A DNA stretch of 47,711 nucleotides from an uncultured Bacteroidales bacterium (lineage in GTDB: Bacteria; Bacteroidota; Bacteroidia; Bacteroidales; UBA932), in contig ONII01000014.1 of assembly GCA_900317845.1 (NCBI GenBank), positions 1 through 47,711 on the forward strand, given 5' to 3'. Made by a program: the position numbers and the translations under genes. Positions within the stretch are counted from its first letter, which is position 1; each line of letters begins with the position of its first letter. Below the pieces are notes generated by a model that saw nothing but the letters and a program-made list of their open reading frames with translations, was not told the DNA's origin and ran no database searches. This document shows, piece by piece, positions 1-47,711 of this stretch.

Positions 1-237
1 ATTGTAGTACGCGACCGTCTGCGCGTTGATCTGCGGCGTGAAGAGCGCCAGCGCTGCGTCTCTGCGGTCAATCTGCGCATCGCCGATAGCCGCCTGCTGG
101 ATGCGCACCTTGGTGGAATTGGAAATGGCGTAACGCATACAATCGTTGAGGGTCAGTGCAGTAGTCTGGCCGCTGGCGCTGACTGTCTCAGCAAGCGCCA
201 GGGCTATAACTACACACATAATGAAAAGGTTTTTCAT
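1..237 (-). CDS. TolC-family outer membrane efflux protein (N-terminal part, runs off the window)
   Basis: This is the first 79 codons of a minus-strand gene whose remainder lies beyond position 1. It starts with a signal peptide (MKNLFIMCVVIALALA followed by a small-residue cleavage region). Next comes a stretch with LTLNDCMRYAISNSTKVRI, the typical opening of the first TolC repeat (LxxCixyAlxnN..v). TolC proteins are trimeric outer-membrane channels for tripartite efflux or type I secretion. It is probably the first gene of an efflux operon with periplasmic adaptor and pump genes further left, which I cannot see. The gene lies 149 nt downstream of a histidine kinase/response regulator pair and has its own sigma-54-type promoter and inverted-repeat operator, so it is likely the target of that pair. 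Confidence 0.85.
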   Translation of the reverse strand, partial: MKNLFIMCVVIALALAETVSASGQTTALTLNDCMRYAISNSTKVRIQQAAIGDAQIDRRDAALALFTPQINAQTVAYYN

Positions 238-269
238 ATCAATATTTATGTTGAACCATGCCAAACACA

Positions 270-285
270 AGCATTCCCCGTGCCA
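270..285 (-). promoter_or_regulatory. sigma-54 (-24/-12) promoter of the tolC-family gene
   Basis: Read on the minus strand the site is TGGCACGGGGAATGCT. It has GG at -24 and GC at -12 with exactly 10 nt between, against the consensus TGGCACG-N4-TTGCW. It lies about 33 nt before the ATG at 237. The adjacent regulator is a sigma-54 activator, which makes the match meaningful. Confidence 0.75.
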
Positions 286-327
286 AATTGTTAACAGATT
301 GATTCACAGCGCATTTACATAAATCAA

Positions 328-359
328 GGAGTGTAAAGTCTGTAAAAACTTTACACTCC
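328..359. promoter_or_regulatory. perfect 12-bp inverted repeat, likely enhancer site for the sigma-54 regulator
   Basis: The arms GGAGTGTAAAGT (328-339) and ACTTTACACTCC (348-359) are perfect complements separated by 8 nt. Further CTTTACA half-sites follow at about 361-376. The site lies about 45 nt upstream of the -24 element of the tolC promoter. The same TGTAAAG/CTTTACA words recur upstream of the response regulator gene at 2748-2786. It could also fold as a terminator-like hairpin, but the repeated half-sites and the matched second copy favour a protein-binding site. Confidence 0.65.
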
Positions 360-385
360 CTTTACACTTTCCTTTACAGCCGAAT

Positions 386-1267
386 TTACCTGAACCGGAG
401 TTCAAAGACCGTCTGGGTTACATCGCTCCGAACCAGGTCGATGGTGCCGTTGTGCTGCCGCATGATTTGCCGGGCCAGGGAAAGGCCAATGCCGGAGCCT
501 TCTTTTTTGGTGGTGTAGAACGGGATAAAAATCTGCTCCTGGGCAGAGACAGGAATGGGCTCGCCATCGTTGGCCACTTGGACCATCACATCGTCCTCCT
601 TGCCCATCCGGGCAGTAATGTCGATGTGCTTCGCGCCGGCCTGCAGGGCATTCTTGATCAGGTTGATGAGAATCTGCGAGATTTGCCCTTCATCGGCATA
701 AATCATCAGGTCTTCCTCTTCCGGACGATATTGGCAAATTGCGCCACAACTGGCGGCGAATTCGCTGTTCAAAGCGATGACCCCTTCCATCAATTCACTC
801 AGGTCGATGGCTTTCCTCACCGGCCTGGCCACGCCGGAGAGTTGCCGATACGTTTCCACAAACGTGATGAGGTTCTTGGAGGAGTCGCTGATGGTTTCCA
901 AGCCTGTCTTCACATCCAGTTCGCTGTGCCCGTTTTCGTCCATGGACTTCGATAGTGCATCGGAGAGAGAAGCGATGGGTGAGACCGTATTCATTATCTC
1001 GTGCGTGAGCACGCGGATGAGCTTGGTCCAGGAGTCTTGCTCGTGCGCCTGACGCTGCTTCTCGAAAATGGTACGGATACGGTTGAGGGTGCGGTTGAAC
1101 TTGTTCTTGTCCTGGAAACGGAAATTCAGTTCGCCATCCTCCAGCGCGTCCATCATATAGGCTACCTTCTTGATGTCCTTCCGTCTGGTTCGGATAGAAG
1201 CAACCACCGCCGCAACAATGGCGACGATGATGCTTGCGCCCAAAATATGCCAGACGGTAAAGGTCAT
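386..1267 (-). CDS. sensor histidine kinase (PAS-less, NtrB-like)
   Basis: The 293-residue kinase is anchored by a single N-terminal membrane helix (residues 5-25) with almost nothing outside the membrane. A HAMP-like/linker stretch follows, then the phospho-acceptor H89 in the H-box LTHEIMNTV and a HATPase_c domain. The HATPase_c domain has an N-box (INLIKNALQAG), a VANDGEPIP G1-like motif and GSGIGLSLARQIM. It should phosphorylate the receiver of the neighbouring sigma-54 regulator. From memory of the Bacteroidales family, homologues carry a PAS domain of about 100 residues between the linker and the H-box; here NRTLNRIRTIF runs almost directly into the H-box, so that domain is missing. The start ATG overlaps the regulator's stop codon (ATGA), so the two are translationally coupled. 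Confidence 0.9.
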   Translation of the reverse strand: MTFTVWHILGASIIVAIVAAVVASIRTRRKDIKKVAYMMDALEDGELNFRFQDKNKFNRTLNRIRTIFEKQRQAHEQDSWTKLIRVLTHEIMNTVSPIASLSDALSKSMDENGHSELDVKTGLETISDSSKNLITFVETYRQLSGVARPVRKAIDLSELMEGVIALNSEFAASCGAICQYRPEEEDLMIYADEGQISQILINLIKNALQAGAKHIDITARMGKEDDVMVQVANDGEPIPVSAQEQIFIPFYTTKKEGSGIGLSLARQIMRQHNGTIDLVRSDVTQTVFELRFR

Positions 1268-2634
1268 AGGCCGTATTTTTTCAGCTTTGCGTACATCGTC
1301 GGCCGGCTGATCCCCAGCATCTTTGCGGCCACGGAGATGTTTCCATTGCTTCGCTCCATGGCGTCCCGCACCAAGCGTTCCTCCTCCTGCGCGTTGTGAA
1401 GGAGATTCCCGGTCAGGCCGGGAATGACGCCACCCGTCATGCCCGACTCCGATCGGGCATCTAAATCCTTTGATGTAAGGACATTCCCCTCCGAGAGAAT
1501 GACAGCCTTTTCTATTACATTCTGCAGCTCGCGGATATTGCCGCTCCAGTGGCTGCCTTCCAGCACCGCCTTGGCAGAATCGTCTAGCCCCGTTAAGGGA
1601 CGATGGTATTTTTCGGCGAAGCCTTCCAGAAATCGTTGCGACAGCGGAACGATGTCTTCCTTGCGTTCACGCAGCGCCGGCAGATGGATGTGGACCGTAT
1701 TGATGCGGTAATACAAATCCTCGCGGAAACGCCCTTCCCGCACCAGCTGCTCCAGGTCCATATTGGTGGCGCAGATGAGCCGGATATCCACAGGAATAGC
1801 CTTGGAGCCGCCAACGCGCACCACACTGCGGTTCTGAATCACGCGCAGCAGCTTTGCCTGCAGGTGCAGGGGAATATTGCCGATTTCGTCCAGGAACAGC
1901 GTTCCGCCATCGGCCTGCTCGAACTTGCCCACGTGGTCTGTATGAGCGTCCGTGAACGCGCCTTTTACGTGACCGAAAAGTTCGCTCTCGAATAGCGTTT
2001 CGGTGATGGCGCCCGCATCTACGGCAACCATAGGCTTTTCACTCCGGAGGCTGTGGGCGTGGATTTCACGGGCCAGCACATCCTTGCCGGTACCGTTCTC
2101 GCCGGTAATCAGCACAGTGGCATCCGTGGGCGCAATCTTGTCCAGGGTCTTCCGGATGGCCGCCATCGGCCTGGAGGTGCCCCAGAACATCGGGCTGTCT
2201 GCCGTCATGGCCTGCTCCGACTGGGCATCACGCTTCATCGCCTTCCTGGCCTTATCCCGGGCTGCAGTGAGCGTTGCCACGAGTTTGTCGTTGTCCCACG
2301 GCTTCACAATAAAGTCAAACGCGCCGCGTTTCATGCCCTCCACCGCCAAGGCAATATCGGCATAAGCCGTGAACAGAACCACTTCCACTTCCGGAAACAT
2401 CTTTTTGATTTCCCCGGCCCAGTAGAGGCCCTCGTTGCCCGTATTGATGCTGGTGTTGAAGTTCATATCCAGCAGCACCACATCCGGCCGGAAGCGCTCC
2501 AGCGTACTCACCAGCGTCACAGGCGAAGGCAGCGTTTCCACCTCGCTGAAATGCATGGGCAGGAGGATCTTCAACGCCTGGCGAATTCCGGCGTTGTCGT
2601 CCACAATCAGTATCTTTCCTTTCTTCGATGTCAT
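1264..2634 (-). CDS. sigma-54-dependent response regulator (AtoC/NtrC/ZraR type)
   Basis: The 456 residues hold three domains. The receiver (1-125) has phospho-acceptor D56 and acidic pair D12/D13. The AAA+ sigma-54 activator domain (about 145-375) has Walker A GENGTGKD, the sigma-54 contact loop as GAFTDA (a variant of GAFTGA), and Walker [12 protein letters not shown]. The C-terminal Fis-type helix-turn-helix is [21 protein letters not shown]. It is the first gene of a regulator-kinase operon. Between the AAA+ and HTH domains, residues 392-411 are encoded by two head-to-head copies of a dispersed palindromic element, extending the linker without breaking the frame. Likely binding sites are the TGTAAAG/CTTTACA inverted repeats upstream of itself and of the tolC gene, which suggests autoregulation plus control of efflux. 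The signal is unknown. Confidence 0.93.
1403..1428 (-). repeat. palindromic element copy 1 (inside the response regulator gene)
   Basis: Read on the minus strand it begins GTCATTCCCGG and ends CCGGGAATCT, with an 8-bp perfect stem (ATTCCCGG/CCGGGAAT). It is in frame with the host gene and encodes VIPGLTGNL at residues 403-411. Confidence 0.8.
1436..1462 (+). repeat. palindromic element copy 2 (inside the response regulator gene)
   Basis: It begins GTCATGCCCGA and ends TCGGGCATCT, with an 8-bp stem (ATGCCCGA/TCGGGCAT). It lies 7 nt from copy 1 in opposite orientation. On the gene's strand it encodes DARSESGMT (residues 392-400). Confidence 0.8.
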
Positions 2635-2676
2635 CGTTTACAAGCCAAATTTAGTCAATTATTCCCGCACTCGCAA

Positions 2677-2692
2677 TACAAGCGCCGTGCCG
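2677..2692 (-). promoter_or_regulatory. sigma-54-like promoter of the response regulator/kinase operon
   Basis: On the minus strand the site reads CGGCACGGCGCTTGTA. GG at -24 and TTG at -12 match the consensus and the spacing is correct, but the canonical -12 GC is GT. It lies about 43 nt before the regulator ATG and about 57 nt from an inverted-repeat site, much like the arrangement in front of the tolC gene. Confidence 0.5.
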
Positions 2693-2747
2693 CAGAATGT
2701 ATCTTCCTGATAATCAGGTGATTCGGCTTTGAATCGGAAATATAAGT

Positions 2748-2786
2748 GTGTAAAGTTGCATTTACAACTGTAACGCTTCTTTACAC
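2748..2786. promoter_or_regulatory. TGTAAAG/CTTTACA inverted-repeat cluster upstream of the regulator
   Basis: GTGTAAAG (2748-2755) and CTTTACAC (2779-2786) form an outer inverted repeat. Inside, TGTAAA (2749-2754) pairs with TTTACA (2761-2766). The words are the same as those in the 328-359 repeat, so it is probably a binding site for the same regulator. Confidence 0.55.
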
Positions 2787-2826
2787 TTCGCCGGGAGAAA
2801 GGCCTGCCCACAATCCCTCTTCCTCC

Positions 2827-2867
2827 GGGATTCCGGCTTCGCCGGCATCCCTCCCGCCTGCGGCGGG
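2827..2867. repeat. two adjacent GC-rich palindromes in the spacer
   Basis: The first (2827-2851) has arms GGGAT and ATCCC around an inner CCGGC/GCCGG stem. The second (2853-2867) is CCCGCC-TGC-GGCGGG. They resemble REP-type repeats but lack the GTCAT...ATC ends of the coding-sequence elements. The rest of the 2635-2880 spacer holds only the regulator promoter region. Confidence 0.6.
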
Positions 2868-2880
2868 CTATGCAAAGCGC

Positions 2881-2925
2881 CAACAAAAAACCGCGTTCAA
2901 GCAAGCTTGACGCGGTTTTTTGTTG
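2881..2925 (-). terminator. rho-independent terminator after tRNA-Ser
   Basis: A long near-perfect stem runs from CAACAAAAAACCGCGTTCAA to GACGCGGTTTTTTGTTG, with a GCGG core followed by six T on either strand. It lies 9 nt past the tRNA-Ser 3' end and would work in both directions. Confidence 0.85.
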
Positions 2926-2933
2926 CCACTTTG

Positions 2934-3018
2934 CGGAGGAAGAGGGATTCGAACCCCCGGTGCCTTGCAGCACAACAGTTTTCAAGACTGCCGCCATCGA
3001 CCACTCGGCCATTCCTCC
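2934..3018 (-). tRNA. tRNA-Ser (anticodon TGA)
   Basis: The 85-nt minus-strand gene has acceptor stem GGAGGAA/TTCCTCC, D-arm GGCCGAGTGGTCGATGGC, anticodon loop CTTGAAA (anticodon TGA), a long class II variable arm, and a T-arm with GGTTCGAATCC. CCA is not encoded. It reads UCA-type serine codons. It follows lspA by 27 nt but has its own promoter. Confidence 0.95.
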
Positions 3019-3029
3019 AAAAGGGATTG

Positions 3030-3059
3030 CAAAGGTAGTAAAAAATTATTCCTTTGCAA
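3030..3059 (-). promoter_or_regulatory. Bacteroidota-type promoter of tRNA-Ser
   Basis: On the minus strand TTG (3057-3059) is followed by 19 nt and then TACCTTTG (3030-3037), the -33/-7 arrangement of Bacteroidota. It overlaps the 3' end of lspA. Confidence 0.75.
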
Positions 3060-3639
3060 AGAACTTCCAGTGAAAGAGAATCAGATAGATAGCGCCCACG
3101 GTGACGCAACTGTCTGCAAAGTTGAACACCGGTTCAAAGAAAATGTCTCCGCCAACAAGGGGTACCCAGGACGGCCAGGTCCAGAGCGGGAAATAAAACA
3201 TATCCACCACCTTGCCCTGCATAAAAGGAGCGTAAGAGCCCAGCGTAGCCACCGTATCATAGGTGGACTCGCTGAAGATAAGCCCATAGCAAAGGCAGTC
3301 CACAATATTGCCGAACGCACCGGCCGTGATAAGCGTAAGGCCCACCAGGACGCCCATGGGGACGTTACCCCGCCGGAGCAGTTTGGCAATCCACCAGCAC
3401 AGCACCCCGAAGAGCACCACACGGAACGCGGTGAGCAGGTACTTCCCCACTACCCCGCCGAACGCCATGCCAAAAGCCATGCCCTTGTTCTCTACAAAGA
3501 GCAGTTGGAACCAGTTTCCCAGCACCGGAATGCTTTCCCCGAGCGTCATGTTCGTCTTGACCAGGACCTTGATGACCTGGTCAATCACGACCAACACTAC
3601 GCCCACAAGGAGTAAAGACTTCCCCTTAGACCACTTCAT
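3046..3639 (-). CDS. lspA: lipoprotein signal peptidase (signal peptidase II)
   Basis: This inner-membrane aspartyl protease removes signal peptides from diacylglyceryl-modified prolipoproteins. The 197-residue protein has four predicted membrane helices. The catalytic dyad is visible as D114 in GNIVDCLCYG and D176 in FNFADSCVTVG; the stretch between them is longer than in Proteobacteria, as is usual in Bacteroidota. It is the last gene of ileS-dksA-lspA, a gene order I recognise from Bacteroidales genomes, and starts 6 nt after the dksA-like stop. Its substrates would include lipoproteins such as the 8751-9863 product, with Lnt (44278-45873) acting next. Confidence 0.95.
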   Translation of the reverse strand: MKWSKGKSLLLVGVVLVVIDQVIKVLVKTNMTLGESIPVLGNWFQLLFVENKGMAFGMAFGGVVGKYLLTAFRVVLFGVLCWWIAKLLRRGNVPMGVLVGLTLITAGAFGNIVDCLCYGLIFSESTYDTVATLGSYAPFMQGKVVDMFYFPLWTWPSWVPLVGGDIFFEPVFNFADSCVTVGAIYLILFHWKFFAKE

Positions 3640-3645
3640 AAGGAA

Positions 3646-4047
3646 CTACTTACGACCGGTCTTTTCAAGGATAGCTTTTCCTTCTACTGTGGTGGTGGCA
3701 TGCGGAACCAGACGCAGGCGCTCCTTGGGAATGAGTTTCCCGGTGACGCGGCAAATGCCGTAGGTCTTGTTCTCAATGCGCACCAGGGCAGCTTCCAGAT
3801 TCTGGATAAACTTGTACTGACGCTGGGCCAGGGCGCCGGCTTCCTCCTTGGACAGCTGGAAAGCACCGTCGTCCTCTACCGTCTTGAAGGTAGGGGCGGT
3901 GTCCAGGATGTCGTTGCCGCCGGCGTGGGTCATTGCCTCCCGCAGGGTATTGTACTCCGCACGGGCCTTGTCCAACATCTCGTTGATAATGCCGCGGAAC
4001 TCTTCCAGTTCCTCGTCAGAATAGCGGGTTTTGTTGAGCTCTTCCAT
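3646..4047 (-). CDS. DksA/TraR-family protein
   Basis: The 133-residue protein has an acidic coiled-coil N-terminal region and a C-terminal zinc-finger-like domain ending KLIPKERLRLVPHATT. DksA proteins bind in the RNA polymerase secondary channel and tune the ppGpp response. Only one cysteine (C99 in YGICRVTGK) remains of the four zinc ligands of classical DksA, so this version probably does not bind zinc; from memory this is common in Bacteroidota. It lies between ileS and lspA with 6-nt spacers, indicating one operon. Confidence 0.88.
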   Translation of the reverse strand: MEELNKTRYSDEELEEFRGIINEMLDKARAEYNTLREAMTHAGGNDILDTAPTFKTVEDDGAFQLSKEEAGALAQRQYKFIQNLEAALVRIENKTYGICRVTGKLIPKERLRLVPHATTTVEGKAILEKTGRK

Positions 4048-4053
4048 ATCTTG

Positions 4054-7000
4054 TTATCGTTTTACTATCAGTTTAATACTCCCTTCCGTCCATTCTACCT
4101 CCGTAGCCCCCGCAGGTGCTTCTGCAAAAGGATGCAGGCCGATAGAAAGAGACAGTGTCTGTGCCTTCACATAGGCCCCGAAGGCGGATAGGGCATCTTG
4201 CAAATCCGGATCGTCCGCATAAACTTCCGTGTCGATACGGTCCGTCACCTCAAAACCGGAGCTCTTGCGCAGGTTCTGGATGCGGTTGACCAGCTCGCGG
4301 GCCAGGCCCTCCCGGCGCAGTTCCGGCGTCACTTCAATATCCAGCGCCACGGTAAGGGCACCTTCCGAGGCCACCAGCCAGCCGGGCATATCCTCCGAGG
4401 AGATGGCATAGTCACCGGGCGAGAGGACCACTTCTCCGCCGGGCAGTGCCAGCGTGTAGCTCTGCCCTGCTCCCTCCGCCTTTTGGATGGCGGCAATCAC
4501 GGGCTGCTCCAGCGTACCAAACGCGGCGGCGATTTCCTTCATGCGGGCGCCGTAGGTTTTGCCCAGCACCTTGAAGTTGGGCTTGATGCGCAGGGTCATA
4601 ATACCGGTGGTGTCTGCAATGAATTCCATTTCCTTTACGTTCACCTCCGACAGGATAATCTCCTTCACGGCCTCCAGGCAGGCACGAACCTTCTCCGAAA
4701 TCACGGGAATCATCACCTTCTGCAGGGGCTGACGCACCGGAATATTCACCTTCTTGCGAAGGGCCAGCACCAGCGAGGTAGCCTGCTGTGCCAGGGCCAT
4801 ACGCTCTTCCAGCTCTGTGTCGATCACGGCGGCGTTTACCTCCGGCATGAGGACAAAGTGGACAGATTCTTCGCTGCGCTCAGAATGACAGGTTAAATCC
4901 AGGTACAACTGGTCCATGAAGAACGGGGCGATGGGGGCGCCCAGGATGGAAACGGTCTTAAGCACCTGATACAGCGTTTGATAGGCGGCCTGCTTATCGG
5001 CCGTCATCTCACCCGCCCAGAAACGGGCGCGGTTGAGGCGGACATACCAGTTGGAGACATCGTCACAGACGAAGGTCTCCAGGATACGGCCTGCCGATTT
5101 AACGTCGTAATCCTCATAGGCGGCACGAACGTCCCGGATGACGGAATTGAGCTTGGAAAGGATCCATTTGTCCAGTTCAGAGACCGGAGAAGTTACCTTT
5201 TCCGGCTCCCAGCCATCAATATTGGCATAACGGGCAAAGAAGGCGTAGGTGTTGTACAGCGTGCCAAAGAACTTGCGGCGGACATCGGCCACGCCACTCT
5301 CGTCGAACTTGAGGTTGTCCCAGGGTTCCGCATTGGTGAGCATGTACCAGCGCAGGGCATCGGCCCCATAGGTATCCAGGGCCTTGAACGGATCTACTGC
5401 GTTTCCCAGGCGCTTGCTCATCTTGTTGCCGTTCTTATCCAGCACCAAACCATTGGAAATCACACGTTTAAACGCAGGCGTTCCGGAAATCATGGTGTGG
5501 ATAGCGTGCAGCGTATAGAACCAGCCGCGGGTTTGGTCCACGCCTTCTGCGATAAAGTCGGCCGTGGCGCCGAAAGCGGGCGATTCCAGGTTCCTGAGGC
5601 CTTCCTGGGCATAGGGCATGGCACCGGAGTCAAACCACACGTCAATGAGGTCTGTCTCGCGCACCATCTTTTTGCCGGAAGGGCTCACCAGGTACAGGCT
5701 GTCCACATAGGGCCGATGGAGGTCTATCTTGTTGTAATTCTCCAGGGACATATCGGCAGGGTCAAAGCCCTTTTCCTTGAGCGGATTGGAAGCCATGATG
5801 CCGGCGGCAACCGCTTTTTCTATCTCTGCGTAGAGCTCCTTCAGGGAGCCGATGCACTTTTCCTCCTTGCCGTCTTCCGTGCGCCAGATGGGCAGCGGCG
5901 TGCCCCAGTAGCGGCTGCGGCTCAGGTTCCAGTCCTGGATGTTCTCCAGCCACTGGCCAAAGCGGCCCGTACCGGTGGAAGCGGGTTTCCAGGTGATGGT
6001 CTTGTTCAGGGCCACCATCTCATCCTTCACGGCGCTGGCCTTGATGAACCAGCTGTCCAGCGGGTAGTACAGCACGGGAAGGTCTGTGCGCCAGCTGTGC
6101 GGATAACTGTGCACATGCTTTTGCACCTTGAACGCACGGCCGTCGGCCTTCATCATCACGCAAAGGTCAATATCCAGCGTGCCTTCCTCCTCCACGTGCT
6201 CGAAATATTGCTTATAGCCGGCCTTTACATATCGGCCGGAATATTCCTTATACGACGGATCTACCGTAGCGGCGTAGGCGGGTTCCATGTCTTCCAGGCG
6301 CATGAAGCGGCCCTGACGGTCCACCTGGGCCTGCGGATTGCCGTCCTTGTCCAGCGGCATGATGGCGCCGATGCCGGCAGCCGCAGCCACCCGTTTATCG
6401 TCCGCACCAAACGTAGGGGCGATATGGACGATACCCGTGCCGTCGGAAGTGGTTACGTAGTCACCGGAGATAACACGGAAGGCGTCTCCGTCCGGTTTGA
6501 ACCACGGGATGAGCTGATGGTAACGCATGCCAACGAGCTCCGAGCCCTTCCAGCTGCCGCCCAACAGTTTCCAGGGAACCACCTTGTCCCCTGCCTGGAA
6601 GCTTTCCAGCGGAACATTCTCTCCCTTGGGATTGAACCAGGCGCCCACCAGGTCCTTGGCCAGCACATAGATGGCCGGCTGCCCGGAATACGGGTTGAAG
6701 GAAAGCACACGCACATATTCAATCTCCGGGCCCACGCACAGCGCCGTGTTGGACGGAAGCGTCCAGGGCGTAGTGGTCCAGGCCAGGAAATACACCGGGA
6801 AGGCATAGGTACCGAACAGCGGCTGGGAAGCGCCGTCCTTGATAACCTCGAACTGCACCGTAGCGGTGGTGTCGCTCACATCCTTGTAGCAGCCCGGCTG
6901 GTTGAGCTCATGCGAGCTGAGGCCGGTGCCGTCTGTAGGAGAATACGGCTGAATGGTGTAGCCCTTGTAGAGCAGCCCTTTGTCGTAAATTTTCTTCAGG

Positions 7001-7485
7001 AGATACCACAGGGTTTCAATGTAGCGGTTGTCGTAGGTGATGTAAGGGTCTGTCATGTCCACCCAATATCCTACGCGCTCGGTCATGTTCACCCACTCTT
7101 TGGTATATTTCATCACCTCCGTGCGGCAGGTGGCATTGTATTCTTCTACCGATACTTTGGTGCCGATATCCGCCTTGGTGATACCCAGCTTCTTTTCCAC
7201 GCCCAGTTCTACGGGCAGGCCGTGGGTATCCCAACCGGCACGGCGTTTGACCTGAAAGCCGGTCTGGGTCTTGTATCGGCAAATGGCATCCTTGATGGAG
7301 CGGGCCATCACATGGTGAATGCCCGGCATGCCGTTGGCACTGGGCGGCCCTTCAAAAAAGATAAACTGAGGGGCACCCTCACGAAGCTCCAGGGACTTTT
7401 CGAACGCCTGGCTCCGTTTCCATCTTTCCAGCACCTGACGGCCGGTTTCCGTTAAATCCAGCCCCTTGTATTCTTTGAATGTCAT
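4054..7485 (-). CDS. ileS: isoleucyl-tRNA synthetase
   Basis: This class I synthetase charges tRNA-Ile. Its 1143 residues include the HIGH-type motif as PGIHHV near the N-terminus, an editing domain with TTPWTLPSN, the KMSKR loop (KNGNKMSKRLGN) and an anticodon-binding domain. The length fits the long Bacteroidota form. Residues 866-874 (CHSERSEES) are encoded by a palindromic element in a loop of the anticodon-binding domain; the flanking LDLT and SVH look conserved, so the element seems to have replaced or filled a variable loop. A TTG-N20-TAtcTTTG promoter lies just upstream, and dksA-like and lspA follow. Confidence 0.97.
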   Translation of the reverse strand: MTFKEYKGLDLTETGRQVLERWKRSQAFEKSLELREGAPQFIFFEGPPSANGMPGIHHVMARSIKDAICRYKTQTGFQVKRRAGWDTHGLPVELGVEKKLGITKADIGTKVSVEEYNATCRTEVMKYTKEWVNMTERVGYWVDMTDPYITYDNRYIETLWYLLKKIYDKGLLYKGYTIQPYSPTDGTGLSSHELNQPGCYKDVSDTTATVQFEVIKDGASQPLFGTYAFPVYFLAWTTTPWTLPSNTALCVGPEIEYVRVLSFNPYSGQPAIYVLAKDLVGAWFNPKGENVPLESFQAGDKVVPWKLLGGSWKGSELVGMRYHQLIPWFKPDGDAFRVISGDYVTTSDGTGIVHIAPTFGADDKRVAAAAGIGAIMPLDKDGNPQAQVDRQGRFMRLEDMEPAYAATVDPSYKEYSGRYVKAGYKQYFEHVEEEGTLDIDLCVMMKADGRAFKVQKHVHSYPHSWRTDLPVLYYPLDSWFIKASAVKDEMVALNKTITWKPASTGTGRFGQWLENIQDWNLSRSRYWGTPLPIWRTEDGKEEKCIGSLKELYAEIEKAVAAGIMASNPLKEKGFDPADMSLENYNKIDLHRPYVDSLYLVSPSGKKMVRETDLIDVWFDSGAMPYAQEGLRNLESPAFGATADFIAEGVDQTRGWFYTLHAIHTMISGTPAFKRVISNGLVLDKNGNKMSKRLGNAVDPFKALDTYGADALRWYMLTNAEPWDNLKFDESGVADVRRKFFGTLYNTYAFFARYANIDGWEPEKVTSPVSELDKWILSKLNSVIRDVRAAYEDYDVKSAGRILETFVCDDVSNWYVRLNRARFWAGEMTADKQAAYQTLYQVLKTVSILGAPIAPFFMDQLYLDLTCHSERSEESVHFVLMPEVNAAVIDTELEERMALAQQATSLVLALRKKVNIPVRQPLQKVMIPVISEKVRACLEAVKEIILSEVNVKEMEFIADTTGIMTLRIKPNFKVLGKTYGARMKEIAAAFGTLEQPVIAAIQKAEGAGQSYTLALPGGEVVLSPGDYAISSEDMPGWLVASEGALTVALDIEVTPELRREGLARELVNRIQNLRKSSGFEVTDRIDTEVYADDPDLQDALSAFGAYVKAQTLSLSIGLHPFAEAPAGATEVEWTEGSIKLIVKR
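4864..4890 (-). repeat. palindromic element copy 3 (inside ileS)
   Basis: This 27-bp element has ends TGTCATTCT and AGAATCT with an ATTCT/AGAAT stem. It is identical over 27 bp to the intergenic copy at 26130-26156. It is in frame and encodes CHSERSEES. Confidence 0.85.
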
Positions 7486-7503
7486 ATTTTTTATCTAATT
7501 TTG
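7475..7503 (+). promoter_or_regulatory. probable cvpA promoter
   Basis: TTG (7475-7477) is followed by 18 nt and TAATTTTG (7496-7503), about 50 nt before the cvpA ATG. It overlaps the 5' end of ileS and is divergent from the ileS promoter. Confidence 0.5.
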
Positions 7504-7523
7504 CACACGCTTTCTTAAGAGTG

Positions 7524-7553
7524 CAAAGATAAACATTTTAAGTGGGAATAGCA
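7524..7553 (-). promoter_or_regulatory. ileS operon promoter
   Basis: On the minus strand TTG (7551-7553) is followed by 20 nt and TATCTTTG (7524-7531), the Bacteroidota -33/-7 pattern, about 38 nt upstream of the ileS start codon. Confidence 0.7.
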
Positions 7554-7555
7554 AC

Positions 7556-8053
7556 ATGAACACACTGGACATCGTCATCCTTCTGCTCTTTATTCCGGGT
7601 ATCATCCGGGGCATTACCAAAGGCTTTCTGGAACAGGCCATCACCCTGGCCGGCATTGTGCTCAGCGTGTACGTAACGTACCATTTTTCTTCCTACGCCT
7701 GCAACTTCATCCAGAAGTACATCACCGTGTCGGAGACCGTCCTGCACATCCTGGGATTCGCCGCCACGCTCATCGCCGTGCTCATTGTGGTCATCCTTCT
7801 GGCCAAACTCATTACCAAAGCGGTAGAGATGGCCTCTCTGGGGTGGCTCAACCGGGCCTTGGGCTTTATTTTTTCCATCCTGGTCACCACCCTTGTCCTG
7901 GGGCTCATCGCTATTGTTTTTGACACCCTCAACGTCAAGTTTGAGCTGGTAAAAACAAGCATCCTTCAGGATTCCGTGCTGTACGGTCACCTGAAGGACT
8001 TCGGTTACTTTGTATTCCCGTATATGAAACAGCTGCTGAGCCTGGCCTCTTAG
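7556..8053 (+). CDS. CvpA-family membrane protein
   Basis: The 165-residue protein has four predicted membrane helices. The opening is typical of CvpA (LDIVILLLFIPGIIRGITKGF, then a helix with TLAGIVLSVYV). CvpA proteins were first linked to colicin V export and are tied to envelope homeostasis; the exact activity is unsettled. It is transcribed divergently from ileS and converges on tsaB with only 2 nt between stop codons, so transcription from both sides meets here. Confidence 0.85.
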   Translation: MNTLDIVILLLFIPGIIRGITKGFLEQAITLAGIVLSVYVTYHFSSYACNFIQKYITVSETVLHILGFAATLIAVLIVVILLAKLITKAVEMASLGWLNRALGFIFSILVTTLVLGLIAIVFDTLNVKFELVKTSILQDSVLYGHLKDFGYFVFPYMKQLLSLAS

Positions 8054-8055
8054 CC

Positions 8056-8751
8056 TTACCAGAGCTGCTTTTTGGATACCGTGGCCACAAAGTCTTTCAG
8101 GTAGAAAGGCTCAAAGTAGGCCACGTCTTCAAATTTTCCCGCCTGGAAAGCCTCAAAGGCCAGCGGCACCATGTTCCGGGCCAGCGGCTGCGCATCCACA
8201 AAGAGGCCGTCCCCGCCCAGGACCTCCTTGCATTTGAGGGCGCCGTCACCCACAAAAAGGACCTTTCCCCGAGCACGCTGCGCCGCAAAAGAATCCGCCG
8301 TCACCACATGCGCCTCAACGGGCGTAATCCGTTTACCGTCAGGCGTATACACCGCCGTGTACACCTCCATCCTCCGGGCGTCCAGCATAGGGACGATGAA
8401 AGATGGCCCATCGTCATGCCCGGTTCCGACCGGGCATCCCGCCCCTTGCACCAGCACATCCAGCGTTCCCACGGCGAGAAGCGGTATACCGGCGCCGAAA
8501 GCCAGGCCCTTGGCGGTGGAAGCGCCCACGCGAAGGCCGGTATAGGAACCCGGGCCCGCACTCACGCATACCGCGTCGCAGTCCTTCACCGTAACCCCGG
8601 CGGCATCCAGCACCTCTTTCACCAGCGGGGCGGTGAGGGCCGCCTGCTGCCGCGGCTCCGCGCAAACGCGGTCCGCCAAAATACGGCCATCCTCTGCCAG
8701 GCACACGGACAAGGCAGAGGCGGACGTTTCAATGCACAGGATTTTGGCCAT
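8056..8751 (-). CDS. tsaB: tRNA threonylcarbamoyladenosine biosynthesis protein TsaB
   Basis: TsaB is the scaffold partner of TsaD in making t6A37 on tRNAs. The 231-residue ASKHA-fold protein shows the N-terminal LCIETSASALSVCL and the GPGSYTGLRVGAST motif, then a PMLDARRMEVYTA segment. Between VLVQGAG and PSFIVPM, residues from about C106 to D114 are encoded by a palindromic element, lengthening a loop just before the conserved DARR segment. The start ATG overlaps the stop of the upstream lipoprotein gene by one base (TAATG), so they are coupled. Confidence 0.93.
   Translation of the reverse strand: MAKILCIETSASALSVCLAEDGRILADRVCAEPRQQAALTAPLVKEVLDAAGVTVKDCDAVCVSAGPGSYTGLRVGASTAKGLAFGAGIPLLAVGTLDVLVQGAGCPVGTGHDDGPSFIVPMLDARRMEVYTAVYTPDGKRITPVEAHVVTADSFAAQRARGKVLFVGDGALKCKEVLGGDGLFVDAQPLARNMVPLAFEAFQAGKFEDVAYFEPFYLKDFVATVSKKQLW
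8413..8438 (+). repeat. palindromic element copy 4 (inside tsaB)
   Basis: It begins GTCATGCCCGGT and ends ACCGGGCATC, with a 9-bp perfect stem around TCCG. It is in frame on the opposite (gene) strand, encoding part of GCPVGTGHD. A further small palindrome, GATGGCCCATC, abuts it on the left. Confidence 0.8.
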
Positions 8752-9863
8752 TACAGCTTTTTGCGAAGGTATCCACGGATTTCATCGGCCGTACGCACCT
8801 TGGCGTCCGTGTCGATGCTGCCATCCACGATGAACCATACCATGGGCAGGCTGCCGATGCCATAGGACATCACATACGGCGACTGCGCTCCACGCGTGTC
8901 ACATACGTTCACCCAGGGCAACTGCTGGTTGCGCACGGCAGCAGCCCAGGCGCTCTTGTCGCTGTCCAGTGACACGGCATAAATCTCGAATCCCTTCTTG
9001 TGGAATTCCTCATACAGCGGCACCAAAGAAGACAGATTGAACATCTTTTGCTCTGCCGTAGCAGACCAGAAATACACCATGGTCACCTTTTGCAAGGCGT
9101 CGCTCAGTTTTGCAGCATTTCCATCGATTCCGGGCAGGCTCATGTCTATGTAGCCCACTTCCCCGGCCTGCTGCAGACGCGTGTTGAGTTCCATCATGCT
9201 CATCCGGCGCTCTGCCTCTTTCTCAAGGGCTTTCACATAACGCGAAGCCGGATACACGGTTTTGAGGGAGTCGCAAATATTCTGCATGAGGATGCCGTCC
9301 GTGGGCTGGCTGAATACCGGGAACGAGGGATTCACCTGCTGGAACAGCACCGGTACCACCGTGAGGGAATGGGAATTGCCCATTACATAGGCCAGACGGT
9401 CCCGGTAGTAAGCCACATAGCGGCGGGAAAGCGCCTGATCCGGCTGGGCTTCCTGCGAAAGGATGCGGGCCATATCCCGCTGGAATGCCTGGTAGGCGTT
9501 CTCCACCTTCTGCAGTTTGTCACTTTCCTCGGAGCCCTCTACGGAATAGGCGCCCAGGGTATCCGTTTCCACTTGCACCTTATCCCCCTTCTGCAGCAGC
9601 AGGGAGGCAATCTGACGCTCTCCATGGAACAGATAAATGAACTCCGGCTTTCCTTCTTCCATGTCCAGGGCATAGCTGAAGTTGCCATTGTCGTCCACCT
9701 TAACGGTATCCAGCACCTGAAAACGGTTCACATCCAGGAGCTTAACGACAACCTCTTCTCCGGCACCCTCGTGCAGGCGGCCGGACAGCTGCGTATTCTT
9801 TCCGCAGGACAAGACGGCTGCCGCCAAGGCAGCCACCGCCAGCATTCGGTTAAAGCATCTCAT
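8751..9863 (-). CDS. DUF4369-like/thioredoxin-fold lipoprotein lacking the redox cysteines
   Basis: The 370-residue protein has a lipoprotein signal (MRCFNRMLAVAALAAAVLSC, lipid anchor C20). A beta-rich N-terminal domain follows (about 25-110, DUF4369-like, with LSGRL and LDTVKVDDNGNFSY). A helical middle and a C-terminal thioredoxin/TlpA-like domain (about 240-370) complete it. In the usual active-site position (FWASWCPPC) the sequence is FWSATAEQK (265-273), so both cysteines are gone and thiol-disulfide exchange is unlikely. A binding or structural role in the periplasm is more plausible. I chose the ATG at 9863, which gives a clean signal peptide and a 14-nt overlap with the HIT gene; an in-frame extension upstream is antisense-like filler. 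Confidence 0.85.
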   Translation of the reverse strand: MRCFNRMLAVAALAAAVLSCGKNTQLSGRLHEGAGEEVVVKLLDVNRFQVLDTVKVDDNGNFSYALDMEEGKPEFIYLFHGERQIASLLLQKGDKVQVETDTLGAYSVEGSEESDKLQKVENAYQAFQRDMARILSQEAQPDQALSRRYVAYYRDRLAYVMGNSHSLTVVPVLFQQVNPSFPVFSQPTDGILMQNICDSLKTVYPASRYVKALEKEAERRMSMMELNTRLQQAGEVGYIDMSLPGIDGNAAKLSDALQKVTMVYFWSATAEQKMFNLSSLVPLYEEFHKKGFEIYAVSLDSDKSAWAAAVRNQQLPWVNVCDTRGAQSPYVMSYGIGSLPMVWFIVDGSIDTDAKVRTADEIRGYLRKKL

Positions 9864-10254
9864 AGGCGGCAAGAATTTTTTGGGCGATTTCCTGCATCTT
9901 CTCCGGCTCCAGCTGAAGCTTGGGCTTGCGGAAATCCATATCCCCTTCTGTCTGCAGCGGCACCAGATGGATGTGCGTATGCGGCACTTCCATCCCCAGC
10001 ACAGCCACGCCCACACGCTTGCAGGGAACGGCCTCCTTCAGCGCCAGGGCCACCTTGCGGGCAAAGGCCCACAGGCCTTCGTACGTAGCGGCATCCAGAT
10101 GGAAGATATAGTCGTCCTCCACTTTCTTGGGAATGACCAGCGTGTGGCCGGCGGCCAGCGGCGAAATATCCAGGAAAGCATAGAAATCCTCGCTCTCCGC
10201 GCACTTGTAGGACGGAATTTCGCCCTGGGCGATTTTGGTAAAAATGGTAGCCAT
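9850..10254 (-). CDS. HIT-family nucleotide hydrolase (HinT-like)
   Basis: The 134-residue protein has the histidine-triad motif PHTHIHLVPL (H92, H94, H96), with the N-terminal block IPSYKCAESEDFYAFLDI and GHTLVIPKK. HinT-type enzymes hydrolyse purine nucleoside phosphoramidates and aminoacyl-adenylates. It starts 3 nt after the greA stop and overlaps the following lipoprotein gene, so greA-HIT-lipoprotein-tsaB form one transcription unit. Confidence 0.93.
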   Translation of the reverse strand: MATIFTKIAQGEIPSYKCAESEDFYAFLDISPLAAGHTLVIPKKVEDDYIFHLDAATYEGLWAFARKVALALKEAVPCKRVGVAVLGMEVPHTHIHLVPLQTEGDMDFRKPKLQLEPEKMQEIAQKILAAYEML

Positions 10255-10257
10255 GCC

Positions 10258-10725
10258 TTAGAGGGTAATTTCCAGAATTTCGAATTTCATGACACCGCTG
10301 GGCACCTTGGCCTCCACGGTTTCTCCCTTACCATGGCCGATGAGGGCTTTGGCGATGGGCGTAGTGGCAGCCAGAAGGCCCTTGGAGAAGTCTGCCTCGC
10401 TTTCCGGCACAATCTGGAAATTCATCACCATTTTGTTGGCGAGGTTCTTCACCTTTACCTTGGAAAGCAGCTGCACGGCGTCTGCACTGAGCTTGCTCTC
10501 GTCAATCACGCGGGCATTGGCCACCTTTTCCTTGAGGCGGGCAATTTTCACCTCCAGCAAACCCTGCGCATCGCGCGCGGCGTCATACTCTGCATTCTCC
10601 GAGAGGTCTCCCTTCTCGCGGGCTTCTGCAATAGCAGCGGAAATCACCGGCCGCTGGGCCAGTGCATCGGCGAGTTCCTTCTTGAGCTTGTCAAGACCCG
10701 CCTGGGTCATCATTTCAATAGCCAT
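10258..10725 (-). CDS. greA: transcription elongation factor GreA
   Basis: GreA stimulates intrinsic RNA cleavage by backtracked RNA polymerase. The 155 residues include the N-terminal coiled coil with the acidic tip (EKGDLSENAEYDAARD, whose D and E sit at the polymerase active site) and the C-terminal FKBP-like domain (SPIAKALIGHGKGE-type region). It leads the operon greA-HIT-lipoprotein-tsaB. Its own promoter (10797-10826) is followed by a terminator-like hairpin in the leader (10749-10784), which could attenuate greA expression. Confidence 0.97.
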   Translation of the reverse strand: MAIEMMTQAGLDKLKKELADALAQRPVISAAIAEAREKGDLSENAEYDAARDAQGLLEVKIARLKEKVANARVIDESKLSADAVQLLSKVKVKNLANKMVMNFQIVPESEADFSKGLLAATTPIAKALIGHGKGETVEAKVPSGVMKFEILEITL

Positions 10726-10748
10726 ATGTTTTCCTTGTTACTTCGTCA

Positions 10749-10784
10749 AAAAAATGAGCCGACGACCGTTACCAGTCGTCGAGC
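10749..10784 (-). terminator. hairpin plus T-run between ribF and greA, inside the greA leader
   Basis: On the minus strand CGACGAC (10775-10781) pairs perfectly with GTCGTCG (10760-10766) across an 8-nt loop, followed by CTCATTTTTTT. It would end ribF readthrough. Because the greA promoter lies upstream of it, it would also act on transcripts starting there. Confidence 0.75.
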
Positions 10785-10796
10785 CTTATGTCTTTG

Positions 10797-10826
10797 CAAA
10801 GATAGCAATTACTTTTTACAATTCAA
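10797..10826 (-). promoter_or_regulatory. greA promoter
   Basis: On the minus strand TTG (10824-10826) is followed by exactly 19 nt and TATCTTTG (10797-10804), a strong Bacteroidota -33/-7 match overlapping the 3' end of ribF. The predicted start near 10790 gives a leader of about 65 nt that contains the terminator-like hairpin. Confidence 0.75.
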
Positions 10827-11735
10827 AGCATCCAGCGTCAATTGCTCGCGGAGCGCTTCCAGGGAGGGAAATATGCGCTCGTCGCGGATGCGGCGGAGAA
10901 AGCGGATCCTAAGCGGCAAGCCGTAGATGTCCTGGTCGAAGTCCAGGATGTGCGTCTCAATGGTACGGGACGCGCCGCCCACCGTGGGGCGCATGCCAAT
11001 GTTGCACATGCCCTTATAGGTGGTCCCCAGCACCTCCGCCTCAACGGCATACACGCCATTGGCCGGCACCAGTTTGAGCGGCTCATACAGCTGCATATTG
11101 GCCGTAGGAAATCCCATCGTCCGTCCCATCTGGTTCCCCGCCACCACCACGCCATACAGTCCATACCGGTACCCCAGCATCCCGTTCGCCTCCTCTACCC
11201 TTCCCTCCTGCAGCGCCTTCCGGATCTTGGTGGAAGATATGACGGGCGCGTTTGAGTCTTCGGAAACCATGGCCGCCCGTGGCCATGTGAACGGGAGGGG
11301 CCCAACTGAGCGGAGCGAAGTTGGGAGGGGTCGCGGAGCGACGGCCTGCGAAATACCTATTTCCTCGGCCGTCAATTTATCGGAACCTATCCGGTTATCA
11401 TAGCCCATGACAACCAGGGAGGCGCCGTACTTATCGGCCAAAAGCTGCAGGTATTCATCGGCCTTCATGGCGGCGAACTCACGGGTGAAGGGAATTACCT
11501 CCACGCGGTCTATCCCTGCGGCCAGCAGCAGCGCCTTCTTCTCCTCCAGCGAAGTCAGTATCCGGAACTCCCGCGCATCCTGTTGCAAAACCGTCCTCGG
11601 ATGCGGCCAGAACGTTACCACAACGGCCTCCTCCCCCCGTTCCCGGGCAGAGGAGACCACTGCGGAAAGCACATGACGGTGCCCAAGATGGACACCGTCA
11701 AAAAAACCTGTGGTTACTACAGCCACTTTACGCAC
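10809..11735 (-). CDS. ribF: bifunctional riboflavin kinase/FAD synthetase
   Basis: RibF converts riboflavin to FMN and then FAD. The 308 residues comprise the nucleotidyltransferase domain (GFFDGVHLGHRHVL, then FWPHP, and ISSTKIRKAL) and the C-terminal riboflavin kinase domain (GYRYGLYGVVVAGNQMGRTMGFPTAN). The start is a GTG at 11735, giving a 19-nt overlap with the end of the GT3-GT35 gene, so it is probably the last gene of the glycogen run. Residues about 132-146 (PRPLPTSLRSVGPLP) are encoded by repeat DNA inserted before the conserved SSTKIR segment. No FMN riboswitch is present upstream; the space is coding. Confidence 0.93.
   Translation of the reverse strand: MRKVAVVTTGFFDGVHLGHRHVLSAVVSSARERGEEAVVVTFWPHPRTVLQQDAREFRILTSLEEKKALLLAAGIDRVEVIPFTREFAAMKADEYLQLLADKYGASLVVMGYDNRIGSDKLTAEEIGISQAVAPRPLPTSLRSVGPLPFTWPRAAMVSEDSNAPVISSTKIRKALQEGRVEEANGMLGYRYGLYGVVVAGNQMGRTMGFPTANMQLYEPLKLVPANGVYAVEAEVLGTTYKGMCNIGMRPTVGGASRTIETHILDFDQDIYGLPLRIRFLRRIRDERIFPSLEALREQLTLDALNCKK
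11301..11342. repeat. palindromic insert inside ribF
   Basis: Two stems are visible: CCCAACT (11301-11307) with AGTTGGG (11319-11325), and GTCGC (11330-11334) with GCGAC (11338-11342). The segment is in frame but does not share the GTCAT...ATC ends of the other elements, so it is probably a second repeat type. Confidence 0.65.
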
Positions 11736-14700
11736 TCAAAAGCCTGACGATGCGCCAGGAGCGGATGCGTAGCAAAGATACGGGCACCTACCTGGTATGC
11801 ACCGGTCTTCTCCGGCAGCATGCTCACCTCATAGGTGGCCTCGCCATCCTTGCAGGAGACAAACTTGAACGGCTGAACCTCCACAATGTGCAGTTTGCCA
11901 CGTTTGTCCGCCTGGGCAAATACTACCTCTGCGCCTACATCTTCCGGCTTGAGGCCGCCAAGCTGCAGCTTCATGGAAGCGGTGTACGGCTTGGACTGGG
12001 TGATGTCGTAGGAGGTCTCCGGGGCGGAACGCCAAGTTTGCTGGACATTCTCCCACTCGCGGCGCACGTGCGTCTTCCAGGCGGCCAGTTCGCGGGCCTT
12101 GGCAAAGTCCTTGGCCTTGAACGCCTTGGCAGCCTTGCTCTGCGGCTCATAGTACTGGTTCACGTAGTCCGTGAGCATGCGGTTGGTGGTGAAGTTGCAA
12201 GCCACCTGGGCGATGGTATTCTTGATGTAACCAATCCACTCGGAACTGCGGCCCGTGGTGCGGTCCACATTGTAATAGGCCGGAGCAATGTCGTTCTCCA
12301 GGATCTGGTAGATGGTGGCGGCATCCAGTTCGTTCTGGAAGTTGTTGTCTTCGTAGGCCTGCTCGATGGGAAGCGCCCAACCGGCACCTTCCTTGTAGCC
12401 TTCCACCCACCAGCCGTCCAGCACGGAGAAGTGCATGGTGCCGTTCATGGCCGCCTTTTCACCGGAAGTACCGGAAGCCTCCTGCGGACGGGTAGGATTG
12501 TTCATCCAAACATCTACGCCCTGGACCATGCGCTTGGCCAGGGTGATATCGTAACCGGGTACGAATACAATCTTGCCGATGAAGCGGTGGTCCTTGGAAA
12601 TGTCCACAATCTGCTTGATGAGGTCCTGGCCGGCTTTGTCGGCCGGGTGGGCCTTACCGGCGAAGAGGAACTGCACGGGCTGGGTGGGATTGTTCACAAT
12701 CTTGTCCAGGCGGTCCAGATCGCGGAACAGCAGCGTGGCACGCTTGTAGGTAGCGAAACGACGGGCGAAGCCGATGGTGAGGACGTCGTCACGGAGGGTA
12801 TCCATGATGGTCACCAGCTCGGACGGGCTGTAATGGTTGCTGATGGTGTTGTCCTGCAGGCGTTCGCGGATGAAGTCCATCAGCTTCACTTTCAGGAGTT
12901 TCTTCACGTTCCATACCTCCTTGTCCGATACGCCGTAGATGCCTTCGAAGCAGGACTTATCGTAGTGGTGCGTAGCAAACTGAGGGCCGAACACCTTGGC
13001 GTGTACCGGCTTCCATTCGGGAGCGCACCAGGTAGGATAGTGCACGCCGTTGGTGACATAGCTCACAAAGAGTTCCTCCGGCAGATAGCCCGGATACATG
13101 TGGGCGAAAATGTCCTGGGACACCTTGCCGTGCAGCATGGAAACACCGTTCACGTTCTGCGAGATATTGGCGGCGAGGTTGCTCATGGAGAATTTCTCGT
13201 TCACATCCAGCGGATTGTCCTTACCCAGGGACATGAGGGTTTCCCAGTCCACTTTCAGGCGATCCGGATAGTGGCCGATATACTGGCGCAGGAGGCCTTC
13301 GTCAAAGGCATCGTGGCCTGCAGGAACCGGCGTGTGGGTGGTAAACAGCGAGCTGGCGCGCACCACCTCCAGGGCCTCGGTGAAGTCCAGGTTGTCTTTC
13401 TCGATGTACTCACGCAGACGCTCCATGCCGATGAACGCGGCATGGCCCTCGTTGCAGTGGTACACCTGCGGGTCCAGGCCCAGTTTGCGGAGGGCACGGA
13501 TACCGCCCACGCCCAGCAGGAGTTCCTGCTTGAGACGGTTCTCCCAGTTGCCGCCATAGAGGTGATAGGTAACCTCGCGGTCTTCCGGGATATTGGCTTC
13601 ATAGTCCGTATCCATCAGGTACAGGTCCGTACGGCCCACTTCCACCTTCCACAGGCGGGCGGTCAGGTTACGGCCGGGGAATGCCACGGAGGTGGTTACC
13701 CAGTTGCCGTCTTTGTCCAGTACCGGCACGGCGGGAATCTTGGTGAAGTCCTGGGCATCGTAGCCGGCCACCTGATAACCCTGGGCGCTGAGCACCTGGT
13801 TAAAGTAACCGTAACGATACAGCAGGCCCACAGCCACCAGGTTCACGTTCATGTCGGACGTTTCCTTGAGGTAGTCGCCGGCCAGGATACCCAGACCGCC
13901 GGAGTAGATCTTGAGCGAAGTATCCAGACCATACTCCATGCAGAAGTACGCGATGGAAGGGTCTTTGCGCTGGGCCTTGGCGGCCATATAGGTGTCGAAT
14001 TCGTCCAGGACAGCCTTCATCTGGGCAAGGAACTCCTTGTCCTCCGACAGCTGCTGGAAACGCTTGATACTCACGGTATCCAGCACGGCAAGCGGGTTAT
14101 GGCCGCTCTTGTGCCACACATCCGGGTCGATGCTGCGGAACAGGGCCTTTGCGCTCTCGTTCCAGCACCACCACAGGTTCTTAGACAGTTTCTCAAGCCG
14201 GGACAGCTTTTCCGGAAGGTGACGGGTCACCAGGATGCTGCGCCAGCTGGGGGTGGTTACGTCTGCTTTAAAATACTGCATTGTCTTCTTCTTTTGTTGA
14301 TAGGAATCACTACGCTCCTGTACACGGGACAGGGCGAGGGAATACGCCTCCTTATAATATTGAATCTGATGGTCCCACAGGGCGATCTGTGCCACCTCCC
14401 GGGCATTTTCCCGGTACACTTTGCGTGTCTTTTTGTCCAGCGACGCCACCTCGCGGATGCGCGCTGCAGTGCCCTCCACCACTTCCTGGTAATTGCTGTC
14501 GTTGCGCTCCAGGACGGTGATGCCGGGGTGTTTCTTCTTGTAATGGGTTTGGACCCACAGGCCGAAACCGGCCAGCGTGGTGGTAAGCGTAGGGACGCGG
14601 AAGGCCAGGGCCTCCAGCGGAGTGTAGCCCCACGGTTCATAGTAGGACGGGAACAACGCCAGGTCCATGCCGCACAGAAGCTGGTAGTACGGCAGGTTGA

Positions 14701-15925
14701 AGATGCCGTCATCACCGTTCAGATAGGACGGGATGAAATACACCTTCACTTTGTCCCCAATGGCATTGTTCAGGCCCACCTCGCGCAGACGGCGGGTAAT
14801 GGTATCAAACTCCGCGTTTTGCAGATAATGGGAACTCTGGCACTGGTAGTGGATATCTCCGTTTCCGTCCAGCTTGGCCTGCAGGCCTTTGTCCGGGCCG
14901 TGATGGCCGGAAGGAATCATGATGAAGGCCTGGATGCTGCGGCCGACGTCTTCTCCGCGGTTCACGCGGTCCAGGGCGTCGATAAACACATCGATTCCCT
15001 TGTTCCGGTACTCGTAACGGCCGCCGATACAGATGAACAGGGCGTCTGCGGGAACCTCTTCCGCACTCATGGCCGAAGCCACCTCTATGATACGCTCGCG
15101 GGCGGCGTCGTGCTGCGCTTTGTAGTCATCGTCGTTGGCAGGAGTAAAGCTGTTCTCAAAGCCGTTCGGGGTAACTACATCTACCGGACGCAGGAACTGG
15201 GCGCACTCCTTGGCGGTGATGTCGCTCACCGTTGTGAATACGTCCGCATTCTCGGCCGATTTTTTCTCCAGGGAATAGATGGCCTTTACGTTAAACCGAG
15301 CGGCCATCTCGTCCCCGTTGTAGGTGCTTAACTGGTCGTACAGCGGCAGATTGTTCCCGGCGATGCAGCGGCCCATCATGGTGGCGTGGGTGGTGAACGC
15401 CGTAGCCACGGGGATACCCGCTTTCTTCAGGTGCAGGATGCCTGCACCCGTCTGCCACTCGTGGAACTGGGCAACGACTTTTTCGCCGCCCTTGAGGTTG
15501 TAGTTCCAGAAGCTCTCGATCACCTTGCCGGCGATGATACCGAATACGGCCGACTCTTTATAATCCCAGTTGCCGGAGATGGAATCTACGCCGTAGTCCC
15601 TCCACATCCCGCCAAGAATGTCGTCGGCCTGCGGCAGGAAGGACTTGTAGTCTACCAGAATGGCAACGGGCTTGCCGGGAATATTCCATCGGCCTACACG
15701 GAACCGGAGCCCCTCCGTAGCCGCCTGGGCTTTCCAGGAACGGTACAGCCTGGGGTCTTCCAGAAAATCCGGGTTGCCGGCACGGTGCATCCATACATCC
15801 GGGCCGATAAAAATGTGATGCCTTCCCAGCTCTTCACTCAAATAGAGGGCCTTGGTGGCGACAACCGTATAGATGCCGCCAACCTTGTTACAGACCTCCC
15901 AGCTTACTTCAAATAAATAATCCAT
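11717..15925 (-). CDS. fusion of GT3-type glycogen synthase and GT35 alpha-glucan phosphorylase
   Basis: One uninterrupted 1402-residue frame holds two enzymes. Residues 1-~545 resemble the eukaryote-like glycogen synthase family GT3: N-terminal FEVSWEVCNKVGGIYTV, and an E-x7-E catalytic signature at E430/E438 in FPSYYEPWGYTPLEAL. Residues ~549-1402 are an alpha-glucan phosphorylase of the more_P_ylases type: NLWWCWNESAKALF, EYGLDTSLKIYSGGLGILAGD, and the pyridoxal-phosphate site K1157 in EASGTSGEKAAMNG. The first half would extend alpha-1,4-glucan from UDP-glucose and the second would release glucose-1-phosphate. The phosphorylase half begins with its own Met (549). It follows the GH57 gene with a TAATG overlap. 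Fused forms may be known in Bacteroidales; I cannot confirm how widespread they are. Confidence 0.93.
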   Translation of the reverse strand: MDYLFEVSWEVCNKVGGIYTVVATKALYLSEELGRHHIFIGPDVWMHRAGNPDFLEDPRLYRSWKAQAATEGLRFRVGRWNIPGKPVAILVDYKSFLPQADDILGGMWRDYGVDSISGNWDYKESAVFGIIAGKVIESFWNYNLKGGEKVVAQFHEWQTGAGILHLKKAGIPVATAFTTHATMMGRCIAGNNLPLYDQLSTYNGDEMAARFNVKAIYSLEKKSAENADVFTTVSDITAKECAQFLRPVDVVTPNGFENSFTPANDDDYKAQHDAARERIIEVASAMSAEEVPADALFICIGGRYEYRNKGIDVFIDALDRVNRGEDVGRSIQAFIMIPSGHHGPDKGLQAKLDGNGDIHYQCQSSHYLQNAEFDTITRRLREVGLNNAIGDKVKVYFIPSYLNGDDGIFNLPYYQLLCGMDLALFPSYYEPWGYTPLEALAFRVPTLTTTLAGFGLWVQTHYKKKHPGITVLERNDSNYQEVVEGTAARIREVASLDKKTRKVYRENAREVAQIALWDHQIQYYKEAYSLALSRVQERSDSYQQKKKTMQYFKADVTTPSWRSILVTRHLPEKLSRLEKLSKNLWWCWNESAKALFRSIDPDVWHKSGHNPLAVLDTVSIKRFQQLSEDKEFLAQMKAVLDEFDTYMAAKAQRKDPSIAYFCMEYGLDTSLKIYSGGLGILAGDYLKETSDMNVNLVAVGLLYRYGYFNQVLSAQGYQVAGYDAQDFTKIPAVPVLDKDGNWVTTSVAFPGRNLTARLWKVEVGRTDLYLMDTDYEANIPEDREVTYHLYGGNWENRLKQELLLGVGGIRALRKLGLDPQVYHCNEGHAAFIGMERLREYIEKDNLDFTEALEVVRASSLFTTHTPVPAGHDAFDEGLLRQYIGHYPDRLKVDWETLMSLGKDNPLDVNEKFSMSNLAANISQNVNGVSMLHGKVSQDIFAHMYPGYLPEELFVSYVTNGVHYPTWCAPEWKPVHAKVFGPQFATHHYDKSCFEGIYGVSDKEVWNVKKLLKVKLMDFIRERLQDNTISNHYSPSELVTIMDTLRDDVLTIGFARRFATYKRATLLFRDLDRLDKIVNNPTQPVQFLFAGKAHPADKAGQDLIKQIVDISKDHRFIGKIVFVPGYDITLAKRMVQGVDVWMNNPTRPQEASGTSGEKAAMNGTMHFSVLDGWWVEGYKEGAGWALPIEQAYEDNNFQNELDAATIYQILENDIAPAYYNVDRTTGRSSEWIGYIKNTIAQVACNFTTNRMLTDYVNQYYEPQSKAAKAFKAKDFAKARELAAWKTHVRREWENVQQTWRSAPETSYDITQSKPYTASMKLQLGGLKPEDVGAEVVFAQADKRGKLHIVEVQPFKFVSCKDGEATYEVSMLPEKTGAYQVGARIFATHPLLAHRQAFECVKWL

Positions 15926-17166
15926 TATTTCTTCTTCCGCTTCTTCGCGCCCAACTCCTCAGCGACGGTCTCTCTCACATCGAGGGCCGCCCGTTTTTCG
16001 TCCAGGCGGATTTGGAAGTCGGAAATCACGTTCATGTAGTTGATGAAAGCCTCGTACGGGGTGTCGTACGGGTTGAAATACTTGTGCACTTCCCCGTCCG
16101 AGAAGAACTTGGTACACATATAGTAGAAGTGGTCGCTCTCCTGCAGGTGGCCAAAGTCCTCCCAGAGTTCGGGGTCGTTCACAATGGAGAGTTTCTCCGT
16201 CATGGCGTACACCTTCTTGAAGGCCTCGTTCTGGAGTTCGTTACCCAGCCAGGCGGTGAGGTCGCGCTCTTCGTCGGCCCAGGAGATGGGATCGTCTACG
16301 GCGATGTCCGACACGGCTTTGTACTTCTTGGTGGCCTCGGAGGGGGTCACAAAGCTGAAGGTACCGTCCTTGATAACGGCGGCGGGCAGTTCGCGCATGA
16401 AATCGAAGATGCCGCTCTCTGCCCCCTGGTGCTCGCCAAAGGTCTCGTAATCCATGAACAGGTTCACGATATCTCCTTCCTTGGCATTGTCCTTGAGCCA
16501 GCCTACATACTGCTCTGCGGTAACCTTGTTCTGCGAGAAACGGAAGGCAATGTCGTCCGAGAGGGTGTAGTTGCGGAGGAGGAGCTTGAGCTTGGGCTGC
16601 GTTTCTCCGGTGTACACGTAGTTGGGGCTCCGCCAGCCCATGATGTGGCGGGCACCTTCCGTGAGCATGGTCTTGTAGCCCATGTCATATACCATTTCGC
16701 CGATGCCGTTGGAGTAGATGAGCTCCGTGTTGCGGAAAGCGGTGGGCTTTACGCCAAAGAGTTCTTCAATCTTGGCGGCGTGCTTCTCCACCTGGGCGCG
16801 GAATTCCGACTCGTTGGCCAGGGAGGCCAGGGAATGATAATAGGTTTCGGCCAGGAATTCCACCTTGCCGGTTTCCGCCAGGGCCTTGAAGCTGGCGATC
16901 ACTTCCGGGCAGAAGCGCTGGAACTGCTCCAGGGCGCTGCCGGAAATGGAATAGCAAATCTTGAACTTGCCCTTGTTCTTGTTGATGAGCTCCAGCATCT
17001 GCTGGTTCATGGGCAGGTAGCACTTCTGCGCTACGCGGCGCAGGATGGTGCGGTTGGCAAAGTCATCGTAATAATGGGAATCCTTGCCGATATCGAAAAA
17101 TCTGTACAGGCGGAGCCGGGTGGGTTGATGGACCTGAAAATACAGGCAAATGCTCTTGGTTGCCAT
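15925..17166 (-). CDS. GH57 alpha-amylase/glucanotransferase-type glycoside hydrolase
   Basis: The 413-residue GH57 protein has a (beta/alpha)7 catalytic domain. The conserved regions are visible: H13 in YFQVHQP, the likely nucleophile E148 in AFRNTELIYSN, and the likely acid/base D239 in LFMDYETFGEH. GH57 enzymes cleave or transfer alpha-1,4 (or branch) linkages in alpha-glucans; position in this cluster suggests remodelling of stored glycogen. No signal peptide is seen, so it is cytoplasmic. The C-terminus is lysine/arginine-rich (GAKKRKKK). It lies 6 nt after the GT4 gene and overlaps the fusion gene by one base. Confidence 0.9.
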   Translation of the reverse strand: MATKSICLYFQVHQPTRLRLYRFFDIGKDSHYYDDFANRTILRRVAQKCYLPMNQQMLELINKNKGKFKICYSISGSALEQFQRFCPEVIASFKALAETGKVEFLAETYYHSLASLANESEFRAQVEKHAAKIEELFGVKPTAFRNTELIYSNGIGEMVYDMGYKTMLTEGARHIMGWRSPNYVYTGETQPKLKLLLRNYTLSDDIAFRFSQNKVTAEQYVGWLKDNAKEGDIVNLFMDYETFGEHQGAESGIFDFMRELPAAVIKDGTFSFVTPSEATKKYKAVSDIAVDDPISWADEERDLTAWLGNELQNEAFKKVYAMTEKLSIVNDPELWEDFGHLQESDHFYYMCTKFFSDGEVHKYFNPYDTPYEAFINYMNVISDFQIRLDEKRAALDVRETVAEELGAKKRKKK

Positions 17167-17172
17167 AATTGA

Positions 17173-18462
17173 TTATTTTACAACTGATTCATAAACTTTT
17201 TTGAGTTTGGCGGTGGCGCCGTTCCATTTGAGGGCGTTCACTTCGTCATAGCCCATGCGGGCGCTGAAGTCTGCCAGGGCAGGATAGCTCAGGAGGGCGT
17301 GGATATCGTCTGCCATGGCATCCACGTCCCAGAAATCTATCTTGAAGGCATATTTGAGTACTTCCGCCGCACCGGACTGCTTGGAGATGATGGACGGAAC
17401 ACCGGTGCGCATGGCCTCCAGCGGCGAAATGCCGAAAGGCTCCGAGATGGACGGCATGATGTATACGTCCGAGAGAGCGAACATCTTCTGCACATCCACG
17501 CCGCGCAGGAATCCGGTGAAATGGAAACGGTCGCTGATGCCCAGGCGGGCGGCATGATGGATGGCGCGGTTCATCATGTCACCGCTGCCGGCCATCACAA
17601 AGCGTACGTTCTTGGTGCGTTTGAGCACCTTGGCCGCCGCCTCGATGAAATATTCAGGACCTTTCTGATAGGTAATACGGCCCAGGAACGTAACCACGGG
17701 CTCCTTGACGCCACGCTCCACCTGGAGGTTCTCCCGGCCGCTGAAGTCTACCGCGTTGTGCACGGTAACCACCTTGGCAGGGTCAATCCCATAGCGGGTG
17801 ATGACAATGTTGCGGGTGAGGTCGCTCACGGTGACCACGCGGTCCGCCATCTCCATGCCGCGTTTCTCGATAGCATACACGCGGGTGTCGATGTTGTCCA
17901 CGCTGCCACGGTCGAACGAGGTGGCGTGCACATGGATGACCAGCGGCTTGCCGGTGAGCTCCTTGGCGGCGATACCGGCATAATAGGTGAGCCAGTCGTG
18001 CGCGTGGATGACGTCGAATTCATCCTTGCGCTGCATGGCGATAGTGCCGCCTACCATGGCGTAGCGGGCGACTTCCTCCATCAGGTTGGCTCCGTATTTG
18101 CCGGAGAACTTGAACTTTTGTCCGTAGCTGATGGAGAAATCTTTCACCTGGCGCTTTTTCTCTTCTTCCACCAGTTTGCCAAACTCTTCGGGATCTGCGT
18201 AGGGAACCATATTGGAACCGATGTGGATGAACTTGACCTTGTCCAGGAATTCGTCCACGGTTTCTGCCATGGTGTCCACCGGCACATCCGAAGCGTTGAT
18301 GATGGTGGTGGCGCTTTGGTCTTCATCGCCGGAGGCCGACGGCATTACGAACAGCGTTTCCACGCCATTGTGCGCCAGGCCTTTTACGATACCTTCACAG
18401 GCCGTACCCAGACCGCCTGCGATATGGGGAGGAAACTCCCAGCCAAACATTAATACTCTCAT
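17173..18462 (-). CDS. GT4-family glycosyltransferase (glycogen-synthase-like)
   Basis: The 429-residue GT-B fold enzyme begins MRVLMFGWEFPPHIAGGLG, the G-rich donor/acceptor loop typical of starch/glycogen synthase-like GT4 proteins. It has HAHDWLTYYAG in the N-terminal lobe and an E-x7-E motif (SEPFGISPLEAM) in the C-terminal lobe. It probably transfers glucose from a nucleotide sugar onto alpha-glucan or a primer. It is the second glucosyltransferase of the cluster alongside the GT3 domain and lies 3 nt from the debranching gene. Donor preference cannot be read from the sequence. Confidence 0.88.
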   Translation of the reverse strand: MRVLMFGWEFPPHIAGGLGTACEGIVKGLAHNGVETLFVMPSASGDEDQSATTIINASDVPVDTMAETVDEFLDKVKFIHIGSNMVPYADPEEFGKLVEEEKKRQVKDFSISYGQKFKFSGKYGANLMEEVARYAMVGGTIAMQRKDEFDVIHAHDWLTYYAGIAAKELTGKPLVIHVHATSFDRGSVDNIDTRVYAIEKRGMEMADRVVTVSDLTRNIVITRYGIDPAKVVTVHNAVDFSGRENLQVERGVKEPVVTFLGRITYQKGPEYFIEAAAKVLKRTKNVRFVMAGSGDMMNRAIHHAARLGISDRFHFTGFLRGVDVQKMFALSDVYIMPSISEPFGISPLEAMRTGVPSIISKQSGAAEVLKYAFKIDFWDVDAMADDIHALLSYPALADFSARMGYDEVNALKWNGATAKLKKVYESVVK

Positions 18463-18465
18463 AAC

Positions 18466-20394
18466 TTATTCCTCCCTGTATTTTTCGATGAGCCAGTTGA
18501 TATTCAGAAGGGCGGCGGTGGTCATGGCCGACGAAATGGCGCCATGAGGCTCGTGCGGCGGGTCTCCGTCGTAGAGTTCGCTGAAGCAGCCCACACCGTG
18601 CTTGGAGAGGTCCTCGTAGAAGCCTTCCGTGAGCCATTCCGCACGCTTGATGAAGTTTTTGCCCATCATATTGAAACTGGCGTAGCAGTACTGAGCCAGC
18701 AGGAAAGGCCAGGAGCTACCATTGTGGTAGGCCTCGTCACGCTGCTGCTGCGTACCCTCATAAACGCCTTTGTAGCGGACATCGCGCGGGCTCAGGGTGC
18801 GGATACCGCGGCGGGTAACCAGTTCCGCGTTCACCACACGCATGACCTCGCTGATGACTTCATCGTCTACGCAGCGGTTGTCCAGGGAAACGGCCCACAG
18901 CTGATTGGGGCGCAGTTCCAGATGCTGGCCGGCGTTGTCTACATAGTCTGCCAGGAAGCCAAGGTCTGCATTCCAGAACAGCGGCTGGAAGTTTTGCTCT
19001 ATCAGTTCCTTGACGGGAGTCCACTTTTTGTAGAAAGCGGTGTTCTTGCGCTCGTGGGCCAGGGCAAATGCAATGGCATTGTACCACATGGCGTTGGTCT
19101 CTACCTGATAGCCGGCGCGCTCCGTAACGGCGCGGCCATTGATGTAGGCGTTCATCCAGGTAAGGGCGACACCGTCCTTCTGGGCCCACAGGAGGCCGTT
19201 CGGCTGCATGGCCACTTCCTGGCGGACGCCGGGCAGGTAACTTTCGATAATACTCTTGAGTACCGGACCGTATTTTTCCCAGACGGCTTTTTCGTCTGCG
19301 CCAAAGGCAATGTACTGCTGCAGGGTGATGGCCAGGTAAAGCGGCGCTTCCACCTGCGTGGTGCGGCGCGTGAGGCGCTCCTGTTCGTCGGCAATGAGGT
19401 TGTCCAGGATTTCCTCGAACAGCTTGGCATCTCCGTTGGCATACAGCGTAAGACCGGCCAGGGAGGCCAGGGTTTCCCGCAGAAGGCCCGTGAACAGCCA
19501 GCTGTAACCGGCCACAATCCGCTTTTTGCCATTGTCTACCCGGATTAGGGAGTTGCACTGGCGGACCAGCTGGTCGTGGAAGGAAGTGATGGGGCCAATT
19601 TTGTCTACCGTTGCCGTGAACTTGCGCTTGAGCGAAGTGGCATTGGCAGGCTCCCCTGCCGTGGCGGCGAACACGATGGAATCGCCGGGCTTGAGCTCCG
19701 TCTCAAAGGTACCGGGCACCCAGAGGTCCTCGCGGCAGTCGTAGCCGCGGCGCATCTCGTCCGAATAGGTGATGCCTTTGTACCAGTCCGGAGCGTACTT
19801 GAACGCACTGGCCGAGGTGCTCAGCTGCAGGTTCAGGTCCGGGTAGCCCGGATACATGTTGAAGGCGACGCCGTTCTGTACGGGCTCATAGTCCGTGCAG
19901 GCCTGGTCGTTTTCTCCGGTAAGGGCATGGAAATTACGGAAAGCCAGGAAAGGCTTGAGCTCCAGCTTCACCTTGGCGGGTGCTTTTTCCAGCTCATACT
20001 TGATGAGGAGCTGGTTCTCATCGGGACAAAGGACGATGGTTTTGCGGAAAACCATCTCCCCAATTTTGTAGATAACGGTGGGAACGGGGTCTGCGTCGAA
20101 GTCCACGATGTACTTGTGTCCGCGCGGCTCATATACATCGCCGTAGCAATGGATACCCAGGTTAAACCGTTTACCGCGAAGGGTGAGGCTCTCATCGAGG
20201 GAACTCAGCAGAATGTGCCTGTAACCGCCGAACTGTTCTACCGGTACGGCCAGGAGGCCGTGGTAACGCCGCGTATTGCAAGTGACGATGGACGTATTAC
20301 AATACGCACCGGTCCTGTTCGCCAAAATAATCTCGCGTTTCAGGGAATACTCGAGATTGACGAGTTCAGACTTGTTGAATTTCAAAAAAGCCAT
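18466..20394 (-). CDS. glycogen debranching enzyme-like protein (amylo-alpha-1,6-glucosidase family)
   Basis: The 642 residues comprise an N-terminal beta-sandwich domain (GDE N type: NRTGAYCNTSIVTCNTRRYHGLL) and a C-terminal (alpha/alpha)6 barrel. The family hydrolyses alpha-1,6 branch stubs in glycogen. Two positions look unusual against my memory of the family: the WGRDT-like segment is LFTGLLRET (E307 in place of the usual Asp) and the LTWMDA segment is LTWMNA (N415). Either this is a lineage-typical variant or the hydrolase is altered. It is cytoplasmic, 10 nt downstream of glgB and 3 nt upstream of GT4. Confidence 0.88.
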   Translation of the reverse strand: MAFLKFNKSELVNLEYSLKREIILANRTGAYCNTSIVTCNTRRYHGLLAVPVEQFGGYRHILLSSLDESLTLRGKRFNLGIHCYGDVYEPRGHKYIVDFDADPVPTVIYKIGEMVFRKTIVLCPDENQLLIKYELEKAPAKVKLELKPFLAFRNFHALTGENDQACTDYEPVQNGVAFNMYPGYPDLNLQLSTSASAFKYAPDWYKGITYSDEMRRGYDCREDLWVPGTFETELKPGDSIVFAATAGEPANATSLKRKFTATVDKIGPITSFHDQLVRQCNSLIRVDNGKKRIVAGYSWLFTGLLRETLASLAGLTLYANGDAKLFEEILDNLIADEQERLTRRTTQVEAPLYLAITLQQYIAFGADEKAVWEKYGPVLKSIIESYLPGVRQEVAMQPNGLLWAQKDGVALTWMNAYINGRAVTERAGYQVETNAMWYNAIAFALAHERKNTAFYKKWTPVKELIEQNFQPLFWNADLGFLADYVDNAGQHLELRPNQLWAVSLDNRCVDDEVISEVMRVVNAELVTRRGIRTLSPRDVRYKGVYEGTQQQRDEAYHNGSSWPFLLAQYCYASFNMMGKNFIKRAEWLTEGFYEDLSKHGVGCFSELYDGDPPHEPHGAISSAMTTAALLNINWLIEKYREE

Positions 20395-20404
20395 ATAAAT
20401 GAAT

Positions 20405-22402
20405 TTATTCTTGCTTCAAAACCAATGCGGTACGGGCCGGCAGATACACCTTGAGGGTGTGATCGTAGGCCTGATTGCCGTTAGGACATCTCTCGGGCAG
20501 GGCTGTGTGACGTTCACCCAGTTGCAGGCGGCCGAATCCGTTGTATACGGACTGGTCGCTGTCCAGCACATTCACATAGTCCCCCGCCGGGGCCGAAAAG
20601 CCATAATCCACGAAGGATCCGGTGGGCGAGAAATTCAGCGCAAAGATACAGTTTTTCCGTTTGAAAATCAAGATTTTCTTTTCTTCGTCCGCAACCAGAA
20701 GCTCAGGGCGCTGTGCCAGAAGGTTTTCCTTGCGGAAAAGATGCACCATATCCCGGTCGAACTGATTGAGCATGCCATAGCGCAAATCCGGGTTGTCTGA
20801 CAGGGACCACTGGCGGCGGGCATACTTGAACGACCAGCCGTTCCCTTCCCGCGGGAAGTCGATCCATTCCGGATGGCCGAACTCATTGCCCATGAAGTTG
20901 AGATAGCCATTGCCGGCGGTACCGGCCGTTACCAGGCGGATCATCTTGTGAAGGGCTATGCCGCGGTCCACGATATCGTTCTGCGAGCCTTTGTTCATGC
21001 AGTAGTACATCTCCTTGTCCATGAGGCGGAAGATGATGGTTTTGTCTCCCACCAGGGCTTGGTCGTGGCATTCCGCGTACGAGATGGTTTTTTCATCGGC
21101 CCGCTTGTTGGAAAGCTCCCACCAGACCTCGCCCATGGACCACTGATCGTCGCTCTTTTCCTTGATCCACTTGATCCAGTGGTCGGCCACGCCCATGCTC
21201 ATGCGGAAGTCGAAGCCCACGCCAAAAGCCTGGAACGGCGCGGCCAGACCGGCCATGCCGGACATATCTTCTGCTATGCAGAAGCCGGTGGGGCTCATTT
21301 CCTTGACCAGCATGTTGGCCAGCGCCAGGTAAATGACGGCGTCTTCGTCTACGCCGCCGTCAAAATACAGGCTGTAATTGCCGAAATCCTTGCCCAGGCC
21401 ATGGTCCCAGTACAGCATGGAGGTGACCCCGTCGAAGCGGAAACCGTCTATGTGGTACTCTTCCATCCAGTATTTTACGTTGGACAGCAGGAAGTAACGG
21501 GTAGCGTCCTTGCCATAGTCAAAGCAGCGGGAGCCCCATGCCGGATGGTCTCCCTTGGGGCCGCTGTGGAAGTACAGGTAATCCGTTCCGTCAAAATTGG
21601 CCAGGCCCTCCAGCGAATTTTTCACGCTGTGGCTGTGGACGATGTCCATAATGACGGCAATGCCTTTTCCGTGGGCGTCATCCACCAGGGCTTTGAACTC
21701 CTCAGGAGTGCCGAAACGGGAACTGAGGGCAAAGAAGTTACTCACCTGATAGCCGAAGGAACCGTAATACGGATGCTCCTGCAGGGCCATGATTTGCAGG
21801 GTATCGTAGCCCAGTTTTTTCACGCGCGGAAGGACATCCTTGCGGAACTCCTCGAAGCTGCCCACCTTTTCTTTCTCCGACGCCATGCCAATGTGGCACT
21901 CGTAGATGAACGGATTGGGGCGCTTGCCGGCATGCTCATGCTTCCAGACATATTTTTTCTCCGGATCCCACACCTGGGCGCTGAACACCTTGGTGACCTC
22001 GTCCTGAACTACACGGGTGGCATAGGAGGGAAGGCGCTCTCCCCCGCCGCCGGGCCATTCGATGTACAGTTTGTACAGTTCCCCATGCTTGAGGAACAGG
22101 GCGGGCAGTTTCAGTTCCCAGTTGCCGCCGCCGATGGGCCGGAGGGCATAGCCGTCCGTGCGCTTCCAGTTGTTGAAGTCTCCAATCAGGAAGATTTTGT
22201 TGGCGTTGGGGGCATACTCGCGGAACACCCAGCTGCCGTCCTCGCACTTGTGCAGGCCGTAGAACATGTGGTTGTTCACGGCGTCTTTGAGCTTGCCGTT
22301 GCCTGCAATATGCTTGAGGGTTTGCCAGATGTGCTCGTGCCGGGCGTCTATGGCGTCCTTGTACGGCATGAGCCAGGGGTCGGTCTCGTAAATCTTTTGC
22401 AT
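20405..22402 (-). CDS. glgB: 1,4-alpha-glucan branching enzyme (GH13)
   Basis: It introduces alpha-1,6 branches. The 665 residues comprise a CBM48-type N-terminal domain (FREYAPNANKIFLIGDFNNW), a GH13 barrel with D324 (IDGFRFDGVTSM), E378 (CIAEDMSG) and D447 (YAECHDQAL), and a C-terminal beta domain. The sequence resembles eukaryotic-type branching enzymes (YAECHDQALVGDKT) more than E. coli GlgB. I chose the ATG at 22402; an upstream in-frame extension gives no recognisable residues. It lies 19 nt after xseB and leads the alpha-glucan genes. Confidence 0.95.
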   Translation of the reverse strand: MQKIYETDPWLMPYKDAIDARHEHIWQTLKHIAGNGKLKDAVNNHMFYGLHKCEDGSWVFREYAPNANKIFLIGDFNNWKRTDGYALRPIGGGNWELKLPALFLKHGELYKLYIEWPGGGGERLPSYATRVVQDEVTKVFSAQVWDPEKKYVWKHEHAGKRPNPFIYECHIGMASEKEKVGSFEEFRKDVLPRVKKLGYDTLQIMALQEHPYYGSFGYQVSNFFALSSRFGTPEEFKALVDDAHGKGIAVIMDIVHSHSVKNSLEGLANFDGTDYLYFHSGPKGDHPAWGSRCFDYGKDATRYFLLSNVKYWMEEYHIDGFRFDGVTSMLYWDHGLGKDFGNYSLYFDGGVDEDAVIYLALANMLVKEMSPTGFCIAEDMSGMAGLAAPFQAFGVGFDFRMSMGVADHWIKWIKEKSDDQWSMGEVWWELSNKRADEKTISYAECHDQALVGDKTIIFRLMDKEMYYCMNKGSQNDIVDRGIALHKMIRLVTAGTAGNGYLNFMGNEFGHPEWIDFPREGNGWSFKYARRQWSLSDNPDLRYGMLNQFDRDMVHLFRKENLLAQRPELLVADEEKKILIFKRKNCIFALNFSPTGSFVDYGFSAPAGDYVNVLDSDQSVYNGFGRLQLGERHTALPERCPNGNQAYDHTLKVYLPARTALVLKQE

Positions 22403-22421
22403 ATCGGTTAATCGTTTTGTG

Positions 22422-22610
22422 TCATTCCTTGTCCAGTGAATCAATCTTCTCCTTCACGGTGCGCAAGTACTCCCGGCACTGCTTGAGCAGTTCCTTGCTG
22501 CGCCCCACCAGGGCGTCGATATCGTCCAGCTTGGTTTCCGGGTTCTCTACCTTGGCCGCAATGGCCTCCAGCTCTGCAATGGCCTTTGCGTAATCAAACT
22601 TCTCGTTCAT
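22422..22610 (-). CDS. xseB: exodeoxyribonuclease VII small subunit
   Basis: The 62-residue helical protein has FDYAKAIAELEAIAAKVENPE and LDDIDALVGRSKELLKQCREYL, the canonical XseB pattern. Several copies coat each XseA subunit to form exonuclease VII. Its ATG overlaps the xseA stop (ATGA). Confidence 0.95.
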   Translation of the reverse strand: MNEKFDYAKAIAELEAIAAKVENPETKLDDIDALVGRSKELLKQCREYLRTVKEKIDSLDKE

Positions 22611-24013
22611 GCGATGTTCACTTTTTTGTTGTCAATGGTTTCACTGTAAATCTCGTCCACCTTGGCGGTGAGGGCGCCGTCCGAGAAACGGACGCCGATC
22701 CGGTCCCCTACAGCCACCTTGTCCACGGTTTTGAGCACTTGGTGGTCCTTGCCCGTAACCAGGACATAGCCCAGGGCCAGGATGTTGCGCGGGTCCGTGG
22801 CTTTGATGCGGGCCTCCTTGAGGGCCAAGGAACTCACTTCCTGACTGATGCGGGATGCGGCGGCAAACTGGAGCCGATGCGCGGCGGCATCCCGCTGGCG
22901 GGCCACCTGGGTGTACTTGCCGGTGAGTCCGCGGGAAATACGGCCGGCGGCACGCAGGAGGGCATTCTCATGCGCACTCAGCTTTTTGGTGAGGGCCAGG
23001 CGGATGCGGGCCTGCACGGCATTTACCTGCCGGTCCATGTCCCCGATGCGGCGCTGGACACACTGCTGCACGCGGGCGTCCAGGGATTTCAGGCGGAGTT
23101 CCTCCCGGTTCACCAGCCGGGTGGCGGCCACGCCAATCCGGCCGCAGGCGCGGTCCAGAAGGGCATCCTGCGCCTGGTACGCCTGCAGGAAAAGATCGGC
23201 CAGCGCAGTGGGCGTTTTAACGGAAGCATGCGCCACCATGTCTGCAATATGCACGTCTTTGTCGTGGCCGATAGCGGTAATAACGGGCACGGGACAAGTG
23301 GCGATGGCCACGGCCAGGTCATAGTCGTCGAAGCAGGCCAGATCCAGTTCACTGCCGCCGCCCCGCAGGATGAGGATGGCGTCGTACGCCTGTTCCCCGG
23401 CCTCCAGAAGCGCCGCCCGGATGGAAGCGGGCGCCTGTTCTCCCTGCATGAGGGCCTCCAGAAGGTCCAGCCGGAAAGCGTAGCCCTCCGGGCTGTGCAG
23501 GAGGTGGTTCCGGAAATCCTGGTAACCGGCCGCGGTTTTGGAGGTGATGACGGCCAGCCGGTACGGGACGTCTGGCAGCGCCAGTTCCTTTTGCAGCTCC
23601 ATGTAGCCGGCCGCCGTAAGCCGCTCGATGGCACGTTTGCGTTCCAGGGCCTTCTCTCCCAGGGTAAAGGCAGGGTCTATATCGTCGATAAAAAGGCTGA
23701 TGCCGTACAGCTCACTGAAATTCACCTGTACACGCACCAGCACGGTGATGCCGGCCTGAAGGGCCTGGCCTGTAGCTTGCTCAAAGGTTTGCTTAACGCG
23801 GGGGAAGTGCCAATTCCAGATCATGGCGCGGGATTCCGCTATGGGTTTTCCGCCCCTGCTCTGGCTCAGGCTCAGGTAGCAATGTCCGTTGGAACGGGGA
23901 CTCCAGGAACTGATTTCCGCCTTTACCCAATACTTCCCCGGGAAGGCCTTGGCCACCCCTTCCTTGATGCGGAGCTGCAGCTCCAACAGGTCCATATAAT
24001 CCCTCGCTTCCAT
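22607..24013 (-). CDS. xseA: exodeoxyribonuclease VII large subunit
   Basis: This nuclease processively degrades single-stranded DNA. It has an N-terminal OB fold (KYWVKAEISSWSPRSNGHCYLSL), a catalytic region (IGHDKDVHIADMVAHASVKTPTA, ILRGGGSELDLACFDDYDLA) and a long coiled coil. The ATG at 24013 (MEARDYMDLL) is preferred: a TATCTTTG -7 box at 24021-24028 sits just 7 nt before it, which puts the transcription start almost on this codon. It is followed by xseB and then the glycogen genes. Confidence 0.95.
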   Translation of the reverse strand: MEARDYMDLLELQLRIKEGVAKAFPGKYWVKAEISSWSPRSNGHCYLSLSQSRGGKPIAESRAMIWNWHFPRVKQTFEQATGQALQAGITVLVRVQVNFSELYGISLFIDDIDPAFTLGEKALERKRAIERLTAAGYMELQKELALPDVPYRLAVITSKTAAGYQDFRNHLLHSPEGYAFRLDLLEALMQGEQAPASIRAALLEAGEQAYDAILILRGGGSELDLACFDDYDLAVAIATCPVPVITAIGHDKDVHIADMVAHASVKTPTALADLFLQAYQAQDALLDRACGRIGVAATRLVNREELRLKSLDARVQQCVQRRIGDMDRQVNAVQARIRLALTKKLSAHENALLRAAGRISRGLTGKYTQVARQRDAAAHRLQFAAASRISQEVSSLALKEARIKATDPRNILALGYVLVTGKDHQVLKTVDKVAVGDRIGVRFSDGALTAKVDEIYSETIDNKKVNIA

Positions 24014-24020
24014 AACTTTA

Positions 24021-24028
24021 CAAAGATA
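24021..24028 (-). promoter_or_regulatory. -7 box (TATCTTTG) abutting the xseA start
   Basis: The minus-strand TATCTTTG ends 7 nt before the xseA ATG, implying a nearly leaderless transcript. No convincing -33 TTG is seen at the usual spacing. Confidence 0.45.
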
Positions 24029-24030
24029 CA

Positions 24031-24060
24031 AAAAATCCGTGGAAAAACATCCACGGATTT
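24031..24060 (-). terminator. rho-independent terminator of nadE
   Basis: AAATCCGTGG (24033-24042) and CCACGGATTT (24051-24060) form a perfect 10-bp stem with an 8-nt loop. On the minus strand it is followed by TTTTTTG. It separates nadE from xseA. Confidence 0.88.
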
Positions 24061-24065
24061 ACAAA

Positions 24066-24803
24066 CTAAATATTTGGTTCAAAATGGGGAATGGGCTTGA
24101 GCTTGAAAAGGTTCATGACGTGCTTTCTGTCGATGAGCGCCTTGGTGTCCGGATCCTCGCACACGCCCGTCCGGATGTACCTGTCCAGAACGGCATACGT
24201 AAAGCCCAGATTATCCTCGTCCGTGAGACCGGTAAGGCCGTCCGACGGGGCCTTGTGCACCAGTTCCTGCGGCAGGCCCAGCACCTCACCTATCGCCAGT
24301 ACTTCTGCCACCGTAAGGCCACCCAGCGGCGAAAAATCGCCGGCGGCGTCCCCATAGCGCGTACTGTAGCCCACCCAATCTTCCGACAGGTTGCAAGTAT
24401 TCACCACGCGGCCGTTATTGCTCTGCGAAATAGCATAGAGGGTGGTCATCCGCAGACGCGGCGCCATATTGATGCGCGTCTGGGCCGATGCCTCGTGCCC
24501 CAGCTGCGCCTCCACTTCTTTCATCAGCGCTTCAAAAGAACTTCCGATGTTCACATTGTAGCGCTTGATACCCAGGTGGTTAATGAGCTTGACGGAATCG
24601 TCAATATCCGGCTGTACGCCATTGGGCATGGTTACGCCAATTACGCGCTCCCGACCCAATGCCTCTACGCACAAAGCAGCGGCAATGCTGCTGTCCTTAC
24701 CGCCGGAAATGCCCAGCACGGCATTGCAGCCTTTTCCGTTTTCCTCAAACCAGTCCTGTATCCACCGGACACAGGCATCCTTAACTTCTTTTGCGTTAAA
24801 CAT
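24066..24803 (-). CDS. nadE: NAD+ synthetase (ammonia-dependent type)
   Basis: It amidates nicotinate adenine dinucleotide to NAD+. The 245 residues carry the N-type ATP pyrophosphatase P-loop SGGKDS (33-38), with DDS and LSEDWVGYSTRYGDAAGDFSPL downstream. There is no N-terminal glutaminase domain, so it should use free ammonia. It lies 3 nt after der and is closed by a strong terminator. Confidence 0.95.
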   Translation of the reverse strand: MFNAKEVKDACVRWIQDWFEENGKGCNAVLGISGGKDSSIAAALCVEALGRERVIGVTMPNGVQPDIDDSVKLINHLGIKRYNVNIGSSFEALMKEVEAQLGHEASAQTRINMAPRLRMTTLYAISQSNNGRVVNTCNLSEDWVGYSTRYGDAAGDFSPLGGLTVAEVLAIGEVLGLPQELVHKAPSDGLTGLTDEDNLGFTYAVLDRYIRTGVCEDPDTKALIDRKHVMNLFKLKPIPHFEPNI

Positions 24804-24806
24804 AGC

Positions 24807-26114
24807 TTATTTTGCTCGAGTGTATACCTGAATGGGGCAGCCTTCAAAGTCGAAGTGCTCCCGTAACTTGTTCTCCAGGAAGCGTTTATACGGATCCTTT
24901 ACCCACTGGGGCAGGTTGCAGAAGAAGGCAAACTGCGGGGTGCGGGTGGGCAGCTGCGTCACGTACTTGATCTTGATGTACTTGCCCTTCCATGCCGGCG
25001 GCGGATAGTTCTCAATCTCCGGCAGCATGGCGTCGTTGAGCTGGCTGGTGGGGATTTTCCGGCCCATGTTCTCCGCCACATGGGCGGCGGCGTCCAGCAC
25101 ATCCAGGATGCGCTGCTTGTTGAGCACGGAGGTGAAGATGATGGGGATGTCGTTGAACGGCGCCAGACGGGCCTTGAGGCCTTCTGTATAGTCCCGCATG
25201 GTGTTCACGTCTTTCTCGAAAAGGTCCCATTTGTTCACCACAATCACGCAGCCCTTGCGGTTTTTCTGAATGACATTGAAGATGTTCATGTCCTGCGCCT
25301 CCATACCCAGGGTAGCATCGATCATCAGGATGCAAACGTCTGAGTGTTCGATGGTCCGCATGGCGCGGAGCACGGAATAGAACTCCAAGTCCTCCGTCAC
25401 CTTGCCGCGCTTGCGCATGCCGGCGGTGTCCACAATCATGAACTCGTGACCGAACTTATTATAATAGGTAGAGATGGAGTCGCGGGTGGTTCCGGCTACT
25501 GGCGTCACAATGTTGCGTTCCTCTCCCAGCAGGGCATTGGTCAGGGACGATTTTCCCACGTTGGGGCGGCCCACAATGGCAATGTGCGGCAGGTCCGCGT
25601 GGTCTTCCTCTGCGCCGTCATCTTCCGGAAGGGCCTTCACAATCTCGTCCAGAAGATCGCCGGTGCCGCTGCCGTTAGCGGCAGAAATGGTCCACACTTC
25701 TCCGAGCCCCAGGCCGTAGAAGTCGAAGGCGTCGTACATTTTTTCACCGGTGTCCACCTTGTTCACGCAAAGCACGACCGGCTTTTTGCTGCGGCGCAGC
25801 AGGTCCGCGATTTCCGCGTCATAGTCCGTGATGCCCGTGGCGGCCTCGCACATGAACAGGACAACATCGGCCTCTTCTATCGCAATGCCCACCTGCCGGC
25901 GGATGGCGTCTTCGAAGACGTCGTCCGAATTGGACGTGTACCCGCCCGTATCCACCACGGAGAATTCCCGGCCGCACCACTCGCACTTGCCGTAATGACG
26001 GTCGCGCGTGACGCCGGCGGTTTCATCCACAATTGCCTGCCGCATGCCCACCAGGCGGTTGAACAGCGTGCTTTTTCCTACGTTCGGTCTCCCGACTATC
26101 GCTACTAATGCCAT
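24807..26114 (-). CDS. der: ribosome biogenesis GTPase Der (EngA)
   Basis: Der assists 50S subunit maturation. Two tandem G domains each have GRPNVGKS, with DTGG/DTAG switch motifs and NKVD/NKWD specificity motifs, followed by a KH-like C-terminal domain ([19 protein letters not shown]). I chose the ATG at 26114 ([15 protein letters not shown]). A longer in-frame reading would start in repeat DNA and add CHSERSEES, which is not part of the protein family. Confidence 0.96.
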
Positions 26115-26129
26115 AATAAATAAGTTTTT

Positions 26130-26156
26130 AGATTCTTCGCTGCGCTCAGAATGACA
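26130..26156 (-). repeat. palindromic element copy 5 (between der and the eptA-like gene)
   Basis: It is identical over 27 bp to the copy inside ileS (4864-4890), with the same ATTCT/AGAAT stem. It sits 3 nt from the stop codon of the upstream transferase gene. Confidence 0.85.
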
Positions 26157-26158
26157 TA

Positions 26159-27679
26159 TTAACGTGCAAAGATACACATTTCTTCGTCAAAAAAGGGCGT
26201 GTCTATGCCGAAGAAACGCAAAACGGAGTGGAAAACATGGTGTTGCCCCACTTTTTCCGGGGATTTGAGCTCCATGTCAGGGGCCCATACCACAAAGGGA
26301 ATCTCAATTTGCTCGCGCGGAGCCATGGCCATGGGAACCCCGTGCATGTACAAGTTGTTCTCTCCCAGGGACTCCCCGTGGTCGGAGACAAAAAGGACGC
26401 AGCCGCGGCGTCCGGGAAGGCTCCGGACAAGCTCGATGGTCCGATGGATGAGCCAGTCCGTGTACACAATGCTGTTGTCGTAGGCGTTGAACAGTTCCTC
26501 CCGGCTCACCTTGCCCATCTCTACCGACGGGTTGATGGGCGTAAACACCTCAAATTCAGGCGGATAATTGCTAAAGTACGACGGCCCGTGATTGGTGTAG
26601 GTATGAATGACCACAAACACCTTGTCCGCCGTGCTGGCGGCAATGTCCTCCCGCAGGCCTTCCCAAAGGATGCCGTCGTAGCGGTCATCGGCCTCGGGGA
26701 AACGGGCCTTCAGGTCTCCTTTGCGGTAGTATTTTTCCGTTTTCACCGGGGGCTCTCCCCAGTTGCTGGTGCGCCAGCTCACGTCCACACCCGCGCGGAG
26801 CAGGTAGTTGGGCAGAATCTCGTACAGCTCCCCTGTCTCCTGCGCTTCCAGGATGGCTTTGACGCCGGCACGGGTGTAGGTGGCGGAGGCATCGGCCACA
26901 AGGGCCGTCACGCTGTCCCGCACGGTGTACGGGTTGGTTTCCTTGGGGTAGCCGTACAGCGAAAAATGGTCCCGGCGGGCGCTTTCCCCGATGATGAGCA
27001 CACAAACATCGCGCGTGTCGGAGACGCCCGTCACATCCGGCAGCAGGATCTCTTCCTGCTCCGCCCGGTGCTTGGCCTGCTCGTAGCGGATGCTGTTCAC
27101 AATATAGGACCAGGGGGCAATGAGCGCACCCAGTTCCGTGGAATTGCGGTCTATCCAGGGCCAGTTTTTCATATTGCCGAAGACCACGGCCACAATCAGG
27201 CCCAGCGTTACGCCCACATGCACGCCCAGGCCCTTCCAGGAGCCGTAATCCACTTTTCGGCCAAACACGTACACCATGGGCAGGATGCCCAGGAGCAGCA
27301 CATACAGCACAAAGCCCCAGCCAAAGAAACCGGCCGCCTCCGAGTACTGCGTGTTAATGGCGTTGCCCATCATTTCGTCGGTGATGAGGACGTTGTAGGT
27401 ATTCACGAAAAACAGCATCACAGCATCCCAAAAGATGGTAAACGCCACCACACACTTCCCCACAAAGCGCCCCAGGAACACCAGCATGTAATAGACAAAA
27501 AAGTCGATGGCCACCAGCAAAAACGCGGCCGACAGGGTAAGCAGAACGCCATTGAAGCCGCCCTCCACATGTTCGGTGAGGTAGCGGAAGAACGGCAAGT
27601 GGAACGCACACGCCGTATAGAGGCTCAGCACCAGGCTGTAAACAGCCAGCGGGGCTTTTTTATGCAGGTCTATCGCCAT
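26159..27679 (-). CDS. EptA-like phosphoethanolamine transferase
   Basis: The 506-residue protein has five predicted N-terminal membrane helices (to about residue 165) and a periplasmic sulfatase-fold domain. Key residues are visible: E232 in [22 protein letters not shown], likely nucleophile T269 in SATYTRAG, and a metal-binding [16 protein letters not shown] near the C-terminus. Family members transfer phosphoethanolamine to lipid A or other envelope glycans and give polymyxin tolerance. The conserved cysteines that follow the nucleophile in EptA/MCR (LPCMFS) are absent. The start overlaps the PHP gene by 10 nt, supporting a joint envelope role. Confidence 0.88.
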
Positions 27680-28866
27680 AATTTTACCAAAATCCGGAGT
27701 ACGCAGGCGCAAAGGAGGCCCAACAAGAGGTTAAACAAGAGCGTGAGCGCCGTATTCACCGGCTGCGGCGCGTTGTTGAAAGGATTCGGCTGCACCCGGG
27801 CGTCATAGCGGGCAAAAGGATTCGTATAAATTACCGCCCCATCCGGGAAAAAGGCTGTCAGGCGGGCATAGGGCTCGTTTTCAGGCAGGGCGTAACGGAT
27901 GGCGCAGGTATCCACGGCCAGGGCCAGCGTCCGGTGCTCCGCGCCATTGACACGGATGCTGTCGGCCCGCCGGGAAAGCGTCAGGTAAAGGGTATTTCCT
28001 TCCAGGCCGATGGCCTCCACCGACGGAAGTTCGCGGTTCTTCTGCCGCTTCACTTCCCAGTCTCCGTTGCCGTAATCCGGCACGCGCATGGCGTAATAGC
28101 AGCCCCCGAGCAGCGTTTTTTTGAGGTCTTCGTATCGGCCCGAAGGGGTATTCAGAAAATTGCAGCGAATGGCGGTAAGCCAGTGACGCTCCGGATGATG
28201 AAGGTCGTCGTTGGCCAGGCCAAAACTGTAATGGCCGGCCGTGAGCGCCCAGTCCCAGTATTCGTTTTCCGTGCTGATGTGCGTATCCAGCTCCATGATC
28301 TGGTAGCCCGAGAGCTTTTCTATCTGGGAACGCGGGAAGGCGTTGGTCCGGTACGGATGGTTGATCTGGATGAAATCGGCATCCTTGCTCAATCGGTCCA
28401 ACTCAAACTGCTTTTGGGATGTCAGGAACGGAAGAATGGGGTCCCAGTGCTTCACGGAAGGGCTCCCGAACACCAGCTTGTGGAACTTGAAGGGGCTGTA
28501 GCCCTGTTCATACACGTTTACCTGGAGGGTGGAATCGTAGGGGTGTAGCGTTATCTCGTTGTGATTGGAAAACGTGACGATGTCATAGCCCAGGCTGCGG
28601 TACACCGAGTCCGTATAGGCAGCGTCATAGGGGCATTCATTCACCGGCCAGGGACCGTCCACCCGGGTATGCGTATGGAAGTTGGCCCGTTTCCAGCCCA
28701 GCGTGCTGTCCAGGGAAGCATAGGGGTTGAAGATATCCGGGCCGCTGAACGGCCGGGGCGCGCGAAAATGATATATGGGCGAAAATTCCGTCACCAGCAC
28801 CAGCAGTACAAACAGCAGGAGCACGGTTCCCAGGATTTTCCCTATAATGGATAATAACTTTCTCAT
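27670..28866 (-). CDS. membrane-anchored PHP-domain metal-dependent phosphoesterase
   Basis: The 398-residue protein has an N-terminal membrane helix (8-27), a PHP-type metal-binding core and a C-terminal membrane helix (about 375-395). The core shows H64/H66 in NFHTHTRVDG, SNHNE, INHPY and LANDDLHH. PHP domains hydrolyse phosphoesters; the two helices would place this one on the periplasmic face. Between a diacylglycerol-kinase-like gene and a phosphoethanolamine transferase it may act on lipid or glycan phosphates, which is inference. The start is the ATG at 28866, 2 nt past the lipid kinase stop. Confidence 0.75.
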   Translation of the reverse strand: MRKLLSIIGKILGTVLLLFVLLVLVTEFSPIYHFRAPRPFSGPDIFNPYASLDSTLGWKRANFHTHTRVDGPWPVNECPYDAAYTDSVYRSLGYDIVTFSNHNEITLHPYDSTLQVNVYEQGYSPFKFHKLVFGSPSVKHWDPILPFLTSQKQFELDRLSKDADFIQINHPYRTNAFPRSQIEKLSGYQIMELDTHISTENEYWDWALTAGHYSFGLANDDLHHPERHWLTAIRCNFLNTPSGRYEDLKKTLLGGCYYAMRVPDYGNGDWEVKRQKNRELPSVEAIGLEGNTLYLTLSRRADSIRVNGAEHRTLALAVDTCAIRYALPENEPYARLTAFFPDGAVIYTNPFARYDARVQPNPFNNAPQPVNTALTLLFNLLLGLLCACVLRILVKLWR

Positions 28867-28868
28867 AA

Positions 28869-29756
28869 TCAAATGTTTGCCACATGCTTGGCCGGAATCA
28901 GCACCTTAAGGGCAGCGGGCGTTACGGAGAGTGCAAAATCCGTTCCGTCTTCAAAGGGGTCGCCGTCGCAGTGGACGGCGCCGGAGTGCTCCCGATGAAG
29001 GGTGAACTGCGAGCCGCTGAAATGCAGGACATGCCGGCTGGTGGGGGCCAGGCCTGTCATCAGGCGGGCCGCCAGGTCCGGGATTTCCACGGTGGAGAAG
29101 GGGCGCACCACAATTACGTCCAGCAGGCCGTCCTGCAGGGAGGCCATAGGGGCAATACGCGCCTGGTTCCCCCACTGATTGGCGTTGGCCACAGTCACAA
29201 AAACGGCCTTGCCGCTCCAACTTTCCCCGTTGTCGCTTTTTATGCTGTACAAGTCTCCGGGGTGGTGTTTCCACTCTTCCCAGGCCAGCGCAATGTACCT
29301 GGCCAGGCCGCGCTGCGTGGAGCGGGCGAAGTCCAGGCTCACGTCCGCATCCAGGCCCATGCCGGCGGTGCAGAAGAACGGACGGCCGTTCAGGGAAGCT
29401 ACGTCGATCCGCGCCTCTGTGGCCTCATTCAGCGTTTTTACCGCTTTGGCCGGCGTACGGCTGAGGCCCAGGTGCAGGGCCAGGCCGTCGCCGCTGCCGC
29501 AGGGGATGATGCCCAGCGTCTTGTCCGTGCCCACCAGGCCGCGGGCCACTTCGCTCACCGTACCGTCGCCGCCTACCGCCACAACAACATCGGCCTTGCA
29601 GGTATGCGCAAAGCTTTCCGCCTCCCCCGCCCTTTCCGTAAAATGAAAGGCGGGCCTGTAAAGCGAAGCGTCAAGATGTTTCCTGACGCTTGCCACAATT
29701 CCGGATTTGTCCTTCCCCCCGGAAATGGGGTTCACAATGAAGCAAATCTCTTTCAT
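28869..29756 (-). CDS. diacylglycerol/lipid kinase family protein (DagK_cat)
   Basis: The 295-residue protein has the DagK_cat fold: N-terminal FIVNPISGGKDKS, the nucleotide loop VGGDGTVSEVARGL, and IIPCGSGDGLALHLGL. It probably phosphorylates a lipid such as diacylglycerol or a sphingolipid; the substrate cannot be read from the sequence. It shares an ATGA overlap with the small membrane protein upstream and is followed by the PHP gene. The ATG at 29756 is used because the longer reading overlaps the neighbouring gene. Confidence 0.9.
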   Translation of the reverse strand: MKEICFIVNPISGGKDKSGIVASVRKHLDASLYRPAFHFTERAGEAESFAHTCKADVVVAVGGDGTVSEVARGLVGTDKTLGIIPCGSGDGLALHLGLSRTPAKAVKTLNEATEARIDVASLNGRPFFCTAGMGLDADVSLDFARSTQRGLARYIALAWEEWKHHPGDLYSIKSDNGESWSGKAVFVTVANANQWGNQARIAPMASLQDGLLDVIVVRPFSTVEIPDLAARLMTGLAPTSRHVLHFSGSQFTLHREHSGAVHCDGDPFEDGTDFALSVTPAALKVLIPAKHVANI

Positions 29757-30004
29757 TCCTTGTTGTACAGCCCGCAGGAGGCGCAGGCGTCCGAATAATT
29801 GCCGTCGCAGGCCGTCTTGCCCTTCTTCTGCGCATGCAGCAGCTCCAGTTCCTCCTGCTTGGCGCACTTGATCCCCCGCTTGCGCATTTCCGGATTGGTG
29901 GATATTTCCCCGTCCGGGAAGGGCCGGTGGAAGAAGAAAATATTCACCCCAAGGAGCAGCACGGCGACTCCCACAAAGATAATGGCAGCGAGGAGCGTTT
30001 TCAT
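29753..30004 (-). CDS. small Cys-rich membrane protein, unknown function
   Basis: The 83-residue protein has an N-terminal membrane helix (4-25). A soluble tail follows with GIKCAKQEE and a C-terminal cluster TACDGNYSDACASCGLYN; three of the cysteines lie within about ten residues and could bind a metal or form disulfides. I recall similar small membrane proteins in Bacteroidales without known function. It lies 3 nt after prs and overlaps the lipid kinase gene, so it is a genuine operon member. Confidence 0.7.
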   Translation of the reverse strand: MKTLLAAIIFVGVAVLLLGVNIFFFHRPFPDGEISTNPEMRKRGIKCAKQEELELLHAQKKGKTACDGNYSDACASCGLYNKE

Positions 30005-30007
30005 GGC

Positions 30008-31003
30008 CTACAGCGGGAATTCGGAGGAGATGGGCTGGTAGTTATACACGCGGAGGATCATGCGGGCGAAGGTATCGGCCAGGGAAACCACGCGGAACTT
30101 GCTCTGGAACTCCTTCTTGGCCGGGTTCAGCGGAATGGTATCCGTTACATACACCTCCGACAGGGCGCTGGCGTCAATGCGCTCGTATGCGGGGCCGGAA
30201 AGCACCGGGTGCGTCGCGAAGGCACGCACACTGCGGGCGCCGCGCTTCATGAGCTCGTTAGCGGCTTCCGTGAGGGTGCCGGCGGTGTCGATGATATCGT
30301 CAATAATCACAATGTCGCGGCCCTCTACCTCCCCGATGGGGGTGATGCGCTCCACCACATTGGCCCGGGCGCGGGTTTTGTGGCAAATAACCACCGGCGT
30401 GCGCAGGTTCTTGGCATATGCATGGACGCGCTTGGCGCCGCCCATGTCCGGAGCGGCCAGCGTGAGGGTGTCCTTGAACTGCTTCTGGAGCTTTTTGAGG
30501 GTGTCCAGGAAGTCAAAGCTGGCGTACAGGTGGTTTACCGGGAAGTCAAAGAAGCCCTGGATTTGGTCTGCGTGAAGGTCGCAGGTCATGAGGGCATCCG
30601 TGCCGGCCACCTTGAGCATGTTAGCCACCAGCTTGGCGCCAATGGACACGCGCGGCTTGTCCTTGCGGTCCTGGCGGGCCCAGCCATAATACGGGATAAC
30701 GGCAATGACTTTGTTGGCCGACGCACGCTTGGCGGCATCGATGGACAGGAGCAGTTCCATCAGGTTGTCCGTGGACGGGAACGTGGACTGGATGATGAAA
30801 CAGGTAGCGCCACGGACGCTTTCCTGGAACGAGGGCTGGAATTCGCCGTCACTGAAATGCGTGACTTCCAGCGGCCCCAGGACCACTTCAGGCTCCTCCG
30901 GGCTTTTCATGCGGTTCATTGCAGCTACTACCTTCTCCGCAAAATAGCGGGAGGCATCACAAGTAAACAGCGCCATCCGGTGCTTATGGACATCGTTGAT
31001 CAT
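30008..31003 (-). CDS. prs: ribose-phosphate pyrophosphokinase
   Basis: It makes PRPP for nucleotide, histidine, tryptophan and NAD synthesis. The 331 residues include FSDGEFQPSFQESVRG, YYGWARQDRKDKPRVSIGAK, the CDLHADQIQGFFD catalytic region and the PRPP-binding loop IIDDIIDTAGTLTEAA. It overlaps engB by 4 nt (ATGA). Confidence 0.97.
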   Translation of the reverse strand: MINDVHKHRMALFTCDASRYFAEKVVAAMNRMKSPEEPEVVLGPLEVTHFSDGEFQPSFQESVRGATCFIIQSTFPSTDNLMELLLSIDAAKRASANKVIAVIPYYGWARQDRKDKPRVSIGAKLVANMLKVAGTDALMTCDLHADQIQGFFDFPVNHLYASFDFLDTLKKLQKQFKDTLTLAAPDMGGAKRVHAYAKNLRTPVVICHKTRARANVVERITPIGEVEGRDIVIIDDIIDTAGTLTEAANELMKRGARSVRAFATHPVLSGPAYERIDASALSEVYVTDTIPLNPAKKEFQSKFRVVSLADTFARMILRVYNYQPISSEFPL

Positions 31004-31596
31004 AATGTTTGAAGTATAGATCCTATATAGTTAAGAATTTCTTCCTTTCCTTGTCCTTTTACGGACGATGACACAAAACAAGGCGGCAGTTCCTCCCAGT
31101 CTTCCAGGAGGCGGCCTTTGTTCTGGTTGAGCTGTACCTGAAGGGCCTCTGTGCCCATTTTATCGGCCTTGGTGAAGATGATACCAAAGGGAATGCCCTT
31201 TTCTCCCAGCTCGCTGATGAAGCGGAGGTCCACCTCCTGCATGGGATGGCGGGAGTCGATGAGTACCATGAGCATCACCAGCTCTGCCGAGTTGTTAATG
31301 TAGTCCCAGATAATGTGCCTGAGCTTGGCGCGCTCCTTGTCCGGCAGCTTGGCGTAGCCGTAACCGGGAAGGTCTACCAGGTACCAGCTGTCGTTGATGA
31401 GGAAATGGTTAACCAGCTGGGTTTTGCCGGGCGTCTGGGAGGTTTTGGCCAGCTTGGAGTTGGCCGTGAGCATGTTGATGAGGGAACTCTTGCCCACATT
31501 GGAGCGGCCGATAAAAGCGAATTCGGGCGCTTTGCGCGCAGGTTTTTGGGCAACCCGCGTGCTGCTTCCGGCAAATTCCGCCTTGGTAATTTTCAT
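31000..31596 (-). CDS. engB: ribosome biogenesis GTP-binding protein EngB (YsxC/YihA)
   Basis: The 198-residue single-domain GTPase needed for 50S assembly has GRSNVGKSSLINML (P-loop), QTPGKTQLVNHF, DLPGYGYAK and TKADK motifs. It begins the engB-prs-small protein-lipid kinase-PHP-eptA-like run. A TATCTTTG -7 box at 31618-31625 precedes it by 21 nt. Confidence 0.96.
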   Translation of the reverse strand: MKITKAEFAGSSTRVAQKPARKAPEFAFIGRSNVGKSSLINMLTANSKLAKTSQTPGKTQLVNHFLINDSWYLVDLPGYGYAKLPDKERAKLRHIIWDYINNSAELVMLMVLIDSRHPMQEVDLRFISELGEKGIPFGIIFTKADKMGTEALQVQLNQNKGRLLEDWEELPPCFVSSSVKGQGKEEILNYIGSILQTL

Positions 31597-31637
31597 GACC
31601 TTCTCCTATTTACTCTACAAAGATACAAATAAATTCC

Positions 31638-31645
31638 TATCTTTG
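31638..31645 (+). promoter_or_regulatory. -7 box (TATCTTTG) just before tadA
   Basis: TATCTTTG ends 4 nt before the tadA ATG, implying a nearly leaderless transcript. The divergent engB -7 box lies at 31618-31625. Confidence 0.45.
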
Positions 31646-31649
31646 CCAC

Positions 31650-32087
31650 ATGGAGCAAGACGAAAAATTGATGCGGGAGGCCCTTTTGGAGGCCCAAGCC
31701 GCTCTCGCAGAGGGAGAAATCCCCATTGGGGCCGTTGTGGTGTGGAAAGGCCGGATTATCGGCCGGGGACACAACCAGACGGAAAGGCTGCACGATACCA
31801 CTGCGCATGCGGAGATGATTGCCATTACTGCCGCCACGGAGGCCATGGGCGGTAAATATCTGAACGACTGCACCTTATATGTAACCGTGGAGCCGTGTCC
31901 CATGTGCGCAGGCGCCCTTGCCTGGGCCCAGATGGGCCGCATTGTGTACGGCGCCCCGGACCAGCGCCGCGGATATTCACTTTTCTCCCCTTCCCTGCTT
32001 CATCCCCGCACGGAGGCCGTGGGCGGCGTACTCCAGGAGGAGTGCGCCACGCTTATGCTGGATTTCTTTCGCGAGAAACGCGGGTAA
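31650..32087 (+). CDS. tadA: tRNA-specific adenosine deaminase
   Basis: It converts A34 to inosine in tRNA-Arg(ACG). The 145-residue cytidine-deaminase-fold protein has zinc ligands and catalytic Glu in H53-A-E55 and P82-C83-P-M-C86. It is transcribed divergently from engB and its stop abuts the stop of the DJ-1 gene. Confidence 0.95.
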   Translation: MEQDEKLMREALLEAQAALAEGEIPIGAVVVWKGRIIGRGHNQTERLHDTTAHAEMIAITAATEAMGGKYLNDCTLYVTVEPCPMCAGALAWAQMGRIVYGAPDQRRGYSLFSPSLLHPRTEAVGGVLQEECATLMLDFFREKRG

Positions 32088-32657
32088 TCAGAGCATCAGG
32101 CCCGCTTTCACCTTTTCTGCGGCCTCGTCTCCTTTCAGGTAACGGAGAATGGCCAGGCCAAAGTTCACGGCATGTCCGGCCCCGCGTCCGGTAATGAGGT
32201 TCCCGTCCGTGACGGTGCTTTCTTTCTTGTACACAGCACCTTTGCCGATGAGCGCTTCTTCAAAGCCATCGAAACAGGTGAATGCCTTCCCCTCCAGACC
32301 GGGGAGTTGGGAAACCACCAGCCCGGGGGCGGCGCAAATGGCGGCCACGGCGCCTCCACGGGCCCAGTGGTCCTGCAGAATTTCCATCAGTTCCGTGTGC
32401 CCGGCCAGGTTCTTGCTGCCCGGCATCCCGCCCGGGAAAATCATGACGTCCTTGCTATCCGTGCCGGGTTCCATCACTTCCAGATCGGCCCAGTTGGTAT
32501 CTACCGAAACCGGCAGCCCGTGGGAACTTTCCACCATGTAGTCGTCCGTAATGGAAACGGTCCTTACCTCTACGCCGCCGCGCAGCAGCACATCCCGCGT
32601 ACCCAGGGCTTCCATATCCTCGAAGCCATTGGCCAGAAAAATATTGACACCTTTCAT
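32088..32657 (-). CDS. DJ-1/PfpI-family protein
   Basis: The 189-residue protein has the DJ-1 fold, nucleophile C108 in AAICAAPG and conserved E13 in GFEDMEA. Relatives act as glyoxalases, deglycase-like or stress proteins; the exact activity cannot be told. The ATG at 32657 is preferred because the longer reading needs a TTG start. A TAACTTTG -7 box at 32674-32681 lies 16 nt upstream. Confidence 0.92.
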   Translation of the reverse strand: MKGVNIFLANGFEDMEALGTRDVLLRGGVEVRTVSITDDYMVESSHGLPVSVDTNWADLEVMEPGTDSKDVMIFPGGMPGSKNLAGHTELMEILQDHWARGGAVAAICAAPGLVVSQLPGLEGKAFTCFDGFEEALIGKGAVYKKESTVTDGNLITGRGAGHAVNFGLAILRYLKGDEAAEKVKAGLML

Positions 32658-32704
32658 TGCATACAAATTTTGACAAAGTTAACACTTTTTCCAAAGAATT
32701 GTTT

Positions 32705-32712
32705 TATCTTTG
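32705..32712 (+). promoter_or_regulatory. -7 box of tRNA-Gln
   Basis: TATCTTTG lies 11 nt before the mature tRNA 5' end. A good -33 TTG at the usual spacing is not evident. Confidence 0.5.
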
Positions 32713-32723
32713 CAATCCCGAAT

Positions 32724-32794
32724 TGAACTGTGGTGTAATGGTAGCACTAGGGATTTTGGTTCCCTCAGTCAGCGTTCGAATCGCTGCAGTTCAA
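32724..32794 (+). tRNA. tRNA-Gln (anticodon TTG)
   Basis: The 71-nt gene has acceptor stem TGAACTG/CAGTTCA with discriminator A, D-arm GGTGTAATGGTAGCAC, anticodon stem AGGGA/TCCCT with loop TTTTGGT (anticodon TTG), and T-arm GCGTTCGAATCGC. CCA is not encoded. Confidence 0.95.
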
Positions 32795-32797
32795 CGG

Positions 32798-32830
32798 AAG
32801 CCCCGGCTCCTCTATGGAACCGGGGCTTTT
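32798..32830 (+). terminator. rho-independent terminator of tRNA-Gln
   Basis: AAGCCCCGG (32798-32806) pairs perfectly with CCGGGGCTT (32820-32828), followed by TT. It begins 4 nt after the tRNA. Confidence 0.85.
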
Positions 32831-32864
32831 CAGTATATGTGGCAAGAATAATTTTTTTATAGAA

Positions 32865-33437
32865 TTATTGCTTTTTTGCCACTGTTTCCAGACTTGCCTC
32901 GGAAGATTCCAGCACCCTCACCTGTTTGCCGGACGAAATAATATTGTTCATACGGACCAGGGTAGAATCGTCCGGACGCAGGTTGCGGAAATTGGTATAA
33001 CGGGCAGGAAAACCCTTAACCTTCACCGTGACAAAGACATCGCGACCGGAACTGTTGTCCGTTTCCACCGAAAAGCTGGGGGCGACAATGACATCGGCCG
33101 AGGACTTATCTGCGAACTGGAAAAGAGCCTGAGCCTTCAGTTCCTCAATGGAGGCGGCGACAGTGCGGCGAGCCTCTGCGGCATAACGCTCCAACACTTC
33201 AATATTCTTGGTATCCGGTGCTTCCGGCAGGGTTAGTTTACCTTTGATACTGAAGGAGGTAGAGGCTGTCGGGATAATGGCTAGATCGGCCACGAGCGGA
33301 GTAACGAACAGTTTGGGCTGTGTGTCCACTGAAGTGGCTTCATACTTGGTCACAGTGGCGCCTGTTACAGTCGTTTGGGCGCGCAGGGATAATGCGCATG
33401 CAAGGAGGCAGACTGCCAGAAGAAGAATCTTTTTCAT
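32865..33437 (-). CDS. secreted protein of unknown function
   Basis: The 190-residue protein has a clear signal peptide (MKKILLLAVCLLACALSLRAQ). The mature part is mixed alpha/beta, with a repeated T/V-rich beginning and a helical middle (IEVLERYAAEARRTVAASIEELKAQ). The middle is followed by DVIVAPSFSVETDNSSGRDVFVTVKVKGFPARYTNFR. The segments resemble small periplasmic proteins in Bacteroidales that I cannot name. It lies 30 nt downstream of an outer-membrane protein gene on the same strand and may be co-transcribed with it. Confidence 0.75.
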   Translation of the reverse strand: MKKILLLAVCLLACALSLRAQTTVTGATVTKYEATSVDTQPKLFVTPLVADLAIIPTASTSFSIKGKLTLPEAPDTKNIEVLERYAAEARRTVAASIEELKAQALFQFADKSSADVIVAPSFSVETDNSSGRDVFVTVKVKGFPARYTNFRNLRPDDSTLVRMNNIISSGKQVRVLESSEASLETVAKKQ

Positions 33438-33467
33438 GGTTCGTCATTATTTTGTATACCCGACGTA

Positions 33468-34154
33468 TTAAAAATTATATCCTACACCCAGATGCAGGCG
33501 GTATCCGTTGTTACGTTTCGCTGGCACAAAAGAGAAACCAGCCAGCAGGGTTACATGACCGATGTAGAAATGGCCGCCCAACTCTGCAGTGGGACAGATA
33601 TAATCATCGCTCCACGCATCATCAAACCACTTTCCGTCCAAATAATTTTTAATCTCCGCCTTGTCATAAGAATATGTGAGCATCCGCTTTCCAACCGCAA
33701 CTCCTGACCCCAAATAGATATCGGCATGTTTTCCAAGCCGCATAACAGCCCCCACAGAAAGCGTTGCCCGTGGATATTTACTCTTTACCTCACGGAGCAC
33801 CCCGTCATTACTCATCTGATTGTTATCATACACTACGGTTCCACTGACCGAGTAGTCTGTTCCATCGTAATGAGGAAGATTCTTTGTATGGAGGGGCAGT
33901 CCCTGCACGCCCAATTCCACACCCGCATAAAAACCAAACCGTTGCACCCAGACAAATCGGGCGCCCAGTTCACCGGTAAAAGCATGATGGTAAGAATTGT
34001 ATTCCCCGACTCCCGTCAGGAGCACGGACATGCGGGTTGGATAGGTCTTTTTAACACGTTCTGTGTTAATGGTAACCCCGGTATAATCTATGGTTTGGGC
34101 TACCGCCGCAACTGTGACAAGGGCCATTACGGCCGTTAGGATAATTTTTTTCAT
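33468..34154 (-). CDS. outer-membrane beta-barrel protein, unknown function
   Basis: The 228-residue protein has a signal peptide (MKKIILTAVMALVTVAAVAQ). Alternating amphipathic strands follow (GELGARFVWVQRFGFYAGVELGVQG, HADIYLGSGVAVGKRMLTYSY, AELGGHFYIGHVTLLAGFSFVP), ending in the aromatic GYRLHLGVGYNF, an outer-membrane insertion signal. It is probably an 8-stranded barrel (OmpA/OmpX size). I chose the ATG at 34154. A TATATTTG box at 34176-34183 may be its -7 element. The first (Y/F)-terminal barrel motif is clear; the role is unknown. Confidence 0.8.
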   Translation of the reverse strand: MKKIILTAVMALVTVAAVAQTIDYTGVTINTERVKKTYPTRMSVLLTGVGEYNSYHHAFTGELGARFVWVQRFGFYAGVELGVQGLPLHTKNLPHYDGTDYSVSGTVVYDNNQMSNDGVLREVKSKYPRATLSVGAVMRLGKHADIYLGSGVAVGKRMLTYSYDKAEIKNYLDGKWFDDAWSDDYICPTAELGGHFYIGHVTLLAGFSFVPAKRNNGYRLHLGVGYNF

Positions 34155-34553
34155 GGTTAATAGTTTTCGTTGTCGCAAATATAGTGTTTTTTCCTCAAAA
34201 AAATTGTTTTACCGTAACTTCGTGAAAATATATTAGAGCCTTCCAGGACGGATTATCCACGTTAAAGCACCCTACTCCCTTCAGAAACACCTCCTGTGCT
34301 TTAATCATCCTCCCGGCACCCCATTAAAGCACACCTGCATTCATCTGGGCACCATCTCGGCCACTATGCTGTGCTTTAATTCCCGGCTGGTCCCGCCGCT
34401 GCCACGGTTTGGGCCAATAATGCTCCGCTGGCGAACCTTTCGGCCCGCCAGCGCTACGCTCAGACCCGTTTTCGTGCCCGTGGCGGTCCTCCTTGCTATC
34501 GAAGGTCCGGAGACTGTACCCTCCGCAACACTTTGGGGTGTAGCGGCATCCCT
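34155..34553. other. non-coding repeat-rich spacer
   Basis: No credible gene is seen. It holds four copies of a GTGCTTTAA word in alternating orientation: 34262-34270 (as TTAAAGCAC), 34296-34304, 34323-34333 (as ATTAAAGCACA) and 34370-34380. It also has a GC-rich stretch with a GCTGGCG/CGCCAGC palindrome at about 34428-34453. It runs into the 138-bp repeat at 34554. Confidence 0.6.
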
Positions 34554-34691
34554 CTCCGTGACGGCTAACAATTTATCCCACAATGATTTACACACTAATC
34601 CTCGTTCAAAAATTGAACGAGGATTATATAATAACCAACTAATAATCAGTCGATTACATGTCACCGCTTTTTAGCTGCGGCGGCTATTGCC
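34554..34691 (+). repeat. 138-bp repeat, copy A
   Basis: By eye it matches copy B (36588-36725, opposite strand) at about 115 of 138 positions with no gaps. It carries a 14-bp perfect hairpin TAATCCTCGTTCAA/TTGAACGAGGATTA (34596-34626). Its right end overlaps the last codons and stop of the metallopeptidase gene. Confidence 0.85.
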
Positions 34692-35351
34692 AATCGAAAT
34701 GTAGTACAGCAGCGTGGCCAGAGAGCCCAGTGCGGCAATCACATACGTGTAGGCTGCCCACTTGAGGGCATCCACGGCCATGGGTTTGGTTTCATACCCC
34801 ACAATGCCGGCGCTTTCCAGCCAGGACACTGCCCGGGCACTGGCGTTAATCTCTACGGGAAGGGTGATAAAGCTGAATAGCGTGGTAAGGGCGAACAGGG
34901 CGATACCAATCCACAGCAGTGAGGGGAAGGTGTTAATGAAAATTACGCCTGCCAACAAAACCCAGGACACAATGTTGCTGGAGAAGGAGACCACGGGCAC
35001 CAGGGCACTGCGCATCCTGAGCCAGGCATAACCCGTAGCATGCTGTACCACGTGTCCGCATTCGTGCGCGGCTACGGCAGCCGCCGCCACCGATTTGCCA
35101 TAGTACACATTCTCGCTCAGATTCACGGTTTTGGTGGTGGGATCATAGTGGTCCGTGAGTTTGCCCTCTATCGACACAATCTTGACGTCCCGGATCCCAT
35201 GGGCCTGCAGCATACGGCTGGCAACCTCTGCGCCGGTAAGCCCCAGCGGGACCTGGGAATATTTTTCGAATCGGCTGCTAAGCCTGTTTTGGATGATGAG
35301 ACTGAGCACCATCACCACAATCATGATAATCCAAATATCGGTACTTGACAT
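34671..35351 (-). CDS. zinc-dependent membrane metallopeptidase (YugP-like)
   Basis: The 226-residue protein has an N-terminal membrane helix and two or three C-terminal helices around a soluble segment with the zinc-binding motif AHECGHVVQHATGY. It also has LTDHYDPTTKTVNLSENVYYGKS, characteristic of the YugP-like neutral zinc metallopeptidase family. Substrates are unknown; membrane-protein quality control is a guess. I chose the ATG at 35351; the longer upstream reading runs antisense through alr. The last six codons (GNSRRS) and stop fall inside the 138-bp repeat copy A. Confidence 0.9.
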   Translation of the reverse strand: MSSTDIWIIMIVVMVLSLIIQNRLSSRFEKYSQVPLGLTGAEVASRMLQAHGIRDVKIVSIEGKLTDHYDPTTKTVNLSENVYYGKSVAAAAVAAHECGHVVQHATGYAWLRMRSALVPVVSFSSNIVSWVLLAGVIFINTFPSLLWIGIALFALTTLFSFITLPVEINASARAVSWLESAGIVGYETKPMAVDALKWAAYTYVIAALGSLATLLYYISIGNSRRS

Positions 35352-35442
35352 AATACGTTCTTTTAACGGAGCGTAATGCTCACAAAAACTGCGCCCCTTT
35401 GCAAAAATACAATTTTTATGACAAAATGTCGGCCAAAAGTAG

Positions 35443-35450
35443 TATTTTTG
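35443..35450 (+). promoter_or_regulatory. possible -7 box of alr
   Basis: TATTTTTG lies 21 nt before the alr ATG. No good -33 TTG is seen at normal spacing, so support is limited. Confidence 0.35.
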
Positions 35451-35471
35451 TATGATATTTAGACGATAGGC

Positions 35472-36578
35472 ATGCGCGAACTGCAAGACGATTTCTCCCG
35501 TTTGGAACTGAACCTCAAGGCGGCAACGGAAAATTACCGTTACTTCCGCTCGTTGCTGGACCCCAAAACCAAGCTTTTGGTTCTGGTAAAAGCCAATGCA
35601 TACGGTCACGGCGGTGTGGAGTTCGCATCCATGATGCAACGCGCCGGTGCAGACTATCTGGCCGTTGCCTATCCGGTGGAGGGCCTGGAACTGCGTCGCA
35701 ACGGTATCTCGCTGCCCATCCTGGTGCTCACAGCGGGAACGGATTTTTATCCGGAGATTATCGACACGCGCATGGAGCCCTCCATTCCCAACCTGTACTC
35801 CCTCAAAAAGCTGGTGGGAATTCTGCGGGAGCGGGGCATCCGGGACTATCCCATTCACATCAAGCTGGACACCGGCATGCACCGCCTGGGCTTTATGACA
35901 GACGAACTGCCGGAACTGGTAGAGTTCCTGAAGCAGACGCCGGAGGTAAAAGTCAAGGCCGTTTTTTCCCACCTTTGCGTAGCGGAGGACCCTTCTGAGG
36001 ACCCTTTCACCCTCGGTCAAATACACCTTTTCCGTGACAATGTGAATTATATTGCCGATGGAATCGGCTACATGCCCATGCGCCATATCTTGAATTCTGC
36101 CGGCATCGAACGTTTTCCGCAGTTTCAATTTGACATGGTACGCCTGGGAATCGGCATTTACGGCATCAGTGCCCTGCCGGAGAAAAAACTTGCGCCTGTC
36201 GCTTCGCTTAAATGTAAGGTACTGCAAGTGAAAACGTTAGGGCCGCAGGATACCATTGGCTATGGTCGATGGGGCCACGCCAAGGAAGGCACCGTCATTG
36301 CCACCATCCCGGTGGGCTATGCCGACGGTCTGGACCGGCACCTGGGCCGCGGTAACGCGTCCTTCAGCGTTAACGGGCACCGGGCGCCCACTATCGGCAA
36401 TATCTGTATGGACATGTGCATGCTGGACGTAACCGGCATCCCCTGCGCCGTGGGTGACACCGTGACCATTTTTGGCGAGGACCCCACCGCCAGCGAACTG
36501 GCCGGCATCCTGGGCACCATCCCGTACGAGATTCTGGTTTCCGTGCCCCGCCGCATCCACCGGCTGGTTATTCGCTAG
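35472..36578 (+). CDS. alr: alanine racemase
   Basis: It interconverts L- and D-alanine for peptidoglycan. The 368 residues include pyridoxal-phosphate lysine K40 in VKANAYGHGG, HIKLDTGMHRLGF, and the C-terminal catalytic tyrosine in IGYGRWG, with MDMCMLDVT. In many Bacteroidales alr is fused behind murF; here an in-frame stop lies 12 nt before the ATG and no MurF sequence is present, so it stands alone. It is transcribed divergently from the metallopeptidase gene. Confidence 0.95.
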   Translation: MRELQDDFSRLELNLKAATENYRYFRSLLDPKTKLLVLVKANAYGHGGVEFASMMQRAGADYLAVAYPVEGLELRRNGISLPILVLTAGTDFYPEIIDTRMEPSIPNLYSLKKLVGILRERGIRDYPIHIKLDTGMHRLGFMTDELPELVEFLKQTPEVKVKAVFSHLCVAEDPSEDPFTLGQIHLFRDNVNYIADGIGYMPMRHILNSAGIERFPQFQFDMVRLGIGIYGISALPEKKLAPVASLKCKVLQVKTLGPQDTIGYGRWGHAKEGTVIATIPVGYADGLDRHLGRGNASFSVNGHRAPTIGNICMDMCMLDVTGIPCAVGDTVTIFGEDPTASELAGILGTIPYEILVSVPRRIHRLVIR

Positions 36579-36587
36579 TTTTCCATC

Positions 36588-36725
36588 GGCAACAGCCGCC
36601 GCAGCCCAAAAGCGGTGATTGGTAATCGCCTGATTATTAGAAAGTTACTATACAATCCTCGTTCAGATTTCGAACGAGGATTATTATGTAACTCACTGTG
36701 GGATAATTGGTTAACCGTCACGGAG
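36588..36725 (-). repeat. 138-bp repeat, copy B
   Basis: It is the inverted partner of copy A (34554-34691), starting 9 nt after the alr stop. It keeps an 11-bp hairpin AATCCTCGTTC/GAACGAGGATT (36654-36682) while the loop differs from copy A. The rest of the 36579-36794 spacer is purine-rich with a small GGTCC/GGACC palindrome. Confidence 0.85.
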
Positions 36726-36794
36726 CACCGACGCTGAGGGTCCAGGGGATGGACCTTCGACAAAGGATGGAAGGGATGGAGGTGAAGGAGGAAA

Positions 36795-37025
36795 TTAGAA
36801 TAAGGTAGGGTGGTTCTCCTCCAGTTCGGAGAGGATTTTGGTCATGATGGCCTCGCGGAAGAGGGCAGATTTGGCGTGCACCTTGAAGCGGGAGCAGTAC
36901 TCGTCGATGGCAGCCAGTTCGCTGGCGTTGAAATAGAGGACATAGCGGTTCTTCCGCAGCAGCAGTTCGCGCTGTTTTTCCAGGTAGGCGGGGTCTACGC
37001 CCGGGATTTTCTTACGTCTGGCCAT
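36795..37025 (-). CDS. small DNA-binding-like protein (ribbon-helix-helix-like)
   Basis: The 76-residue protein starts MARRKKIPGVDPAYLEKQRE and continues RYVLYFNASELAAIDEYCSRF, then helix-forming KSALFREAIMTKILSELEENHP. A short strand followed by two helices is compatible with a CopG/MetJ-type ribbon-helix-helix, and I recall near relatives in Bacteroidales without assigned function. It begins 1 nt after the stop of the double-thioredoxin gene and ends the lon-ung-coaD run. Confidence 0.65.
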   Translation of the reverse strand: MARRKKIPGVDPAYLEKQRELLLRKNRYVLYFNASELAAIDEYCSRFKVHAKSALFREAIMTKILSELEENHPTLF

Positions 37026-37026
37026 A

Positions 37027-38526
37027 TCAGTGAGATTTCTCGACTTCGCTCGAAATGACAGGAGTAGTGCCCGAAACAGCCGTCAGGTCCACATACTTAT
37101 GCTGCACCACGCCCTTCTTGTTCAGTTCCACCACCATGGGCAGTGCCGACAAATCGAAGGTGTCCAGCAGGAGCCGTCCCTGCTCCGGGGCGTCTGTCAT
37201 CAAACCGTCCATATCCACCAGCAGCACGCGGGCACGCCGGTTCTCCGCCACCACCCGCTCTACGGCAGAAAGCATCTCCTGACAAGAGGAGCAATTGGCC
37301 GAATAAAACACCACATACGCCGGCGCCCCCTTGAGTTTCCGCAGCTTAAACTCCCCTGCGCGGCTCCCCGACACAAACAAACCGGGCTTACGGCGCAGCA
37401 CGCCGCTCACGCGAAGATCCGACACCACCGTTCCCACCGGCGTCCGGGAGCAAAGATCCAGCAGCAGTTCCCCGAGCGAGACCACCTGCGCCTGGTCCTC
37501 AGGCGTATCCCACACTTCCGGCAACTGAATGTACTTCTTTACAAACGGCACGGCAGCCTCGCGGAACACCTCCGTTTTCCGGGACGATACATAATACAGC
37601 ATATCGCCCATATGCTGCTTAAAGGCATCCATATTCCCCTCCCCGAACGTGCGGGCGGCCATATAATCGGCCACATCCATCACGTCGGACACCTTCAATG
37701 TATCCCCATAGGCGGCAAACAACTGGTCGAAAGCAGCCATCTGCGACGACTCTCCATAGACAAAGTGTCCGGAGGAAAACTCCCGGTTCAGCAGCAGTTG
37801 CAGCGCCGGCGTATCCAGGCCGCGGCCCAGGATTTCCCCGGAAGGCGACACCAGAAACATGCGCGGCGTCTGCAGCACGCCATACTGGAACTGCCAGCTG
37901 GCCCCGGCCGGCGCCCAAACATGGGTAACGCCGGCAAAACTTGACCGATACGCCTTCCAGGCCTCACCATCCTGCCCCACATAAATGGCATACACCGTCA
38001 CCGGATACTTTCCTTCCTTCACAAACGCCTTGAGCCGGGCCGATTCCACCTTGCAAGTAGAGCAGCCCGTATCATAGAAATAAAGCACCGAATACCCCTC
38101 ACCGGGCACTTTCACATACGAACCATCCGGCGCAAATGTGTTAATAACCGGCGCCTGCATCCCAATAAGCGAAGACTTGTTGAACTCCACGAACACCTTG
38201 GCATTCATCAAGTCCATTTCCTCCGCCATGGCCACCTTGCCGGAAAGGAACCACTCCTGCGCCACGTGCACCGCTACGGCATCGTCCCCCATAATTTTGG
38301 ACTGGAGGTAATGGTCGTAAATCTTGAGTGCCACGTACTGCCGCACCAGCGAATCCTGGCAAGAGGCAATGAGAAAATCACATTCCTTATTCTGGACCGA
38401 TGCCGGCTCCCCGGCCAGCGCCGTGAAATATTCGTCCAGCTTGGCCCCCAGCTCCGGATACGGTTCCTGGGCCAGGACGCCAAGGCTCAAAAGGGCCGAT
38501 AAGAAAAAGAGTATCAGCTTTTTCAT
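37027..38526 (-). CDS. secreted protein with two thioredoxin-fold domains
   Basis: The 499-residue protein has a signal peptide (to about A19). A helical N-terminal domain is followed by a thioredoxin-like domain with CSTC (C155, C158) in YFYDTGCSTCKVES and a PRMFLVSPSGEILGRG strand. A helical linker (about 260-365) leads to a second thioredoxin-like domain with CSSC (C412, C415) in VVFYSANCSSCQEML. It is probably periplasmic or exported thiol-disulfide machinery. The last ten residues (VISSEVEKSH) are encoded by a palindromic element that also supplies the 3' end of the gene. Its ATG overlaps the coaD stop. Confidence 0.82.
   Translation of the reverse strand: MKKLILFFLSALLSLGVLAQEPYPELGAKLDEYFTALAGEPASVQNKECDFLIASCQDSLVRQYVALKIYDHYLQSKIMGDDAVAVHVAQEWFLSGKVAMAEEMDLMNAKVFVEFNKSSLIGMQAPVINTFAPDGSYVKVPGEGYSVLYFYDTGCSTCKVESARLKAFVKEGKYPVTVYAIYVGQDGEAWKAYRSSFAGVTHVWAPAGASWQFQYGVLQTPRMFLVSPSGEILGRGLDTPALQLLLNREFSSGHFVYGESSQMAAFDQLFAAYGDTLKVSDVMDVADYMAARTFGEGNMDAFKQHMGDMLYYVSSRKTEVFREAAVPFVKKYIQLPEVWDTPEDQAQVVSLGELLLDLCSRTPVGTVVSDLRVSGVLRRKPGLFVSGSRAGEFKLRKLKGAPAYVVFYSANCSSCQEMLSAVERVVAENRRARVLLVDMDGLMTDAPEQGRLLLDTFDLSALPMVVELNKKGVVQHKYVDLTAVSGTTPVISSEVEKSH
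37033..37060 (-). repeat. palindromic element copy 6 (3' end of the double-thioredoxin gene)
   Basis: This 28-bp element has ends TGTCATTTC and GAAATCT with an ATTTC/GAAAT stem around GAGCGAAGTCGA. It encodes VISSEVEKS directly before the last codon and stop. Confidence 0.8.
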
Positions 38527-38981
38527 AGCTCGATGCCCTCCGGAATAAAGGCCGAATAATCTCCGCCGTGACGAAGAATATCCCGCACCGCAGAAGAAGA
38601 AATATGCGCAAATTCCTGCGCCGTAGGGATGATGATGGTCTCGATATCCGGCGCCAGGCGACGGTTGGCGTCCGCAATGGAACGCTCCGTTTCAAAGTCG
38701 ATCATGTTGCGCACGCCACGCACGATGTGATGGATGCCCAACTGGCGGCAGGCGTCGATGGTGAGGCTGTCATACGAAATCACGGAAACGCCTGACAATC
38801 CGACAGTTGCCTTCCGAATAATGGAGAGTTTTTTCTCCATGTCGAAAAAGCCCCTCTTGTCCTGGTTGATACCCACGGCTACCACCACCTCATCGAACAT
38901 GGTAAGGGCGCGTTTGAGGATATTCAGATGGCCGGCCGTAAAAGGGTCGAAAGAGCCGGGAAAAAGCGCTTTGGTTTTCAT
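38523..38981 (-). CDS. coaD: phosphopantetheine adenylyltransferase
   Basis: It catalyses the penultimate step of coenzyme A synthesis. The 152 residues include [14 protein letters not shown] (the T/HxGH nucleotidyltransferase motif), [12 protein letters not shown] and [10 protein letters not shown]. It shares ATGA overlaps with both ung and the double-thioredoxin gene. Confidence 0.97.
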
Positions 38982-39646
38982 AACTGCCAGTTAATAGGGG
39001 TTTTACCCTCGGAAACGAGGATGGAATTGGTCTTGGAAAAATGCCGGCACCCGAAGAAAGCCCCCCGGGCCAGCGGGGACGGATGGGCCGCCTCCAGCAC
39101 ATGGTGCCGGGACGGGTCGATGAGCGCCGCCTTGCTGCGGGCGAAACTGCCCCAGAGGAGAAATACGATACCGCTGCAGTTCGCATTCAGATAACGGATA
39201 ACAGCGTCTGTAAACTCCTGCCATCCAATGTTTTGGTGCGATGCTGCCTGCCCGGCCTCCACCGTCAGGATGCTGTTGAGAAGCAGCACCCCCTGCCGGG
39301 CCCAGTTCTCCAGGTTGGGACGCCCGCTCATGCGGATGCCCAGGTCGGTCTCTATCTCCCGGAAAATATTGCGAAGCGACGGAGGCATGCGCACACCGTC
39401 CGGCACGGAGAAAGACAGGCCCATGGCCTCTCCGGGGTTGTGGTACGGGTCCTGCCCCAGGATCACCACCTTCACCTCCTGCACCGGCGTAAGCTCGAAC
39501 GCGCGGAAGATGAGCCCACCGGGCGGGTAAATCACCTTTCCGGCGGCCTTTTCCTGATGCAGAAAGCGCGCCAGCTGTGCGAAATACGGTTTCCCGAATT
39601 CGCCCGCCAACGCGTCTTTCCAACTTTGTTCGATTTTTACGTCCAC
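38978..39646 (-). CDS. ung: uracil-DNA glycosylase
   Basis: It removes uracil from DNA. The 222 residues include the water-activating motif [17 protein letters not shown] and the C-terminal [16 protein letters not shown]. No ATG is available: I prefer the GTG at 39646 (giving [10 protein letters not shown]), one base after the lon stop; a TTG at 39655 would overlap lon. This fits coupled translation in a lon-ung-coaD unit. Confidence 0.93.
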
Positions 39647-39647
39647 G

Positions 39648-42065
39648 TTACTCAAATATAAAATCGATAACGTCCGTTATCGTTTTCACGTAGACAAAGA
39701 TAAGACCTTTTATGTAAATTTCCTTGATATCTTCCACATCTTTGCGATTTTCCTCGGAAATCACAATGGTGTGGACGCCCGCGCGTTTGGCCGCCAGGAT
39801 TTTCTCCTTGATGCCGCCAACCGGCAGCACACGGCCGCGAAGGGTCATTTCACCCGTCATGGCAACCTCACTCTTGGGCGCTTTTCCGCGAAGTGCACTC
39901 ACCATGGACGAAACCATGGTGATACCGGCCGACGGACCGTCCTTGGGAACGGCGCCCTCCGGCACATGGATGTGGATATCCTTTTTCATGAACGCCTCCG
40001 TGGTAAGGCCCGCCAGCTCCGGATGGGCCTTCACGTATTGCCAGGCAATCTGGGCGCTCTCCTTCATCACGTCGCCCAAGTTTCCGGTCATGGAGAGGTT
40101 CCCCTTGCCCTCGCTCACCTGACTTTCCACAAAGAGGATTTCGCCGCCCATCTCCGTCCAGGCCAGGCCGGTGACTACGCCCGGACCTTCATTCCCTTTG
40201 ACATCGTCATGGAAAGCGGTGGGAAGTCCCAGGTACTCACGCAGATGCGCGGGCTCAATCACCTTCGGGAACTCCTGCTCCAGGGCCATCTTCTTGGCCG
40301 TCACGCGTGCAATCTTGGCAATCTGTTTCTCCAGGCCGCGCACGCCGGATTCGTGGGTATACTTGTCGATGATTTCCTGCAGGGCAGCGTCGCTGATGGA
40401 GAGTTCATCGGCCCTGAGGCCATGCTCCGTGAGCTGCTTGGGAACCAGGTACTTATGGGCAATCTCCAGCTTTTCCTCTGCCAGGTAACCGCTCACGTTA
40501 ATCATCTCCATACGGTCCTTCAGGGCTGGCTGGATGGTGCCAATTCCGTTGGCCGTGGTGATGAACAGCACGTTGGACAGGTCGTAGTCAATGTCCAGGT
40601 AATTGTCGTGGAAGGTGGTGTTCTGCTCCGGGTCCAGGGCTTCCAGCAGGGCGCTGGAAGGGTCTCCCTTGAAATCCGATGACAGTTTGTCAATCTCGTC
40701 CAGGACAATCACCGGATTGGAGGTGCCGGCACGCTGGATGCCGTTCAGGATACGGCCCGGAAGGGCACCCACATAGGTTTTGCGGTGACCGCGGATCTCG
40801 GCCTCGTCGTGCATACCGCCCAGGGATATCCTTATATACTTGCGCCCGAGCGCGCGTGCGATGCTCTTGCCAAGGGAGGTTTTACCTACTCCGGGAGGGC
40901 CCCACAGGCACAGGATGGGCGACTTCATGTTGCCCTTGAGTTTGAGGACCGCCAGGTATTCGATGATACGGTCTTTCACCTGGTCCAGGCCAAAGTGGTC
41001 CTCGTCCAGTACCTCCTGCGCATGCTGCAGGTCCAGGTTGTCGTCCGACAGCTCTCCCCAGGGCAGGTCCAGCATGAACTGGATGTACGCGAACTGGATG
41101 CTGTAGTCCGGAGACGTAGGGTTGTATTTCTCCAGGCGGGCCATTTCCTTGTCAAAGATGGCGCGCACTTCCTTGGACCATTTTTTCTCGTCGGCCCGGC
41201 GGCGCATTTTCTCGAACTCTTCGCCCTCGTCCATCCCTAGCTCCTCCTGGATGGTGCGCAGCTGGTTGTTCAGGTAATATTCCCGCTGCTGCTGGTCAAT
41301 GTCCGTTTTCACCTTCTGGTTAATTTCCTGCTTGATTTGCAGGAGCTGCGTCTGGGTGTCCAGCACCTTCAGAAGGGCCAGGCCGCGCTCGTGGATGTCC
41401 GTGATGGAGAGCAGCGCCGTGCGCTCGGTGAAGTTCTCCACCTCGATGGTGGTGGCGATAAAGTTCACCAGGAAATGAAAGTTCTCGATGCTGCGCAGCG
41501 CGCCAACGGCCTCCTTGGGCGCAAAGGAGGAGGACTTCACAATCAGGGCTGCCTTCTCCTTCAGTGATTCTGCCAGCACGCGGAGCTCGCGTTCATCGGC
41601 ACCTGCCGGAAGATCCTCTTCCAAATACTGCACACGGCCTTCCATGTAGGGGTCGTACGAGACCACCTCCTGCAGCTGAGCCAGCGTGCCGCCCTGCAGG
41701 ATGGCCGTCACGGTGCCGTCCGGCATTTCCAGCGTTTTGATGAGTTTGCACACCGTACCAAAGCGGAACAAATCCACTTCCTGCGGGTCCTCTACCGACA
41801 CATCCACTTGCGGGATGGCGGCCAGCCACCCGTTTCCCGCTTCCACATCCTGCACCAGTTTCACCGACTTCTCGCGCCCTACCGTTACCGGGAATACGGT
41901 TCCGGGGAACACCACGGCATTCCGCAGGGCCAGGATGGGGATTACCGGCGGCAATTCTGCCGTATCCACTTTCATGGACGCCGCCTCCCCCACCACGGGC
42001 ATAATATTCACCTCCACAGAGGAAGGCATCATCATATCTTGTAGATTTTTCATATCATCTGCCAT
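39648..42065 (-). CDS. lon: ATP-dependent Lon protease
   Basis: Lon is the cytoplasmic AAA+ protease for misfolded and regulatory proteins. The 805 residues comprise an N-terminal substrate-binding domain ([19 protein letters not shown]), a coiled coil, the AAA+ module with [18 protein letters not shown] and [10 protein letters not shown], and the protease domain with the Ser-Lys dyad S712 (KDGPSAGIT) and K755 ([13 protein letters not shown]). The ATG at 42065 is chosen; a GTG seven codons upstream adds nothing conserved. It is divergent from the HU gene. Confidence 0.97.
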
Positions 42066-42158
42066 TTTGTCATACAACCGGGGCACAATGGTCCCGGTCC
42101 CTTATTGGTCAATCTCCATGCCAATCCGGATATTTGGCAGATTTTTAGCGCTAATATT

Positions 42159-42188
42159 TTGATTTGTAAAAAATAAAGCCTAATTTTG
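42159..42188 (+). promoter_or_regulatory. HU gene promoter
   Basis: TTG (42159-42161) is followed by 19 nt and TAATTTTG (42181-42188), a full Bacteroidota -33/-7 match. The A/T-rich leader is about 45 nt and has no Shine-Dalgarno. Confidence 0.75.
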
Positions 42189-42235
42189 CGCTGATTTTCA
42201 GTAGTGAAAACCAAACTAATAAAACTATAAAAACT

Positions 42236-42514
42236 ATGACTAAGGCAGAGATTGTAAACGAAGTCGCCAAAACTACCGGTCTGGAAAAGACGCAGGTTCT
42301 GGCAGTTATTGAAGAATTCACCAATGTGGTAAAGGGTTCCCTGGTAGCAGGCAATCCGGTGTACCTCCGTGGTTTCGGCAGCTTTATCATCAAGCACCGC
42401 GCCCAGAAGGCCGCCCGTAACATCACCCGCAAAACCACCATCACCATCCCTGCACACGACATCCCGGCCTTCAAGCCCGCCAAGAGCTTCGTGAGCGCCG
42501 TTAAAGAGAAATAA
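42236..42514 (+). CDS. HU/IHF-family DNA-binding protein
   Basis: The 92-residue nucleoid protein has TKAEIVNEVAKTTGLEKTQV (dimerisation helices), the RGFGSFIIKHRAQKAARNI beta-arm region and FKPAKSFVSAV at the C-terminus. It binds and bends DNA as a dimer. It is followed by the small basic protein and rng on the same strand. Confidence 0.95.
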   Translation: MTKAEIVNEVAKTTGLEKTQVLAVIEEFTNVVKGSLVAGNPVYLRGFGSFIIKHRAQKAARNITRKTTITIPAHDIPAFKPAKSFVSAVKEK

Positions 42515-42534
42515 ACCATTAACAACCATTCATT

Positions 42535-42624
42535 ATGCCCAACGGTAAAAAGCATAAGAGACACAAGATGGCGACGCACAAGCGTAAGAAGCGTTTGCGC
42601 AAGAACCGCCACAAGAAGAAGTAA
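42535..42624 (+). CDS. 29-residue highly basic protein, ribosomal-protein-like
   Basis: The ATG at 42535 opens a 29-codon frame in which 20 residues are Lys, Arg or His. It starts MPNGKKHKRHKMATHKRKK and ends RLRKNRHKKK. The KM-x-x-HKRKKRLRKNR pattern resembles the AURKAIP1/COX24 (mS38, bS22) class of tiny ribosomal proteins, which is inference. It lies 20 nt after the HU stop and upstream of rng; I recall the same trio in Bacteroidales. Gene finders often miss it because of its size. Confidence 0.75.
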   Translation: MPNGKKHKRHKMATHKRKKRLRKNRHKKK

Positions 42625-42642
42625 GTCTTCTTCCAATTGAAC

Positions 42643-42670
42643 AGGGCTTGCGGAGGGATTCGCGAGCCCT
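42643..42670 (+). promoter_or_regulatory. stem-loop between the small basic gene and rng
   Basis: AGGGCTTGCG (42643-42652) pairs with CGCGAGCCCT (42661-42670), a 10-bp stem with one G-U, across an 8-nt loop. Only a weak TTG follows rather than a T-run, so it may be an attenuator, processing site or RNase E/G feedback element instead of a terminator. Confidence 0.5.
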
Positions 42671-42696
42671 TGTCCTACCAAAACCAACATTTCCAC

Positions 42697-44262
42697 ATGG
42701 AGTCAGAGAAACCGGACAAGGACCTGATTGTTGACGTAAGTTCAACGGAAGTACATATCGCCCTGATGGAAAATCACCGGCTGATAGAGTACAACACGGA
42801 GTCCAGCACTGGGAACAAATTCACCGTGGGAGACGTCCACCTGGGAAAGGTGAAAAAGATTCTCCCCAATCTCAATGCTGCCTTTGTGGACATCGGCGAC
42901 AAAAAAGAAGCCTTCATCCATTATCTGGACCTGGGACTGTACTTCAACGCCTTCGACCAATTTGTCAAGGAGTCCAACAGCAACACGAATCTCAAAGACC
43001 TGTATTCGCGCATTGCCATTGGCACGCCCCTTCCCAAGGAAGGCCACATAGAAGAGTACCTCAAACCCGGCCAGTTAATTGTGGCGCAAATTGTCAAGGA
43101 GCCCATTTCCACAAAGGGATCGCGACTGACTGCGGAAATTTCATTAGCAGGACGCAACATCGTACTTCTCCCCTTCGCAGAAAAAGTGTCCATCTCCCAG
43201 AAGATTGGCTCGAAGGAAGAGAAACGTAGACTGGAGACACTGGTCAGGAGCATTCTCCCCAAGAATTACGGTGCCATCATCCGCACCGCGGCAGAAGGCA
43301 AAAACGCCGCTACGCTGGTGGGAGAAACCGAATCGCTCATTGAAAAATGGGAAAGCTCCTGGAAAAAGATTGCCAAGAACAAGACCGTCCAGCTGCTCTT
43401 TACGGAGTATAGCAAAACAACTACCGTCCTGAGGGACCTCCTCAACGACTCGTTCTCCAACATTTGGATCAACGACCCTCACGTGGCCGAAGAAGCCCGG
43501 AAGTATGTTTCGCTCATTTCTCCGGAACAAGAGAAAATCGTGCACCTGTACGAAGGCAAACAGCCCATCTACGACCACTTTGAGGTTACTAGGCAAATCA
43601 AGGGCTCCTTCGGAAAAGTAGTGCCCATGCGGCAGGGGGCCTATCTGGTAATCGAAACCACCGAAGCGCTGAATGTCATCGACGTAAACAGCGGCATCCG
43701 CACCAAAACGGCCGACCAAGAGGAGAACTCCTTTGAGGTAAACAAGATTGCGGCCGAAGAAATTGCCCGTCAGCTGCGGCTGCGGGATATGGGCGGCATT
43801 GTGATTGTGGACTTCATCGACATGGAGACCAATGAGCACAAGAATGCGCTGTTCAAACTGATGCAGGAGCTTATGGAAGCAGACAGGGCCAAGCACAATG
43901 TGCTGCCGCTCACCAAGTTCGGGCTGATGCAAATCACCCGGCAGCGGATTCGCCCTGTAACGGAAATCAACACCATGGAGCAGTGTCCCGTGTGCCACGG
44001 CACCGGGAAAATCCACTCCAGTGTTGTCATTGACGAAGAAATCGAACGCAAAATCGCTTTCTATGTCATCGAAAAAGGTGTCAGAAGTATTACGCTGAAG
44101 ACCAGCCCCATCCTGGGCGCTTATCTGAAACGCGGTATTTTCAATTCTTTCGTCGCCCGCTGGCGCAAACGCTACAAAGCGAAGATAGAACTGGTAGAAG
44201 TGACGGATTTCTCCGTCCTGCAACATGAAATGTACAATGAGAAAGGAGAGAAGCTCGAGTAA
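42697..44262 (+). CDS. rng: ribonuclease G/E family protein
   Basis: This single-strand endoribonuclease acts in rRNA processing and mRNA decay. The 521 residues include an N-terminal S1 domain (VHLGKVKKILPNLNAAFVDIGDKKEAFIHY), the DNase I-like catalytic region with VIDVNSGIRTK and IVIVDFIDMETNEHK, and the zinc-link motif CPVCHGTGK. There is no long RNase E-type C-terminal scaffold. The ATG at 42697 (MESEKPDKDLIVDVS) is preferred; an in-frame ATG at 42637 would start before the leader stem-loop. Confidence 0.96.
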   Translation: MESEKPDKDLIVDVSSTEVHIALMENHRLIEYNTESSTGNKFTVGDVHLGKVKKILPNLNAAFVDIGDKKEAFIHYLDLGLYFNAFDQFVKESNSNTNLKDLYSRIAIGTPLPKEGHIEEYLKPGQLIVAQIVKEPISTKGSRLTAEISLAGRNIVLLPFAEKVSISQKIGSKEEKRRLETLVRSILPKNYGAIIRTAAEGKNAATLVGETESLIEKWESSWKKIAKNKTVQLLFTEYSKTTTVLRDLLNDSFSNIWINDPHVAEEARKYVSLISPEQEKIVHLYEGKQPIYDHFEVTRQIKGSFGKVVPMRQGAYLVIETTEALNVIDVNSGIRTKTADQEENSFEVNKIAAEEIARQLRLRDMGGIVIVDFIDMETNEHKNALFKLMQELMEADRAKHNVLPLTKFGLMQITRQRIRPVTEINTMEQCPVCHGTGKIHSSVVIDEEIERKIAFYVIEKGVRSITLKTSPILGAYLKRGIFNSFVARWRKRYKAKIELVEVTDFSVLQHEMYNEKGEKLE

Positions 44263-44279
44263 GAGTTTCTCTCTTTTTT
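44246..44279 (+). terminator. terminator overlapping the end of rng
   Basis: GAGAGAA (44246-44252) pairs with TTCTCTC (44267-44273), followed by TTTTTTA; the rng stop codon lies in the loop. The stem is short, so strength is moderate. lnt converges from the other side. Confidence 0.5.
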
Positions 44280-45873
44280 ATTTACGCGGACGGACGAGGG
44301 CCGCAGCGCCTAGAAGGAGGAAGAGGAAAACGGCCACCCGGCCCACCATGTCCCCGAACCGCACAAAGAAGGTCTGCCCCTGCAGCAGTTGCACCTTCCC
44401 TTCCAGCAGGGCCGGCTCCCACCAGGGCGTACGGTCTACGATTTTTCCACAGGGGTCAATAAAGGCGCTTACGCCCGTATTGCCGCAGCGGGCCACCCAT
44501 CGGCGCGTCTCAATGGCCCGTAACCGGCTGTAACTGAGGTGCTGCTTGTACCCGGGCGTATTGCCCCACCAGGCATCGTTGGTAATGACAGCCAAAAGCT
44601 GCGCACCTTTTCGCACATAGCCGGTGCAGAACTCCCCGTACACGGACTCATAGCACACCGCCGTTCCCACGGGCACGCCGCAGGCCGACAGGCAGGCGAT
44701 CTCCTTCTGGCCTACGTCTTTAGCCATGAGCCCACCGCCCAGCCAGTTTTCCAGTGGGATAAACACCTTGGGGTAGGGCGTGAGCTCCGTCCCCACCACC
44801 AGTTTGGATTTGTGGTAAATGCTGTATGCACCGCTCCCATCTGTGCTCAGGGCCGAATTGTGCGCCAGAATCCACAGTTTTTTGCCGCCGCCTACAGGGC
44901 CCATATCATAGGCACAGGCATGGGGCGCTGTCCGGGCAATCACCTGTTCATAGGTGCTGGCGCCAAAAATAACTGCAGCCTTGGGATGCCGCTGCAAAAA
45001 CGTCTGGAAGCGCTGCATGGTCTCATGCTCCCGCACCCTGTCCAGGTACAGGGCCGATGTAAACGTCTCCGGCGCAAGCACCAGCGTGGGTTCATCGTCC
45101 CACTGCGCCTTTTCCAGCAGCCCCAGGAAACGGGCATCCTGCTGCGCCTGCGTGAGGGACTCGAATTTCTCATACGGATCATAATTGGGCTGGCCGATAA
45201 CGACCTTCAAGGGCGTCCCATCCTCCTCAAACTTGAGGCAGGCGCTCCACACCATGGGGCCGAAAAGGACGACAACAGGCATCACGAAGGCCACTACACG
45301 GGCCTTGCCGGTCCAGCGGGCCATGCGGCCGTCGCTCAGGGCCACCATAAGGCCGAAGAGAGATAGGTTGGACGCCCACACCCACAGCGAGCCGCCCAGG
45401 GTGCCCAGCACGGAATACCACTGCACCAGCGAAGTGCTCTCGGCAAACGCATTCCCCATCACCAGCCAGGGCCAGGAAATTTCCGCGGAAGTGAGGTAAA
45501 AGCGCTCCCAGGCCATCCAGGCGGCGGCCAGGTACAGATACGGCAATACGCCACCCACCCGCCGCTTTACCCAGCGGAAACTGCCAAAAATGACGCTCAT
45601 TTGCAGGGCGTTGGCCAGGATAGCAAACACGGCGCCGCCGGCGGTGGCATTCCAAATCCACCAGGTGGTGGCGGCGTTCCACGCGACAAAGCAGCCGTAG
45701 TGCCACCACCAGAAGTGCTTCACTTTGTATTCCGTGGCCAGCCGCTCCAGAATGAGCAGCGGAAGCAGGCCCACAAGGGCTGTCCAGCCACAGTGGGACA
45801 CCAGCCATGGCAGGCTCATCAGCACGGTGAACGCCAGGGCAAGGCTGGCAAATATGCCGGTACGGTTTCGCAT
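44278..45873 (-). CDS. lnt: apolipoprotein N-acyltransferase
   Basis: It adds the third acyl chain to lipoproteins after Lgt and LspA. The 531-residue protein has an N-terminal block of membrane helices and a periplasmic nitrilase-like domain. The triad is E269 (LAPETF), K355 (YHKSKLV) and C407 (VCYESVYG), with a final membrane helix. The ATG at 45873 is preferred over an upstream TTG. A TACCTTTG -7 box (45880-45887) ends 6 nt before the ATG, implying a very short leader. Confidence 0.94.
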   Translation of the reverse strand: MRNRTGIFASLALAFTVLMSLPWLVSHCGWTALVGLLPLLILERLATEYKVKHFWWWHYGCFVAWNAATTWWIWNATAGGAVFAILANALQMSVIFGSFRWVKRRVGGVLPYLYLAAAWMAWERFYLTSAEISWPWLVMGNAFAESTSLVQWYSVLGTLGGSLWVWASNLSLFGLMVALSDGRMARWTGKARVVAFVMPVVVLFGPMVWSACLKFEEDGTPLKVVIGQPNYDPYEKFESLTQAQQDARFLGLLEKAQWDDEPTLVLAPETFTSALYLDRVREHETMQRFQTFLQRHPKAAVIFGASTYEQVIARTAPHACAYDMGPVGGGKKLWILAHNSALSTDGSGAYSIYHKSKLVVGTELTPYPKVFIPLENWLGGGLMAKDVGQKEIACLSACGVPVGTAVCYESVYGEFCTGYVRKGAQLLAVITNDAWWGNTPGYKQHLSYSRLRAIETRRWVARCGNTGVSAFIDPCGKIVDRTPWWEPALLEGKVQLLQGQTFFVRFGDMVGRVAVFLFLLLGAAALVRPRK

Positions 45874-45879
45874 ACTTGG

Positions 45880-45887
45880 CAAAGGTA
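45880..45887 (-). promoter_or_regulatory. -7 box (TACCTTTG) abutting lnt
   Basis: The minus-strand TACCTTTG ends 6 nt before the lnt ATG. The divergent PASTA gene has a related TATCTTCG at 45902-45909. Confidence 0.45.
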
Positions 45888-45931
45888 TGAAGATTTTTTT
45901 GTATCTTCGCAGGGATTAAGCGAAATTTCGT

Positions 45932-46735
45932 ATGGCCCAGAAAAAATCGGAAGAAAAAAATACCGTAGAGAAGAAAGACCGGTGGGTGCTGAAAAACCTC
46001 ATCGGTGCAGTTGCATTTGTGGTTATTCTGCTCATCCTCACCAGTGTAGGGCTCCGTTTGGTCACCCGTCACGGCAAAACCGTTACGGCGCCGGACTTCA
46101 CCAGCCTGAGCATGCAGGAGGCAGAAAACCTGGCCGCGCAGAGTCAAGTTAGCGTAAAGGTGGTAGACTCCGTGTTTGTCCGCCGGCTGCCCGGCGGCGT
46201 GGTGTACAGGCAACAGCCCAAGGCCGGTTCCACCGTAAAAAAGGGCCGCAGCATCTTCCTTACCATCAATTCCGTAGTGCCTCGCAAAGTGGTGATGCCC
46301 AACCTGTACGGCTACTCCATCACAGAGGCTCGTACAGAGCTTAAAAACCGCGGTCTCAACCTGGGCAACATGCGCTATGTGCGGGACATTGCCACCAACA
46401 CCGTGCTGGGCCAGTACTGTGAGGGCAAGGCGGTAAATGCCGGAGACCTGGTTGTGAGCGGCTCTGCCATCGACCTCAAAGTGGGCGTGAACAAAGACGA
46501 TGACGCTACGCTGGTGCCGCGCGTGATTGGCATGAAGTATATCCCCGCCGTAGATGCCCTGCATGGCCACTATCTCAATACCGGGCGTGTCCGTTTTGAC
46601 GAAGGCGTCCGCACCTACGCAGACTCCGTGAACGCCGTTGTGTACAGACAGGAGGCGGAGGGCGAGGAAAAACCGCTGGGCAGCACCGTGAACCTCTACC
46701 TCACGCTGGATCCCCTTAAAGTCCCTGTCCAATGA
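45932..46735 (+). CDS. membrane-anchored PASTA-domain protein
   Basis: The 267-residue protein has a charged cytoplasmic N-terminus, one membrane helix (about 20-42) and three PASTA repeats on the outside (starting near VTAPDFTSLSMQEAENL, VVMPNLYGYSITEARTEL and LVPRVIGMKYIPAVDAL). PASTA domains bind peptidoglycan or beta-lactams in Firmicutes kinases; here there is no kinase domain. It overlaps rluD by 4 nt (ATGA), a pairing I recall from Bacteroidales. Confidence 0.92.
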   Translation: MAQKKSEEKNTVEKKDRWVLKNLIGAVAFVVILLILTSVGLRLVTRHGKTVTAPDFTSLSMQEAENLAAQSQVSVKVVDSVFVRRLPGGVVYRQQPKAGSTVKKGRSIFLTINSVVPRKVVMPNLYGYSITEARTELKNRGLNLGNMRYVRDIATNTVLGQYCEGKAVNAGDLVVSGSAIDLKVGVNKDDDATLVPRVIGMKYIPAVDALHGHYLNTGRVRFDEGVRTYADSVNAVVYRQEAEGEEKPLGSTVNLYLTLDPLKVPVQ

Positions 46736-47711
46736 TAGACGCTCCTGTCACCCCGAGCGAAGTCGAGGAATCGCCCACCACGGACGAAATGTTCGAGCAC
46801 TTCCGCCTTCTGGTAGACAAAGGGCAGGAGCCGCTCCGGATAGACAAATTCATTGCCACCCACCAGGAAGACACTTCCCGCCACCGCGTGCAGCAGGCCA
46901 TCAAGCTGGGCTACGTGCTGGTGAACGACAAAGTGGTAAAAGCCAACTACATTGTGCGCCCGTGCGACGTTGTAAAGTTTGTGATGCCGTACGAGCGCCG
47001 CGGCACGGAGATTCTCCCGGAAAACATTCCCCTGGACATTGTCTATGAAGACAACGACGTGCTGGTGGTGAACAAGCCCGCCGGCATGGTGGTGCATCCC
47101 GGACACGGGAACTACAACGGCACGCTGGTGAACGCCCTCGCCTACTACCTGCATCTGTCTCCGGACGTGGAGGACGAGCGCATGGGCGTGCTGGTACACC
47201 GGATAGACAAAGATACCAGCGGCCTGCTGGTAGTAGCGAAAAACCCGGCGGCGCAGCTCAACCTGGCAGACCAGTTCTTTGTCCATTCGATCGACCGGGT
47301 GTATACGGCCGTGGTGTGGGGCAACATTACGGAAGACGAAGGCACCGTTTCCGGCACCATAGGCCGGGACCCGAACGACCGCCTGCGGTTCCGCGTGTAC
47401 GACGACCCTGACAAGGGGAAATGGGCCGTAACGCACTGGCGGGTGCTGGAGCGTTTTGGCTTTATTACCGTGGTGGAATGCCGCCTGGAAACCGGACGCA
47501 CCCACCAGATTCGCGTACACATGGCCTCCACGGGCCATCCCCTCTTTAACGACGAGCGCTACGGCGGCTCCGAGATTCGCCAGGGCACCATCTATGCCAA
47601 GTATAAGCAGTTTATTCAGAATTGTTTTGCCCTTTGCCCGCGGCAGGCGCTGCATGCCCGCACGCTGGGCTTCACCCACCCCGTTACCGGGCAGCGCCTC
47701 CACTTTGAGGC
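46732..47711 (+). CDS. rluD: RluD-type 23S rRNA pseudouridine synthase (C-terminus beyond the window)
   Basis: The open frame runs to the window edge with 326 complete codons. An S4 RNA-binding domain (about residues 35-85, EPLRIDKFIATHQEDTSRHRVQQAIK) is followed by the RsuA/RluA catalytic domain. The catalytic domain has the Asp-containing HRIDKDTSGLLV and the family motif ETGRTHQIRVHM. It should modify uridines of 23S helix 69 or a similar site. Residues 5-13 (VTPSEVEES) are encoded by a palindromic element placed directly behind the start codon. Confidence 0.93.
   Translation, partial: MIDAPVTPSEVEESPTTDEMFEHFRLLVDKGQEPLRIDKFIATHQEDTSRHRVQQAIKLGYVLVNDKVVKANYIVRPCDVVKFVMPYERRGTEILPENIPLDIVYEDNDVLVVNKPAGMVVHPGHGNYNGTLVNALAYYLHLSPDVEDERMGVLVHRIDKDTSGLLVVAKNPAAQLNLADQFFVHSIDRVYTAVVWGNITEDEGTVSGTIGRDPNDRLRFRVYDDPDKGKWAVTHWRVLERFGFITVVECRLETGRTHQIRVHMASTGHPLFNDERYGGSEIRQGTIYAKYKQFIQNCFALCPRQALHARTLGFTHPVTGQRLHFE
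46746..46772 (+). repeat. palindromic element copy 7 (5' end of rluD)
   Basis: This 27-bp element, TGTCACCCC...GGAATC, shares the GAGCGAAGTCGA core of copy 6. The outer stem is degraded (CC/GG retained, others mismatched). It is in frame from codon 5. Confidence 0.75.

What the first reader, a model, noticed from the sequence alone, without database searches (positions are those of the whole stretch)
1403..46772. A dispersed ~27-bp palindromic element sits in frame inside several core genes
Seven copies share ends 5'-GTCAT...ATC(T)-3' around a stem that differs between copies but stays paired: ATTCCCGG/CCGGGAAT (1403-1428), ATGCCCGA/TCGGGCAT (1436-1462), ATTCT/AGAAT (4864-4890 and 26130-26156), ATGCCCGGT/ACCGGGCAT (8413-8438), ATTTC/GAAAT (37033-37060), and a degraded one at 46746-46772. 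Compensatory changes imply selection on the hairpin. Six copies are within coding sequence without breaking frame, always at loops, linkers or protein ends. This resembles REP/RAYT repeats or Rickettsia palindromic elements that add peptide segments.
Basis: partly seen in the sequence, partly recalled or inferred. Interest (0 to 1): 0.75.

Follow-up and report, generated by a model that had tools for sequence, protein, structure and literature searches.

The report
Mobile hairpins rewriting housekeeping protein loops
Short DNA hairpins that appear to spread around a bacterial genome have landed, in frame, in the same loops of housekeeping proteins in several related species, and nearly the same hairpin sequence turns up in about twenty phylum-level groups of bacteria.

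Summary
The seven elements are real. They match the published CGTC/TGTC-tagged REP superfamily (PMC3733652), which also holds two Rickettsia palindromic elements. Two kinds occur: a GC-rich perfect hairpin (A), and TGTCAT-nnn-GA-[stem-loop]-GA-nnn-ATCT (B), whose stems covary. A 447.7-kb sample of this genome holds about 38 copies (scanner 42, reversed control 1); 26 lie inside predicted genes, nine between genes. In the window, five copies are inside or at the end of a gene, one lies 5' of der, one is at an uncertain N-terminus. A relative 90% identical at DNA level lacks all three copies it could be checked for. Loops of IleRS and TsaB carry different REPs in different close relatives. The exact type-B 26-mer occurs under about 20 phylum-level names; 50 of 50 genomes chosen from that scan carry 1-443 copies. 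The mobilising enzyme is unproven: no Y1 transposase gene examined is flanked on both sides by REPs, and some rich genomes show none. In this genus RAYT-like genes track REP number (21 of 24 against 2 of 14), but independent pairs on the tree are too few for significance. A known kind, in an unusual form.

The parts
1403..1428 (-). type A REP, sense to the gene, in the response-regulator linker (encodes VIPGLTGNL)
   Evidence: residues 403-411, between AAA_lid (to 394) and HTH_8 (from 417)
1436..1462 (+). type A REP, inverted partner of the previous copy 7 bp away (tags facing each other), encodes DARSESGMT
   Evidence: orthologue in L097 has a type-B REP at the corresponding place
1264..2634 (-). 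sigma-54 response regulator gene carrying the REP pair
   Evidence: Pfam Response_reg, Sigma54_activat, HTH_8
4864..4890 (-). type B REP in IleRS loop 2 (encodes CHSERSEES, residues 866-874)
   Evidence: absent in G099 at 90% DNA identity
4054..7485 (-). isoleucyl-tRNA synthetase gene
   Evidence: Pfam tRNA-synt_1, Anticodon_1, DUF5915; the substrate is inferred from recalled family knowledge
8413..8438 (+). type A REP, antisense in the TsaB loop (encodes GCPVGTGHD, residues 105-113)
8056..8751 (-). tsaB gene
   Evidence: TIGR03725
26130..26156 (-). type B REP between an eptA-like gene and der; identical in sequence to the copy at 4864
   Evidence: empty site in G099
37033..37060 (-). type B REP forming the C-terminus of a thioredoxin-like protein (VISSEVEKS then H and stop)
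37027..38526 (-). thioredoxin-like gene ended by the REP
   Evidence: Pfam Thioredoxin_8
46746..46772 (+). diverged type B REP near the start of the plus-strand pseudouridine synthase gene
46732..47709 (+). RluA-family pseudouridine synthase gene, runs off the window; start codon uncertain

Best explanation
These are copies of a CGTC/TGTC-tagged REP family: non-autonomous mobile DNA of about 27 bases whose tagged strand folds into a hairpin. Shown: high copy number, covarying stems with fixed tag and, in type B, fixed tandem GA/GA; patchy presence within the genus; genome-specific dominant variants; empty sites in close relatives; and different REPs at the same loop in different species. Inferred: the hairpin is recognised as single-stranded DNA by an enzyme acting in trans and re-inserted; copies landing in genes survive only when they keep the frame and fall in tolerant places; and the encoded peptides are tolerated rather than useful. 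The enzyme is not identified. A RAYT-like HUH protein family of this genus is the best candidate, at roughly one chance in three.
For: Membership features: (PMC3733652). Copy number and control. Covariation: among 25-mers with the spacing GTCAT-nnn-GA-n7-GA-nnn-ATC and no pairing required, 27 of 33 distinct sequences have fully paired outer triplets (shuffled mean 12, maximum 18 over 1000 shuffles); with an 8-base top 17 of 19 (shuffled mean 4, maximum 12); GA..GA flanks give 294 paired-stem hits against 0 or 1 for each of seven other dinucleotides (many of the 294 come from loci fetched with an exact seed holding GA). Patchy: 39 of 61 genus genomes have a type-B match, 0-79 copies, 0 in control; more than half of the listed hits of G119 are one variant. 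Empty sites: G099 lacks all three of the seven own copies that its aligned 24 kb covers; junctions. Hot spots.
Against: No transposition has been observed. No gene is consistently linked: 0 REPs in 94 kb around 30 Y1 loci (only a few would be expected by chance), 5 REP-like hits in 121 kb around 32 RAYT-like loci, of which two look like chance and three lie about 215, 290 and 690 bp from the gene, on one side only; and high-copy genomes without a Y1 hit, such as G078 with 265 copies. In-gene changes are not clean 27-bp insertions, and loop 1 of IleRS also varies in length without recognisable REPs (G003, G081, G107). A site can be kept between species: the copy after an rbfA-like gene is identical in L193 and own DNA with about 79% identical surroundings. 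Type B is mostly on the sense strand (13 of 15 in genes), which simple random insertion would not give.
Confidence: 0.72

Rival explanations
1. The copies spread without a dedicated transposase: the hairpin provokes template switching or slippage during replication or repair, and existing REPs are overwritten by other REPs through short homology at the shared tag and tail.
For: Truncated tandem copies lie just 5' of full ones in IleRS of G119, G100 and G081; different REP types sit at one site in orthologues (own and L097; TsaB); net replacement rather than addition in genes; genomes rich in REPs without Y1 hits.
Against: New copies at sites that are REP-free in relatives need a source of new insertions: a 47-bp insertion in G100 against three uninterrupted relatives, and the copy before der against G099. 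Fixed tag, tail and GA/GA argue for a protein that reads them.
Confidence: 0.3
2. The hairpins are functional host signals (RNA hairpins, terminators or protein-binding sites) selected at each site.
For: Covarying stems, sense-strand excess for type B, one identical copy kept after an rbfA-like gene in two species.
Against: 26 of 38 copies lie inside predicted genes; sites differ between genomes at 86-90% DNA identity; 22 of 61 genus genomes have no type-B match. The two type-B hairpins folded are no more stable than shuffles by nearest-neighbour energies.
Confidence: 0.06
3. The encoded peptides ([18 protein letters not shown] and the like) are themselves selected.
For: In-frame placement, sense bias, two reading frames used repeatedly.
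Against: The same loop holds antisense type A, sense type A, type B or nothing REP-like in close relatives; intergenic copies exist.
Confidence: 0.04
4. Chance palindromes and codon usage.
For: The loose pattern does contain many chance hits.
Against: Stem-aware control 1 against 42; type-B pattern 0 control hits in 61 genus genomes and in 50 others.
Confidence: 0.01

Closest known systems
CGTC-tagged REPs (Di Nocera, De Gregorio and Rocco 2013, PMC3733652)
   Same: CGTC or TGTC tag, AT as first two stem pairs, 8-9 bp stem with short loop (type A), inverted dimers, copies inside genes including tRNA synthetases, no transposase linked
   Different: Type B has a 5-bp outer stem, tandem GA/GA and a second stem-loop; about two thirds of copies here are inside genes whereas the paper says most REPs are intergenic; type B occurs under about 20 phylum-level names against 5 phyla for CGTC repeats in the paper. 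The paper's figures were not available, so whether it shows a type-B form could not be checked
Rickettsia palindromic elements RPE-4 and RPE-6
   Same: In-frame palindromes in protein genes; placed by PMC3733652 in the CGTC superfamily
   Different: Other phylum; no sequence comparison was made here
GTAG REPs with RAYT/TnpAREP transposases, and REPINs
   Same: Tagged short hairpins, often in inverted pairs; for E. coli a mid-stem mismatch is needed for TnpAREP activity (PMC8266576, passages), and type B here keeps a GA/GA mismatch
   Different: Tag is TGTC/CGTC, not GTAG; RAYT-like genes of this genus are not flanked on both sides by these REPs
TnpA-Y1 subclasses with C-terminal domains (PMC6006769, passages)
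   Same: HUH motif and, in L039 and L041, a Y..NP stretch read by eye; proteins of 311-328 aa with a long C-terminal part
   Different: Subclass not assigned here; that paper says several subclasses with a large C-terminal domain are not associated with REPs

Membership tests
CGTC-tagged REP superfamily | Unpaired CGTC tag (TGTC allowed) at one end | tested here: met
   base before GTC is T in 251 and C in 45 of 313
CGTC-tagged REP superfamily | A and T as first two stem pairs | tested here: met
   Six of seven window copies; 46746 keeps the first pair and has a mismatch at the second. The scan requires it, so is no test
CGTC-tagged REP superfamily | Stem 8-9 bp, loop 4-5 | tested here: inconclusive
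   Stem met by type A (8-9 bp; loops 5-6 in the two folded); type B has 5 bp, GA/GA, then 2 or more bp
CGTC-tagged REP superfamily | Short unpaired tail, mostly CCA | tested here: inconclusive
   Tail here mostly CT: after ATC, T in 270 and C in 35 of 313
CGTC-tagged REP superfamily | Many copies, often inverted dimers | tested here: met
GTAG REP with RAYT (REPtron) | GT[AG]G tag | tested here: not met
   Tag is CGTC/TGTC
GTAG REP with RAYT (REPtron) | RAYT gene flanked by its REPs | tested here: not met
   30 loci; 32 loci; three loci have a REP on one side within 700 bp
RAYT (candidate genes L039, L041) | Y1 HUH domain of REP-associated transposases | tested here: inconclusive
   NF047646 at E 2.1e-11 and 8.9e-9, below the curated cut-off; L040 no match
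Rickettsia palindromic elements | In-frame insertion into protein genes, absent from orthologues | tested here: met
   sequence homology to RPEs not tested

The most novel reading that the evidence does not exclude
One single-stranded DNA hairpin design (TGTCAT-nnn-GA-[GCGNAGC]-GA-nnn-ATCT) is maintained almost letter for letter across many bacterial phyla because a widespread, still unnamed enzyme, in this genus perhaps the RAYT-like family, reads its tag and tandem G.A pairs; it moves often enough to keep rewriting loops of housekeeping proteins such as IleRS and TsaB, making REPs a steady source of new protein sequence.
Probability: 0.28. Interest if true: 0.87.

Novelty: new variant of a known kind. 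Interest (0 to 1): 0.62.

Why it matters
PMC3733652 left open which enzyme moves CGTC REPs and whether they still form. Here are genomes close enough to catch gain and loss, a defined hairpin with fixed and free positions, a candidate enzyme family, and REP-free sister species as controls, so both questions can be tested. It also shows housekeeping proteins tolerating repeated in-frame rewriting of the same loops, and a short sequence kept across about 20 phylum-level groups, which needs an explanation.

Tried and rejected
Loose pattern counts were rejected as a census because the control is biased. Linked transposase: Y1 loci of mostly REP-bearing genomes, RAYT-like loci and recurrent gene families in 149 REP-bearing loci (the 30 commonest shown) gave shared phage structural modules and common families, no partner gene. 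RAYT against REP in the genus: Fisher 1.2e-5 at 3 or more REPs and 0.016 at 10 or more, but only 4 independent pairs on starred branches; at 3 or more REPs 2.4 on average go the same way and 0 the other, at 10 or more 1.3 and 1.0. Counter-examples: G106 has 8 alpha-type genes and no type-B match, G114 has 19 REPs and no hit, G011 has 15 and only distant hits. Alpha and beta-close counts were tallied by hand from a list sorted by E-value and cut at about 4e-11. Nearest-neighbour folding does not show type B as more stable than shuffles. Literal sequence or peptide searches of the paper library found nothing relevant.
Full report
What was checked. All seven elements stand at the stated coordinates. 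Two kinds can be told apart. Type A is a nearly perfect GC-rich hairpin, such as CGTCATGCCCGGCCCCGACCGGGCATCT (copies 1403, 1436, 8413). Type B is TGTCAT-nnn-GA-[top]-GA-nnn-ATCT, such as TGTCATTCTGAGCGCAGCGAAGAATCT (copies 4864 and 26130, identical to each other; 37033; and the diverged 46746). The genome is G000, 2.41 Mb in 39 contigs. Own DNA around one copy is about 79% identical over about 500 bases to a record titled uncultured Bacteroidales (L193), so I take the host to be a member of the Bacteroidales; the tools gave no name.

More than chance. In 447,711 bp (window plus C22:1-280000 and C24:1-120000) a stem-aware scan finds 42 hits against 1 in the reversed sequence and 1 in the complement. 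I judged four of the 42 to be chance by eye (C22 55515, 61804, 232101, 260358), leaving 38. The type-B pattern GTCATNNNGAGCGNAGN{6,9}ATC has 47 matches in the whole genome and none in the control. The earlier loose pattern overstates the number, because the listed matches of the same pattern in G012 are almost all chance.

Where they lie. Of the 38, 26 are inside predicted genes or form a C-terminus, 2 overlap a gene end, 9 are intergenic and 1 (window 46746) is uncertain (genes were called by my own hexamer-based script, coding fraction 0.89 to 0.95). Of 15 sampled host proteins outside the window 13 have a Pfam match, among them RlmN, an ABC ATPase, two NRPS, an alanine-racemase-like protein, altronate dehydratase and an FHA protein. 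By comparing with the Pfam ranges by hand, 15 of 26 copies fall outside the domain ranges shown (linkers or ends; one response-regulator copy overlaps a domain edge by 3 residues), 8 inside and 3 in proteins without a match. Pfam output gives only the best stretch of each family, so some of the 15 could lie in a second, unlisted stretch. In genes type B is sense in 13 of 15 and type A in 5 of 11.

Hairpin evidence. Requiring only spacing and GTCAT, GA, GA and ATC, with no pairing, the outer triplets pair fully in 27 of 33 distinct 25-mers (shuffled mean 12, maximum 18) and in 17 of 19 distinct 26-mers (mean 4, maximum 12) (the shuffles do not keep relatedness). The tops vary with matching ends: GCGNAGC, ACGAAGT and ACGCAGT, GCCGAAGGC, GGACGCAGTCC, GGCCGTTGGCC and more. 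Forms with a doubled module, GA-G-GA-GCGAAGC-GA-C-GA, also occur. For the 7-base tops alone, 13 of 17 distinct sequences have a closing 2-bp stem against a shuffled mean of 9.6, maximum 15, which is weak. GA flanks give 294 paired-stem hits, seven other dinucleotides 0 or 1 each; many of the 294 come from loci fetched with an exact seed that holds GA. From memory, not from a call: d(GCGNAGC) mini-hairpins and tandem G.A pairs are known as unusually stable in DNA, which would suit a single-stranded DNA substrate. Standard folding parameters do not show this.

Insertions, not conserved segments. In IleRS the element sits in a loop whose length varies among relatives, and no other full genus sequence has it. 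Over 42 IleRS genes of the genus, scanner hits of the REP kind lie in two loops of five genomes: G000 (loop 2, B), G100 (loops 1 and 2, B), G119 (loop 1, B), G116 (loop 1, A antisense), G081 (loop 2, A); two further scanner hits, in G008 and G015, lie elsewhere and look like chance. At DNA level G116 and G090 carry what look like decayed remnants in loop 2, and G119, G100 and G081 show truncated copies directly 5' of a full one; G003, G081 and G107 have longer loop-1 inserts without a recognisable REP. In TsaB the same loop holds type A antisense (G000, G116), type A sense (G081), a decayed type B (G100), a longer type-B-like hairpin (G119), unrelated GC-rich sequence (G099) or nothing REP-like (G090, G003 and more distant members). 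G099 is 90% identical over 24 kb and lacks all three of the seven own copies that it covers. Of 16 REPs found in six relatives within stretches alignable to the window (two REPs of G099 were not in such stretches), one search places 4 at an own REP site and 12 at sites empty in own; one of those 12 (G081 16995) is in fact in the same TsaB loop. Junctions: in G100 a 47-bp segment centred on a type-B REP interrupts a site that is uninterrupted in own, G099 and G081; the copy before der stands where G099 has a short spacer. Inside genes the net change is smaller than 27 bp: +3 to 4 residues in IleRS against most genus members (+1 against L076) and +2 to 3 in TsaB. In the response regulator, the orthologue in L097 has a type-B REP at the place corresponding to the own type-A pair, with no net length change of that linker by my reading of the alignment; this could be an old site in which one REP replaced another.

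Spread. In the genus 39 of 61 genomes have type-B matches, 0 to 79 copies each. All 50 genomes taken from these carry 1 to 443 copies, control 0. These 50 were chosen because they hold the sequence, so the figure says nothing about how common it is. Thirty stretches of viral contigs hold the 25-mer too.

Which enzyme. PMC3733652 (abstract, passages and the section on genome distribution read) says CGTC REPs are not associated with a transposase. I agree so far. Y1_Tnp is found in 25 of 40 genomes (35 REP-bearing from other groups, of which 13 have no hit, and 5 of the genus), and no REP lies in 94 kb around 30 such loci, where by density only a few would be expected. Around 32 RAYT-like loci there are 5 REP-like hits in 121 kb: two look like chance, and three lie about 215 (L248), 290 (L260) and 690 bp (L241) from the gene, each on one side only. 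In the genus, RAYT-like genes (alpha, like L039 and L041; beta, like L040) occur in 24 of 38 genomes; REP count is 3 or more in 21 of those 24 and in 2 of the 14 without (Fisher 1.2e-5; at 10 or more REPs 14 of 24 against 2 of 14, 0.016) (hand tally). On an IleRS tree of 37 genomes only 4 independent pairs on well-supported branches differ in RAYT: at 3 or more REPs 2.4 on average go the same way and none the other, at 10 or more 1.3 and 1.0; 4 pairs cannot reach significance. L039 and L041 match NF047646, REP-associated tyrosine transposase, at 2.1e-11 and 8.9e-9, below its cut-off. General richness in mobile elements was not controlled.

Compared with what is known. The elements meet most defining features of CGTC REPs that could be tested. 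PMC3733652 already reports REPs inside genes, among them tRNA synthetases, and different REPs at about the same site of recB in two Xanthomonas, so neither intragenic placement nor a hot spot is new in kind. New here, as far as searches of the held library show: the type-B form with fixed tandem GA, its near-identity over about 20 phylum-level names, a majority of copies inside genes, and the turnover in IleRS and TsaB. The figures of PMC3733652 are not held, so its family consensus sequences were not seen. Of PMC6006769 and PMC8266576 I saw the starts of abstracts in a listing and passages; of PMC12306157, PMC4666352 and PMC5317091 likewise.

Verdict. A REP family of known kind in an unusual form; mobility well supported by comparison, the enzyme open.

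Noticed in passing
own genome sample, and loci L009-L038, L092-L210: Close inverted pairs tend to face opposite ways: in the own sample 5 of 5 have tags inward, while genome-collection loci have 55 with tags outward and 20 inward, viral loci 17 and 3. Outside the sample own C29:51340/51393 is one pair with tags outward.
   Followed up: partly
L021:9402-9748; L157:3533-3621: Type-B copies in direct repeats about every 30 to 33 bases, almost CRISPR-like in spacing.
   Followed up: no
L055:2227-2251 (G000 C22:262227) and L193:4229-4253: An identical type-B copy supplies the TAG stop of an rbfA-like gene (name recalled, not searched) in two species with about 79% identical surroundings.
   Followed up: partly
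L097:2764-2789: A type-B copy coincides without a gap with the AVILSE stretch of the response regulator, as if native sequence had drifted or been converted into a REP.
   Followed up: no
L012, L015, L017, L019, L022, L027, L028, L030, L035, L038 and others: A related group of phage contigs shares a gene module (structural by look, not searched) with type-B copies in or near its gaps.
   Followed up: no
G106: Eight alpha RAYT-like genes but no type-B match; another REP type may belong to them.
   Followed up: no
window 8056-8751: tsaB lies on the same strand as ileS in G000, G099, G100, G081 and G090 but on the opposite strand in G119, G116 and G003, so it seems inverted within the clade.
   Followed up: no
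window 2204-2229: A possible decayed type-A copy in the response regulator gene; not found by the stricter scan.
   Followed up: no
H1-H3: Plasmids of Calothrix sp. PCC 7716 (two) and Granulicella tundricola carry 24-27 base exact matches to the type-B query, possible carriers between species.
   Followed up: no
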